NCBI GenBank assembly: GCA_022606135.1
Contig: JABYQN010000009.1
Location: 1,327,001-1,391,000, forward strand
Direction of reading: 5' to 3'
DNA from: Fomes fomentarius
Lineage: Eukaryota > Basidiomycota > Agaricomycetes > Polyporales > Polyporaceae
DNA: 64,000 bases
How positions within the stretch are numbered: the first letter of the stretch is position 1; every line of letters starts with the position of its first letter. Of the stretch, positions 1 through 64,000 are shown piece after piece. The position numbers were made by a program, and so were the translations under genes. The notes beneath the pieces are model-generated. The model had not been told where the DNA came from. It did no database searches and saw only the letters and a program-made list of their open reading frames with translations.

Positions 1-482
1 ATAGACGAAGTGTAATTACCAGACAGACTCGTGGTGGTGGAATGTCAACTCCGGATCTCGTCTTGTACTACTACGTACTAATAGTCACCTTGTAACGACT
101 TGATCTCAATACATGTGCATTGCTCACTATCTTGCGCCTATGGATGGCAAACGTTAACTCACATGGGCATATAATGCTCGGGGTACGGGTTCGTCACTGG
201 ATTTGTATAGAAGTCTCCTCATCCGACCTCGTATACGAAAGTTATGAATGGAACGTCGGGAATCTGTATTACATTATTTCAAGTTGGTTTGCAAGATGAT
301 CGCGGTCACAGGAACGTATGCAAGGCTCATTTTTATTGTTTTACGCTGACCAGATGTGCAAAGTATAAACAAAACAAACGATCGGTAGCGTCCACAACAA
401 ACAACATTAGTGATGACAAGTCATAGTTCTAGTTACTACCATCGATGGAACTCCACAGCCCGCCACCTCCACCCTACTATGC
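1..482. other. 3' flank of the ammonium transporter gene, no gene seen
   Basis: This stretch lies downstream of the minus-strand ammonium transporter. It is relatively AT-rich and holds only a short plus-strand reading frame (244-426) with no recognisable motif. It probably contains the transporter's 3' UTR. Confidence 0.5.
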
Positions 483-2426
483 TCATGCAGTGATCTGCCG
501 CTTCTCGATATCCTCCTCACTGCTCGCATCATGCGTCCTTTGCACATGCCTCGGCTCCCGTCCACCGGTCGTCGAGGGCACCGCGCCGTGCGAGTGCGTG
601 TCGTCCTGGTACTCGTGCCCCGTCCCGAGGTCGATCCCGACATAGTCGTACGCGAACTCGCCCATCTCCGAGTCGTCGATGCCGAGGATCTCCGCCTCCT
701 CGGTCGCACGCAGGCGCAGGCCCGGGATGAAGTGCATGATCCACAGGATGACCGTCTGCGCGTAAATGCACCGTTAGCCTCTGCACGGATGCCAACGCTT
801 GGGGAGAGGGGAAGGAAAGGACGTACGGTCATGACGAACGAGTAGGACATGCCCGCTACCGAGTCTGCGAGCTGGTAGGCGAGCTGAATATAGTGGTGAT
901 CGAGCCAGCCACCGTCGATGATTGCGAGCCCGTCGAAACCGGCCACGCTTGCCTGTGCGAACAGACCGGTCAAGAGGTTTCCGATGACACCGCCAACTGC
1001 GTGTGAGGCGAAGATCTGTAAGGGATAGTAAGCGGGCGCTCGGGCGGGCAGTGAAGAGAAAGTACGAACATCGAGACAGTCATCGTAGCCGAACATGAAC
1101 TTGAGCTGGGTCGCGAAGTTGCAAAGGGTGCCAGCCATGAAGCCGAACAAAACCGCCGCAGCTGTGTGCCACATTTGTCAGCCGCGATCTCACCGCCATT
1201 GTTTGGATGAATCGGGACTCACGAGAGCCGACAAAGCCAGAGGCGGGCGTGATCGCGACGAGACCCGCAATGGCACCCGAGCAGAAACCGACGGCGGACC
1301 ACTTGCGCTCGAGACGGTAATCCCAGAGCATCCAGGTCAGCCCGCCGACGCTAGCGGCCAAGTTGGTCACGATGCACGCTTGCACGGCGCGCAGGTTCGC
1401 CGCAAGTGCAGACCCGCCGTTGAAGCCGAACCATCCGAACCAGAGGAAGACCGTGCCGAGGACGACGTAGGTCGTGTTGTGCGGCTTGTATGCGAGACGC
1501 TCGGTTCCGTAGCCACGACGCTTGCCAAGGTAGATGGAGATGGCGAGCGCTGCCGTACCGGAGGAAATGTGGACCGGGGTGCCTCCGGCGAAGTCGAGTC
1601 CTCCGAGGATGAACGACCAGCCGTTGGAGTTCCATGTCCAGCACGCGATAGGGTCGTAGACGATTGTCGACCAGATAAATACGAAGACCATGATGGGCCC
1701 AAGTCGGCCACGCTCAGCGATGGCACCTATCGCGAGCATTGGGCTGTTGTAGTGATTCACTTGAGGGAGAGCTTGTCATGGCAGTGAAGCAGGACACGTA
1801 CGTGATGGCGGCGAACATCAATTGGAAGACGCAAAATGCGATGGCGGGGATCTTGCTGCTGCCAATGGAGGGCTTCTCAAGGACGCCCTTGAGACCAAAA
1901 TATTCTTGTTCCACAGGTTTGTCAGGCGTCGTACAAGGTGATTTTGCGTTACTCACGGAGGTCACCGATGTAAGCACTAGCGGTGTCGCTGAAGGCTAGC
2001 GAGTAGCTAGAGGGCAGTTAGCACTGCGGTGCAGATGAAGATGGATGAGCGGAACTGACCCCCAGAAGAACCACTGTGAATGGGTCGTAAGTTCTGAGAG
2101 TAGTTTGCAAGGAGTATGAGTGGAACATACCTGGAAGGATACGACGGCGAGGGTCATCATGGAGGCCCAGATCATCGAGAGCGCATTCTTCCTCCTCAAG
2201 AGACCTGAGTAGAAGAAACCGAGGCCGGGAATCATGAGCCAGACGAGGGCGGTGGAGGCCAAGACCCAGGCGATGTCACCGGGGTTGTAGACCCAAGTGG
2301 TTCCACTATCAGTGTCGGGGTCGAACCATTCAATGGAGCCCGCTGGATGGGACGGGGTGAGGAAGCGGTTCGTGCGAGATGGCGATGGAGGGGCTACTCA
2401 CAGGCATCATATGTGATGTTGACCAT
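483..2426 (-). CDS. Ammonium transporter (Amt/Mep family)
   Basis: This is a multi-exon gene for a plasma-membrane ammonium channel/transporter. The chosen start (2424-2426) opens a 25-nt exon encoding MVNITYDA, followed by a GTGAGT donor. Exon 2 (2131-2342) carries a WVYNPGDIAWVLASTALVW segment and the GLGFFYSGLLRRKN block typical of the Amt N-terminus. Later exons give IGAIAERGRLGP, WSTIVYDPIACW, the GGTPVHISSG motif with the first pore histidine of the twin-His pair, the WFGWFGFNGGSA block, and IFASHAVGG with the second pore histidine. About eleven hydrophobic segments can be followed. The last exon is a hydrophilic cytosolic tail ending ...EKRQITA. Both pore histidines are present and no internal stop was found, so the gene looks functional. 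Exon limits of the small internal exons near 1930-2080 are approximate. The upstream region has clustered GATA sites. Confidence 0.93.
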
Positions 2427-2564
2427 GGTTGCTCTCCGCTAGTGGGTGCGCACTGCTTGAGCCGGTCTGGGGGAGTGAATGGGCGTCGTTGCCGGGCGGG
2501 GACGACGACGAACGAGGTAAAGGTTCGGACGAGAAGAAGGGCGGCTGACGGAAGAGAAGCGGGC

Positions 2565-3001
2565 AGATAAAGGGGAGGCATATCCTAAGTACCCCACACT
2601 TGACGCCTTCACGAAACGTTTGACGAGGAGGAGAGCGAGGTCTGTCATTCCACTTATCGTCCAATGGGAGCCCGTTGGTTTATCTGCTCTGACTGAATCT
2701 GGGACCAGATCTCGCCCACATCCGCCAAGCCATTCCCCAGGCTTCTGCGTGTTCTGTGTTCGCCTGGACATGGACAGCCTGCACTGTCCGTTGCGCGACT
2801 TGCGACAGCATTCCTCATTATTCAACTGTAACTTGTCCTGGCTGGACTGGTCGCTGGTGGACGTTGTGGGTGCTGGGGTTGTCGGCGTGGTGGCAAGCGG
2901 TGCGATAAGCATCCGATCGCAGCCTCTTGCATTACCAAATAAGGCTGGTTTGGCCGTGCCTGATAAGAACCACCCCCCACACTGCAAGCGCCTACTTATC
3001 G
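2565..3001. promoter_or_regulatory. Cluster of GATA-factor sites upstream of the ammonium transporter
   Basis: Six matches to HGATAR, on either strand, lie within about 440 bp upstream of the transporter start: 2565-2570 (AGATAA), 2654-2659 (TTATCG), 2680-2685 (TTATCT), 2903-2908 (CGATAA), 2961-2966 (TGATAA) and 2996-3001 (TTATCG). HGATAR is the known target of fungal AreA/Nit2/Gln3-type nitrogen regulators, which activate ammonium permease genes during nitrogen limitation. The sites are seen; the regulation is inferred. Confidence 0.55.
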
Positions 3002-5899
3002 TTCAACGCTCGGCCCTAAGTACTTAATAAACTGTCTTGCGACCTGTCCGCTGTCGTCTCCTCTCCGTGGCGTCGCTCTATACCTATCCGCGATACACAA
3101 TTTGCCCTCAACACTCTCTTGTCCGCCGAACACGACCAAGCCCAGACAGCACCTCGAACGACACCGCTGACACGACGTCCCACGCAAGCATGCCCCCTCG
3201 CGTCACCGGTGTGATTGAGCGCGTATCTGGGTGTCCTCTAATGGTCCTCTCTTCCCCCGTTCCTGTCGTTATCAGTCATCGTTCCCTCTGAACCTGTTCC
3301 CGAACAAGCTTCGAGCAGATGGACGTTGCGAATCTACATCGACTGTCAAGACAGGACGTCATTCCGACACCTCCACGCAGCCCCCGCTCATCGAATGCAC
3401 TGCCAACAGATGGAAGTGCCCACTGACGGCTGTGTGTCTTTGGCATTCCACGGTTTCTTATCTTTGTGCAACCCCTGGAGTCATGGACGACGGCTATCCG
3501 ATTCTTGTCCCTGACTACTAGTCTGAGCTGTTAAGATACATAGCCAAGTAGTTCGAGGTGCACTCAGGCTTATTCCTTCCTCCGTCCCTATCTTGCTTCC
3601 GCCCCCGCTCCGTCATTATACCGTGTACCTCCTTGTCATCCAGCCAGAGCGGCCAGGAACGACCCGGATCGTCTATGACATCACTCTTGCCTTACATCCG
3701 TTACAACATACTGTACCTGACTAGAAGCTTAGGAGGGCCATCGCGCTGCGGCTCTCACCTTCAGCTACAGCGCAGCGATGGTCCGACTCCGCCTTGCCAT
3801 TGTTTCTTTGTATCGATACATCAACGTCGTTCTTCTTTGCGAGCTCGATAAGCATTGCCTCAGGCGCCCTGGTATTTCTTCGGCCGGCGGCTGAACGTTG
3901 AACAGTGAACGACGCCTACTTCCACAATCACCTGAATGCATCTATCCGTGCCTTCTGTCTTGCCTTCTGGTTACGGTGCATGTCCGACGATTGGCTGCCC
4001 ATATCTACCGACGAATACACGAATAGACGTCGTGTACAGAAGCTGCGTGGGAACGCGAGGTATGTTGGATAACTTGGCCTGTATTAGCCTGTCGTCGCTT
4101 GCTCGTTCCCCTTCCACAATGCCCTCGAACGAAAAGATTTCCTTGCTCCCGCGGAATGAGACCAAAGGGCATGCAAAGTCTACTAGTCATCCATTGCGGC
4201 GCCGGCGCTATGGACAAGTCGCGGGCGAACCTCGTGCACGATATAACGCCGTACTGAACTGCCAGTGGCACTCCTGGCCGGGTACAGCAGTGGGGGAGAT
4301 CCCATGGATGTGGCGTAAGCTGCGGTCTCTGCAATGGAAGGTGAGTCCAAGCCTGGCCCAAGCATGTCTGCGGCGCAGCGATACGACTCCGATAGGGGCG
4401 TCGAGCGAGATGAGCTAGACTGCCCGCTCTTCAATGTCGCGGGAAAGGTGAGTAAGGCCTATCGCCACATATCCCATGCCACTCAGAATGAGCTTGAAAC
4501 GTCGCTCATGCTGTCCCGACCTCCCTCCACTCATCCATCCATTCCTCCAGTGATGTCATGTGCCGCGCAACCCATCTAAACTTGCGCGCGCCCTCTATCT
4601 ATCGCCCACCCCCACACCATGTTTCCCGGTACGGCTGCAGAAGCTCTTGTGGAAACTTTCGGAGTAGAATCGGTCGAGGAGCGCTACTTCTTCACCGAGC
4701 AGCGGATGGCGCGTGGCCTTCAAGTTGGTCTCCCTGAAGAACCGCTTCCGTACCCCTCCGATCCGAGCCTGGATACGGCAGTGGAGAGAACTCGCAGACA
4801 TCGCTTGACCAGCTGGCACAGTAGGCGCGGTCGCGCTAGACGTGCGGGGATGCAGCAGTCACTTGGACCGTAGTCTGGCGGACGCACGAACAAGCTCGTC
4901 GTCGGACGCGCGTCGGTGACACGCCTATCATGGGCGCAGTGCTCGGGTTCTGGGCCGAAGAGTGGACGATTATAGGTTGGACATGCAGAGACTGAGTCTG
5001 GCGAAGAGTTAGAGCGAAGAGTGAGATGGGTAAGAGCAACCAGGGTGCCATAGGCGTGATGGGAACGTAAGTGGGTTTCGATGTCATGCGTTGGTCGAAC
5101 GTTCCTGAATGAGCTGACTTTGGTATGGACCTCCGTGTAGTATTTTCATTCAGCTTGCTACCGGGTCGACCATGAGTATTGGACGGCGGATGAAGAAAGT
5201 ACTTGCAACGAGCCACGAGTCTCGATGGCCGCCAAGGCAAGTGTAGCAGAGTTGCGCCAGGACGGAGGTGCCTGCACACACCAGACTTCATAGTGGAATG
5301 AAGGCTGAAGCACATCGCTCGACGGTCGGCCTCGGCCTCGTACACTGCACATCTCAAGATCCAGCCTGTCAGCCTTCAGCATTCGGATTCTGGTATGTTC
5401 ACATTCTATCTAACGTGCTTTTCGAGACTGTACATATGATCTATGGAGGGGGAACCTATGCTATAGGATACTTAGTTTCGAGTCGCTTCCAAGTTCCGAT
5501 ACATGCGTGTGCGCCAAATCTGGCAAGCGTTCATGCGTGATCACTTTGCTGCCATTTGAATTTAACTCTCTCTTGAGGAGATCTATCACAGGTCCGTTCC
5601 GCGTCTCCTCTCCGTCGCAAATCCAAGAGACTCACATTGCGCATTTTGTAGGCGCTCTTCTCTCCCATAAAACCTGCGCGCGTTGGCACCCACAATTGGT
5701 TCCCCCGAGTCTTCTGTTGGCTCGCACTTTGTACCACAGAATTCTCCTGAACCTCTCGCTGTCGTACCGTTAGTGCACATCCAGAATGTCGCGAACTAAC
5801 CGGCAGCTCTAGGCTTTCGCTCACAAATTCTAATGTCAGCGCAGCAGAAGCGGACGGGTGTCGGGCGCAAAATGCCATAATAAACAATGCTGCCTCCGT
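3002..5899. other. Long region without a supported gene
   Basis: No frame here can be tied to a known family or joined into a convincing exon chain. A few frames have somewhat coding-like composition (minus 4183-4434, plus 4619-4873, minus 4836-5357), but each overlaps an open frame on the other strand and lacks domain motifs. The 3' part should contain the missing N-terminal exon of the decayed transporter that begins at 5900; none was identified. Confidence 0.4.
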
Positions 5900-7775
5900 A
5901 ACGTTCCCGAAGGCGGGCTTGCTGGGTGGGCAACTGTGGTTGGAGCGTATGTAGAAGCTCTTCAAGCTATGAATGCCGCTGTTCTGACACTCGTGCAGTT
6001 TCTTTGTTCAGATGTGTGGATTCGGGTATGTATAGCATTGACAGCGTGAATTTCAATTGGGCAACTTCCTGACGTATCGTCCTTCGGTGCACAACGTCGT
6101 TCGGATTGTACCAAGGTGGGTACTTCTTTCCACCATGGAGAGCCGCAAATTCACTGTATGGCAGATTACTACTACAAATGTGTGTACTTGATCCAGGAGT
6201 CGCCTGCAGCAATATCGTCAGTCACCGAAGTCCGTGATCGTGGCGGGCCCTCTTTTTTGAACGCGTACTTCGGTCTACAGATGAATCGGAAGTATCAATT
6301 CCCTCCGGTCATCTCGTCCGGCATCTTTTTCGGACGCCTATACAACGGCAAATATTTGTAGGTGGCCCCTCGAGTCCACACTTCGGGCTTCGCAGATGCT
6401 CGACGGGCCTGTGGGCAGTTCCCGTCTCTTACATCTCTTATATGGCGGCTCGCTTTTGCTGGCGTTCTCCCTGTTCATGCACACATTGGCGATGCCTGGT
6501 CAGTACTACCAGCTGTGCCCCCTTCCTCCTATCTACTGTATGTAGCTCGGCCAAGAACGCTCAATCTTCAACAGGTCCTCCAATCGGTGCGGGACTCGGC
6601 GCGGGAGCGATCTACATCCCCACCGTAGCCGACATCGCTCACTACTCCCAAAAACGCCGTCCGCTCGCAATGACACTAGTTGCGTCCGGGTCGTCGGTGG
6701 GAGCGATCATACACCCGATCATGCTCAACAACCCCTCTTCCGGCTTCGCGACTGCGGCACGTGCAAATGCCGGCCATGATCGCAGGACTGCTCCTCATCC
6801 CGTGCTTGCTGATGCGCACCAGGCTGGAGTCGCCGAAGAACACGATCGACTTGTGGGCCGCGGCGCACAGTTTCATCGTTCGCCAAGGATACACTGTATG
6901 TCGTCACTACGTTGGGGTGGGTTGGATCTCCTTCCCCTGTCCTATGTTTTGGCGTGCCGTACCTTCTTTCCTAATGTGTTGTTGACTTTCGTCATGGGCT
7001 TCTATTTCCCGCTCTTCTACTTACAGCTCGACGCGCTCACGCATGGCTTGGATAACTCGTTCTCATTCTACGCAGTACGTCCTCCTACCGGATTTGTTTT
7101 GTTGGCCATACTTCGACCGTGCTTCACTATACAGCTCGTGATCCTAATGCGTAAAGCTTCTTTGGGCGTCTGCGCCCGGTTTCGTCGTGAACAGGTTGGG
7201 CGTCGAGAAGATATTGGTCGCGTCCATCTTTGTCTGCGCGGTGCTGATCCTCAGCATGTTTGCCCTAAAGACCGTGGCAAGTGTGATCGCCATTGCCATC
7301 ATTCACGGCTTTCCTGCGGGCGTTTGTGAGTATTGGTCACAATGCGAGGTCGCGCAGGTCGCACGACACTCACTGCCCATTGGGTAGATATCACCTTGCT
7401 CGCGCCTTGGTTAGCGGTGTTAGCTGATGATATTTCCGAGCTTGGGTATGTCTTCTTGCTGCCATGTCTGCTCGGTTCGGCTCCACAAACACCGTGCAAA
7501 GCACGCATGGGCGTGGCATTCTTCTTCTGCGGTATGTAATGATAGATTTCTCGTATGTGGATCCCTGCTGATTTCGCATCTCTACCAGGTATCATGAGCT
7601 TGATCGGTACGAGTCAGGGTCAATATATTATGGTGTGACTCATGCTCATCTGCGCTGTACAGGTACTCCCATTGAAGGTTCGCTACTCACGGGGAACTAC
7701 ATCTGGTGGCGGCCGGCCGTGTTCGGAGGAGTAGGCGTCTTCTTCTTAACCTGTGGTTCTGAGGGCTTTGTATGA
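5900..7775 (+). pseudogene. Decayed MFS monocarboxylate-type transporter
   Basis: Exon by exon, the region follows the fungal monocarboxylate-transporter-like MFS family: VPEGGLAGWATVVGA, FFVQMCGFG, SFGLYQ-DYYYKCVYL, SSGIFFGRLYN, GGSLLLAFSLFM..PGQYYQ, IGAGLGAGAIYIPTVADIAHY, SGSSVGAIIHPIMLNN, FYFPLFYLQLDALTHGL, APGFVVNRLGVEKIL and IGTPIEGSLLTGNYIWWRPA. The frame is broken several times. The conserved Trp before IGS reads TGA (6282-6284). A base is missing near 6296 (IGSI to FPPVISSG). An extra base lies near 6772 between RANAG and MIAGLLLIP. The frame shifts again at about 7165-7175. No N-terminal methionine exon was found, and the acceptor before the TSFGLYQ segment lacks AG. Each break could in principle be an unrecognised intron, but so many together argue for a pseudogene. 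The end is taken at the TGA after a shortened C-terminus. Confidence 0.7.
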
Positions 7776-8636
7776 CGACCCACAGGTGATGGGGTTCGTC
7801 GGATTCGACTTCTACATCACTTCTCTCATCCTTCTCCGCCGCCGACGGCGTCGGCACCCACTCGCGGTGATTGAATCGCCACGCGCTTCCGATTGTTGTG
7901 TGTCGGAAAGTCACGAAGTTATTGAGATTACGATGCAGCGGAGCGTCAGATGTACAGTCTCGCCGTATCAAGACTCTCCAAGGCAGAGCGCGTCATTGTC
8001 CTGTACCTCGCCCTTGCGACCATTCAGTTGTTCGCAGTACAGAGCCACACGTACTAATGGGTCATCACGCGTCACGTCCCATACTGTATTCCGTATCCCG
8101 TTTGAACCCCGCCCCCCCAACCGAACCTTCTCAGCTAGAATACTTCTGATATAAATATCTTCCATGTCAATCGCAGTCAAAGGGCATGGATCTTGATCAT
8201 CTGTGGACTCAGTAATCAATCGGCGATGGTTACTGACGTCTACACGAACGACGGGCTCAACAACAACGGTGCTTCGAACAGAGGCTATCAGCCATACAGT
8301 ACCATGCTCTATGATACAGGCTGATCAAGGGTGGAATTGGGGACATTACAGTGCAATGCGCAGAGCCCATCGTAGTAGCATGCGACACAACGCTGTTCGC
8401 TCCCACGGCACGGAAGAAACCCCACCCTAGTACAACGGGCGCCTAAACCACCATCGAATATGGCAGAAAAGTTGCCATATCGGGAGCCTCCAATTTTTTT
8501 GGCGAGAACAAGTCATCACTAGTCACTGCTCTTTCTCCCTCTTCCCGACAGGCCATCGCGAGACCCAGCTTGTGCATATAACCTCGAGCTCGGGACGTCT
8601 TCAAAAAAACACACACAAAGACCACGTCAGAACCAG
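7776..8636. other. Intergenic region, probable promoter at its 3' end
   Basis: No supported gene. A TATA-like CATATAA lies about 60 nt before the ATG at 8637 and is followed by an A/C-rich leader, which fits the promoter and 5' UTR of the next gene. Confidence 0.4.
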
Positions 8637-9994
8637 ATGGCGATCACCCCAAAGCCGGAGCCCACAGACCCCGTCCTCCCCTCGGTGCTAGCGGCAGGCA
8701 TACCCCCGACAAAGTCCGCCTCTGAGCTCAAGAAAGAAAAGGACGCGGCGGTCAAGGTGCTCTCAGAGCACCGGCGCGCGATAGCTTGGCCGATAGGGAG
8801 GTGGCCGGTCGAGAAGCGCGTGGTGTATACACGGACGCGCGTGCACCTCCCGCGAACGTACCTCGCGCGCCACGGGAGCGACGTGCGCGCGATATACCCC
8901 GGCACGGACATCAATCAGTTTGTGCATCGGCACTATTGCGAGGAGGTCGGCAAGGACGGGCGGAGGATCGAGGAGGGCGCGTCTGCTGAGCAGACGGGGG
9001 AGGGGGACAAGAACAAGCACGAAACCAAGGAGGCAGACGGGAGGAAGGGGAAGGAGAAAGAGGCGTGGCCAAACTACGTCGCGGCCGAGCGTATACTCTC
9101 GCGCAGGTGAGTTTGATCCTTGTCTTTTGTAGAGCGGGCGTGTCCGAGTTGAGCGCGTTCTTGTTCCCCGCTTCCCCCTGCCAATGACCCACTACCCTCG
9201 TTCTGCGCTGCATCGCGCACGAATGCATGGAATCGTGCTGGGGCGTGTGTTCTGGGGTGGCGGACGCGCGCGACTCCGGACGGGATGCCAACGTGCCTCC
9301 GCTTCTTTCTTTCTTTGTGTCTGTCTTGTCTGCTCTCGGCCGCATGCGTTACTACCCCATTCCTCGACGGCCTGGGCTCGCGTGCGATTACCAACCATCG
9401 CACCCCTTCGCCTCCCCGTGTCCCACACCTCGCCTCCCGCACGTCGCGCGACGCCCGCACTGCATATTCGGATCTTTCGAACGCCTCAACGTACGGCGTA
9501 CGGCATCCTCGTCTTCGACATCTCGTATTTTGCATCTGGCCTTGGCTTCGATCTCTTGGATCCCGCGGACCCGCTTTCTCCCCCTCCAATCGGGCCCGGG
9601 TTCCCCCACGCTCTATTTCCACAACACTCGCCCCCCCGACTGGCCCGGTCAATCGACCGACCTCCCTTCCATCTCACAAACTCTCTTCCCATCTCCGCTC
9701 GCAACCGCATTCGAAACCACACGGACGGTACGCCATGCGTATCCGCCGTTCATTCGCCCTCTGCACCCGACAAAAAAAAACATCTCCTCCGCCGCATCCG
9801 CCCATGCCTTTGTATGTAGACACGAATACCTGGGCCCGGACCCGCGCGTGGTCGGCTACTTCGTGGACGCGGACGGGGAGTACCACGTCAGGTGGTACGA
9901 CACCTTCCTCGGCGACCAGTGGATGGACAGCCGCAAATGGGCGTTCGACGTCCGGCAGGACGACGCCGGACGTTGGGTGGATGTCGATGAGTGA
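8637..9994 (+). CDS. Hypothetical protein, two exons with an unusually long intron
   Basis: Exon 1 (8637-9106) encodes 156 residues plus two bases: a Pro/Lys-rich start (MAITPKPEPTDP), a Lys/Glu stretch, a basic middle with PIGRWPVEKRVVYTRTRVHLP, YPGTDINQFVHRHYCEEVGK, and a charged acidic/basic tail. It ends at a GTGAGT donor. A phase-2 acceptor at 9819 joins exon 2 (9820-9994), which reads HEYLGPDPRVVGYFVDADGEYHVRWYD..WAFDVRQDDAGRWVDVDE and stop. The spliced product is 214 aa, with no signal peptide or TM segment. The 713-nt intron is long for this genome and additional exons inside it cannot be excluded. I do not recognise the family. The clean phase match and the conserved-looking acidic/aromatic C-terminus support a real gene. 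Confidence 0.6.
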
Positions 9995-10853
9995 TTCATT
10001 GCGTCCGGACGAAAGCGGATGGCGGATGGCGGATGAACGGTCGCCCGTCGACCGACGACGCGGCCCCGGCTCGTGGATGTGCAGTCTGAGATGCAAAGGG
10101 GGGGGGACATCGACATATTCTATTAGAGAAGGGCTTGGGAGGACCTTGTGCTCCTGTGGTCGCGAAGCGGCGAAGCGTCGTCACGCTGCGCGTGTTGTCT
10201 GACGGGCGACGGTCGGCGAAATGGATCCCTCGTCTGGCACTCAAGATACACATGTATACACTTGCCCATTCACCATTACCTTTTAGATTTCCGGACTTGA
10301 GGTTATTGGGGGCCGGCTTGGAAGAATGTTGGTTGGATGCTATGCATACTATCGCCACAGCGATCTCCCTAGCGGGCCGCGACGAACATTCTAAGCAAGT
10401 GGGCAAATCAGGCTATACGTGCACGGGGTCGTACACTTACCTACAGGTCCTTCCATGATCTTGGGTCTTGAGTCTTGGGTACTGAGTCTTGGAGTCTTGG
10501 TAGCCATCCGTCTAAAGAGGCTCGGCGTGGAAAGCGATATCGCATATTAAACGAACAATATAATGCGTACAACAGCAACACCGACAACATTCATCATGAC
10601 CATGACATTGACAAGCAGGATAGACGTGTGTGAACGCGCGGCGGGCTTCACCGTCCTGGTCCTGGGACTCGGACGGCGGAGGAACCACACGCGGCAACTG
10701 CGCAGCGCGCAGTCCAGCAACAAGTTGCAGCAGTGCAACAGATGGCTCCCGAGCGGAGAGGTTGAAGGGAAACAAAGCCCGCGAACACGCTCGAGGGAGT
10801 GAGTCCGCTCGCACGAACGTCGAACGGCACACAGACACACAGAACTGAGAAGA
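9995..10853. other. Intergenic region between convergent genes
   Basis: Lies between the 3' ends of the plus-strand 8637 gene and the minus-strand DUF6533 gene. No gene is supported. It contains a short run of GAGTCTTGG-like repeats (10457-10501). Confidence 0.45.
10457..10501 (+). repeat. Short degenerate tandem repeat (GAGTCTTGG-like)
   Basis: Four to five imperfect 8-11 nt copies of a GTCTTGG core, variously spaced by GA, GTACTGA or GA, lie between two convergent gene ends. Probably a simple repeat in a 3' region. Confidence 0.5.
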
Positions 10854-13633
10854 CTATCCCTCCGAGCTCCCGCGCCGCTGGTTCGCGACACCGTCCCTGC
10901 TCAGCCTCCACGACGGCGGCGCGAGCCACTGTGGCCGCCTGCCAGTGCCAAGCGGACTCGAGCTGCTAGTGGGTGACGCCGCGAGCGGGCTCAGCGCGTC
11001 CTCCGCCACCTCGTCCACGACGACCTCCTCTGTCACCTGCACGATCACCGGCGTCGGCAGCGAGCGCGTGTGCATCAGCTCCCCGACGTCGCGCTCCCTC
11101 CGTCTCGCCGGTTTCGCGGCGCGTTCCCTGTCTCTGTCTCTGTCGCTCTCCCGTTCCCGTTCTCGCTCGCGCTGGTTGGGAGATTCGCTCGTGCGCGGCC
11201 GCCGCACGCGGTACGGGCTCTGGTTCTGGTTCCTGATCCGCACAGCCGCGGACGCGCTGCCCGGGCGCGGCGCGGGCGAGAGCGCGGTGAACGCCGACCC
11301 GGACGAGTCCACCGAGCCTGTGCGGCTCACCGCGCGGATGCGGAGCGCGGCGTAGTCCGCGTGGATCGGGATCCCGTCCCAGGGCCCGTCCGAGTGTGTG
11401 TCGTCGCTTCCGGCGCGCCGTGCGGCCTTCTGCGGCGGGTATAGATTCGGGGGCGGGCTCGGGGAGCGTGGGGTGTACGAGGAGAGTGGCGAGGGCGGGA
11501 CGGAGGACGAGGAGTGGAGGGGAGAAAGCGGAGAGTGCGCGTGGGAGGAGAACGGCGAGGATGGGGCGGGGGTGGAGCGGGGCGAGCCGGGGAGCGAGGG
11601 GTCGACGACGTCCTCGTCCCCCTCGTTGAAGTCGTAGTAGTCGCGGTTGTCGCGCTCGAAGGTCATAATGGGTGCGCCGAGGTTGCCGACGATGGACGAC
11701 TCGAACGCGGACCATCCGGAGACGGTGCCGATCATCTGCGTCGAGCGTTGGTCGCGCTTGCTGAAGCTCGTTGAGCTCAGCTGGATGGACTCGTCTTCGT
11801 TGTGGCCGGTGATGGCGTGGTTGGAGAGGACGGGGCCGCGCTTCATGACTTCGCCGCGTAGGTTGAGCATGAGGCGCGAGACCATCAGGCTTGTAATCCT
11901 TGAGAGTTTACAGGTTAGCATGCATACAGCGAGGACCGTGATGCATTTACGAACAGTGTGCTGAAGGAGGCGTTGATAACTTTTAGGTCATTCTGTCACA
12001 GTAAAATATGAGCTTAAATGAACTGCTGCGACCGGCGTATGTGAGCTCATAACGCTGCGAACATACCGTAGCAAACTGCGCAAAAGCGATGCACGTCAGA
12101 TCGTTGTGAAAGGTAAACTACGAGATGAGGCACACTCACGACGAAGATCAGCACGGTCACCAGATTTGACACGAAGATCGCCGCGAAGTACATGATACCT
12201 ATACATACGAGCGCTCGTCAGCACAACCTCGAGCCCCAAAGCAAGTACGCGGGAAGGACGTCATGGGGCGATCCACACGTACCGTCGCGCATAATGACAG
12301 CGATGAGCGAGAGCGCCTCGCCAATGATAGTCCGTCTATACAATTGTATTGTGCGATAGAGCGTTGCGAAAAAGACGGCCGAATCTGTCACGATGGTCGC
12401 ACAAAGTATGGCGCGAAGCGGGGAACGGAGCCAAATGCATATGGTCAGCGGTGTTCGTGCGCAGTATGAAGAAGACGAGAATAGATAAATATCCATACCG
12501 AAGACAAGCTCCGCGACCCATGTGTAGATGATTCGGTCACCCCTGGGAAATAGCAGAGTCAGCTGAGCGAACATGGTGAATACAAGGCCGTCGCTGTACG
12601 CCCTAGATCCGCGCTCCCAATTGAGAAGGCCGAGACTTACGGAGACGATTTTCCCGTCAGGATGCATCCGACAAAACCTGCGTTGCCATTAGTGACCTTC
12701 AAACACAGACTCTGAGATACTAGCAAGGGCTGACCTGGTGGAAGTTGGAGCATGACTCCATCCGTGAATGCCCACTAGCGTGAACAGAGTCAACAGTCAA
12801 TTTCCACATAAAACAGGAGATGCGATGATTGACTGACGATCTTGATAGCGAGCTCGATGACGAGGAGGGCACTGAAAGAATAGAGTACAAGGCTGCTCTT
12901 GGAATAGATGGAGTACAGTCGTAAGATAAAGATAACTGCATAGGCGAACACAATCAACCGTTCGATCACATTTCGCGAGATGACGGTATGAAGAAATGAC
13001 GCACGTCCGACAGCAGTTGCGGTGAAGATCTTGAGGATTTCTGGGTAGAGGACATAACGGTGGCAGGTGGCCTTGGACCATGAAGGATCGTGGAAGGCTG
13101 TAGGGCACAAGCGAAGGTCAACAATTCATCGCCTAACGGGGACGGATGCGTCGGGTGCGGTACGGGTAAGTACGCACAGACTATGATGACTATGTAGCCG
13201 AGGGGGGACAGGTAGCGATTCTAGTGTCGGATCAGAGAGAGAAGTGGAGGTGTCGGAGCGGGATGTGATTACGCACGAGAAACCACAGGACAGTCGCGCC
13301 CGTAAAGCGCTGCTTCCATATCCTCTCGACCTCGTCTCCGAATGTAATGGCAATATCGTAGAAGAGCATGACTGTTGGGGGCGTTAGTACGAGTGCCGGG
13401 CGCTCGAGCTTTGAATGCCGGAGGGGACGCACCACATGAAGCGAGAGAAAACATCTTGGCCGCCAACCTGGGTTCGCGAACACGAGTGAGTACGATGGTG
13501 GCGCGGGAAGTAGACGCGAGAGTATGGGCGGGTCCGAAGAGGCGGGCCGTCAAGTAAGCCCCGGCAACGTTGAGAACAAGACTCACAGATGATCCGCCGC
13601 GATGGCGAGCTGCTGGGAGGTGAGTTCGCTCAT
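10854..13633 (-). CDS. DUF6533-type multi-pass membrane protein with long basic/Ser-Pro tail
   Basis: The start at 13633 gives MSELTSQQLAIAADHL (exon 13587-13633, phase 2). This joins a short exon LAAKMFSLASCV and then MLFYDIAITFGDEVERIW, the DUF6533 signature. DUF6533 is a fungal domain in the N-terminal part of seven-pass membrane proteins of unknown function. Further short exons follow toward 11960, including RYLSPLGYIV and HDPSWSKATCHRYVLYPEIL and several hydrophobic helices. The last large exon (about 11890 to 10854) starts with ITSLMVSRLMLNLRGEV, equivalent to the conserved block after the last helix. It then runs into a roughly 330-residue cytoplasmic tail with SQ/SP-rich stretches, an RERERERESDRDRDRER run and an acidic segment before the stop. 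The exon plan differs from the microexon DUF6533 genes later in the window, so this is a separate subfamily member. Middle exon limits were not resolved. Confidence 0.75.
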
Positions 13634-15649
13634 AGTGACCTGGGGGTTGGGAGGGAGGTCGTAGGGAGTGTCGACGTCGCCGGTAAAGACGACGGACTGG
13701 GAGAAGGTAAGCTGCGCTGTAGGGAGAGGGTAAAAGAGCGACGGGGCAGCACCTGTTGGACGTGCGGCTTGGAGGGCACTTGTATTGTGCGGGAGGAAGC
13801 GAGAAGGAGAGGAAGAGAAGAGAGGGATCGGCCGGCGGGGGCGGAGACGACTTCTTGGATTTCATCCGTGCTAGTAGTTGAGGGGCGCTCGACGGGGCAC
13901 GCAGTTTCATGGAAATTCGCCTGGAATTCGCGTCGCTCCCACTCGCTCCAATATTCTCCCAAACTGCCGCGATCACGTGTCCGTGTTCGCAGGCTGCATG
14001 AGAAGCCGTCGACACACCAACTCTCCAGGCCTCACCACGTTCCATCTCCATCAGTCCCCTCTCATCCTAGCCGGCCATCACTTCCATCCCACAAACCCAC
14101 GGAGATCATCATCCATGACGTTCTTCTGTCCCTTGACGCTTACCAATCGGGACACAGTGCCACCTAGCTCTCTCTTCCGCCCCAGACAGCACCCGCAAGC
14201 ATACGTGAACAATGGAATTTATCGTTGCCATTCAGAAGTGAGTGCACCGCAACTGCCTCCGTGCTGAGATCTCCCAGGGACGATGGACCAGACCAGTTCG
14301 ATCACCAGCAGTGAACGAGATCGAGATCTTCGGCCTCAGGCTCCGTCCCAAGCGGTATGTAGCGACGTCCCTCACGAAATGCCCACCCCACTTCAGTCGT
14401 AGACTCGTACATGCAGTGTGCACCGCAAGTCGCCACAAATGCATCGACACTAGTGTCAGGAGACCGTACAGCCCGCCCGCGACCATTTCGCCCGTCCGAC
14501 TCTGACAGATGAGTCCTCGACACAACTGACCACACATCGCCGCCCTCGTTACGTTCCTCGCTTGAATGTATACGCGCGCGGTGCGCCCAATTCAGACTCG
14601 TGCATGCCGTTCGGAATGCAGCCGCCCGGAGGCTAAGTACGCTCTTTAAGCTCCAGATAGAATGTGCAGAAGACTCCAGCAATTCATCGACGAACGTTTA
14701 TGAGGCTATAGAAGGCCAATCAACTTTCCATCCGAAGCCATGCCTTGCGATTTCGCTATTTGAGGCTCAAAAATAACGCCGCCTGGCATCTGCACTAGTA
14801 TTTGCACCAGACTTTCTCTCACTATGTACATACAAATCCCCAGATGGTCTCCAACAAGCTCGACGTCATCAAGTCATGAGTCGGCACGCGATTCCTCATT
14901 CTCAGTCTCGGTCGCCTGACACAAACCCTATGAATTCTTACAGAACCCTCAGACGTTTGGCAGCAGAACACATCTATCTCCGCACTGAATGCGCGATGCA
15001 GTGGATAGGCTTCAATCAGGTCGAAGCAACCGTTGCCCAAGGCCCCAAGAAACATACGCCAAGTCGCCGCGCTCCTCTCCCGGTCAGCAAATACCGTCCG
15101 CGACATCCAGGAGTTGAACGGTAGCAGTCGGCTCAGGCACCCCGCAGTGGCTCGCACCCTTGTGGCGCAAAAAGCCTATTTTATGTGCAATCACAGTGCC
15201 TTCGGAACCGCGCACCCCGTGGGGGCCGGGTGGCCCGTCGTGACGCGGGGTTCTCGCGCTGCGTTACGGACCACGTTCTGAGACACTGGACAGAAAATGA
15301 GAGCAGCGCAAAAACAAGTCCAAGATATATGGGTGATGTGCACGTGACCGTTGGAGGCTCGATGCGAGGGTTCGCGATCGAGCGTGCCAGACTCGATCGC
15401 GATGCCAGCCTTACTGGCAGCCTTACCGTCAGCCTCGATGAGCAAGGTGTACAAGACGGCGGGGAGGATGGGGAGCAATACCATATTGCTCTTCCTCCAC
15501 CACACCGTCAACATCGTCGCGACTGCTCCGCCGCCAAGTCCAAGACGTCAAGATGGCCGAATACAAGCTCGGACTCACCCCAGGTACGCACGCGAGCGGC
15601 AGGACACAGTACCGCTTACTTTGGTGCTGACGAACGGCCGGCGAACAGG
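13634..15649. other. Upstream region of the DUF6533 gene and unresolved plus-strand coding hints
   Basis: The first part is the promoter region of the minus-strand DUF6533 gene. An ATG at 14212 starts a short open segment (MEFIVAIQ) followed by a donor-like GTGAGT, and could be the first exon of the gene ending near 16.1 kb. The frames at about 15320-15590 have Ser/Asp-rich composition. No exon chain could be confirmed. Confidence 0.3.
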
Positions 15650-16171
15650 CGTGGTCGTCGGCGGTGTTTTCGTCCTCTTCATCCTCACGGCGATGCTCGT
15701 CTCTACCGTCGTCGTCGTCTGGCGGTCCCGCCCCGCGCGTGCACACAAGCAGCGCAGATCTCTCGCAGCAGAAGCCGACCTCGAGCGCGCTCCTCCATCC
15801 CTCACCCGCGGCCGTGCACGTAGCAAGACCTGTAGTGACACGTCCAGCAGCCCCAGCGCGAAGGAGAAAGAAAGGGAGCAGGACACAGACGCGGATGAGA
15901 GCATGGACAGCACGTCCAGCGCCGACCCCGACTCTCCCCTGCCCCGCCGACGCCCGTGATGCACCCCTCGCAATCGCGGGTGAGCCCGTCAATCCCGTCG
16001 ACGCTCAACGTGATCCTCTCGCCCTCCGCGCCACACCTCGTCAAGCTTGGCGCGGACGGCGCACTCGAGGTCCGCGTGACGCCACCCTCGCCCGTGCTCA
16101 TTCCGAAGGGAGGGAGCATGCGCTTCGGCGGGACGCCGAGCGAGAACGACTCGGTGTGGTGGGTCATTTGA
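15650..16171 (+). CDS. Possible single-TM protein, 3' part only
   Basis: After an acceptor ending at 15649 (gaacag), an exon reads GVVVGGVFVLFILTAMLVSTVVVVW. This is one clear transmembrane helix followed by RSRPARAHKQRRS, the positive-inside signal, and then a Ser/Glu/Asp-rich tail ending DSPLPRRRP and stop at 15958. A second, strongly coding-like frame starts at once (15956-16171: SIPSTLNVILSPSAPHLVKL ... SENDSVWWVI) in a different phase. It could be the true C-terminus reached through an unrecognised intron, or the gene may be frameshifted. The layout of extracellular region, single helix and disordered tail is common in fungal membrane proteins of unknown function. The 5' exons were not identified and the start given is an exon edge, not an initiation codon. 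Confidence 0.4.
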
Positions 16172-16697
16172 AGTTTGGTTTAGGAGAGGCGCGCGTTGTG
16201 GCGTTCTTGCATTCTGGCATTTCTCTTCGAAGCTGCCGTCAACAACAGCATTTTGTGCGGGCAGCGATTTTTTTTTGCGGAACGGAAGTGGCACCATGCA
16301 GATGGAGATGTACGCAGTTTGATTTTGGCAAGATATCCGCCCTTCTTTCTTGATTGCTTGATAACAAAGAGGCGCGAGCCACAGCGCGCAATACGAAGAT
16401 GAGAAGGGGGAAGGAAGGAAGCAATGATTTTGCGGACTGTGAACACACCGTCGGCCCGCTGTTCAATACTGGTTGTCTGACAATACCAGCCTATATCTTG
16501 AGCGTGAGTATAAACGCCGTCGGGTTCGAACCTCGTGTGCATTCTTCCGTAATGTGGGCACGTATAAGCTACGGTGCAGATCACCTGTCTGTTAGTAAGC
16601 CGAGCAGGGATGCGCCCCAGCGGTAAGCTCAGCACGATGTCGGAAAGGCTACAGGCTCCGCAGAGCTCCATACCCTCCACGGCAGTGAACATTCCAT
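16172..16697. other. Intergenic region between convergent genes
   Basis: No supported gene. A GGTTCGAACCT string near 16520 resembles a tRNA B-box but no tRNA fold can be drawn around it. Probably 3' UTRs of the two flanking genes. Confidence 0.45.
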
Positions 16698-17217
16698 TTA
16701 CTCCCCAATGACATACGTACACCCCTCCTTGCCCATCCATACCTCGTGCACCTTCCCCGCCGGAACGTCGATGCGCGCGCCAGGGCCGAAGGTTTCCTTC
16801 TTGCTGGGGTTCTCTTCTGGATAAGTGACCGTAAACTCGCCCGAGAGGATCAAATGAGTTGTCAAACCGCCATGTTTGTGCGGTGGGTAGTGCACGTTCC
16901 TGTTTCGGGGAAAGAAGAGGAAGGTGGTAAGCGGACCGTTCGTGTGGCTCGGGCGGGTCGGTGATGTGAGGTCGTAAAGGGCATGGGCATGACGGCGCGC
17001 CTGCTGCATTGTAGAGAAGAAGAGGGTGCAGAGGGTCGTGGGAGGGGCGCTTGGAGAGAAGGAGAATGAGGTGATGTATGTTCGCGATAGGCGATCGCTG
17101 ACAACGAGTAATGGACACTAAACGACGTACTTACGGACGGTCTGTCCATGTGTAGACTGTTGGGAATCCCCAGGAGAGCACTTGCTGCTCGGCCTCGTGT
17201 TGAGACAGGGAAGCCAT
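16698..17217 (-). CDS. Small cupin-domain protein
   Basis: Two exons, 17135-17217 and 16698-16899, join in phase 2 across a 235-nt intron (GTAAGT donor, CAG acceptor) to give 94 aa. The start MASLSQHEAEQQVLSWGF is followed by TVYTWTDRP-NVHYPPHKHGG, LTTHLILSGEFTVTYP, KKETFGPGARIDVPAGKVHEVWMG and a TYVIGE end. The HKH pair, the glutamate in SGEF and the later histidine in KVHEVW fit the metal-binding positions of a single-domain cupin. The length matches small cytosolic fungal cupins. The substrate is not predictable. The reading phase across the junction is exact, which supports the model. Confidence 0.82.
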
Positions 17218-17929
17218 GTTGTAAGCCGTGACAGCACTGCTATCGCCGAGGTGTTGTGCTGGAACAATTGAGACAGGTATTTGATATCGAGTTTTGAAGA
17301 AGCCGCAGGTTAGCGAGAGGGAGGTGAGAGAGAAGGTCGGCTGCGGCCTGTCCATCGACGAGTCTGGCTCCAACTAGACAGTGGCACATGGAAGTTTCCG
17401 GGCCGAGCTGACTGTATGCGATTCCTTTGCGCTCCCATGGGAGCGCTGAGCATAGAAGAGCACCAGTGAGACCAAACATGAGGCAAACCTTCTGAAGCAT
17501 TCTGCTTTCTCCATCATGCGTTGCGTCTGGTCGCCGGGTTTCAAGTTACGGTTGTTTGAAAGGCAATCAGGGGCGCAGTGAGCTTCAAGTCCTAACATAC
17601 CCCTTATACTAGCCAATTGACGGGCGGACGATAGTGGTAGACGATGGCGACTAAAAAGCGAGCAATGATCCCGAGCGTCGTGAGTCGGGTTGCAAAGGTT
17701 TAACGTCTCAAACTCGAGATTCGAGGTCCAGACTGAGATGGTGCAAGGAGATAGGACCATAGACGCCCGTGATGCGTGAGCATGTCACACAAGAGTCACC
17801 ACAGAAGCCTTAAGCGTGTCACAAAAATTCTGCAGGCGGCTCGCAGACTCAGGTCAGGCTGAGGTCGTCGGAAAGGCATATAACACTCCTACTCATTTTC
17901 GGTGACCTTTCCCGTTTCCTGCACTCGAC
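17218..17929. other. Divergent promoter region
   Basis: Lies between the minus-strand cupin and the plus-strand G-patch gene, so it holds both promoters. A minus-strand frame at 17374-17760 has no recognisable content. No gene supported. Confidence 0.45.
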
Positions 17930-19696
17930 ATGGGTCTTGCTGGCAGGAAGACAAAACAACGCATCCCGAACGATCCTAGGAATCTCGCCTGGGCCAATGG
18001 TATGTCTCTGAGTCTTCCCGAAACTACCACGACGTCGCCTGCCCAATTTCTCCTTCCTCCTTGCCGGTTGTTCTACGCTCTGTTCTCCCGTTGATACAAA
18101 TGACTCCCTTTGCGCCTAGATGCGAACAAGTTCGGCGCGGCGTACCTGACCAAACTCGGCTGGGACCCCTCGAAAGGACTCGGAGTGTCAGGCGAGGGCC
18201 GCACCAAGGCACTCAGCGTGACTCAGAAACTCGACATGCTGGGGATTGGGGCAGACCACCGGAACAGCGCGGAGGGCATCGCGTGGAAGCAAAACAAGGA
18301 CTTTGAGAACCTCCTTCGGAGGCTGAACGCGGCCAGTGGGAGCGGGGAGGGCGAGGAAGCGGAGCCGATGAAAATCGACGGGTTCGTCAGGGCAGGGCCC
18401 GCCTCGACTGACGAAGGGGATGATAAGGCACGATCTGTTGATGCAGAAGAGACCCTGGTGGATGATGTCGAGGAGTCTGGGGAGAGGAAGTCCAAGAAGA
18501 AGCGGAAGAAGCGGACTGAGGACGACGAGGGAGAGGGCGAGGAGAAGACGAAGAAACGCAAGAAGAGCAAACCCTCAGAAGATGCCTCCGACTCCGAGCA
18601 TACTAGCAATAAGGAGAAGAAGAAGACAAAGAAGAAGCAGGATGCGACAGAGGCTGCGAGTGCGTCTACAGAATTGTCAGTGCCTGTACCAGTATCCGCT
18701 CCCGCCTCAAGAGCATCGTCAAAACAGTGAGTTATCATTATTTCGTCCCATCCCTATAACGACAAGCTTCTACGGACAACCTCTGAAACCCGTCTCAGCC
18801 CTCGCGCCGCGTTTCGTGGACGACACATGGCTGCGAAAAGCCTGGCATCCAAGTCCGCGTCCGCTCTCGCCGAAATCCTTGGCATCTCGCCCACTCCTTC
18901 TGCCTCCGCCTCTGGCTACCCATCTTCCGCGCCCACGCCATACCCTTCCACTCCTTACGAGCCTGGTCCGAGCACCTCGAGCTCGAGTGATACCGCAACG
19001 CCAGCGGAGGATATCAAACTGCAAGAGCTCACGGTCTCGAACAAGAGCGTCATGGATTACTTCAAGGAGAAGCTTGCTGCGAAGAGCAACGCGCGCGTCT
19101 TTGCGCCATCTTCCGCTCCCTCACCCAGCATGCCTGCCGCAGACGATGATGATTACGACGAGCGGCCGCGTATAGGCTTGGGTGCGTCGAAGCTTCGGAC
19201 GGAGGTTGTGCGCGCGACGGAGACCGAGACGGAGGAGCGACGAGGTCTCGGTGGCATCGGCAGTGGTATGCGCTCGTCCTTCGCTGCGATGTTCACGTCT
19301 CCAAGTGTGACAAGCACTGTGACGGAGCCCGAGACTGCTCATGCGACTGAACCTGACGACGATGCTCCTGCTGCACATGACGAGGACGCGGACGAGGAGA
19401 TGCAGCCGTCGAAGAAGAGCAAGAAGAAGGACAAGGAGCGCAAGAAAGAAAAGAAGAGCAAGAAGGGGAAGGGGAAGGAAAAGGCTGTGGACGAGGTGGC
19501 TGGAGCAGTCGAGGAGGGGTTGGATGAGAAGGTCGAGCGCAAGCGACGGAAAGAGGAAAAACGCAGGCGCAAAGAGGCTGCGGCACTCGCGACTGCGCAG
19601 GCCGCAGGTTTAGAGGATGGGGACGCCGTGTCGGACACTGAGGTGAAGGAGAAGAAGCGGAAAAAGGATAAGAGGAAGGACAAGGTGGAGAGCTGA
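17930..19696 (+). CDS. PXR1: G-patch protein of the Pxr1/Gno1 (PinX1) family
   Basis: Three exons (17930-17999, 18120-18726, 18799-19696) splice in consistent phase to 524 aa. The N-terminus MGLAGRKTKQRIPNDPRNLAWAND is the hallmark of the family. It is followed by the G-patch, with ANKFGAAYLTKLGWDPSKGLG around residues 24-45 and the conserved spacing to LGIGAD and WKQNKDFENLLRRLN. Yeast Pxr1/Gno1 activates the helicase Prp43 in nucleolar ribosome and snoRNA maturation; its animal homologue PinX1 also inhibits telomerase. The middle and C-terminus are Lys/Glu-rich, with many KKKRKK and KKSKKKDKERKK runs that should act as nucleolar localisation signals. The third exon restores the second conserved block (RGRHMAAKSLASKSASALAEIL) after the lysine-rich linker. 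The length is above that of yeast Pxr1 because of a Ser/Pro-rich insertion. No lesions were seen. Confidence 0.9.
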
Positions 19697-20219
19697 CACT
19701 GGTCTTCCATGTGTATGCCCACCGGTACAATGCTCACCATGGGTACTTGTTTGTGAGGTTCATCATTTTTTGGTTCGAGGATCGCAGCAGTATAACTGTT
19801 TGACACCCTCGCGCCCGGCCCAGTACATGGTCCGAAAGCATAGTCAATTCTTCAAGTCAATGACTGACCATCACTGATGCTCACAAGCCGCTCTCTTATT
19901 TGGTTTCTTTTGCGAGTCGGTGAGTTATCCGGAACATGTGCTCGATTAGGGTTAACGATACTGGTCCAGAGATTCGCCTGATCATGTGTACTCGTCTCAA
20001 GATGCATATTCTTTCTAAATATGCCACTTTGCATGGCCCTTGGAGATCGCTCTTTTCTTGTACCACTGATTTTAGCAGCACTTGTGCGGCCGCTCCTTCG
20101 CCATCGTCGTCTTCTCGCCGTATTAGCTCCGCGGGTAAGGTAGAAGCGAGCGATTGCGGACGGACCGTCTCGCAACAGGGCAATGCCGGGTCAGTTTTAC
20201 AGTCCGGAGATATATAACT
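19697..20219. other. Intergenic region before the left arm of the inverted duplication
   Basis: Holds the 3' UTR of the G-patch gene; no other supported gene. Similarity to the right arm starts at about 20220. Confidence 0.45.
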
Positions 20220-20579
20220 CCGCTGCCGCGTCAGTCATCATGCATATGTCGACATGGACCCGTACCAATATTAATGTCTGTGCACTGCTACAGTGCTAGT
20301 GCAGGCGAAAATGGTATGTACCACTGTGCGAAGGCTTCTTTCCATGCGGAGGCTCAGCGCTCATCCGAGGTAATCCTACTCCTCATCTTCTTTCTTGACA
20401 ACGAAGCGTGAGCGAGAATCACTTTGCATGCTCGGTGCTCGGCAGCACATGGGTAACCTGTGTACCGTGTTGAACTCTTTGTTCAGGCTCAACTTTGCGT
20501 CGAGACCCTTCCTGTTCCAAACCTTAACCGCAGCGCTATGTGACTGAGTAGTTCATGAGTCTTCGTATTACTGTGCTCT

Positions 20580-20625
20580 TCCCTCTCCTCTCTCTCTCTC
20601 TCCCTTTTCTATCTCTTCTCCCTCT
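20580..20625 (+). promoter_or_regulatory. Pyrimidine-rich promoter tract with CT microsatellite
   Basis: A run of CTCTCTCT and CCCTTT-type sequence lies about 85-130 nt before the ATG at 20709. Fungal core promoters often have such CT-rich tracts near the transcription start. A purine-rich counterpart is present in the right arm at about 25630-25690. Confidence 0.45.
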
Positions 20626-20708
20626 ATTGTCTCCCTATCCAGTGTCTCTCATTCTATCTACCACACACATTCAGTTACCCTCCCCGGGCGATCACCTCCA
20701 GGCTCACA

Positions 20709-22477
20709 ATGGACCTGCAAATTAACAGCTACTTCTTACTCTACGTCACAAAGGTATGCCCACTCGTTCCCTCTCATCTATCACAATACTGAGAATCCAT
20801 ATTCAGTGTACGAAAGGTGAGCAATGCATCCGCACTGATGATCGTCTCGAATGTGTTTTGATGTGGTGTAGTGGCGTCGTGCACGTTTGCGGTAAGGTCC
20901 ATCACTAGTACTAGCTTACTGGACGCATATGTAAAGGCGGTCATTCCAGGTGCTCGAGATAGCCTCGACTCTGCCCGAAGAGGTGAGTATCTATCGATTT
21001 GATGGTGCCCATCGTTGACGGTGGTTCCTCACCTAGGTCAACTTTGTCTGGCCCACGAAAATGAACGCAATGAAGGCTGTCTTCCTAATAAACAAGTATT
21101 CCCCCTTAGCGGATACCACACTCGGGATCATATGTATGTCATTTACGGACGATGCCGTAGCTGCATGTTACTGAGCAGTTCTGAAGTGGATCTATGTACA
21201 TACGACTCCAAGGCAAGTTCTTTCGAGCTCCCCATAAATCAATTAAGCAGATCTTTTTCAGTCGTGTGCGATCCAATATCAAGTACTAGCATGTGAGTAC
21301 TTGACACTGCTAGAGCCTCTTCAGCACACTCACGTGTCACAACGGGCAGACTCTTACGTCGTCGGTATCCTTTTTTCTGAATGTACGACCATGAAAGTTT
21401 GTCATGTATCTCTCATCACGTTCATTGACAATCTTCACCACAGCCATACTGATGGCAAGGACAATGGCTTTATGGGGCTTCAACAGATTTGTCGTAATAC
21501 TCCTAGTTGGTGCGGCTATTGAGATGGTCGTACGTCATGAACTGTCCTCTACACGACGCTCTGACTGAAAGGGATACAGCCGCTTGTACTGTGGGTTGTC
21601 TATAATACTCTGGCCGAGACAACGTGTCTGTACATCATCCCTTGCGTTACGTCGCTATTGCTGAAGTGAAGAATCCTAGATCCCACTACCGAGGTCCTCC
21701 GTATCATTGGATGCGTTCCCAGCACTCAGGACCAGGACGCCTGGCCCGCATATTTGTGTATGATCCTCGCCGAGACTGGTGGGTGCAGCGCCCAAGTTAC
21801 ATGGCTTATAAACTCAAGATGTTCTAGGGATCGTCGTACTGACATTGCTCAAGCAATACATGAACCCCGTCGGTGCGTGGGTGAGTCGGAATAAAGGGCT
21901 CTAATCTAGCTGACTCCTATCCAGGTGAAGGCGCTTCCAAGAGCGTGCTGTTTGAGACCATGTATCGTGATGGTGAGTTACTCTTCGAGACCATCATTCG
22001 CAGACTCCGACATGTTCCTTCGCAGGACTGTTCTTCTATGCAATTGTGCTATGTACGTCTTGCCTTGCACAGACTCTCCACTCCATGTTTGACATCCATG
22101 TTCATCTAGCCATCTCGGTCGTAAACGTGCTCGTGATGCTATTTGCGCCGGTGGGTACTTGGACAACTTACGATATCATCCGGGGTTAATCAGTTCCTCC
22201 AATGTGCAGCCAGAACTCTCCCCTGCCATGCAGATGTCAGTCCCCCTCCATGTCTACCTCGTCCGTTCTTCGTTTCCGACTCAAGTATTCATCCCGAACT
22301 GCCATCGACAGGCCACTCCGCGTCATACACAGCGCGCTGTGTACGCGCGTCTTGCTCAACCTTCGCAAAGCTGCCTCGGCATCTCCGGACGCCACCTTGA
22401 ACGACACCTTCTCGAAGCATACCACAATCGCCTTTCATCATAGCACTTCCGAGCACGTGGACTCTGATGACGAATGA
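20709..22477 (+). CDS. DUF6533-type seven-pass membrane protein, left-arm copy
   Basis: Exon 1 (20709-20753) encodes MDLQINSYFLLYVTK. It is followed by a 10-nt microexon (20807-20816), a 20-nt exon (20872-20891), a 33-nt exon (20950-20982) and a 97-nt exon (21037-21133). Spliced, these read CTK-VASCTFA-VLEIASTLPEE-VNFVWPTKMNAMKAVFLINKY, which matches the DUF6533 pattern of a helix, an acidic D/E-E pair, W, a basic stretch and NKY. Later exons give ILMARTMALWGFNRFVVILL, PLVLWVVYNTLAETT, a VPSTQDQDAWPAYLC loop, IVVLTLLKQYMN, FFYAI, ISVVNVLVMLFAP and the conserved C-terminal block IHSALCTRVLLNLRKAA, ending in an acidic tail. Seven helices are expected. The function is unknown; a receptor-like or transporter-like role would be inference only. 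No premature stop was found in the exons I could follow, unlike its right-arm twin. Confidence 0.72.
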
Positions 22478-22745
22478 GATTCTTGGGAATGGAACGACGT
22501 GATTCGTTATTCTCGCTGTGGAGAGGCCGCGCCGGCTTTGATACCTTGTTGCCTTAGCAGTAATCGTTCACCACATCGTTGTGCATGCCTCTTTGACAGC
22601 TTGCTATACCATTTCCGGCAGCATGACAGCTCATTTTTTCTTCCATGCCGCGGCTCTTGGCACGAACCTGTATCATGTACATCGCAGAGTGCATTCCGGC
22701 AGTCGCCACGCAGGATAGAGGGCCAGAGGCACATGGCCCGCATTA

Positions 22746-23477
22746 TTTCTCTTTCTGACCGGGGAGATCAGTGCGTTCACATGCTTGGATAAGTTACAAT
22801 ATGACACTAAACATGGTACAGATCTGATATTTCTCACCTTCATGACACGTTGCGTGAGTGATGGTCCATGGAGATTGTGTGAGTACACCATGTTGATGAT
22901 AATCCTGCAGCTCATGCTTACCTCGACTATGAGCCGAGGCCTTCCTCCTGGTTTGCACCAACATACAAACAGAAGAGCATGCTCACTACATACAGTGAGT
23001 GCGCGGGGAATAGCCATCCTCGGTGGCAGTCTGCACAGCATTGCGGAGGTTCAAGAGGCCGTGCATGTAGAGCGCACTTTGAATTTACACGGATCGGCCT
23101 AGCATATGTGAAAATTTTGTAGTCAGCGGATCAGCCATACCGTCCTCAGGCAATGAATGGAAACTATCGGATTAATGAACAGGCTCATCTCGGACTGTTG
23201 CAACGTGACACTCCCAGTCTACTTTCTGGAAGAGCGGTTGCAGTGCCATCGCGTCCACGTAGTACAGGGGCAGCGGACATGACAACTATGTTCATAACGA
23301 AGGAGATTGGATGTCTGAGTGAGTAGTTGTGCATCATGTCCGAGCGTGTACTAATGCCGTATATCGAGAATGCTGGCATAGAAGAAATATTCTACATCCT
23401 CACTGCGGTTCTCTGTCTATCTTTCCTTTCTGAGGCATATACCCCCAACGAGCGCCAGCTCGATATGATACAACCTC
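22746..23477. other. Spacer of the inverted duplication
   Basis: About 730 bp not shared between the two arms. It is not empty: the part from about 23030 to 23400 holds a degenerate DUF6533 fragment (listed separately). The rest shows nothing recognisable. Confidence 0.5.
23030..23400 (-). pseudogene. Relic of a third DUF6533 gene (C-terminal half)
   Basis: Read on the minus strand, the region shows FFYA..IL (about 23385), then ISFVMNIVVMSAAPV (about 23270-23310), which parallels ISVVNVLVMLFAPV of the neighbours. Near 23030-23105 it carries a decayed version of the conserved tail block: the neighbours' GTGCAGAGCGCGCTGTGTAC appears as GCATGTAGAGCGCACTTTG, with a stop inside. The N-terminal exons are absent. 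It has the same orientation as the right-arm copy. Confidence 0.65.
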
Positions 23478-23763
23478 GGACTCGCCATGTGCCTCTGACC
23501 CTCTATCCTGCGTGGCGACTGCCGGAACGCATCCTGCGATGTACATGATACAGGTTCGTGCCAAGAGCCGCGGCATTAAAGAAAAAATGAGCTGTCGTGC
23601 TGCCAAGATAATAAATATAGCACTGAGCTGTCAAACAGGCATGCACAACGATGTGGTGAGCCGCGATTACTGCTGAGTCCGCAACAATGTATCAAGCCAA
23701 CCCTGCCAGTGCCTCCTCTCGACAGCGACACTAACGGATTACGCTCTTCCACTCCCGAGAATT

Positions 23764-25555
23764 TCATTCGTCGTCGTCCGAATCTACACGCTCGGAAGCG
23801 CTATGATGAAAGGCGATTGTGGTATGCTTCGAGAGGGTGCCGTTCAAGGTAGCCTCCGGCGATGCCGAGGCAGCTTTGCGAAGGTTGAGCAAGACGCGCG
23901 TACACAGCGCGCTGTGTATGACGCGGAGTGGCCTGTCGATGGCAGTTCGGGATGAATACTTGAGTCGGAAACGAAGAACGGACGAGGTAGACATGGATGG
24001 GGACTGACATCTGCATGGCAGGGGAGAGTTCTGGCTGCACATTGGAGGAACTGATTAACCCCGAATAATATCGTAAGTTGTCCAGCCCGAGTACCCACCG
24101 GCGCGAGTAGCATCATGAGCACGTTGACGACGGAGATGGCTGAAACCACCCAGATGAACACGGATGTCAAACATAGAGTGGAGAGTCGGTGCAAAGCAAG
24201 ACGTACACAGCACGATTGCATAGAAGAACAGTCCTGCGAAAGAACATGTCGGAGTCTGCGAATGATGGTCTCGAAGAGTAACTCACCGTCACGATACATG
24301 GTTTCAAACAGCACGCTCCTGGAAGCACCTTCACCTGGAAGGACTCAGCTAGATTAGAACCCTATATTCTGACTCACCCACGCACCGACGGGGTTCATGT
24401 ATTGCTTGAGTAATGTCAGTACGACAATCCCTGGAACATGTTCAGTTTAAACGCCATAAATTGGACGATGCACCAACCAGTCTCTGCGAAGATCATACAC
24501 AAATATGCGGGCCATGTGTCCTGGTCCTGAGTGTTGGGAACACACCCAGTGATATGGAGGACCTCGGTAGTGGGATCTAGGATTCTTCACTTCAGCAACA
24601 GCGAGGCGGCGACATATCGCAAGGAATGATGTACAGACAAGTTACCTCGGCCAGAGTATTATAGACGACCCACAGTACAAGCGGCTGTATCCCGTTCAGT
24701 TAGAACGTCGCGCGCAGTGGAAGACAGTTCATGACGTACGATCATTTCAACAGCCGCACCAGCTAGGAGTATCACGACAAATCTGTTGAAGCCCCATAAA
24801 GCCATTGTCCTTGCCATCAATATGACTGCGTTGAAGATTGTCAATGAACGTTATCAGAGATACATGACAAACTCTCGTCGTACATTCAGAAAACAGGATG
24901 CCGACGACGTAAGAGTCTGCCCGTTGTAACATGTGAGTATGCTAAACAAGATCTAACAGTGTCAAGTACTCACATGCTAGTACTTGAAATCGGATTGCAC
25001 ACGACTGAAAGAGGTCTGCTCAATTGACTGTTGGGGGAGCTTGAAAGAACTTGCCTTGGAGTCGTATGTGCATATATCCACTTCAGAACTGCTTAGTAAC
25101 ATATCGTTACGGCATTGGGGTTCGCAAATGACATACCGATGATCCCGAGTGTGGTATCCACTAGGGGGAATACTTGTTTATCAGGAAGATAGCCTTCATT
25201 GTGTTCATTTTCGTGGGCCAGACAAAGTTGACCTAGGTGAGGAGCCACTGTCAACGATGGGCACCTTCAAATCGATAGATACTCACCTCTTCGGGCAAAG
25301 TCGAGGCTATCTCGAGCACCTGGATTGACCGCCATTACGTATGCATCCAGTAAGCTAGTGATAGTGATGGACCTTACCGCAAACGTGCACGCCGCGACTA
25401 CACCACATCAGAAAACATTCGAGTCGATTATCAGTGCGATGCATTGCTCACCTTTTGAGCACTGGATGTGGATACTCAGTATGGTGATAGACGGAAAGGA
25501 GTGGGCATACTTTTGTGACGTAGAGTAAGAAGTAACTGTCAATTTGCAGGTTCAT
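23764..25555 (-). pseudogene. DUF6533 membrane protein gene, right-arm copy, frameshifted
   Basis: This copy mirrors the gene at 20709-22477. It has the same start (25555), the same 10-nt microexon (25452-25461), 20-nt exon (25378-25397) and 33-nt exon, and an almost identical C-terminal exon ending at 23764. In the C-terminal exon it differs at a few residues (for example ATLNGTLS for ATLNDTFS) and has one extra Asp. In the exon with VNFVWPTKMN the sequence reads TATTCCCCCTAGTGG, where the left copy has TATTCCCCCTTAGCGG. One T is missing, which shifts the frame and makes an immediate TAG (25161-25163). The product would stop after about 70 residues, before most helices. All other splice sites appear kept, so the lesion is probably young. 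Confidence 0.75.
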
Positions 25556-25818
25556 TGTGAGCCTTGAGCGGAGCGCTGATCGCCCGCGGAGGCTAGATGG
25601 GTGTGGGTGGTAGGTCAAAATGAGAGACAAGGGACAGGGGGACGAGAGACAGAGAAAAGGGGGAAGAGAGGAGGGAGGGAGAACACAGTAATACGAAGAC
25701 TTATTATCGAGGATACCTAGTGCCAGAGCGCTGCCGTTGACAGAAGGTTTGAAGCAGGAAGGATCTCGACGCAAGGATGAGCCTGAACAATGATCTCCAC
25801 ACGGTGAAGAGGTTGCCC

Positions 25819-26097
25819 ATGTGCTACTGCCCCATGCAGAGTGATTCTCGCCTCGCTTCGCTGTCGATATTGAAGATGAGGAGTAGGAAGACCGATGAGG
25901 CGCTGAGGCTTGCATATATGTAGAATGATCCTCGCTCACGCTTCGCTGTCGATATTGAAGATGAAAAGTAGGAAGACATATGAGCACTGAGGCTTGCCCA
26001 TGTGCTGCTGCGCCATGCAGAGTGATCCTCGCTCACGCTTCGCTGTCAAGAAAGAAGAGGAGGAGTAGGAAGACCGATGAGCGCTGATGCTCTGCAT
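25819..26097 (+). repeat. Tandem repeat of a roughly 90-bp unit, about three copies
   Basis: Three consecutive units start near 25819, 25916 and 26001. Each has CCTCGCTCACGCTTCGCTGTC-like sequence followed by GATATTGAAGATGA or AAGAAAGAAGAGGA, then GAGTAGGAAGACC..ATGAG and a GAGGCTTGC end. The left arm has only one unit (about 20320-20425), so the array grew, or shrank on the other side, after the inversion. Confidence 0.75.
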
Positions 26098-26197
26098 AGA
26101 AAGAAGCCTTTGCATACCATTTTCGCCCGCACTAGCACTGTAGCAGTGCACAGACGATCCATGTCCGATCCATGGTGACTGACGCGGCAGCGCAGGT

Positions 26198-28016
26198 ATG
26201 TGTCACGGCTCGACGATTTTGCGATGCATATCTGTCTACCTTCCACGCAGATATCACTCTGGACAGCTTCTTCGTCCCAACACTGCACCACAATTGCCTT
26301 CAAACATGGTCTTTGTGGAACATAGGATGACGGAGACGACACAGATGCTTGGGAATCAGACAGCGCAAGAGAAGGCGGTGATGCGCATTGCGCATCGCGC
26401 AATGCATATCTGCGCGGGTACTCGCCGCATTTGGTAATTGAAGCGCGCACCGACGAGCGCCATCGCAACTCCGCCTCGTACCACCACCGATGACACGCCC
26501 CGCCGACATCCTTCGCATACGCCATGGAGCCGATGCGACCCACAGATACAACGAGCCCTCGAGATTGTCTCGAACAAGAGTCAGAGATCTCGCCGACACG
26601 AGCCGAGCCAGCCCGCACCGCCGCGACAGGCCTCCACGTCAGCAATGGCGGTCGCCGAGCCTCGCGCGTGACGCAATACGGCCTTTCCGACCTACTCGCC
26701 GATGAGCCTCAGCCCGAGCACTCGCCCGACGTCCTCTGCGGCCATCCGCCACCGCGTGCTCTTCCATCCCTCCTTTTCCCCGTCGGACACCCTCGTACTT
26801 ATTACATTCGCACCCTTACTTACTGTACTGTACCAGACTTTACGATAGTCCCGCCATACGATACTTACTGTAGCTTCCGTCCTGTTGCGCGCGAGCTGCG
26901 CGCGACACGACTCGCATACCTTCGCTTGCGATCCACATTAGTTTACCCCGCGTCCCTCGTATTCCAGTCATTTTCCAGTCTTTTCCATCGCTGCTCTTGG
27001 CCTCGGACTTCTTTAGCTGTAGTGGTTTTACACTCGAATACAAGCATCGTTTTCCCCAGTCTTCGACTCTCGCCTTTCGACTCTCGTAATCCGACTTCGA
27101 CTAGCGCCCCACGACTCTCGAGTCTCGAGTCTCGACTCCCGACACTTTCCTTCGACTCCCAACGCTCAACTAACGCCTTGCGGACCCTCGGTATCAGCCC
27201 CCTCGATACAGCCAGCTACACTCGACATCCACTTGACATCCGAGACTATCCCCGGCATTCCGACGGTACTCTACACCACCACTCACCCCTCCCCTCCCCT
27301 CTCTCTATACCCCTCGGCTTCCCTTGTGTACACACGACCGGACTCTCGCACCTGTGCGCACTCCCGCATTCATAGGTCTATCGGCGGCCCGCGATGGGGG
27401 TGCACGCCTTTCGTGTTACTCGACCTTTCGTGTCTAGTCCTCGTGCCCCATGCTGCAGCTTTCTCCTCGTATTACTATTCGCGCCCATACTGACGTTAGG
27501 CGCAGTTAGTGACCTTGCTGACGTAACATCACCAGTTGGAGTTCCCCCACGTGAGGTGGTCATCGTTGGTGTGCGCCAGGCTACGGCCCACGAGCCTGAG
27601 ACGGTTCACTTTTGAGGTACAATCCACGGACCATATCGAGCTCACCTATCACGAGACCAGGCTGCACGGCCCTGTCTGGACTCCATCGTGGTTTGAGAAG
27701 ACGACGTGTTTGGCGTCGAAGGTACTCTAACCTCGACCTCAGCTCCCATGCGCTCGTGTACGTTTAGTCGATGCCTCGAAATAATGTGTCTGCCCCTGGG
27801 GCGTACTGGTGAGTGCTTCGTGCTGTGGTCATTTGATGGATGCTAACCAGCCCTGGCACCCAGAATTGAGCACGAGCTATGCCACATGGAGTTTCTGCGA
27901 ACATATTTAAACTTCGACGTGGGATTCATACAGTCGGATTACGAATCTCGAAGCCGGAGCGCGATAGGTGATAAGACGAAGGTCAAGGTCGTCCGTAAAT
28001 CCCACAGCCTTCTTCT
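26198..28016. other. Long region without a supported gene; strand-biased composition
   Basis: From about 26750 to 27480 the plus strand is very rich in C and T, which keeps a plus frame open for 283 codons (26524-27375) without any recognisable motif. A cluster of CGACTCTCG-like words lies at about 27063-27170. The 27394-27730 frames contain one hydrophobic run (CSFLLVLLFAPILTLG) but no exon chain can be supported. The last part holds the promoter of the permease gene. Confidence 0.4.
27063..27170 (+). repeat. Degenerate CGACTCTCG-type simple repeat
   Basis: Repeated TTCGACTCTCG, CGAGTCTCGAGTCTCGACTCCCGAC and similar words, irregularly spaced, sit within the CT-rich stretch. Probably low-complexity sequence. 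Confidence 0.5.
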
Positions 28017-30390
28017 ATGTCGCAGACGACAGCCATGAAGACTGGACGACAAAATAGACAGAGCGTGGAGAGCGATGACGCAGCTCTGGCCGCGCTCGGG
28101 TACAAGCAAGAGTTCAAGCGGTCGTTCAACGCCATCGAGGTCTTCGGACTTGGTTTCAGCATCATTGGATTGTTCCCTTCCATCGCGTGAGTCTTCTTGA
28201 ACTCGACCATCCTGCTACATCATAGCTGTTGATCATGATACGTATAGCTCCGTCCTTGTCTTTGCTATTCCCTATGGCGGACCCGTCGCTATGGTGTGGG
28301 GCGTACGTCCCTACCCCTTATATGCGCATCGTCTGTGTCTGGCATGCTGACTACGCATTGGAACGGCGAAGTGGGCGGTCTGCGCATTCTTTCTTATGTT
28401 CATCGCAATGGCCCTCGCGGAGCTCGGCTCGTCCGCACCAACCTCGGGAGGGCTGTATTACTGGACGTGGACGCTGGCAAGCCCACGATGGAGGAAGGTG
28501 CTCTCCTGGATAGTTGGATGTACGTACGCTTTGGTGTTCCTTATGCGGCCCTTCGCTCATAAATTGCTCCTGCAGACTCCAACTCCATAGGTCTCATCGC
28601 CGGCTTGGCGTCTATCGACTGGGGATGCGCCGTTCAACTCATGGCTGCAGTATCGATCGGGACTGACGAGAGCTTCGCTCCGACTACGGGACAAACATTG
28701 TAAGCTGCAGCTGCACGCCATGAAACATGCCGACCTTGCGGTGCTTTGTACTGATTCTACCAACGTGCCAACAGCGCCGTATTTGTTGCCCTCTTAGCGT
28801 GCCATTGCCTTGTGGCCTCTCTGGCGACTCCGGTGATTGCGCGGCTGCAAGGTGTCTATGTCGCGCTGAACATTATGTGAGCATATCATACTATGTGGTG
28901 CGTCGCCCTCCCTCGAGGGCGTCGTTTGTAGTAGCCGCGCTGACTGGCAGTTGTTCAGACTCTGCCTTGCCATCATCGTCGCGCTCCCCGTCGCAACCCC
29001 GAAGGAGTTTCGTAACGCGCCCTCTTTCGCATTCGGAGGTTTCACTAACTGTAGGTGGACCTTAGTATGGTCAATTGCCTAGTCAATGCCTGACTACACT
29101 GTTCCTTCCAGTCTACGGATGGCCAGACGGGTTCGCCTTCACACTCAGCTTCTTGGCCCCGTTGTGGACCATCGGCGCTTTCGACGCCTCCGTGCATATC
29201 AGCGAGGAGGCCGCCAACGCCCGCACAGCAGTTCCTTGGGCGATGATTAGCGCGGTGGGCGTTGCAGGTATACTAGGCTGGGGTACGTCACCTCCTCCAA
29301 CGCTGCTGTGCTTGAGAATATCTCTGACCATGCTGCCTCACAGTGGTCAATGTGGTTATTGCATTCCATATGGGCACGGACATGGAGGGGATCATGTCGA
29401 ATCCGATCGGGCAGCCTATGGCTACGGTACGTCCGCTCGCAGAACGTTTCAGGTCTGTATCGTTATGTGACCATCCACTTCATGTTGTATCTAGATCCTC
29501 TTCAACAGCCTCGGCCGCCGTGGAACGCTTGCGGTCTGGTCAATCGTTGTCTTCGTACAGTAATATTTCCATAACCTCACGTTCGTGAGCGCATACATTG
29601 ACGTCCATCGCTGCAGATTCCTGATGGGTTCCAGCATCGTATGTCGCTCTATCTTGCACTTGAAGAGCTAGAACATTCCTGATCTCCGAGGCTGTTCAGC
29701 TCACCGCAGTGTCACGTCAAATATTCGCCTTCGCGCGAGACAAGGCCCTACCTTTCTCGAACGTGATCTACCGCATCAACCGCCGGACGCAGACCCCCGT
29801 CAACGCCGTGTTTGCCTCCGCATTCATCGCCCTGCTCTTAGGTCTCCTGGTGTTCGCCGGACCGACAGCGAGTTCGGCCATATTCGCCCTGGGCATCGCG
29901 GGCCAGTACACCGCGTACTCCATCCCCATCGCGAGCCGCTTTCTGGGAGGGAGAAACTGGCAGCCAGGTCCGTTCACCTTGGGGCGATTCGTCAGTACTA
30001 CATTCTCAAAGTCTCCATCCCGATGTGATGACCTTGCTTATATGCGTCTCCTTGAAACTTTCGTACTACTAGGGATTGCCTGTGGCGGTCATCGCCATGG
30101 CCTGGATGATCTTCTCGGTCACCATCCTCGCGTTCCCGACCGCGCCTGCCCCGGACGCGCAGGGCATGAACTACATGATCGTCGTGTTTGGAGCGTGGAT
30201 CGCGCTGTGCCTCGTGTACTACCGCATCCCCGTGTACGGGGGTGCGTGCTGGTTCAACGGGCCGCGGGCGACCGTCGACGAACTGAACACTGGCAACAGT
30301 CGCGCCAGTTCTGCCGCTGGTCGCTCGAAGGGATCGGACGGCGTCGAGGTCGTCGTCGAGGACTTGGTCAGTATGCACGAGAAAGCCTGA
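28017..30390 (+). CDS. Amino-acid permease of the APC superfamily (GABA/choline permease type)
   Basis: A gene of about ten exons starts at 28017 (MSQTTAMKTG). The exons read FNAIEVFGLGFSIIGLFPSIA, SVLVFAIPYGGPVAMVWG, FIAMALAELGSSAPTSGGLYYWTWTL, VGYSNSIGLIAGLASIDWGC, LACHCLVASLATPVIARLQ, LCLAIIVALPVAT, FAFTLSFLAPLWTIGAFDASVHISEEA, MISAVGVAGILGW, VVNVVIAFHMGTDMEGIM, FLMGSSI, TAVSRQIFAFARDKALPFS, TQTPVNAVFASAFIALLLGLL, FALGIAGQYTAYSIPI and YYRIPVYGGACWFNGP. Twelve hydrophobic segments can be counted. The E-A-N-A motif after SVHISEE and the SRQIFAFARDKALP block are family hallmarks. By similarity to yeast Uga4/Hnm1 it should import an amino acid, GABA or choline by proton symport; the substrate cannot be fixed from sequence. 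The frames chain without a lesion to the stop at 30390. Length is about 520 aa. Confidence 0.9.
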
Positions 30391-33300
30391 GGGCACTGCA
30401 GATAGAAGAGAAAGATGGAGACACCGTGCATGTAATATTTCTCAGCTTCGAATCATCTACCATCGTCACGGATCTTGTCTCTTCGCCTCAGGCCTCAGGA
30501 GCGCACTGCGCACCGAACAAACAAGGACAATGTTTTTGGGTCGTCCGAAGGCTCAGTGCTGCCGCACTCTCCGCCGTCCGCTCATACATACTTAGGTTCC
30601 TCGTTACGGCATGACTCAAGTCGTTATCTCTGGGCGCCCAATCGAACTCACCGGCCATGCGGAATTCGGACAGTCCTACTTTCCAGACGTCAAACTATGT
30701 AGTTCGACCGTTGGCACTGGCAGTGGCACATGATGCGTGACCGCTAGCCGCTGTCCGTTGAGGACATTACGAGCTGCCCAAGATGGAACACTACGCCCTC
30801 GCGCTGTGTCTGTGATTACAATGTGCTCCTACTAGAGCATGTTCGTCAATCTCGCCGACCCGGCGAACTTCATGTCGACACTCGACAGGGTGATGCGGAG
30901 CCACGGCGTGACTCAAACTTCTCTTATCTCTTGTCTCGTACCTTCTTAAGATGCCACCCCCCATGGCATGTCCACTAGCTCTCAACCTAGTAGTAGTAGT
31001 CACAGTGCCTGCCGCCGGGTACTATCAGGTCCGACATGTTCCCCGTATTCCGAGGCTATCATCGCCCTCTCTTTCTGGTACTCGCTCTCCCAACCCCGCG
31101 GGCTTGGCGCGCCAATTCGTCTAAATAAACGTCTCTTATGTAGTCTTCCAGAAGCACTAGCCAATTCGCATATGCATGTTATCCATCCAGCCTTCCAGGA
31201 CTCGGCGAGCGCTGGCTTATCGCAACGGTCCAAATATCAAGTGTAGACACTGGACACGGTGGATTAGCTCAACTGCGATCCGTTTCGAAATGCTAACGGC
31301 CTGCGTCTTATCTTATCGTGGCCGGTGGTCGTGCATACGGCGTCGGCAGGCATGCGCAGTTGCCGTCCGTCCTATGCGAATTCCGCGGTTAGCGTTTACC
31401 CCGCAGGCTGAGTACTCACGGGAAGTCGGAAGACGACCACATCGCGGGACGAGTGTTACTGTATTCGATACCCAGGCGATACCAGGCCCCCGCCAGTGAA
31501 GGTGACGTGATAACGCGCAGACCCAGGCGGGCGGGAGAACATTACCTTGCTCGCGATAAGTGCGGCACGCGACTCTTTCTCGAAGACACTCGTACGTGGG
31601 AGCCTGAGACTCCCGGAATATGTATATGAGAAGATGGGGAGAGAGAGCAGGCGGACCCCCCCTCTCCCCCAGCGTCGTTGTGATTCCCAGCCTCTGCGCA
31701 AGGCTATACAAAACATAAGAACAAGAACGTGTACTACCAAGAAGGAACAGGTAAGTAGATAGGCAAACGAACAAGAAAGGCAGGTGAGTCTGTCGATACA
31801 AGTACAGCGATACATTACGGATACAGACGTCGACGTCCGTCAAGTGCTTGGCGTTGGCGGTGGCGGTGGTGATGAGCGGTGAGTGGAAAATGGCATACAT
31901 TTGTTGTCGTTGTTGGTGTTGTTGTTGTCGAGATTCGCGGTTTTCATTGGTTTTTTAATGTCTTTTGGATTTCCATTTCGAGCCTCCTTTCTCCACCTAC
32001 GGTTGTCGATCGAACTTCGTGTTCGGCCCCGACATCACCGTTCGCTGTTGACGTTGGCTGGCAGGAAATTGGCATTGGCGCTGACACCGATGTGGGACGG
32101 CGGACGTCGGCCAAGTGTACATGCCACAGCGATTTCTCAGCCTGTGCCGCTCGGGTCCTGTTCAAGAGCAGAGCTGCTGTGGGCGCAGCGAACGCAGACG
32201 TCGGCGTCCCCGGCGAGCTTCTTCCCTTCTCCTTCCAATGCGGATTGGGAGGCGCGGGCGGCTGAGAGCGGGGGCGTATTCACATGCACGTCTGCGGGGA
32301 TGAATCCAAAAGATGATCAGCACGCTGTCCAAGAGATAAGCAGAAAGTTCAGCAGTCAACGTTCAAACGCTGAACCCCAGGACGCAGCCCCGCAGAACGC
32401 GCGGTGACGAGATGAAGAAGAAAAGAAGGAAGAAGAAGAGATAGACACGACAGGGGAAGGAGGGGAAGAACGGGGGCAGAGAATAAGCTTGAATGCGAAG
32501 ATGGCTAGGTGCCAAGCCAAGCCGTCAAAGGAAGCTGAGAACAGGGAGGAGGACGTGATAGGTATAACGACGAGAACCACGGTCGCAGATGTGCTTGTCG
32601 GAATCGGGCGGATGGGCCCTGGGAGAAGGTGTTTAGAATCCGCGCGCCTTGTAAGCGAGGTAAACACTCTCTTCCATGGCCCCATGCCCCGATACTCCAC
32701 CCCACGGCCTGTGAGAGGAAGAAGGCAGCGCATAACGGCAGAGCGTCGTGAACTCGAGAATTTCCCTCGTCTGCTTTGCCCCGCCCCACCTCGCCTAGTC
32801 TCTTGTCGTCGTCGAACACATCTCCATCTTGCAGTGGCTGATGCGATTGACAGCGACAGAGAAGAGAAGGCGTGAGGAGGCAGAGACGCGAGGCACGACG
32901 AAGGACTTGGGCGAGGCGGCTCAGCCAGCCACGGCCCACGGACGGGCGACTCGATAACGCGAGAAGCGTCGCGACTCGCGGTTCTCGATCATCGTGTCTC
33001 GAGCGTCGAGGGTCAGAGTTCGACGTGCCGTCATCGTGTGCACCGTGCCGTCCTCCTCCCACATCTTCCACGTCACGTTCTTGCGAACCGTAGTCCCTGT
33101 GTCATGATGTGCGGCGTGCGCTGTGGTTCAAGAGGTCTGTGGGTATCGTAAAAGGTGAATCCGGGGTCCGTGGGTCCATGATATCGTATGTGGAAGGAGA
33201 AGTGGGGACAAATGGAACGAGTGCGTATGGTGGCAATGGGAGTGGAGATACGTAGTCTGAGAGTCCGAAACAAGGGGCGGCGGTGGCAGTAATGCAGCTC

Positions 33301-33871
33301 GTATGCGTTTCGTATAGGGAAAGGAGCGGCTGACTGCCTGAAGCCAGAGGCTCGGAGATCCGCCTCGCCCTGAACCTGCTCTCGAGTGGCAGCTCCGACG
33401 TGGGGCATAGCCTCAATGTTGCCTGAACCTCCAGATCTCCGGCCGACCGGGGCAGAAGCGGTGGGGGCGGTGCAACAGAGTTGGGAATGTGACCGATAAG
33501 GTGCGAGCGAGGCGTCAATCCATCCGGTATGACATCGACATTGGAAGTAGCCGGGTCATGAACTGCGCCACGAGGACAGCAGAGACGTGAGGGGAGATAG
33601 GAGGTGCTGGTGCTTCTTCCCATTGTCATATGGGACCTCGGGAATGGAGAAGGTGGGTGCAATGAATGAGTGTGGGATGCGGTGGATGGTGAAGCGAGCG
33701 AGATAGACGTGGGGAACCGGGAACCCTGGAGGAGCCGAACGAGAGCGACCAAATAGTACAAGCATAGGCATAGAGACCAAGGGATGGATAGATAGAGCGA
33801 AAGCGAGAGAGCAATAAAGATCCAAAACATATAATCACAACACAGAAAAGGAGAAGAAAAGCCAAAAAATA
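30391..33871. other. Long region without a firmly supported gene
   Basis: An orphan exon-like segment at 30839-30915 reads MFVNLADPANFMSTLDRVMRSHGV on the plus strand, but no flanking exons were found. A 242-codon minus frame (33102-33830) is Ser/Pro-rich and could be the 3' continuation of the open frame ending near 33890, whose coding sequence meets a GTATGT donor; this was not confirmed. The remaining frames (31883-32407, 32505-33071) show no family motif. Confidence 0.35.
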
Positions 33872-34483
33872 TCAGGAGAAATCAAAGAAAGATACATACT
33901 CATAGTCTTCTTCTTCATCCACAGTGGGAAGCGTTTGAGCGGAACGGGTTGCGGGGGGCTGGATCACGCGAGTCTTGGCGGACTTGTACGACCACGGGTC
34001 ATGAGCGGGAAAGTGTAGGAACGGAAGGACACCGTCGCGGCGTGGGGGACGACGGGGAGACGACGGTGAGGAAGAAACCGACGTCGAAGTCGATACAGAT
34101 ACTATCGACGTCGTGGACCTCGAAGCCGTCTGGCAGTCAAGACAGCTACACGAACCACTGGGGGTGGTGTTGGTGATCGAGGTGGAGGCGGCAGCAGGAG
34201 GGAGGAGTGATATGGACGATACAGACGAATTAGCAGAATGAGTAGACGAGGGCGGAACAAATTGAAGCGCAGAGGAAACCGAGGCTGGGGAATCACGGCC
34301 ATGCATAGATCCGATGATGTTGACGCTGGAGGATGAGGATGAGGCCTGCGAGCTGGCGTGCGCAAGGAGCAGGGAGCGGCGTTTCTGTTTCTTCGCCGAC
34401 TTTGACTTGGAGGACTTCGACGAAAAAAAACTGCTCCGCCTGCGATAGGCTTGCGCCGCCGAGCCAGCATGCCTCGCAAGGAG
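33872..34483 (-). other. Open frame continuing in phase after the PAR32-like stop codon
   Basis: Directly after the TAA at 34484-34486 the same frame stays open for 203 codons. It begins LLARHAGSAAQAYRRR, then a Ser/Lys run (SSKSSKSKSAKKQKRRS), poly-Ser, MHGRDSPAS (ATG at 34306), SGSCSCLDCQ, a Ser/Pro-rich stretch, and FPAHDPWSYKSAK..DEEEDYE up to a GTATGT donor-like site near 33895. The composition resembles a disordered coding tail rather than random sequence. It may be a C-terminal extension of the PAR32-like protein lost through a nonsense change, an alternatively spliced form, or a separate small gene starting at 34306. Confidence 0.4.
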
Positions 34484-35594
34484 TTATTCCTGAGCGCGCG
34501 AGGATAGCTCGCCGTCCTCAACGACCGAGCTGATCCCGTGCGCTCCCTCCTCGCCGTCCTCGCGCGGGCTGTGCAGACCGACCTTGTTGAGCATGCGCGC
34601 GAGGCTGCTGGCGCGGTTATCGGAAGGCTGCCTAGATGCACTGCGGCTGCGTCCAAACTCGGGCTCTCGAGAGCCAGAGCGGGAGCGAACTATGTTGCCT
34701 ACGCCGCCGCGGCCGGTTGTCTCGTATCCATTCGGGTGGGACACTGGAGACTCCGGCGGAGGGCTATGGAGGGCAGTTATATTGGCGCTGCCACCACGCC
34801 CTGTGGAGTGTCTGCAGGCGACGTCAGCGACGACTGGAGGGGAATGTGATATAGAAGGACGCACAGTCCTTGGTCGCGTATATAGCGGAGTCGGTCCTCC
34901 TCTTCAAGCTGCGCAAGAAGCTCAGGGTCAACATTGCCGCCAGACTGCAAGTTGCCTGCGCCACCGCGTCCGGTGGAGTGGATCTGGGGTGCACGGGAGC
35001 GAGAGCGAGACTTGGAGTCAGGCTTGATGTTCCCCAGGCCGCCACGCCCGGAGGATCGCTGGAGTACGAAGGTGAGTATATGCTCTTAATATGAATGGGG
35101 TATGTCGTACCGCGCGGGGAGACTGCTCTGCCTCTGCGATGACAATCCTCTCGTACTCGGCGATGCTTGCAGCATGTTCCGAGACCAAGGACGCGGTTTG
35201 TGGATGGTTCTCTGTGATAGCTGCTGCGTTGCGGGCTTGCGACCCTGAGCGGATGTTGCCCACTCCACCGCGACCGGTCTTTCCGGCCTAGAAGGGATGT
35301 CAGGATGACTGGGAAGAGAGGGAAGCGAGAGAGGCCTGACAATTCGTTCTGGATCTACAGTGGCCTCGCGACCCCGGACGGGAAATACACCCTCTCCAGC
35401 GTTACGCGGGGGGCTTGCAGCGTCAAGGGAGGGCCTACGAATGTTGCCAATTCCGCCGCGACCGGACGACTGCGCATACAAGGACGTGAGCGGTTGATAG
35501 ATGGGAGATACGGGGTACGTACGAATGCCTCTCGGCCGCGCGAAACGGAGCGGCGGTCTGGGGAGGATGGAGCAACGGAGTCGTCGTCTGGCAT
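34484..35594 (-). CDS. PAR32-like protein with GRGG repeats (DUF3602)
   Basis: The start at 35594 gives MPDDDSVAPSSPDRRSVSRGREAF. Further exons are joined by short introns (GTACGT donor after exon 1). The protein contains six spaced copies of the family signature: GRGGIGNI, GRGGVGNI, GRGGLGNI, GRGGAGNL, GRGGSANI and GRGGVGNI. They are separated by Ser/Arg/Pro-rich linkers, one helical acidic piece (DPELLAQLEEEDRLRYIRD) and a final SSLARMLNKVGLHSPRED segment. It is disordered and cytosolic, with no TM helix. Yeast Par32 (Amu1) carries the same motif; when dephosphorylated it binds and inhibits the ammonium transporters Mep1 and Mep3, downstream of TORC1 and the kinase Npr1. An equivalent role here is inferred from family membership. 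It ends RAQE and TAA, after which the same frame continues open (see the neighbouring entry). Confidence 0.8.
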
Positions 35595-35939
35595 GATGAG
35601 GGACTAGTGAGCTGGTGGGGAGGTAGAAAGAGGGGGAGGAGAGAGAAGATGGTAGAGAAAAAGAGTCGAGGCGCGCGAATCGGAGCAAGTGGCGCGCGCG
35701 AGCAGGAGCAAGAGCACGGGGCGTCGAGGGCTGCCCTGACTACATACAGTCTGACTATACACAGCCAAGTCGCGCGCGATAAGCGGGGCAGTCCCATAGA
35801 CAGACAGCAGCAGACAGCAGCACCAGATACCCGAGCACGAGAAATTCAGATTGACTTTGGGGCCGCAACCCAGGACAGAATCCCTTATCTCCTTATCTCT
35901 CCTCGCCCTCGCCCGCTCAACGGAAATGAGGCTACTCAC
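35595..35939. other. Promoter and 5' region of the PAR32-like gene
   Basis: Contains stacked homopurine/pyrimidine stretches and a long leader. It could also be an intron if the exon at 35940-36225 belongs to the same gene. Confidence 0.35.
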
Positions 35940-36225
35940 CTTCCTTCTTCCCGACCACCACCACACCCCCATATCCTCTCCCCAACGACACTATGCTGCT
36001 CACATCGTCCGGCAGTGGCTTGAAAGCGTCCTTCTCGACGACGTGCTCTTCGTATGGACTCAGTATCCGTCCCAGCTTGGCGCCTAGCGCGCCTGTCCAC
36101 GATGGTCTTCGCGCGGGCGGGCCAACTGTAGTGTCCCGCGAATCCATCCGTCTCAGTTTCGTGAACGTCTTGTTCGTGTCTTGCGCTGGCTCCCTGTGGC
36201 GGACGGGATGGGCCAGCGGACTGGG
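35940..36225 (-). other. Unassigned coding exon
   Basis: A minus-strand open segment lies between a CACACAG acceptor and a GTGAGT donor. It reads HREPAQDTNKTFTKLRRMDS, GPPARRPSWTGALGAKLGRI, LSPYEEHVVEKDAFKPLPDD and VSSIVSLGRGYGGVVVVGKK. The balanced composition and clean splice signals suggest a real exon. It may be an upstream exon of the PAR32-like gene (LGRGYGG is faintly like GRGG) or part of an unrecognised gene. No start exon was found upstream. Confidence 0.45.
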
Positions 36226-37895
36226 CTGTGTGGGCAGGGAGAACGTTAGCAATGTGAGTCTCTCGTCTGCTGGCAGGTGCGGTACTAGTATCTCGCCTAT
36301 ACCTGGGTCACGCCCCGCCGGCCTCTTGCGTTCGATTGCGACGTGCCTGCGTCATGAGACGTGCCTCCTTACCTCCTCTCCATCTTATGCTCACACTATA
36401 ACCTTTTCCCCCGCTTCCTCGGCTCTCATCATCCCTTAACTTCTCCCTTCTCATGACCTTCGACGCCCGTCGGACCTACACGCGGACGGAGCTTCGGACC
36501 ACAGCCTTCCATCTCCTCCTGTCCATTCAGGAATGCACACGTTGCCAGCGAACTTGACGCGATAGCGACGATCGTCACGCCCACCCAGAATCTGCTGGTG
36601 AACATGTTTTATGTTCTGACTCTTGAGCTTACCATCCTTCCACTGTATTCCGGAGTATCCGGCAGTGATTCTCTTCTTCTGCTCTTCATCTTGAGCCGCT
36701 TATTCATTCCGACGCGTCCGACATCATACACTGGCTGCGAACTAGGAGTATTGCGCCACCGCTTCCCTGTATTGTGTCTTACCTCGTGCGTCTGAATATA
36801 TCTATTATCCTTTCTCCAAGCACACTCGACCGCAAGACATCCGTGGGGAATCGTTGCCCCCGGCAGGTCCACGACCCGTTGACTTGTATTCACTGTCCCG
36901 TTCCGCAAGTCGCTACATACGTAGCACATCCGGTCATCAGCTTGCTCTTCGCGTTACGCTACAAATAGCACAGCGTCCAACAATAGCCACTATTCATTTG
37001 GGTAACGTACTCGCCGTGCCTTCCCTACATCCGCTAAATGCGTTCTCTTCACTCCCTCTCTGCGAAGTCTTCTCTATGGCTAAGTATACCCTCTCCCCTC
37101 CCGCGGCGCTATTTCCGTCCGGTCTTTCAGCCTCTGGGACGCCCGCAGCAGGAGAGCCTTGCGCGACCGTGACACATAAGCACCACCGCATGTGCTTGTG
37201 TCTGACAGCTGCATTGTGTGCATGCCGTGCATGGGGGGCTCACGCGGGCTGCGAGTGACCACGGACCACGGGCCATCCACGGGCACGTTCATCCGTAACG
37301 GCAGCAGCGCAGCACGTTCGCCGAGTACAGACGGCATCCGGACGCGGTGCGAGTAGGTGGCGACAGTTCTGCGGTGGGTCACCTAATCGTCTGGAGCGTG
37401 GGGTGGAATCGACTCCCCGGCCGTTCGAGTGGTGTCGACGCGACCACTGACGTTATAAGTTATTATCCAGGCAGTCCAGTACTGTCACCTCTTGGTCCGC
37501 CTTTTCGACCCTTACCGAGACCACCGATCGCAGTGCCGCCACGATAGAACTCTGCGCTGTGTGTGCTGGCATCTGGCTACGATCCTTGGGTGGGACGGTT
37601 ACTTCCCTCGGTGAGTACAGCCGCAGTTGGTAGTCACTTACGTAGATGGTAGACCTGAACAGGACATTGCCCACGCTGATGTTATGCTCCTCGCAACCCG
37701 TCCTTGGTTTGAAGTGAGCGTGGGGTGGGCGACGAGAATCTAACAGCAGGCATGATTCGCCACTGTGTGTATGGGGCTGATCATCGGTATATACACGTAA
37801 GAAAGGGAGGGTGAGTGCGCCCGTTGATACGGATACGGGCATCCCATACTCTCCTAGCCGATCGAAACTCGGCTGCTACTCTCCAGTAATCGTGA
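36226..37895. other. Region without a supported gene
   Basis: Several frames at 36598-37258 and 37453-37842 lack motifs and overlap each other on both strands. No exon chain, tRNA or mobile element was recognised. Confidence 0.4.
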
Positions 37896-39962
37896 TCACA
37901 CCCGAGCCTCTCTTCCGCTGTCACCGTCCCCAAGGGACGACCCCCAATATGAGTCCCCGTCTTCCAGTGCATCAAATGGCCCAGATGCGAACACCAGCGA
38001 AGTCAGCTTCGTCGCCACCCCGCCCGATGAGTCGTCCAGGGCGTCACCGTTTCCCGTCGGGCCCGCGGCGGCTCTGCGGAGGTTGAGCAGGACGCGCGTG
38101 CAGAGCGCGCTGTGTACCACCCTGAGTGGCCTGCGGGCATCCAAACGGGCATCAGCGAGGTCTCTAGGTCTTCAAGCATGCACCGCGTTATGCGTGTTCA
38201 GGAAAGCGAATGGGCGACAGAGACATTGTCTCAGGACAGCAGTGATTGTGACCGTGACTCACATTTGCATGGAAGGAGAGAGCTCCCGCTGTGAGAGGGG
38301 GTAGTAGCGGGTTCGTCAGCTGGCAGACGAGATAGGTAGGTGGCTTGCTCACAGGAGCGATTAGCATCACGAAGACGTTCAGGACGGACACCGCTAGACG
38401 CAGGAGCAGCGCATTCAGACAAAGCAGCGCCCCATGTGGGAGAAGGTGGGGATGCAAGGGTTACCTAGCACGATGAAGTAGAAGTGTATCCCTGCGTGTG
38501 CGCCGGCGCGACGAGCGCAATCAGCGATCAACCGTGCGCTGGAAGCCGGATTAGAAGACATACCGTCGCGATAGATGGTTTGCATGAGGACGCTCGAGTC
38601 CCCCGAGCCTGTATGGGAACATTCGCTCCATATCAAGTCAAGACATCGACACATATATATGGCGCACTTGTGGCATCATCGTCACGGGCCAGATAGCGTT
38701 TGAGAAGGGTAAGGGCAATGATGCCTGCGTCATACAGAGGATCAGCTGTCAGCAGTGGCACGGACATAGTCTCGGAGTAGGTCGACGGTGAGGAAGTGTG
38801 GACTCGTACCTGTCTCTGCGAGCATCATGCAGCCATATGCCGGCCAGCTGTCCCTGTCCTGTGTTGACGGCATGCAACCTGTGACACGAAGGATAGCAGC
38901 GGTAGGGTCTACGATCGTAAGTCAGTTTGTCAGGAGTCCCGATCAAAGGCGCCAGAGAAAGAGCCATGAAGTTAAAGGGTTAGGTAGGTCGACTTACACT
39001 CTGTATACACCACCGTCTGGTACACCACGTAGAGCGTCATCATCTACGTGACGACCTCTGTGAGTTAGGAAACTCCAACCCGGGAGAGGATGATAGTAAC
39101 TCACTAGGAACTCGATATATGCCCCAATTATCAGGAGTTTGACGTATCTGTGGAATCCCCAGATGGCCAGAGTCCTATTTGCGAGTATAGCTACATATCA
39201 AACTCCTCAGCTGAGAAGCGAGGAGCAGGTGCGTAGGTATCCAACCTTCGGATATGAGAATGCCTGCAGTGTAACAATCTGCGGGTCATCAGTGCCATGC
39301 AAGTCGAAGCCTGAGAAAAGGGCAATTGCACACATGCTAGAGCTTTGAATTGCTTTGCGCATAGCTACGTGAACGGGCGATGTGTAAGAGCTCATGTGCT
39401 GGCTTTGCGATTACACCTACATCGGGGTCTTGCGTCCGAAGTGCACCTGTCAAGTGAGTCATGAGTGCGCGATTTGGGTTCGAGAGCAACCGTCTGACGT
39501 ACAAGCGACTGCGAGTGTGCCATCCAGGATGATAGAATACTTGTTAATGAAATACACTGCCTTCATGATACTCCAGCGATTCGGCCAGATGAAGGCAACC
39601 TGCGTGGCGGTAGGTGAGTACTGACGGAGAGAAAGAGTGATACGGAAAGCGAACAGATCGCACCTCGTCGGGAAGCGTTGAAATAATCTCAGCCAACTGA
39701 CCGTGGTTGTACGTCACTGGAAGCTGAACACGGTTTGATACATGCCACATACCGCGAAAGCCACAGACGCAACTGCATCAAAGATAGGTCTCAGTGCACT
39801 ATCCATCTCTTCAAGTCTTAGAGAACGGCTACCTTTGCAATACTGGGGGGTACTGTGAATAACGGTGATGACATGTGTACATCAGAGGAGTGAAGACGAC
39901 ACCTTCGTAATCTGCAACAAGTGCGGATTCTCAAGAGAAAATTGGACATGTTCGGCGCTCAT
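37896..39962 (-). CDS. DUF6533-type seven-pass membrane protein (array copy 1)
   Basis: The start at 39962 gives MSAEHVQFSLENPHLLQITK. This is followed by the 10-nt microexon at 39833-39842 (YCK), the 20-nt exon at 39753-39772 (VASVAFA) and the exon LAEIISTLPDE, so the gene shares the microexon plan of the subfamily. The next exon reads VAFIWPNR..KAVYF. Downstream are the helix SVLNVFVMLIAPV and the C-terminal block LRVVHSALCTRVLLNLRRAAA, then a tail with an acidic Asp/Glu and Gly-rich stretch ending DSGREARV at 37896. The C-terminal tail is unrelated in sequence to those of the neighbours. Middle exons (38.4-39.5 kb) are visible as hydrophobic segments, but their limits were not all fixed and a lesion there cannot be excluded. 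Function unknown. Confidence 0.65.
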
Positions 39963-40751
39963 AGGGTCCAGTCGTGATAGTGATGAAAGAGAGACAACAA
40001 AGAAGGAGGGTGCGATGCAATGCAAAAGGATGCTCTACAAATGCCCAGAGAGACACGCAAGCCCGCGTCCCCGGTATTTGTCCTAGAAGAGGCGCGAAAC
40101 CATGACCTCGGTCGCGCAGCGTGCGGTGGAGCGGCTTTGCTTGCGCCCAGAGAGGTGAGCGTGTGCAGCTGCGGATGTATGTGAAAGTGGGTGAAGAAGC
40201 AAGACTGGACAAGACGTAGGAAGGGAACTACTCGCTTACTCGCTTACTGAGGCCGAGGTCGCCATTGGGCTGCACTAGTACTGAGATGATTGCGTCGGAG
40301 AGTCGGGTAGCCTGGACGCCGTGCATCGGCAACAGCTTCTGTGGTTTGCCTTCCATGCTCGACTTTGGGGGCGCGTGGTGGAAACCGGAGGGATTGGATA
40401 TGGAACTGGAAGAACTGCACTTTGGCAGATGGGCCGGAGTAAACAGAGTCGGAATGGTAACTGCCAGAATACTGGCGCTTTCTGAAGAATGACTGTGTGA
40501 ACTGCGGCGGATCAGTGGAACTGGGCTCTAGACCTGTCTTACATGCATATGGTTACTTACCGACATCGGTTGGACAGGCATTTGGAAGTCGTATCGTTTC
40601 CTTTGTATATGATCTGACATGGGCTCAGATGCGAAGAGCTCGGAAGGCTCGAGTCCTATTACATCCAGGCCAAATGTTGAAGGAAGTACACATACAGATC
40701 GGACATATGCAACAGCCTGACAATGCAAGATGTGCAAGCCAGTGAAGGTAA

Positions 40752-42608
40752 TCAAGGCTCAGATGGAGACAGAGCAAAAACCACTGTTGACTGTTTGGAG
40801 AATTCGTCTTCAGCCCCACCGCCCGTATCCATAGCCGCTTTGCGAAGATTGAGGAGCACGCGTGTGCACAGCGCGCTATGTACCACGCGGAGCGGCCTAG
40901 ATCCGACCCCATTTCAGCGCGCAAACATTGACAGATTATTATGGAAAAGAGGCTATGTATCGATTGTGGTTTCACTAACTCACAATTGAGTAGACAGTGT
41001 GAGCTCATGCTGATGTTGGGGAGACTGTCAATGTCAACAGATTGTGTAGACATAGATAGCGACGTACAGGGGCTACCCACATCACGAGCATATTGATGAC
41101 GGACATTGCTGTTTGTGCAAAGTTGATATCAGCACTCTCAACCAAAAAATGACTCCCTACCCAGTACAATGGCGTAGAAGAATGACCCTGGTATAGTACT
41201 ACTATATCAGAGCAGAAGTCAGACGGGGGTGAGGTGACTTACCATCGCGATACATGGTGTATAGCAAACGCCCTTCGGATCGGCCTTCAACTGTAAACGA
41301 CCGACGACGACAGATCTAAGTACAACCCACGCTCATACTCAGCAGACATAATCACATGATGTATCGTTCATGAAACGTTTGACAATGGTCAAGGAGATAA
41401 TAGCTGATTATCGATGAGACACACTACCGAACACCTCAGGCGCAGTTACGAAAACGTACCCGTCTCGCCCAGGATGAAACATGCATAAGCGGGCCAAATG
41501 TCTTGAGCCTGTGTGGCAGGTACGCAGCCCGTGATACGGAGCCTATCTATGTTGGGGTCTGTGGGAAGCGGCGGTGGTGAGAAGATGTGGTAGGTACATG
41601 CATGAGACGCACAATCTATCCAAGCGACTGCTTGATAGACACAGTAGAGGGTGAATGGCTGTCGTGATGTGTAAGCTCTATTTGCATAGCGTTGAACCAG
41701 ATTTCGAGCCACTGACCACCATTTCAAGCAATACACCGTACAGGAGGAACTTGACGTATTCGTTAAAGCCCCATAGTGCTACTGTCCTGATGATAAGGAT
41801 AACTGCAAATCGTTGTGGTTAAACTGAGGACTTCAGTTGTCGCTGATCGCAACTTGAACTAACTCTCAGAGAGCACGATGCCAACAACATAAAAATCTAT
41901 TGTGTGCTCAGTGAGGTATCCCAATGTTCAAATGGAGAGCCGCTTACATGCCAGTGTTTGATATGTGATGGAGCAAAGCTGGTTATCGGGAGTGTGAGTG
42001 ATAGTAGTCAGCATGAGTTCTACCCGCATATGCATATGTATCGGGTCAACCTTGGTATCCTGTGTAGGTATCGCGGCTACAGCAAGATCTGATCAGACAC
42101 AGCGAAGGTACCAGGGGGTAATAGACACCAACATATGACGGCGAATGTGGTATCTATCAGTACCAAGTATCTGTTCACCAGGAATATAGCCTTCACCACT
42201 GTCAACCGGCCTGGCCAGATCAATGCAATCTGCAATGACGGAGGGTGCTCAACGGTCAGACCATGAGCGACCTCTCCGGATCTCTACCTCATCAGGAAGT
42301 GTCGACATTATCTCAACAAGCTACATGTCATTCAGTGAGCTATCGCCAATCTATATGGAGAGTGATGCCCGAGCGCGCACCGCCAATGTGTAGGAAGCGA
42401 CTAGTGTAGGGATCTCATCAGGCATTAAGCACGAGCACGAGCCGCAGACAGTCACCTGCGCAGTACTAGACATCATCGTCAGTGCAAGGGAGCTCGCAAG
42501 CAAGGCAATACCAATCGCGTCCACCTTCGTGATCTGGAGGAGATAAAGGGCGTTGAACGTTATTTGGACATTCGGGTTGATAGATAGTGCGTCGTCGGCA
42601 ACAGTCAT
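40752..42608 (-). CDS. DUF6533-type seven-pass membrane protein (array copy 2)
   Basis: The start at 42608 gives MTVADDALSINPNVQITFNA ending LYLLQITK. Then come the 10-nt microexon (42456-42465, YCA), the 20-nt exon (42381-42400, VASYTLA), a 33-nt exon LVEIMSTLPDE and an exon with IALIWPGR..KAIFLVNRY. Further down, VPATQAQDIWPAYACFILGE is the conserved extracellular loop and helix, and the gene closes with PLRVVHSALCTRVLLNLRKAA plus a short tail ending VFALSPSEP and TGA at 40752. It lies 789 nt from copy 1 and 643 nt from copy 3, all on the minus strand, so this is a tandem array. No stop was seen in the exons I followed. Confidence 0.68.
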
Positions 42609-43251
42609 GGGGGAAGGAAACACAATGAGGATAGAAGAGGTTTCAAGAGGGGTCGCAGAAGGAGGGTGGAATTTACAGGAGAACAATGCGATCTCTCCTT
42701 TTTACGTGGTAGAGACAACATTCTCACACCTGTCCATAGTACGACCATGGCAGTGAACAAATCTCTTGGAAAGATAGCTCTCTAACATCATGATTTGACC
42801 CTGCATCACTCTAGATGCACGACTGTCAGTAAAGATAGCTCCGGTAAGGATGAGCTCTCGCTGGAGGCGCCACAATTTCAACCAACTGGCAGCACGTTGC
42901 ACCTCCCAACGAACGTGACAGATGTACGGTGGCTGTGATTCACGAGCCCACCAACATGTCATTTCTCCGGAACAGATTAAAGTGGGTCGTGACAGATTAT
43001 TGACGCCATGGGGGTAAGAGAACGGCAGCCATCGGGAATACGTACACTTCGTAGTGCAGTCACTCAAGGCTCAGCTACCAAGTATCTGGCCGCTTCCACT
43101 GCCAACAGCGTCGACCTAGGGAATGTATGGCATGTAGTATACAGCGCCGCTGTTGTACCATAGAGATTCCTCATCTGACGTGATTCTCCGATAGCATGTG
43201 TGAGACGCAAGCCACCGAAAGTACGTAGAGTGCTGGTGCAGTCCAGAGCTC
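42609..43251. other. Intergenic spacer within the tandem array
   Basis: Promoter region of array copy 2 and 3' end of copy 3. No additional gene seen. Confidence 0.5.
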
Positions 43252-45143
43252 TCAGCAGTCGTCCAAATCCAGAGCCAGTCCGTTGGGAATCGCGGGATCC
43301 AACGCGAAGACCATGTGCGCCTGCATGGAGAATTCGTCTGTCCCAGTATCCCCAGTCGTTCTTGCAGCTTTGCGGAGGTTCAAGAGAACGTGCGTGCAGA
43401 GCGAGCTATGTACCGCCTGTAGAGGCCTAATGTGGATGGAGAAGAGTACCGTCAGCGAACCATGCACCGGCCTGATATACCCAGTACCACAGATGATAGA
43501 ATATAACCAACATTTGGGTGAATGAACTTAGCTCGGGCTGTTTGGTAGGAAGGCTACTGTCTGAGTCTGTTCGGTACATCGAATGGGGTATATGTTGTCG
43601 ACGTACAGGGGCCAAACTCATTACGATCATGTTCGCAATGGAGATCGCTAATCCTTTGAGCATCAGTACTTCTGCTCGACTCGAACGTGAGACTGAAAGT
43701 CATACCTAGTATGATGGCATAGAAGAAACTTCCTGAATAGTACAGTGTAAGCACGGCTATCCCAAAAAGGCTAAGGGCGCGGGTCCTTCACCGTCTCGGT
43801 ACATGGTCCATGTCAGCTTCCGAGTTGGGACTTGGTAAGGTGCATGAGATCGAGGCGTGTGTTGACTCGGTGGCACTGTACTCACCGACCAAGCCGTCTT
43901 CACAATCTTTGACACGCTTCAGGATGGTAAGTGATATCACGACTATGATGGGTCAGACACGGTGGGGAGGTTCGTTGTCCAGAGCAGTTGACGCACCCGT
44001 TTCTCCCATCAGAAAACAAAAGAACGCCGGCCACATACCCCCGTCACGTATGACGGGTACGCATCCCGTTATGTAGAGAGTCTCATCCGAAGGGTCTAGA
44101 TCACAGTCCAGTCAGTCACGAAGGACTTAGCACGGATACCGACTCACATTCTAACCAGTACACAGTATGGTACACTGCGTAGATCGCGAAAAGCTGTTTG
44201 AATCGTACGAGTAGATATATGTCATCGGCTAAGAATTGGGCGCACTTTGTGAAGGCACTGACCCCAAATTCGATGAGCACGCCAAAACAGACTATCTTCA
44301 CATATTTGTGAAAGCCCCAGAGGGCCAGTGTTCGAATGATGAGTATGACTGTAAAGAGGAGATCACAATGGCGACACCTTTCGCTAGCTGTAGCGTGGAG
44401 CGTACCTTCAGAGACAAGTATACCAGCAGTGTAACAGTCTGCCAGGTGTAAAGCAGAGTTAATCTAACAGCAGTGAAAAGCCGGAACGCACGCACATGCC
44501 AAAGCTTGAAAAGCTATCGCGCAGTTCTGTAGACAGGAGATGTGAGAAATTGCACATATAACCACGATCATGATATAGGAATACATCATGGTTCCAGTGA
44601 GTAGGCGCTGCGTTGACTGCCAAAGATCAGATAGAACTTCAGCCGCTATTATCAGAGGCGGAGGATACCCACTTATGACCGCAATGGTGATATCGATCAG
44701 TGGAAGATATCTGTTAGCGAAGAATAGCGCCTTCGTGGGGGTCACTCGGCCTGGCCAGATGTACTCGACCTGTGCCCGTGTTTTCAAAACTTCGGTCAAA
44801 GGCAGTACAAGCATAAGAGAGACTGTACCTCATCAGGCAACGTTGAGAATATCTCAAGTATCTAACACCACACCGAGTGAGCACCATCCATCTGGTCTGT
44901 ATTGGAGCACCCTACGCACTGCTAAATTGCCTGCGATGACTTGGATTCATTAATCGAGTGTTGCGTGTAGGTGCCACGAACTGACGGAACTCACCTGGAG
45001 AGAACTAGGTGTACGTCAGCACATGGACCTTCATGAGGACGGGTACAACAACTCACCTTCATGACTTATATCAAGCGAAGGCTATCAAGCGATATGTCCG
45101 CCCCATGACCGCTGCCCTTACCGACGGACAAAGAGGACGTCAT
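43252..45143 (-). pseudogene. DUF6533-type membrane protein (array copy 3) with a stop in exon 1
   Basis: The expected first exon starts at 45143 (MTSSLSVGKGSGHGADISLD). Where the paralogues read LLQITK at the exon end, this gene reads LI-stop-VMK: the TAA at 45066-45068 stands at the Gln position, a possible CAA to TAA change. The rest keeps the family plan: 10-nt microexon (44995-45004), 20-nt exon (44920-44939, VIAGNLA), 33-nt exon ILEIFSTLPDE, VEYIWPGRVTPTKALFFANRY, later helices, and the tail block VHSSLCTHVLLNLRKAA ending ALDLDDC at 43252. An ATG two codons after the stop (45060-45062) is in frame, so reinitiation there could still make an almost full-length protein without the N-terminal extracellular part. 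It may therefore be functional despite the stop. Confidence 0.6.
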
Positions 45144-46236
45144 CAAGAGGAAAAAGAGGACGCAAATGCACAGATGCAATGAGGTGTTGGAGGTCGTACC
45201 CTCGTCCGTTGATTCCGCCTTCCTTGTATAATCATCGAGAAATACTGATCCGGTCACAAGTGGACGTGTCGACCTTCGCAGCGTTAGTTACGCTCCATGA
45301 GCACATTGCATGTTTATCCGTGTTTCTTATGTTTTACCGCAGGACATTCCAGCGCGAGTCAATTCCGATACATGATGGCTGGATGAACATCTTACCTTCT
45401 TTGTTTTCCGTTGCAGGACGGGGCGCCTGCATCTCGAAGAAGACATGAGGAATTGAGAGGTCCGTTCATAGCTACAACTTCGCATGAGCAATCGATTCCA
45501 ATGAGCAAGACTTCAGGCCCAAACTTACCCTTGATTGGATGACAACTCTGCGGCCTCATGCATGTCATGGGTCAAGCAGAGGCCGATGCGCAGAAGCACT
45601 CATACGGTCACATTCATTACCGATGCGATATCCAAGCCAGGCCGCACAGCTCACGACGAACCAACGCTACACATACTTAGCAACTCCGATGTGACGACAG
45701 AACGGCATAAGATAGGAGGAGGTAGTCATTAGGGTCGTTAAATACTAACCGACGAAAGTAGCCGACATGGAGAGAGATGAGAGAGGGGAGACAGAGACTT
45801 ATGTACATATGCGGTAGGTATGCTCGGTATGTATGCTGGACGGGCCCGGACGGACGGCATGAACACGGGAGGGAGGGAGAGGAGGAGAGAGAATCGGAGG
45901 GGAAAAGGCGAACGGAAGGAGGGACGGATGCCGCCGCCAGGCAGGCACGGCGAGCAGGTGGGTCGGTAAAGGAATGGGGCCCGTGCGCGAGACGGGGCGG
46001 AGGGGGCGAGTGCGAGATGAAAGGTCGAGAGATTGAGGAGTATCCAGGCAAGGGGATGCATGACATTCCGAACGTGAAATCGAAGAGACGAGAATTCCAG
46101 GATATCAAGGGGAACGACAATGAAGAGGTCGTGGATACCTCGCGAAATGTGTAGTGTATGATAGGGAAACAAAACTCGTCACCTACATGCGTGTGATACA
46201 TGGCCGTTTTTGCTTGCTGCTGTCTCCCCCACTAGT
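45144..46236. other. Intergenic region, no supported gene
   Basis: Upstream region of array copy 3 and 3' region of the FHA gene. The frames at 45677-46201 lie in a purine/pyrimidine-skewed stretch and show no motif. Confidence 0.45.
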
Positions 46237-48964
46237 CTATACGGACACCGTCTCCGGCTTTACTCGCCACATGACCGCGAATGTTGCCACCGCGAGCACC
46301 GCAATGCCGACTGTTGCGGAGAGGTTGTGATATGGGTGCTGCAATGCCACCCCTCCATTAGGGAGTGCAGGAGAGGGGGATGCAGTTGCGGGACTCACAG
46401 GAGCCTTGGGCGGCTGTTGTGCGCGCGCGTCTGTGTTCGCACCAGACGCTATGCTCGCCGCAGTCGAGATCGGCTGGTTGACGACCGACGACTCCGGCGT
46501 TATGGGGAAAGGCATCTTCCGGCGCTCCTGCGCATCACCGCGCTCGGGATCACTGGGTTGTAAGCCCTCCGAGTCGCTTGAATCGTCGACGGACCATGGT
46601 GACCGTCGACGGGGTCCTGAGAACGATGCCTCACTTCCCTCCGCATCGTTGACAGATGAATGGTCTGGAGCGTCATCTATCGGTACCGGCGAGATCGACC
46701 TTGATCGTGTGCGACCTCTCGACGCGCTGACCCGTTTTCTTCGTTGTCTTGGGCGCGTCGACTCCGCCGAAAGACTCCTTGGACTGGGGGGCGTGACGAG
46801 GCCGCCACTGGAGTGCGGCTTTGCGTTACCGTTCAAGTGATTGTGTTGTTGATGTTGGGCCTGAAAGGAGGCCAACGACAAGAGCCCGGACTCGACCTTC
46901 GCAACCGCGTTTGCCACGGTGTTCTCCGTAGCTTGCATTCGACTCTCCCACTCCTCCTTCGCACGGCGCAGACGATCCCGCTCCTCAGACCAGTCCTCGT
47001 GCACACTGCTCCATTTACCCTCGACACTCTTCTTCCACTCTGAGAACATCGCCGTGAGCGACTCACGCTCCTGTTTCCGCGCTTCTTCAACGGCAGCAGC
47101 AGGTACTGACGGTTCCTGAGGCGCGGCCCGAGCGGCTTCCGAAGCCTGCACCAGCTGCTCCGTGACTTCGGCTTGTGACTGGACCTGAGTCTGGGTGACT
47201 TGGACGAGGTTCTCAAGAGAAGCGACCTTGGCCTCGAGAACGGAGATGGTTGATTGCGCGCTGGCATGTTGAGCCTCGAGAGAGCGGGATAGGTCCAACG
47301 CCATCTCAAGCTGCTTCGCGAGTGCATTCAACCGTTCGGTCAGCTCATCAGGGACAGCGGGGGCTGGAGCCGGGGCCGCGGGAGGGGATGAGGGGGATCG
47401 TGGACGGAAATCAGTGACTGACTGCTTGCGGAATTGTTCTTGCTCCTGCTCATCGTCGTCCGCCATTCCCATGCCTGTTGGTTCTGGCGTACGGGGACGA
47501 CCGAGTTCTTCTCTTCGCCGCCGCCGCTCTTCCTCCTCCTCCGCAGCCACTTGCTCTTCATCTTCCTCATCCACACGTTCCAGTTCATGAGGGACGACTG
47601 TTGAGACACTTCTCGCATCGTCGTCGTCAGACGTAAAGTCGTTATCGTCGTCCTGGGGTTCGTTTTGGCGGCGAGAACTGGTGATGCGGAAGAGTTCCAT
47701 CTCCCGTTTCCTCTCCTCCATTGCATCGCGAAGCGAGCTGACTTCCCGCTTGATGGCATCATGCTCCGCGAGCATGCCTTCTAGCGTGCGGACCTTCTCC
47801 ACATGTTCCGCCAACGACCTCTGGGTCTCCTGAAGTTGAGTCTGGAGCTCATTAACCCCCTGTGAGGGTTCGGATTGAGCGCGGTGCTGGGCTTCCTCCT
47901 GAGCGCGTGCTGCTGCCTGAGCTGCCATTACTGGGGGTAATGTGGAAGGATATGGCTGAAGATTCGGCGGCTGCAAGGGGTGGTTGAGATCACGTCAAAG
48001 CGGCGAGCATACAGTCGGGACGTACGAGGTTCCCACCGAGCGTGTCGTGGATCTCTGCGAGACCACTGCTCAAGGAGTGTAGCTCTGCGCCCGTCTCTCG
48101 GCTCTTCTGGAGCTCGCCCTGCAGGCGGCTCAGGATGTGGTCAAACGTAAGACCGCTCTTCCCTGGGACGCGCACATTCCCGCCCATACCACCCATACCC
48201 ACCAAACCCTGTGGCTGGACCGTTAGTCTCCGTTGGGGACCCGCCGCGCCGTTGGAGGTGCCCTGGCCGTTGCCAACGAAGTTAAATGCGCCGTTTCCGG
48301 CTCCAGGCTGGTTTGGCATCGTGCCAATGTAGCTCTGCGTGCCCTGCTGATGCGCCTGTGCCTCGGCGCGTTGCGCGGCCTGCGCGTCGAGCTCCGTCAA
48401 GACGCATACGACGCGTGCGGCCACCTTGTGGTGGACAATCGTCTTGTTGTCCTCACCGACGATGTCGATACCGAATTCCTGGGGAGGATAGCATGAGACA
48501 CGATGCCGACAGCGCGTCACGAGATGGGATTTTTCTCAACATACAACGATATCGTCGGTCTTGAGTTCATACGGCTCGGACTCAAGCCCCTCGGGGCTGA
48601 GCCGCTCACCGTTGATGAAGGTACCATTGGAGCTTTTCACGTCCTTTATGAAGATCTTGATGACGAGTGGTTCGAGTTAGTGCGACGCAGCGTCGGGGGC
48701 CCTGTGGGGCCGTAGAGTGCGTGAAAAGCGCACCTTCCCGCCGTCCTCCCACACCTCTGCATGCTGTCGACTGAGCACCTTGGAATCGAAGAATCCATTG
48801 CGTTCTGCGGGGACGGTCTTCGCATTGGTCTGTCGTCCGATCTTGACGCGCTGGTTGTTGACGAGAGATATATGTTTCGGTACGAAAGAGTCATTAAGCG
48901 GGTACAAGTAGAGCGCAGGGAGGGGCACAGAGACGTGCGGGGTGGAGAAGGGGGCAGGCATCAT
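46237..48964 (-). CDS. FHA-domain, coiled-coil, tail-anchored protein (Far9/Far10-SLMAP type)
   Basis: Four exons (48734-48964, 48545-48655, 48026-48478, 46237-47970) splice in phase 0 to 842 aa. The start at 48964 gives [13 protein letters not shown]. The FHA domain spans roughly residues 20-140, with [10 protein letters not shown], the phospho-peptide contact block SRQHAEVW, and [12 protein letters not shown]. The middle is Gln/Glu-rich coiled coil ([34 protein letters not shown]) with acidic linkers. The C-terminus ends in a single hydrophobic helix ([15 protein letters not shown]) and a short tail, as in tail-anchored proteins. This plan matches yeast Far9 (Vps64)/Far10 and animal SLMAP, which tether the STRIPAK phosphatase complex to ER or nuclear envelope membranes. 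In filamentous fungi STRIPAK controls hyphal fusion and fruiting. Assignment is by architecture and is firm at family level. Confidence 0.85.
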
Positions 48965-51437
48965 GGACGCCGTCGTCAACAACGAGCAGGACGGTTACAG
49001 GAGAGCCTTTGTTTACTGATGTTTGCCGTCTTGACTCTACTACTTACTCCCACGTTACCACGTGGCTCGCATCCTTTAGCGGCACCTTCAATTGGTCTCC
49101 CCTCCCAGGGTTTCCCCGTCATCTGTCTGCCACATGCGCGGGGAGTCCTTTTTCTCCGCCATGAGATCATAGAGAATTGTCCTCAAAGGGAAACACCCGC
49201 GATACTCGCTCCCGATGGCGCACGGATACGCCCACAAAAGGACTTGTCTGACAGAACAACAGAAGTAGTAGCATATCACTCTAACCCCACGATATCAGTC
49301 CTGTCAGCCTCCCCGGGTTCAAGCCAGAAAGATGGCCGGCACCTTCGGTGGGCTGAGTTCCGGATCCGTCCCATGGGAAGAAAGAAGACTGTAGATGATA
49401 TCCACTCATCGCGGATTCTCAGCTGCACTGCTGCACTGCTCCCATTCGCCAGGAGTCCCAATCCTAGACACACTCTGTAAGACGGTCTTCTTCACTATAG
49501 TGTTTGTGTCCGTTTACAACTCCTTTAGTCGGTGATTGTGATCTTCGACAAAGCTATTCTAGGAACATGGTCGCAAGTGCCACGCTGCAGTCACGCCCAT
49601 GACATACTAACTGAGTTATACTACTGCTTGATATGTTTCTCCTCCGCCCCGACACACGTCATTCGAAGTCGAAGCGGAAGAGCTGACTGGCCTCAAGCGT
49701 CGTTGCCGCAGTGTTGGCGTTCCGGATCAATTGGTGGTTGTACCTTCGCGGTATGTGCATTTCCTTTGTGGGATTGTATATGTACTCGCGACCATGCACT
49801 TTCTGACCCTAGAATCAACAGCGCCCTGCCGTGGAGACTGGGTGCGTCCAGGTCCGACATTAGCATGTGGAAGCCGGCAAGTGAGAGGACTTCGGTGCAT
49901 CCGAACTGTTTTACGGGAGGAGACACGACTCAATAACATGACTGCCTAGTAGTGTGCCGTCACACTCAACCCTTGTCGACTCTGGCGCCGGAAAGGGGAC
50001 CATATGAACAGTCCACCTCATTTGTACCATCACTTCGCCGTCACATGCAGAGAGGAGAGTTGGTGGCACAGGCTGGAGACGACCTCAAGTAAGCGTGCGC
50101 AATGTCTCGCAGTCACTGCCACCACACACCCGGACGCCCCACTCAAAATCCACCTAGAAGTTCATGACTTCGGTCCCGCCACTCCGCCCTCTTCTGATAC
50201 AATCTTCAACGACATGCAAATATTAAGCAGATGGTAGTGTACCGCATTCTGCAAGCTCTTTGAGTACCGATATCCTTGTACTCTCCGGGATTTTGCGGGC
50301 CGTTCGTCACAAGCGCCCGGAACGCACAAACCTCCTCAAATGCGCCAGCCTATAAGTTCTCATGCCAACATTCGCTACGCGGGGCCTGGCCAGGCTACTT
50401 ACGTCCGCTCGCTATTCCCTTGCGCTACGCAAAGCCCAGACCATATTACCCGTCACACCGTGCGGTGCCATTGTGGGCGACATGGGCGAGTGATGCGTGG
50501 TTAAAACCGCGCGCACGTTCACTTCTCCTTCGGAAGAAGCAAATCGCAGCACGAGAGTCGTATCACTATCTCGAGCTCGACTCTTTTTTGAATGGTCGTT
50601 TGACACACGTTTGCCCTATTGTACCGATGTCCTGAATTTGCCACGCTCGACGAGTCACGACCTTACTTATCGATCATCTTACCATCCCCGGGCCGTCAAA
50701 AAGGCTTTCCCGAGCATACGCGCAGTTATCGGAGAGATTCGTGCTTGCAGTGCCGAATGGATCACAACCCCGGACTATACACCGTGTGCGCGCAAATCCC
50801 AATACCGATGAATAAAGGGGAGACTGAGGAAGCGGTGTGTTTTATTTACAATCGTCGTTGGGCCATGAGCGTTACATGGGATTGTAACCGAGCGCCGAAT
50901 ATCGTTAGTACCGAGCAGAAGTCTATCCGATTCCATCCATCCGTCCAGAGTGAGTGTCCGAGTCCGTGCGGTGAGAGGTGAAGGGGCAGCGCAGATCCGG
51001 AAGGGGGGAGGGTTAAAGTTTGAGGGAGGGACGAGAGCAACTATGGTACAATAGTGAATACGAGGGGGTAGTTAGCACGGTTGACGAGATGCGTGTTTCC
51101 ACGTCATCTCCCCGTGCGGCGGAACATACTCTTCCAAATAAGCAGGCGGTCTTTCCCTAGACAGTATATTACAGCAAATGGGAATATGCAGACAGAAAGG
51201 TGACAGAGGGCAGAACCGGGCGTAGAATTTTTCGTACACGAATTGCTGAAACCGGGAGCGTGGTATCCTGTGGAGCGCTAACGCTATAGATCGTTCCTGT
51301 GTGGCGAAGCAGTCGACCTGGGCGGAAGTAATGACGGCCGGGGACACATGTCGACGTGTGAAAACCTGCGGGGTAGCGTGTAGGTCACGAGCGCCTCCCG
51401 CAACAAAAGGCAAACAACTAACCATCACTGGCGGCGC
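48965..51437. other. Region without a supported gene
   Basis: Promoter of the FHA gene, then frames on both strands (49.5-51.4 kb) that are short, overlapping and without motifs. The plus frame 50004-50237 (ending TIFNDMQILSRW) looks mildly coding-like but has no partner exons. Confidence 0.4.
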
Positions 51438-52946
51438 TCACTCCCGCGGGCTGTCCTGGAGGTATTTGCGTATCCGCTCACCTTCCACGGGCGACAACGT
51501 CTCCAGGATTGGGGGTTGCGCCTCGTCTTCGGCTCGCGACGCCACGCGGAACCATAGGCAGTCGACGTCATACATTAACTCGTTACTGTCGTGCCAGCCC
51601 ACGCCGACGTAGGTGAGCGTCTTGATCGTCCGCGTGAGCGAGCGGGCGATATTCGCAAACCGCGTGCGTACTTCCGGCGTTGGGGTGCCTGCGCCGGCGA
51701 ACGCGATACAGAGGCCATTCAGTGAGGTCGTCCGCATGATCTCAAGGTTTCGCTCCTTTACGGAAGATCAGATGAAGCCCGATTGACGCGAAGATACAGA
51801 CAACGGAACACGCACAACCCAATCCTCAAAAGTTTGCATTTGCATGCTCGAGCGCCCGACGCCATCGTTCAGGATGAGCTCCATGTAACGCAAGGACGGC
51901 ATCGAGCTCTTCATGCGCTCCAGCATCGAGTCTGAGACGGTGTGCGAGATGGTGCAGGAGAACACGACCGGGTGCGTCTTCTCTATGAGCCGTAGCGTCT
52001 TGATGTCGTTCTGGGGGCCGTGCTTCGCGCCAATGGGGTATTGAATTTGGAGCCGACGTACCGGCGAGGGGAACGAGGGGATAGGGGCGCTCGTCTCGAG
52101 ATAGTCTAGCTCAGACCAACAGACGGCCGGACCCGTCTCCTGCTTAACAGAGAATTCCAGGAAGAAGGTGAGCCGGCGCAGGTTGGGGAAGGCGTGCGCA
52201 AGCTCTGAAATCTTGGCGATGCGCCCACCGATATCGAGGGTATGGACGTTGGGCCATGCGTGACGGTCGATGACGCTCTCAAGCATGCAGCCGCACTCCC
52301 AGAGCTTGAGGTGTTGTAATGAATTCACGTACGGGCCAAAGGGGGTAATATCGCCCTGGGGACGCGGACCATCCTTCCACAAGCCGTTCTCGATAACAGC
52401 AGGTCTGCTCTGGAGCTGAGACATGGCCTTGAGGGACGAGTTGCCAATGTAGTAGAGGGAGAGCTCCTTGAGGGTAGGGAGCTTTGCAAGGGCCTCGTAG
52501 ACAGCGGGATGGGACTGGAAGAGGGGCTCTGCGTCGCGGATTTGGACAATGCGGAGATTGGTAGCCTGAAGAAGGAGTTGGGAGAGGATGTCCGCGGGAG
52601 AGAAGTCGGCGCCCCATCCGCTGCGGCCCCCACCGGTGGTTGGACGGGCGAAAGCACCGTCAAGAAGACGGAGGGCCCTGAGGTACTTCATGCGGGGATG
52701 GGGGACTGCGAGCATGAAGTTGCAGAACTTTTCGAGACGTTGAGGGCCGTCGTCTTCGCCTGGGTCGCCAATGGAGACGTCGGCGAGGATGCGGGGCATG
52801 GTGAAGTCGTAGGCATCCTTGCAGGTTCGGGCAAGGTGGAGTGCGTCGGGGACGGGGCAGAAGTAGGAGATGGCAGAGAGAACGTCGCGGTTGAGGCTGA
52901 GGAAGCGGATACGGCGAAAGGGGGTGGGGTGGGGCATGTCTGGCAT
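51438..52946 (-). CDS. F-box-like protein with leucine-rich repeat region
   Basis: The start at 52946 gives MPDMPHPTPFRRIRFLSLNRDVLSAISYF. The first about 50 residues follow an F-box-like pattern (LNRDVLSAISYF..VPDALHLARTCKDAYDFTMP). The rest has irregular leucine-rich repeats (LPTLKELSLYYIG, LQHLKLWECGC, WPNVHTLDIGG, FPNLRRLTFFLE, MPSLRYMELIL). A 42-nt intron (51756-51797) joins VVRVPLS to ERNLEIMRTTSLNGLCIAF in phase 0 and gives 488 aa ending YLQDSPRE. Such proteins are highly expanded in agaricomycetes and are taken to be SCF ubiquitin-ligase substrate adaptors; the substrate is unknown. The frame stays open upstream to 53396, but that part is Arg/Pro-rich and lacks domain features, so the inner ATG was chosen. 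Confidence 0.75.
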
Positions 52947-55900
52947 AGTGTACGCTTGCTCGCGGCGGGGGTGGAAGAGGGAGGAGCGGGTGGTGAGGTG
53001 GGACTCACCGATAGGGAATTTTAGAGGCGGATATGAGGCATGGAGGAGGTAGACGACGTTTATGATTGCTGGGGGCTCTGGGTTGGTAGCGCAGAGAGGA
53101 GGAAAGGGGATGGTGCAGCGGGGGTCGTGCATGAATATAGTATGATTTGGATCCGGTTGACGTTGGCAGGAGTGATCGGGCGCGGATTGGTCGTAAAAAT
53201 GGTTCAAGCTGAGCATCTTTCGGGACGATCGGGACAAGACGTGGATCGACCGCGCGTGTAGATGGAGATGCCAGCCAGATGCGCAGCGGACGACGACTCC
53301 TCTTCGCCCGCCTCCTCTTCTTTTCCACGCTCGCCTGCTTCGAATCCCCCGGCTCTGTACGCGAGAGAACCACCCGCTCTTCTCCAGTCTACTCAACGCC
53401 CGTCATAGAACACACAAACACACAGACAACCCGCCCGCCCTCAGCCTCCTGCCACCACACCATTCCCCCCATTCCAACACTCTGGTACACTGATCGCGCC
53501 TAGCGCCGCCTTTCTGATTGCGTTTGCGCGGCTCCCAACAAATGCATCATCGTTTCCTCTCTAAATCCTTCTTCCAGCTTCCGTCTCACACAACCGAGAT
53601 GAGCTGGCCAGGCCCGCCGTTCTCCTGGATCCAGCCGCCCTTCCATCTGGTTGCACTTTGCCCACAGCAGCCCAGGGGTGAAGGATGTGGCCCCATTCGT
53701 CGATCACGCCCAGCTCAGGCTAAAACACACAGGAGCATTAATAATCACAACCACTGTTTCCGGCGTTTGCCGTTCCAGGCCAGGATCCAACCTTGAATGC
53801 ACAAGTTCCTGGCGAATTCTGCGGGTGCAGTCCTCTGGTAGTCCTCGTCGCACCCTCTAGGAAAGAAAAGGACAGCCAGGGGACGTCGCTGCGAGGCACC
53901 CAACGGGGCGCCGAACAAGCTCAGGCGCACACGCTCGTTGTCCTCGTGCATCCTTCCTATGGTTCCTCCCCAGCCACATTCGTCCTCCAGGGTCTCGCGA
54001 CGACGCCCCGATGCCCGCCCGTGCTATCAGTCTTTGACAGCGTCTTGTCGCCCACCACTCGGGCAAGCTCCATGCCAGGATCCGCTCCCGTTACACGCCA
54101 CATACAGTGCTTCGAGCGAACTGTCCTTCACACATAATTCCTCTGCCTTCTGCCTTCTAGCAGCAAGTCCACTGCCCCCGCTCACCGCACTTTCTGCGAT
54201 TATCCCGGCCTCTACACTCGCCTACCGCGCTAGCTGAGTCGCCGTATGTTCATGTTCTGCGCCTTCATATCCGGCGTAGCATATTAGACCGGGGGTACTT
54301 ATTGGATCATGCCCGTGCGCCACGCACGAAGTGAACGTGACTATAACTGCGAGTGGGATGCATGAGGTCTCTGCCAACGCCGCCCAAGTTCAAGTCCAGC
54401 GACGCTGCTCTATATCAGCCCATCACTCTCTATGCCCAGACGAGCATCGGAATTCGGTTCTCCATCCGCCTCAGCGCTCGTCCTGTTCCCTCAGCTGCTT
54501 TGAGTCTCACCTCCGCCCTCCGCCGTTGCTTGGCCTTTGCTCTGCCAGCCCAGCCCATTTGCCGGACGCAAGGATGCACGTAATCTAACCAACCGCAAGC
54601 ACCCGTTGACCACCACGGAGGAGTCCGAACCCAGCTTTGGCCAATTTCGAGGATACCTCCCGCTAGCCGTTTGCCCCAGTGAGCTCGACACACCAGCCAG
54701 TCTTAGGAGTGTTCTGTCGCAGGTGAGTGTGTCACTTGCCTATGCACGATACCTCTACTTCGCCCCGTGTATATATACACATCCAATGGTTGCCAGAGCG
54801 TATGCGTGTGCCCATCGCGCGCCAGTCCACAAACGATCCAGCATTTGTGTTTCCCGTTTCGCTCGATCGTCGGCTCTATGTCCGTCTAGCAAAACGTTCA
54901 GAAGCACTTCCAGTCGTCTCTTTGGACAGCGGTCCCTACCGTATTTGCCCCGACGACCTCGTGTCGGTGGCGATTCACGTCTCGCCCATCGAACACCGTG
55001 ACGATCTCTCGACATTGTGTTTGAGGCTGTCGACCTGCTGTCGACGTTGCCTGCTTCTCCGGCGAATGCATCCTTGTGTGGTCGCCTGTCCCTTGGAACG
55101 GGGTCGATTGTCGCCGTTGTGCCTGTGCGTGGTTGTCTCCGTAAAATCCCGTCCTCACGACGCATGCCCCTGTGTCTACCTATCGTTATCGTACTACCAT
55201 TCTCCAACCGAGCAGAACGCGCAACGTGAGTGACACCATAATTTCAACGTCTACTTAGAGCCTCACCCGGACGTCTGCGGCTGGCCACCGAAGCGCGTCC
55301 CTGAAACCTCCACTCAGAATGCGTTGTCCGACTGCCAAGGCAGAAGACGCGTTGAACAGACCGCCACGGTCGACACAAACGTCGACAACGCTCGCAGCTT
55401 CAAGCCGGGGCGTCAATAAGTTACGTGCCCAGGTACGCAGCAGGTGGACTCGAGCACGTTGTTGGACACCTCCGGGCTGCCCGGCGACCGTTGCACTTGG
55501 GGGTCAGCTTCACATGGCAAACCACACACACAACCACAACCACAGTACTCACACTGCTCGGTCGGCGCCTCTATACATATCTCGCCTGTTCACAGTGCCT
55601 CCAGACTCCAGAGCGAAGCCCACACTTTGTTCCCGGCACCGTCGTCTGAGTCGCAGGTTGCCACTCAGGCTCGAGCGCACCCCCGCTGCCCGCACTGCGC
55701 AGTCAGAAGGCTGAGGCACCCGCACAGCCGGTGAAGGTGCCAGTGAAGATGATGACCGGGTGCACGGGTGCACGGGTGCACGGGTGGGCGTTCGGCCCCA
55801 CTCCCCCGTGGAAATCGGAAGCCTTGAGCGCGCAGCGCCACGAGCGCCCGACTGCAGGTCTTGCCGGATATGGCATGTTTAGCATCGTCTCATCGCCGGA

Positions 55901-56302
55901 TTGCGTGCAGATTGGGGGCGCATTACAGCATCCCGATAAACGACCCTGTCACTGTTCACTCGCTGCCGGAGAATGGAAGGCACTGTCGGACTTACGTACC
56001 ATATTATCGTGAGTGCGAACGAATGACGATTTACTCAATTGCGTGTGGCGAGGCCTGGTCCTCCATATGATAAGTAGTACGCAACAGTGCGCAAAATGAA
56101 GTGGACTGCCAGTTCTTCGATAAACGGATTGTTACCCACCCTGCCCGTGCAGGCCTGCAGGACCCGGGAGTACGTACATAAGCGTAGGTGGAATCGCGCT
56201 CGGGGGATAGAGCACGACATCCTTCATCAAGGCACCCCGTTCCCTCATCTCAACGTCCACCAACGTTAACTTACGAATCTTAGACTAGACGGTACCGTCG
56301 AC
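52947..56302. other. Long region without a supported gene
   Basis: Immediately upstream is the F-box gene promoter. From 53.5 to 55.7 kb there are Ser/Pro/Cys-rich frames on both strands, none with domain motifs or consistent exon chains. A three-copy 9-bp repeat lies at 55758-55786. The last part is the promoter of the glutamine-synthetase-like gene. Confidence 0.4.
55758..55786 (+). repeat. Short tandem repeat (GGGTGCACG, three copies)
   Basis: Three perfect 9-bp units in a row followed by a partial unit (GGGTG). Confidence 0.8.
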
Positions 56303-58552
56303 ATGGCTCCAGACGCATACGGTGTCCTGTATCACACTGCCGGGAGCAGCACATCGCGCGCACACCCCTCAAACAGCCCGAGCCTGGACGACCTCCTAAC
56401 GCCCTCGGTGGCGTTCGTGCGCATCCAATGGATCGACCTGATCAACACGATCCGCTACCGCGTCCTGCCCGCATCGTACTTTCGCCGCCTCCTCTCCGAC
56501 CCGTCCTCGCGCCCAGGCATCGGCCTCACCAAGGCGTCGCTCGGCCTCGCCGGGCTGGCGACCGCGCCCGGCTTCGGCGCCGTCGGCGAGTATCTGTACG
56601 TGCCCGACCTCGCGAGCTGGCGCGTGTGCACGTACGCGCCCGGGCATGCGGCCGTTATGGGCTGGTTCCAGGTGAAGACACCCAGTCCGCAGACGGGCCT
56701 TGCGGTGCCGTTGTGCCCGCGTTCTATCTTGGACAGGATCGTCAGGTGAGGGTTGCGAATTCCACTTGGTGTTATTACCGCCATGCATGTCACTTGGAGG
56801 ACTACGGAGGATCGCGAGCGTTACATATGCGTGCACTATGACCCGGGTAGGGCGCCCGTCGACGTCCCTGCCCATGTCCTTGTCAACGTCTGCGTCTGCT
56901 AAAAAGCATCGCCTGCGCGCTATCGAGGTCGCGTGTCATCGTCGTCTCTCCTAGCAGCATTCTAGCCTACTAGAGCATCTCTAGCTCCGGCCAACCTTTG
57001 CCTCGAATACGTCGCGCATGCCCATCGTACTAGTACTGACACAACTCAAACCGCCAGGGAAGCATACGACAAGGCCGGGGTATCCTTCCTGGTCGGCGTC
57101 GAGTCCGAGTTCATCCTCCTCAGCGCGACCGCGCCCGAGCCCGTGTGCGTGAACCACGCCGACTGGTCCTGCGCCGCAAAGACGCGCACGGGCAGCGTCG
57201 AGGCGCGCGTGCTCGAGGAGATCGCGCAGTGCCTGCTCGCCGCCGGGGTCGAGCTCCAGATGTACCACGCAGAGGCCGCGCCAGGCCAGGTGAGAGTTGC
57301 TCTCCCTCTTTTTTGTGTCGCCGGATTTCGCGGGTTCGGGGCTGTCTTGTGCCCTGGCCAGGAGCGGAAATCAGAGATCGGAACTTTCTAGCCCCCTGAG
57401 CCTCCACTGTCCAGTGGCGCAGCTTTTCGCGTTAACCATTTGGTTTGCGAGTCGATTCATCCTTCTTCTCTCCCTAGACCCGGATCCTGGCTCTGGCTCT
57501 GGCGCTGACTGACTTTACATCTGATTTCTGCGCATGCTCCGAACCCGTCTCTGGCTCGAGACGTTAGTATGAGGTCATCACCGGCCCTCTGGCGCCCCTC
57601 GAGGCTGCCGATGCGCTCGTGTTCACCCGGGAGACGATTTACAACATCGCGCACAAGCACGGGCTCAAGGCGACGTTCTCGCCCCGGCTGCACACGGACT
57701 CATGTGAGTCCGCTCATCCACCCTTCTCTCCCATTCAAGAAAGCAGAGCAACTCATCATATACCCGCTCTTTCCATTCCTGATTCTCCCCGCCCGCTTCT
57801 CCCCACCGCACCCACCGTCCCGGTCCAGGCGGCAGCGGCGCACACACGCACATCTCCGTGCACGGCGGGCGCACCTGGCAGTCACCCCGCACGGCGGACG
57901 CCCACCGCGCGCCTCACCTCACCCCCGCCGAACGCTCCTTCCTCTCCGGCCTCCTCGCGCACTTGCCCGCCCTCTGCGCCCTGACGCTGCCTACCGCCGC
58001 GTCTTACGCGCGCATGCTCGACGGCATCTGGGCCGGGGGCACGTACGCCAGCTGGGGCACGTACAACCGCGAGGCGCCCGTACGGGTGTGCGGCCCGGAG
58101 GGGCACCGGCACTTTGAAGTCAAGTGCGTGGACGGGACGGCGACGCCGCATTTGGCGATCGCGGGCTTGCTTGCGGTGGGCGCGAAGGGCGTTGTGGACG
58201 GGCTGCTGCTGGAGGCGGGAGATGCGCAGAAGCCGGTGGCTGAGATGGACGAGAGGGAGAGAAGGGAGGTTGGGTTGGAGGAGGGAAAGGTGAGGAAGCT
58301 CCCACGGACGATTGCGGACGCGAGGAGGTTGTTGGGGGACGACGAGGTGTTGAGAGGCGTGCTTGGAGCGGAGTTTGTCGAGAAGTACCTGGGTGTGAAC
58401 GAGGTGAGTCGGACTGGTGGAGCCATTTTGTTGCTGTCTCAACAAGTTGGAGTTGGCACTGAAACTTGATCCCGCAAATACAGACGTTAGAGAAGTTCTT
58501 GACGGGCGAAGACGAGCAGGAGACCGTCAGGAAACTCGTCGAGTACTATTGA
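56303..58552 (+). CDS. Glutamine synthetase family protein (FluG-like GS domain)
   Basis: Five exons (56303-56745, 57058-57289, 57568-57703, 57829-58403, 58484-58552) splice in consistent phase to 484 aa. The start MAPDAYGVLYHTAGS leads into VAFVRIQWIDLINTIRYRVLP, the N-terminal beta-grasp with the D-x-x-N-x-x-R pattern of GS-I/FluG-like enzymes. Then come VGVESEFILL, the metal-ligand segment MYHAEAAPGQYEV around residue 220, GGSGAHTHISV (ATP/metal site), and YNREAPVRVCGPE with the substrate-binding arginines. Family members ligate an amine to a glutamate gamma-carboxyl using ATP: glutamine synthesis or, in several fungal and bacterial relatives, gamma-glutamyl-polyamine formation. This type is distinct from the housekeeping eukaryotic GS-II, so a catabolic or specialised role is more likely. 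All catalytic blocks are kept. The amidohydrolase half of Aspergillus FluG is absent. Confidence 0.88.
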
Positions 58553-59725
58553 CCGACCTGCCTTGCTGTAAACGCTCCTTTCTCTCGTCGAGAGAGTCCA
58601 TGTAGATCACACGTTCAACCGCTCAGCACTCAGATTCTGAGGGAGCTCTCATGTCCTCCGACTCTCCGCTGACGTCCCCTTCGCCCCCGTTGCATCCAAA
58701 GAGCAACCCCGCTTTCCGATGATGCATGGTGCACCATGCATCGGCCTATAACGCGCATGGCATATGCATAGCTCGCCCAAATTAGTACGCAAACAGTCGA
58801 ACACGGAGCCCCGAGACCTGGTCCTGGAGACCGGCGAGTATCACTGGCAGCATCCCGCACGGTGTCAATGTAGCAGCGTGTTCTTTGTGCCCCTTTGCAC
58901 GATCCCATCTGCAGAAACGTGGCTCCATACCCCGCTCGCCGTTGTAACTCGTACCCGACCATGCGGGGTAGTACACTCGGAGACCACAGAAACGCCATAT
59001 CGGGCTGCGACGGTCCCGAACTTGAATTCGAAATCTCGATCGACTGTTGAGGGTGTGGGTCGGGGCATGCTGTATGCGCAGCACGTTTGTCTATCTTTGG
59101 AGCAAGATCTAGAATTTGGCAGCTCATCAATCATTGCTAGTCACATTGAGGTAACACGTTCGCCCTTCCGAAAACACTGTGGTTCATTTCTGTCCGGTCT
59201 CATTTCTGCCACGGCGTGCGACGTCGGCGATTATCCGGAACCGAGGACGCAACGGGACACACCAGCACAAATAGCACATATCATTCGCTGTTAACATCCA
59301 TGACATCCTATCATCACTCACGCTGCTGCGGGCGCACAGTGTTGGTACGAAGCAGGTAGATAGCTTTAAATAGCATTAGGTTTGCGGACTCGGAGCAACT
59401 GTACAAGTGCATTGGGGATGTCATGTTCGATTTCATCGCTGTTGCTGAAAAAAGGTGTCAGCTGGTATATACTGCCAGTCGCAGACTCAGACTCAGAGGG
59501 GCTCTTGGACGCACTACTATCGCGACCGAGCAAAAATTGACGTGAAAGTCAATCATCATTGGGGAGTTGCTAAGTAAAGGACGCTGTCTCGGATGCATAG
59601 TTACAACATACAAAAAACAACGCATCCATTGCACAGGGAGGCCCGGGCGCCGGGCTCGAAGCGCATGCGGTACAGTATCGAGGCCGGCGTCGCCTCGACT
59701 CAGAGTTCTAGGATACATGCGCCGC
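58553..59725. other. Intergenic region between convergent genes
   Basis: 3' flanks of the GS-like gene and of the minus-strand DUF6533 gene. The 58764-59294 plus frame overlaps minus frames and has no motif. Confidence 0.45.
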
Positions 59726-61522
59726 TCACTGCGGGTAGTCATTGAGTGTCATTTCCGACGTCGCTCTTGCCGCCTTGCGGAGGTTGAGCATAACTCGAGT
59801 GCACAACGCGCTGTGTACCACGCGCAGCGGCCTACATAATCACAGCCGGTGCAAATGTATCAGTGGGAGGAAACGCGCGACACGAATGGCCACGGGCGAA
59901 AGTGACACACATTTGCATGAGAGAGGTAAGCCCTTCCTGAAAGTAGCCAAGTTCCGGGATTCGTCAGCTCGGGGTGACACTCGAACAGAGGGATACTTAC
60001 CGGCGCGGTAAGCATGACAACAAGGTTCAACACAGACATCGCTAAGCATATATACCTTTCAGCACCACGAACAGAGAGGTTCCTCGAGGACGTACCGAGC
60101 ACAATCGCAAAGAAGTATGTGCCTGAGGTTAATATAGTCACCAGACTTGGTCGATGGTCAAGGGAGAACGCCTCACCGTCGCGATACATGATCTTGTACA
60201 GCCTGAGAGCCCTATTGTACGAGCGTTCCTCTGGGTCAGACAGGCGGTAATAAGTGTCCTCTCACATTAAACGACATCTGCTCCCATATGATATCCACTC
60301 ACCGTAGGATTCGGAATACTTCTTGAGTAAGGTGAGGAACATGATTCCTGTAGTATTCGCGCTGTCACTATCGATCTCTCCTGATACTGACTGGGTGCCT
60401 GGAGCGTACTTACCCCCCTCCGCTAGAATCAGACACATAAATGCAGGCCAAACATCTACATTCACAAGGCGAGGTATGCAGAGAAATTTGTCGGGCATGG
60501 TGTCTCTACGAGGTTCTATATCTTAGTTCAACGTCCGTCATCAGCGCCAAAGCGAGTCCTTGAGGAAGAGGTCGCCTTACCACCCAAGGAGCCGACTGCG
60601 TTCAGCGTCGCAAATAAAGCAAAGGTCTATAGTTAACAACAGCTGGTCAGGGACTGCGATGCGGAAGGATGTGGGCACTCACACTCAACTCCATGCCTAC
60701 GAGTGACAAGAAGATGACGACGTACTTGTTGCGCTTCCAGAGCGCGACTGTACGAGCGACGAGTATGACTATGGTCATATCCACGTTGTCAGCCGGCATC
60801 CGGGTTCTAAGGGCATCACTAGGAGACTTGACTGACGTTCAGAGGAGGTCATTCCAAGGATATAGACGTCTTAGGAGTAGGATGAGCACCGCGACGATGT
60901 GTCTAGCGAAGGTGACTCACAAGACAGTATTCTGACGTGCACTCTGCAAATCTGTGAACATATTCAGTATGATGACGCCGGTTCACAACGAATCAGCACT
61001 TGCATTCGGGTCGTAGGCGAATATATTCACTTGGGACGATTCAGCGTGTGCGCGTCGATGGCATGCATCATGGCTTACCGGTGATGCTGAGAATCGTGTC
61101 TCCAAGGCAGGAGTATTTGTTGACGAAGTAAACGATCTTCATAATGCTAATATTTGCGGGCCAGACTAGGGCAATCTAGAGGGCCAATGGGCGATGAGTG
61201 CATCGGATGGAAACAGCGAGACCGGTGCGACCTCATCGGGAAGCGTGGCAATGATCTCGAGCAACTGCATGGGCAACAGTCAGTTCTATATGACAGGTGA
61301 TCAAGGAATCGAGAACCCACCGCAAATGTGAGCGCTGCAACTTGCAAATCCAAGTGTAAGTCGTGGGTTCGTCGCAGTGGTAGACAACGAACGACTTACC
61401 TCTCGGATACTAAGTAGATGAATGCGATCAGACATGGTATCGCGAAGATATCATAGAACTTAACGCACCCCGATGATGTAGTGGAATGTGACAGCCTGCG
61501 AGGACGGCAGTTGTAACAGCAT
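59726..61522 (-). CDS. DUF6533-type seven-pass membrane protein
   Basis: The start at 61522 gives MLLQLPSSQAVTFHYIIG. The exon chain shows the subfamily plan: 10-nt microexon 61400-61409 (YPR), 20-nt exon 61321-61340 (VAALTFA), 33-nt exon LLEIIATLPDE, then IALVWPANISIMKIVYFVNKYSCLGDTILSI. Later exons give a W-x-A-F-M-C-L-I-L-A-E loop-helix segment (near 60430), FLTLLKKYSES, an FAIVLG helix, and SVLNLVVMLTAPV. The tail block is LRVVHSALCTRVMLNLRKAA, followed by a short end SEMTLNDYPQ and TGA at 59726. It is about 14.5 kb from the tandem array with unrelated genes between, so it moved or diverged earlier. No lesion was found in the exons followed. Confidence 0.68.
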
Positions 61523-62929
61523 ATGTCCGCGAATGCCGGGAGCCATGCCAGGATGTGAGTTCAATGTCGATAGGTGAGCAAAGCTAGTGCGGGCTTCGAT
61601 GGTGGGTGCTTGGTACTGTTCTATGGTACCGTTTCAACTCATATATACTCGCAGAATGTGGCAATGAGACTGTGCAGCGCGTGAGCCCTTTCGAAGTAAA
61701 CACAGGAAGCTCTAGGGTTGAGTTGCCATATACCTACCGTGTTGCTTGACAGAGGATCTCACGCCGTCGAGCTGCCTGGATACCAAGTGGTTCAATTGAA
61801 GCACGACAGCATCAGAAGTGCATGAACCGGTGGTCGTCGAGAAGACGGACCAGGCTGCCTGTGTCTGGTCTGTGTCAGAATCCGAACGGATCGAGTTCAC
61901 AAAAGAGGCTGGCACCTGACTTCGGTTCGGGGCGGCCTTTCACAGGCGTGGCTGGTGTCTGGAAAGGCCGTCCGCGTTGCACAACGTATCGGTCTTCACG
62001 TGAGTAGCCTGTTGGCGCTTTCCGGGCTCATCCCTGGCGATTGGATTGCAGCGAAGTTATCGGATGCGGCGTGAGTCATCATTGCCCAATTGGCAGATTC
62101 CAAGTACGCCCCAACGACTGTGACTCCGGATGGTCCCACCTCGAATTCGACATCAGTATGCAACGAACTAATGGAGGAGTAAATCGTGGTTAGTATCATG
62201 ACTGAGATCGGATCAATTTCTGCCAATGGAAACCGCGTCAGCACGGCCGTTGGACGGTCAATATGTCAATATCAATATGACTCACTACTGGCAGGCGAGC
62301 ACCGTATCGTCTGAGTGGAGGCCGATGTAGCCTGTGAGCATAACAGTCAATCTTCGCAAGTTGCCCATACGTATGTGCCACGTACTAGGTCCCTGTTCAA
62401 GTATTGTACCCACACTGAGAATTTGGCAGTGGTCCGCCGCGCGTCTTTCCATTAGTGGAGGGGGCTGGGAAAGGTGGATTAGGAACCTGGAAGTTTCGGC
62501 GTAGCGCGAACATGTAGTAACGCTGATTCCTTGTCAGCTTCATGTCCGACATGGATTATGGAATTACCCGATAACTGGGTATCCATCAACAAGCCTTACA
62601 GGAAGTTGACTAGTTGGAAGCAGGTGTAGACTCGGTCGGGGGTTGTTGACTGGAGTTGAGTAACAAGCGCTCGACATAAGGCAGTGGCTGTGGTGGCTAC
62701 CGAACAGGCTCTTACATAAGAAATTGGCCTATGACGTCCGCGCTATGCCGGGAAGGTGCTTGAAGTAGCAAGCTTGAGCTCTGTTCGATGCATGGCCTAA
62801 CAATGAAGCGTGGATTGCGATGTATCGCCCTGAGACCCGTCACAGCGGACAGACTGCTCGCAAGTACATAATATCTCCTCCGAGATGTCGATTTGATACC
62901 CTCTACTCACCTCCTCCATCCATCTTGAC
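61523..62929. other. Divergent promoter region, no supported gene
   Basis: Lies between the DUF6533 gene and the plus-strand gene at 62930. The short frames at 61712-62244 show no motif. Confidence 0.45.
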
Positions 62930-64000
62930 ATGTACACCCGCGACCACTTCGCGCCACACAACTCTCGAGATTTCGAGGGTTACTACACACGTGTACAGCT
63001 CGCAGACGGCGCGACGCTTGCCATCATCTTCTGCTGGGTCAAGCGCGTCGAGGTCCGTGCAAACTACGTCCTCGTCTCATACCTGCCTGCAGCTTGCAGT
63101 TCAAAGTCTTCTGTCACAAGTGCATCCTCATCCTCACCATCATCTGCTTCAACTTCCTCATCTCCCAAGCCTCTGGATGTACCACTGGACGTACCACTGC
63201 CCCCAAACACATTTCCATCCGAGGCATTCAAGTACGAGTTCTTTCCTCCCTACATCGAAGTGATACCTGGAGATGGAGAAGGTGCAGCCGTCGCGTCGTC
63301 GTCCTTGGAGTCGCACCCGCACACCACAATATCCAGCTCCAACTCCTCGAAAAACCGGGCAAACGGCGGCCACATCCCCTTCACGATCTCTGCTCCCGGG
63401 ATAGGCCGTATGGTCGTCACACCCCACACAATTGAGTATGCAATCGACGTCCCCCCGAAGAACCTCCGTGTGCACCTCATGCTCGATGAGCACACGCCCT
63501 GGTCGCCCACACACCCGCTGAAAGGTCCCATGGGAGGGATCCTCCACCTCTCGTCCGTCCTCCCGCTCAATTGGCATGTCCGGTCAACGAGCTCGCGCGC
63601 GACCTACTCCATCGCGCATGGGGCCGCCGACACGGGATCGAACAGTGACGCAGAAACAGAGAGGGAAGTGGCGGCTGTGACGCTTGAGGGCGTAGGCCGC
63701 GCACACGTCGAGAAGAACTGGGGCGGATCGTTTCCACAGGGATGGATATGGGCGCAAACATTCTCTGCCCGCCCCGCAGCCTGTCCATCTCCATCGTCGC
63801 CCCAGGCCCAGAAGCATGGTGATGGCGAAGGGGAAGAGCGCGCAGAACGCACTCTTTGCCTCGCAGGGGGCGCAGCGTTCCCAGGAGTACAAGCCTACCT
63901 CGTCGGATACCGGTCACCTACGCGCCACTGGGACTTCCGGCCTCCCTTCGCGCTCGCGGTGTGCCGCCTCTCCCCATTCATGCGCGTGAAACGCGACAGC
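62930..64000 (+). CDS. Tocopherol-cyclase-like protein, partial at the window edge
   Basis: An ATG at 62930 opens an uninterrupted frame of 357 codons to the last base of the window, so the gene continues beyond it. The protein starts MYTRDHFAPHNSRDFEGYYT, with RVQLADGATLAIIFCWV close behind. A Ser-rich insert follows (about residues 65-85). Then come TISAPGIGRMVVTPHTIEYA, PMGGILHLSSVLPLNWHV, and near residue 258 the block LEGVGRAHVEKNWGGSFPQG followed by WIWAQTF. F-E-G-Y-Y near the start and W-G-x-x-F-P-x-x-W-x-W-x-Q are typical of the tocopherol-cyclase/lipocalin-like fold (as in plant VTE1). Fungi do not make tocopherol, so the substrate is unknown. No signal peptide or TM helix is seen. 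Assignment rests on these motifs only. Confidence 0.65.
   Translation, partial: MYTRDHFAPHNSRDFEGYYTRVQLADGATLAIIFCWVKRVEVRANYVLVSYLPAACSSKSSVTSASSSSPSSASTSSSPKPLDVPLDVPLPPNTFPSEAFKYEFFPPYIEVIPGDGEGAAVASSSLESHPHTTISSSNSSKNRANGGHIPFTISAPGIGRMVVTPHTIEYAIDVPPKNLRVHLMLDEHTPWSPTHPLKGPMGGILHLSSVLPLNWHVRSTSSRATYSIAHGAADTGSNSDAETEREVAAVTLEGVGRAHVEKNWGGSFPQGWIWAQTFSARPAACPSPSSPQAQKHGDGEGEERAERTLCLAGGAAFPGVQAYLVGYRSPTRHWDFRPPFALAVCRLSPFMRVKRDS

What the first reader, a model, noticed from the sequence alone, without database searches (positions are those of the whole stretch)
20709..61522. Shared microexon chain (10 nt, 20 nt, 33 nt) across six DUF6533 paralogues
In six separate loci the DUF6533 core is cut in the same way: a 10-nt exon, a 20-nt exon and a 33-nt exon between ordinary short introns. 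The 10-nt exons are at 20807-20816, 25452-25461, 39833-39842, 42456-42465, 44995-45004 and 61400-61409. The 20-nt exons are at 20872-20891, 25378-25397, 39753-39772, 42381-42400, 44920-44939 and 61321-61340. The 10-nt exon encodes three residues plus one base (CTK, CSK, YCK, YCA, FSP, YPR), and the splice phase is identical in all. Exons this small are hard to define for a fungal spliceosome and are nearly always missed by gene finders, so database models of this family are probably wrong at the N-terminus. Their retention across paralogues suggests constraint.
Basis: partly seen in the sequence, partly recalled or inferred. Interest (0 to 1): 0.75.

Follow-up and report, generated by a model that had tools for sequence, protein, structure and literature searches.

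The report
Fungal membrane-protein genes with tiny exons
In the tinder fungus, a small group of related membrane-protein genes is cut into 17 pieces, some only 10 to 27 letters long, at the same places in copy after copy; the pieces are very probably real, but the layout looks inherited from a common ancestor and tiny exons are already known in fungi.

Summary
Observation confirmed. All six 10-, 20- and 33-nt exons stand at the stated places with AG/GT flanks and equal phases. Two loci outside the window, one on another contig, carry the same chain. Spliced cores match DUF6533; the 10+20-nt residues add 11.6-16.3 bits in four of four pairs. The chain is part of a larger pattern: D1, D3, D4, D5 and D6 have 17 exons with one phase vector. 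The genome is Fomes fomentarius; models made before its database proteins were seen agree with five of seven at the microexons. Alignment of 27 non-Fomes proteins recovers 95 of 102 modelled introns, plus four extra. Interpretation corrected: database models are mostly right here (36 of 46 hits reaching exon 4), fungi are held to splice mainly by intron definition, and fungal exons of 1, 6 and 8 nt are published. Common descent suffices. Most interesting: ordinary DUF6533 paralogues have one different intron there (85 of 86), so this clade may reflect a burst of intron gain. No RNA was examined.

The parts
20709..22477 (+). Gene D1: 17-exon DUF6533 gene, complete reading frame (292 aa)
   Evidence: spliced model, coordinates; 16 of 16 introns recovered from non-Fomes proteins
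20807..20816 (+). D1 exon 2, 10 nt (CTK + 1 nt)
   Evidence: database model P0015 identical here
20872..20891 (+). D1 exon 3, 20 nt
20950..20982 (+). D1 exon 4, 33 nt (VLEIASTLPEE)
21187..21212 (+). D1 exon 6, 26 nt, followed by a GC-AG intron
   Evidence: not in the database model P0015, which differs from the end of exon 5 to the middle of exon 11
22026..22052 (+). D1 exon 14, 27 nt
22210..22235 (+). D1 exon 16, 26 nt
25287..25555 (-). D2: exons 1-4 of an 89% identical copy of D1; frame broken in exon 5 (probable pseudogene)
25452..25461 (-). D2 exon 2, 10 nt (CSK + 1 nt)
25378..25397 (-). D2 exon 3, 20 nt
37896..39962 (-). Gene D3: 17 exons, complete reading frame (323 aa)
   Evidence: database model P0007 identical over residues 1-273, lacks 29 residues of exon 17
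39833..39842 (-). D3 exon 2, 10 nt (YCK + 1 nt)
39753..39772 (-). D3 exon 3, 20 nt
39664..39696 (-). D3 exon 4, 33 nt
40752..42608 (-). Gene D4: 17 exons, complete reading frame (299 aa)
   Evidence: 16 of 16 introns recovered
42456..42465 (-). D4 exon 2, 10 nt (YCA + 1 nt); not recognised in the database model P0008
42381..42400 (-). D4 exon 3, 20 nt
42288..42320 (-). D4 exon 4, 33 nt
43252..45062 (-). Gene D5: 17 exons, complete reading frame (285 aa); first coding exon only ATGAAG
   Evidence: database model P0030 starts in the same way; 12 of 16 introns recovered
44995..45004 (-). D5 exon 2, 10 nt (FSP + 1 nt)
44920..44939 (-). D5 exon 3, 20 nt
44829..44861 (-). D5 exon 4, 33 nt
59726..61546 (-). 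Gene D6: 17 exons, complete reading frame (286 aa); GC-AG intron after exon 6
   Evidence: 14 of 16 introns recovered
61400..61409 (-). D6 exon 2, 10 nt (YPR + 1 nt)
61321..61340 (-). D6 exon 3, 20 nt
61232..61264 (-). D6 exon 4, 33 nt

Best explanation
The chain is the N-terminal part of the inherited gene structure of one DUF6533 subfamily in Fomes fomentarius and, on indirect evidence, in other polypores. The ancestor of this clade had a gene of about 17 exons for a membrane protein of about 290 aa (inferred to have seven transmembrane helices, as its relative SNB1 is predicted to have); duplication copied the layout to a cluster on one contig and to another contig. The exons are spliced constitutively, each short intron being recognised across itself (intron definition), so that exons of 10 and 20 nt join without special factors (inferred). 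Codons 1 to 21 of the DUF6533 domain come from exons 2 to 4. Shown: sequence, phases, homology, agreement with database models. Inferred: splicing in the cell, mechanism, direction of change.
For: The exact 10/20/33 chain stands in eight loci, two of them outside the window. Cores of D1, D3, D4, D5 and D6 hit PF20151 with E 9.1e-12 to 3.5e-15; including exons 2+3 raises the score in four of four pairs: 53.3 v 39.5, 56.3 v 40.0, 45.3 v 33.7, 47.4 v 35.3 bits. Five window genes give complete 17-exon frames with one phase vector. Database models of this genome, seen only afterwards, agree at exons 2 and 3 in five of seven, and over 252 of 252 residues in one. A profile from 27 non-Fomes proteins recovers 95 of 102 modelled introns, with the whole 10/20/33 chain in five of seven loci and introns A-D at the same columns also in D2. 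Database proteins of other genera keep ten residues between exons 1 and 4 in 31 of 40. Seven of the eight (D2 left out) form a clade (95/88) with L065 as sister (100/94). Branch-site motif CTRAY in 13 of 32 introns A-D, 32 of 74 other introns of these genes, 17% in shuffles.
Against: No RNA reads were available; the database models may themselves rest on homology. In D5 and D6 the profile-based alignment placed neither intron A nor B: its local alignment began just before exon 3; it also gave four introns not in my models, one each in D3 and L089 and two in D5. The database model of D4 reads through introns A and B. Two further exon-5 matches do not have the chain: L065 (intron D, not B or C) and C2:1194611, an unsplit core that was not fetched. 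A metagenome frame reads exons 4 and 5 without intron D. Genomic DNA of named other species could not be read. The trees rest on few columns or weak forks, and the core tree's bootstrap had not settled. Seven transmembrane helices were not tested here.
Confidence: 0.88

Rival explanations
1. The tiny exons are not spliced as such: the true transcripts retain introns or use other sites, as in the database model of D4, and the chain is a chance coincidence of AG/GT pairs.
For: The database model P0008 reads through introns A and B in D4; many single introns hold no stop in the entering frame.
Against: Chance product 1.5e-9. An intron A-D is both open and a multiple of three in 2 of 32 cases (D3 intron B, L051 intron C), never the same intron in two loci; pairs of introns retained together were not counted. 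Profile recovery and five of seven database models agree with the chain.
Confidence: 0.04
2. The 10- and 20-nt exons are a regulated pair: together 30 nt, they can be skipped in frame, removing ten residues at the start of the domain, and their retention reflects selection for this switch.
For: 10 + 20 = 30 nt, and skipping either alone shifts the frame. The Ganoderma leucocontextum model P0014 joins exon 1 to exon 4 and lacks exactly these ten residues. A functional fungal microexon switch is published (PMC11121469, start of abstract and passages).
Against: One model of 46 that reach exon 4; the similar proteins P0036 and P0040 keep most or all of the residues. The skip costs 11.6 to 16.3 bits of domain score. 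No transcript evidence.
Confidence: 0.06
3. The layout is ancestral to the whole DUF6533 family and the ordinary paralogues lost most introns.
For: A junction after profile column 86, phase 0, occurs in both groups, so part of the layout is old.
Against: Ordinary paralogues have their own intron in codon 8, phase 1 (85 of 86), absent from the micro models; the micro clade is nested among ordinary cores and its sister L065 has D but neither B nor C (A lies outside the part compared). The root of that tree is a midpoint and 46 columns are few.
Confidence: 0.25

Closest known systems
Microexons in Phanerochaete chrysosporium P450 genes (PMC1184071, passages seen)
   Same: White-rot basidiomycete genes with exons coding 2-10 aa and frequent 45-55 bp introns; shortest exon 6 bp; nearly a third of the P450ome
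   Different: Another gene family; there microexons are spread over families, here one fixed chain in the members of one clade
One-nucleotide exon of Fusarium CYP621A and 8-nt exon of P. chrysosporium CYP5141A1 (PMC12940212, passages seen)
   Same: Tiny fungal exon found by homology to an unsplit relative and by phase; orthologues share it
   Different: Smaller exons; transcript evidence exists for the Fusarium case; described as one tiny exon rather than four or five per gene
Xlr2 microexon of Trichoderma virens (PMC11121469, start of abstract and passages seen)
   Same: Tiny fungal exon
   Different: There inclusion depends on glucose; here no sign of regulation was seen and none could be tested
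SNB1 (snowball) of Coprinopsis cinerea, a DUF6533 protein (PMC10949477, one section and passages seen)
   Same: Same Pfam domain, membrane protein of a mushroom-forming fungus
   Different: 'Intron' does not occur in its main text and 'exon' only in the guide-RNA design, so it gives no layout to compare

Membership tests
DUF6533 (PF20151) | Score over the curated cut-off of 24.1 bits | tested here: met
   45.3-56.3 bits for the N-terminal parts of D1, D3, D4, D5, D6; 43.7 for D2 up to its break; L051 and L089 not given to Pfam
DUF6533 (PF20151) | Seven-helix membrane protein as predicted for SNB1 | not tested
   No helix or fold prediction was run
Ordinary DUF6533 gene layout of this genome | Intron in codon 8, phase 1, and unsplit core after it | tested here: not met
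   85 of 86 ordinary loci have AG there; the seven micro models have introns at 0/1, codon 4, 10/11 and 21/22 instead
Fungal microexon genes | Internal coding exon of 27 nt or less between introns | tested here: met
   By sequence: 10, 20, 26, 27, 26 nt in D1, D3, D4, D6; internal 10, 20, 27, 26 in D5
Fungal microexon genes | Junctions seen in RNA | not testable with these tools
   No reads held
Regulated microexons | Condition-dependent inclusion | not testable with these tools
   No reads held

The most novel reading that the evidence does not exclude
A burst of intron gain in one lineage: the clade's ancestor lost the family's codon-8 intron, kept the one after column 86, and gained up to fifteen others in under 1 kb of coding sequence, intron D first (as in its sister L065), so that a domain core once split by a single intron is now assembled from 10-, 20- and 33-nt exons and more.
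Probability: 0.4. Interest if true: 0.55.

Novelty: new member of a known kind. Interest (0 to 1): 0.4.

Why it matters
It is a natural experiment: the same stretch of the domain is cut by one intron in many paralogues and by four in eight others of the same genome, and the complete micro genes have 16.5 to 18.6 introns per kb of coding sequence. It can test how a fungal spliceosome handles introns only 10 nt apart, and whether intron gain or loss made the difference. It also warns that some database proteins of this family carry retained introns or missing exons at these junctions (10 of the 46 that reach exon 4 depart from the pattern).

Tried and rejected
An ungapped profile from ordinary cores found the 33-nt exon and intron D in the six loci but not the 10- and 20-nt exons, because those positions were poorly covered. 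A place suggested by the pattern search, C3:1125171, showed no good DUF6533 core (best 16.8 bits, no E4-E5 join) and was dropped; four further places of that list without the family motif were not followed. A first all-against-all translated search printed nothing, I think because of a wrong option, and was repeated. The family hits were fetched only in part: 97 of 154 listed places (93 of the 150 PF20151 hits and four others), 86 of them used as ordinary rows; 11 left out (four for their type or lack of a core, seven failing the anchor test). In the core tree 71 of 86 ordinary cores and seven of eight micro members were used. In the species tree 36 of 57 database hits were used. P0044 counts as intact by length only; its residues suggest a wrong junction. 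P0017 counts as intact without an aligned exon 1. P0059 and P0060 come from metagenome sources without a name. P0061 and P0062 are distant (24 and 23% identity). A second search of PF20151 at a looser threshold gave the same 150 rows. Papers: 'DUF6533' gave 2 papers, 'PF20151' 1, 'microexons' with 'Agaricomycetes' 1, 'microexon' with 'fungi' and 'basidiomycete' 9, 'smallest exon' with 'basidiomycete' and 'introns' 2, two further searches none; I saw the listings, and passages of eight papers, and none of that showed this gene layout. Introner-type similarity among the introns was not tested.
Full report
What was checked. I call them D1 (20807, + strand), D2 (25461), D3 (39842), D4 (42465), D5 (45004) and D6 (61409), the last five on the - strand. 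All twelve 10- and 20-nt exons are where stated, with AG before and GT after. A 33-nt exon follows in each, then an exon that starts with V or I and holds the WP motif. The phases after exons 1 to 4 are 0, 1, 0, 0.

Is it more than chance? Randomising the stretch between exon 1 and exon 4 of each locus (first-order Markov, 4000 trials each) gives a 10-nt plus 20-nt chain in 0.9 to 12.7% of trials; the product over six loci, without the template D1 and its recent copy D2, is 1.5e-9. The ten residues from exons 2 and 3 of seven loci (D2 left out) have a mean pairwise BLOSUM62 score of 17.0; random frames from the same regions give -9.0 with a standard deviation of 1.7 and a maximum of -1.7 in 5000 trials. 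Introns A to D are 48-85 nt; 13 of 32 hold the branch motif CTRAY near the 3' end, against 32 of 74 other introns of these genes and a shuffled mean of 17%.

Homology. Joined without the introns, five N-terminal parts given to Pfam match DUF6533 over its cut-off; D1, D3 and D4 over 1-46 of 46 positions, D5 over 9-46 and D6 over 3-43. In four paired tests (D3, D4, D6, D1), leaving out exons 2 and 3 lowers the score from 53.3 to 39.5, 56.3 to 40.0, 45.3 to 33.7 and 47.4 to 35.3 bits.

Beyond the window. A pattern for the 33-nt exon and three protein queries for exon 5 point to two more members, one on the same contig about 12 kb before the window (L051) and one on contig C8 (L089). Both carry the exact 10/20/33 chain with the same phases. 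Of the ten places that one search lists, eight have the chain; the other two are L065, which has intron D but not B or C, and C2:1194611, whose core is readable in one exon and which was not fetched.

The whole gene. Comparing the loci with each other let me build full models. D1, D3, D4, D5 and D6 each have 17 exons and a complete reading frame of 285 to 323 aa; L051 has 16 and L089 8 exons in the DNA that was modelled. Exons 2 to 8 are 10, 20, 33, 97, 26, 31 and 33 nt in the seven models, except a 32-nt exon 6 in D5; exons 9 and 10 are 86 and 46 nt, and exons 14 to 16 are 27, 41 and 26 nt, in the six that reach them; exon 11 is 99 nt (102 in D6), and exons 12 and 13 vary by whole codons. The phase vector is the same as far as each model goes. 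D1, D3, D4 and D6 have five internal exons of 27 nt or less, D5 four; coding intron density is 16.5 to 18.6 per kb. D1 and D6 have a GC-AG intron after exon 6. D2 is an 89% identical copy of D1 with a broken frame in exon 5; intact copies such as D1 exist. D5 starts with a two-codon exon.

Independent check. A protein search with the spliced alignment, made after the models, found database proteins on a contig of 2,432,901 bases, the length of contig C9, so the genome is that of Fomes fomentarius (Polyporaceae). Seven of these proteins can be paired with D1-D6 and L051. Five hold exons 2 and 3 letter for letter; P0006 equals my L051 model over 252 of 252 residues. P0008 (D4) reads through introns A and B; P0024 (D2) starts in exon 9. 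Elsewhere the models differ from mine too: P0015 (D1) from the end of exon 5 to the middle of exon 11, P0030 (D5) lacks 18 residues around exons 15 and 16, P0009 (D6) differs at the start of exon 7, P0007 (D3) lacks 29 residues of exon 17, P0008 (D4) has extra residues after exon 6. Whether those models rest on RNA is not known to me. No database model of L089 was among the hits. As a further test, a profile from 27 non-Fomes proteins, chosen for an intact N-terminus, was aligned to the DNA of seven loci with intron states: it recovered 95 of 102 modelled introns and gave four others, with the whole 10/20/33 chain in D1, D3, D4, L051 and L089; in D5 and D6 its local alignment began just before exon 3. 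Run on D2 as well, it placed introns A to D at the same columns.

Other species. Of 57 database hits, 46 reach exon 4; 36 have exactly ten residues between exon 1 and exon 4, one more is intact with an insertion at intron D, six are longer, three shorter; 11 lack the N-terminus. Without the Fomes proteins it is 31 of 40. Some departures sit at the expected junctions: P0013 (Daedaleopsis) has 17 extra residues exactly at intron B, P0042 (Earliella) 18 extra residues, from V to Q, at intron D, P0014 (Ganoderma leucocontextum) lacks exactly the ten residues. I infer from this that introns lie at these places there too; the DNA was not seen. P0045 departs elsewhere, by two residues inside exon 3. 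The metagenome frame P0001 can be read as exon 4, intron D and exon 5 of a D4 relative. Against a fixed layout everywhere, the metagenome frame P0003 reads exons 4 and 5 without intron D. Fomes paralogues mix with genes of Earliella, Daedaleopsis and Cerioporus in a tree of 42 rows, with strong support for D4, D5 and P0010 together (99/99) and weaker support elsewhere in that part.

Contrast with ordinary paralogues. The genome has at least 150 DUF6533 cores readable in one exon (215 candidates, 150 scored). Of 86 that I aligned, 85 have AG right before nucleotide 22 of the domain, against a mean of 4.9 over the offsets scanned: one intron in codon 8, phase 1, after a motif like NYC.VAA in most (75 of 86 score over 5). 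The micro models do not have it. A later junction, column 86 phase 0 of the full-length profile, is shared by both groups: ordinary loci have GT at the matching offsets 183 or 186 in 32 and 24 of 86, and the spliced alignment places an intron at that very column in two of the 25 ordinary loci printed. L065 (contig C13) has intron D but neither B nor C in the part compared and is sister to the micro clade (100/94; seven micro rows 95/88), which is nested among ordinary cores (46 columns, midpoint root, bootstrap not settled). Gain of B and C, and perhaps of A and the rest, after D, with loss of the codon-8 intron, is the simplest reading; loss elsewhere is not excluded. Full intron maps of ordinary genes were not obtained.

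How it works. I think the exons are joined constitutively by intron definition, which a survey of 42 eukaryotes infers for fungi (PMC2397502, passages). Nothing seen here needs a microexon factor. Skipping exons 2 and 3 together would keep the frame but remove ten residues of the domain; one database model does so.

Known ground. Phanerochaete P450 genes have exons down to 6 bp (PMC1184071, passages); a 1-nt exon in Fusarium and an 8-nt exon in Phanerochaete are published (PMC12940212, passages). Hence a new member of a known kind, with an unusual concentration of tiny exons and a useful contrast within one genome.

Noticed in passing
window 13271-13375, - strand: An ordinary DUF6533 core readable in one exon (41.6 bits) lies in the same window, some 7 kb before the first microexon gene.
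   Followed up: no
L065 (contig C13:448617-451091): Sister gene of the microexon clade with intron D but neither B nor C; a possible intermediate in intron gain.
   Followed up: partly
D1 intron after 21212 and D6 intron after 61004: GC-AG introns at the junction that ordinary paralogues share; some ordinary paralogues also show GCAAG at that place.
   Followed up: partly
P0002 (UniRef A0A5K1K3X5, Ganoderma boninense): A 92-aa DUF6533 fragment is named magnesium transport protein CorA in the database.
   Followed up: no
window 407-1174 (-) and 29709-30614 (+): Frames with parts of an ammonium transporter and of an amino acid permease lie in the window.
   Followed up: no
P0003 (metagenome frame): Exons 4 and 5 are contiguous, so intron D seems absent in some relative.
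   Followed up: no
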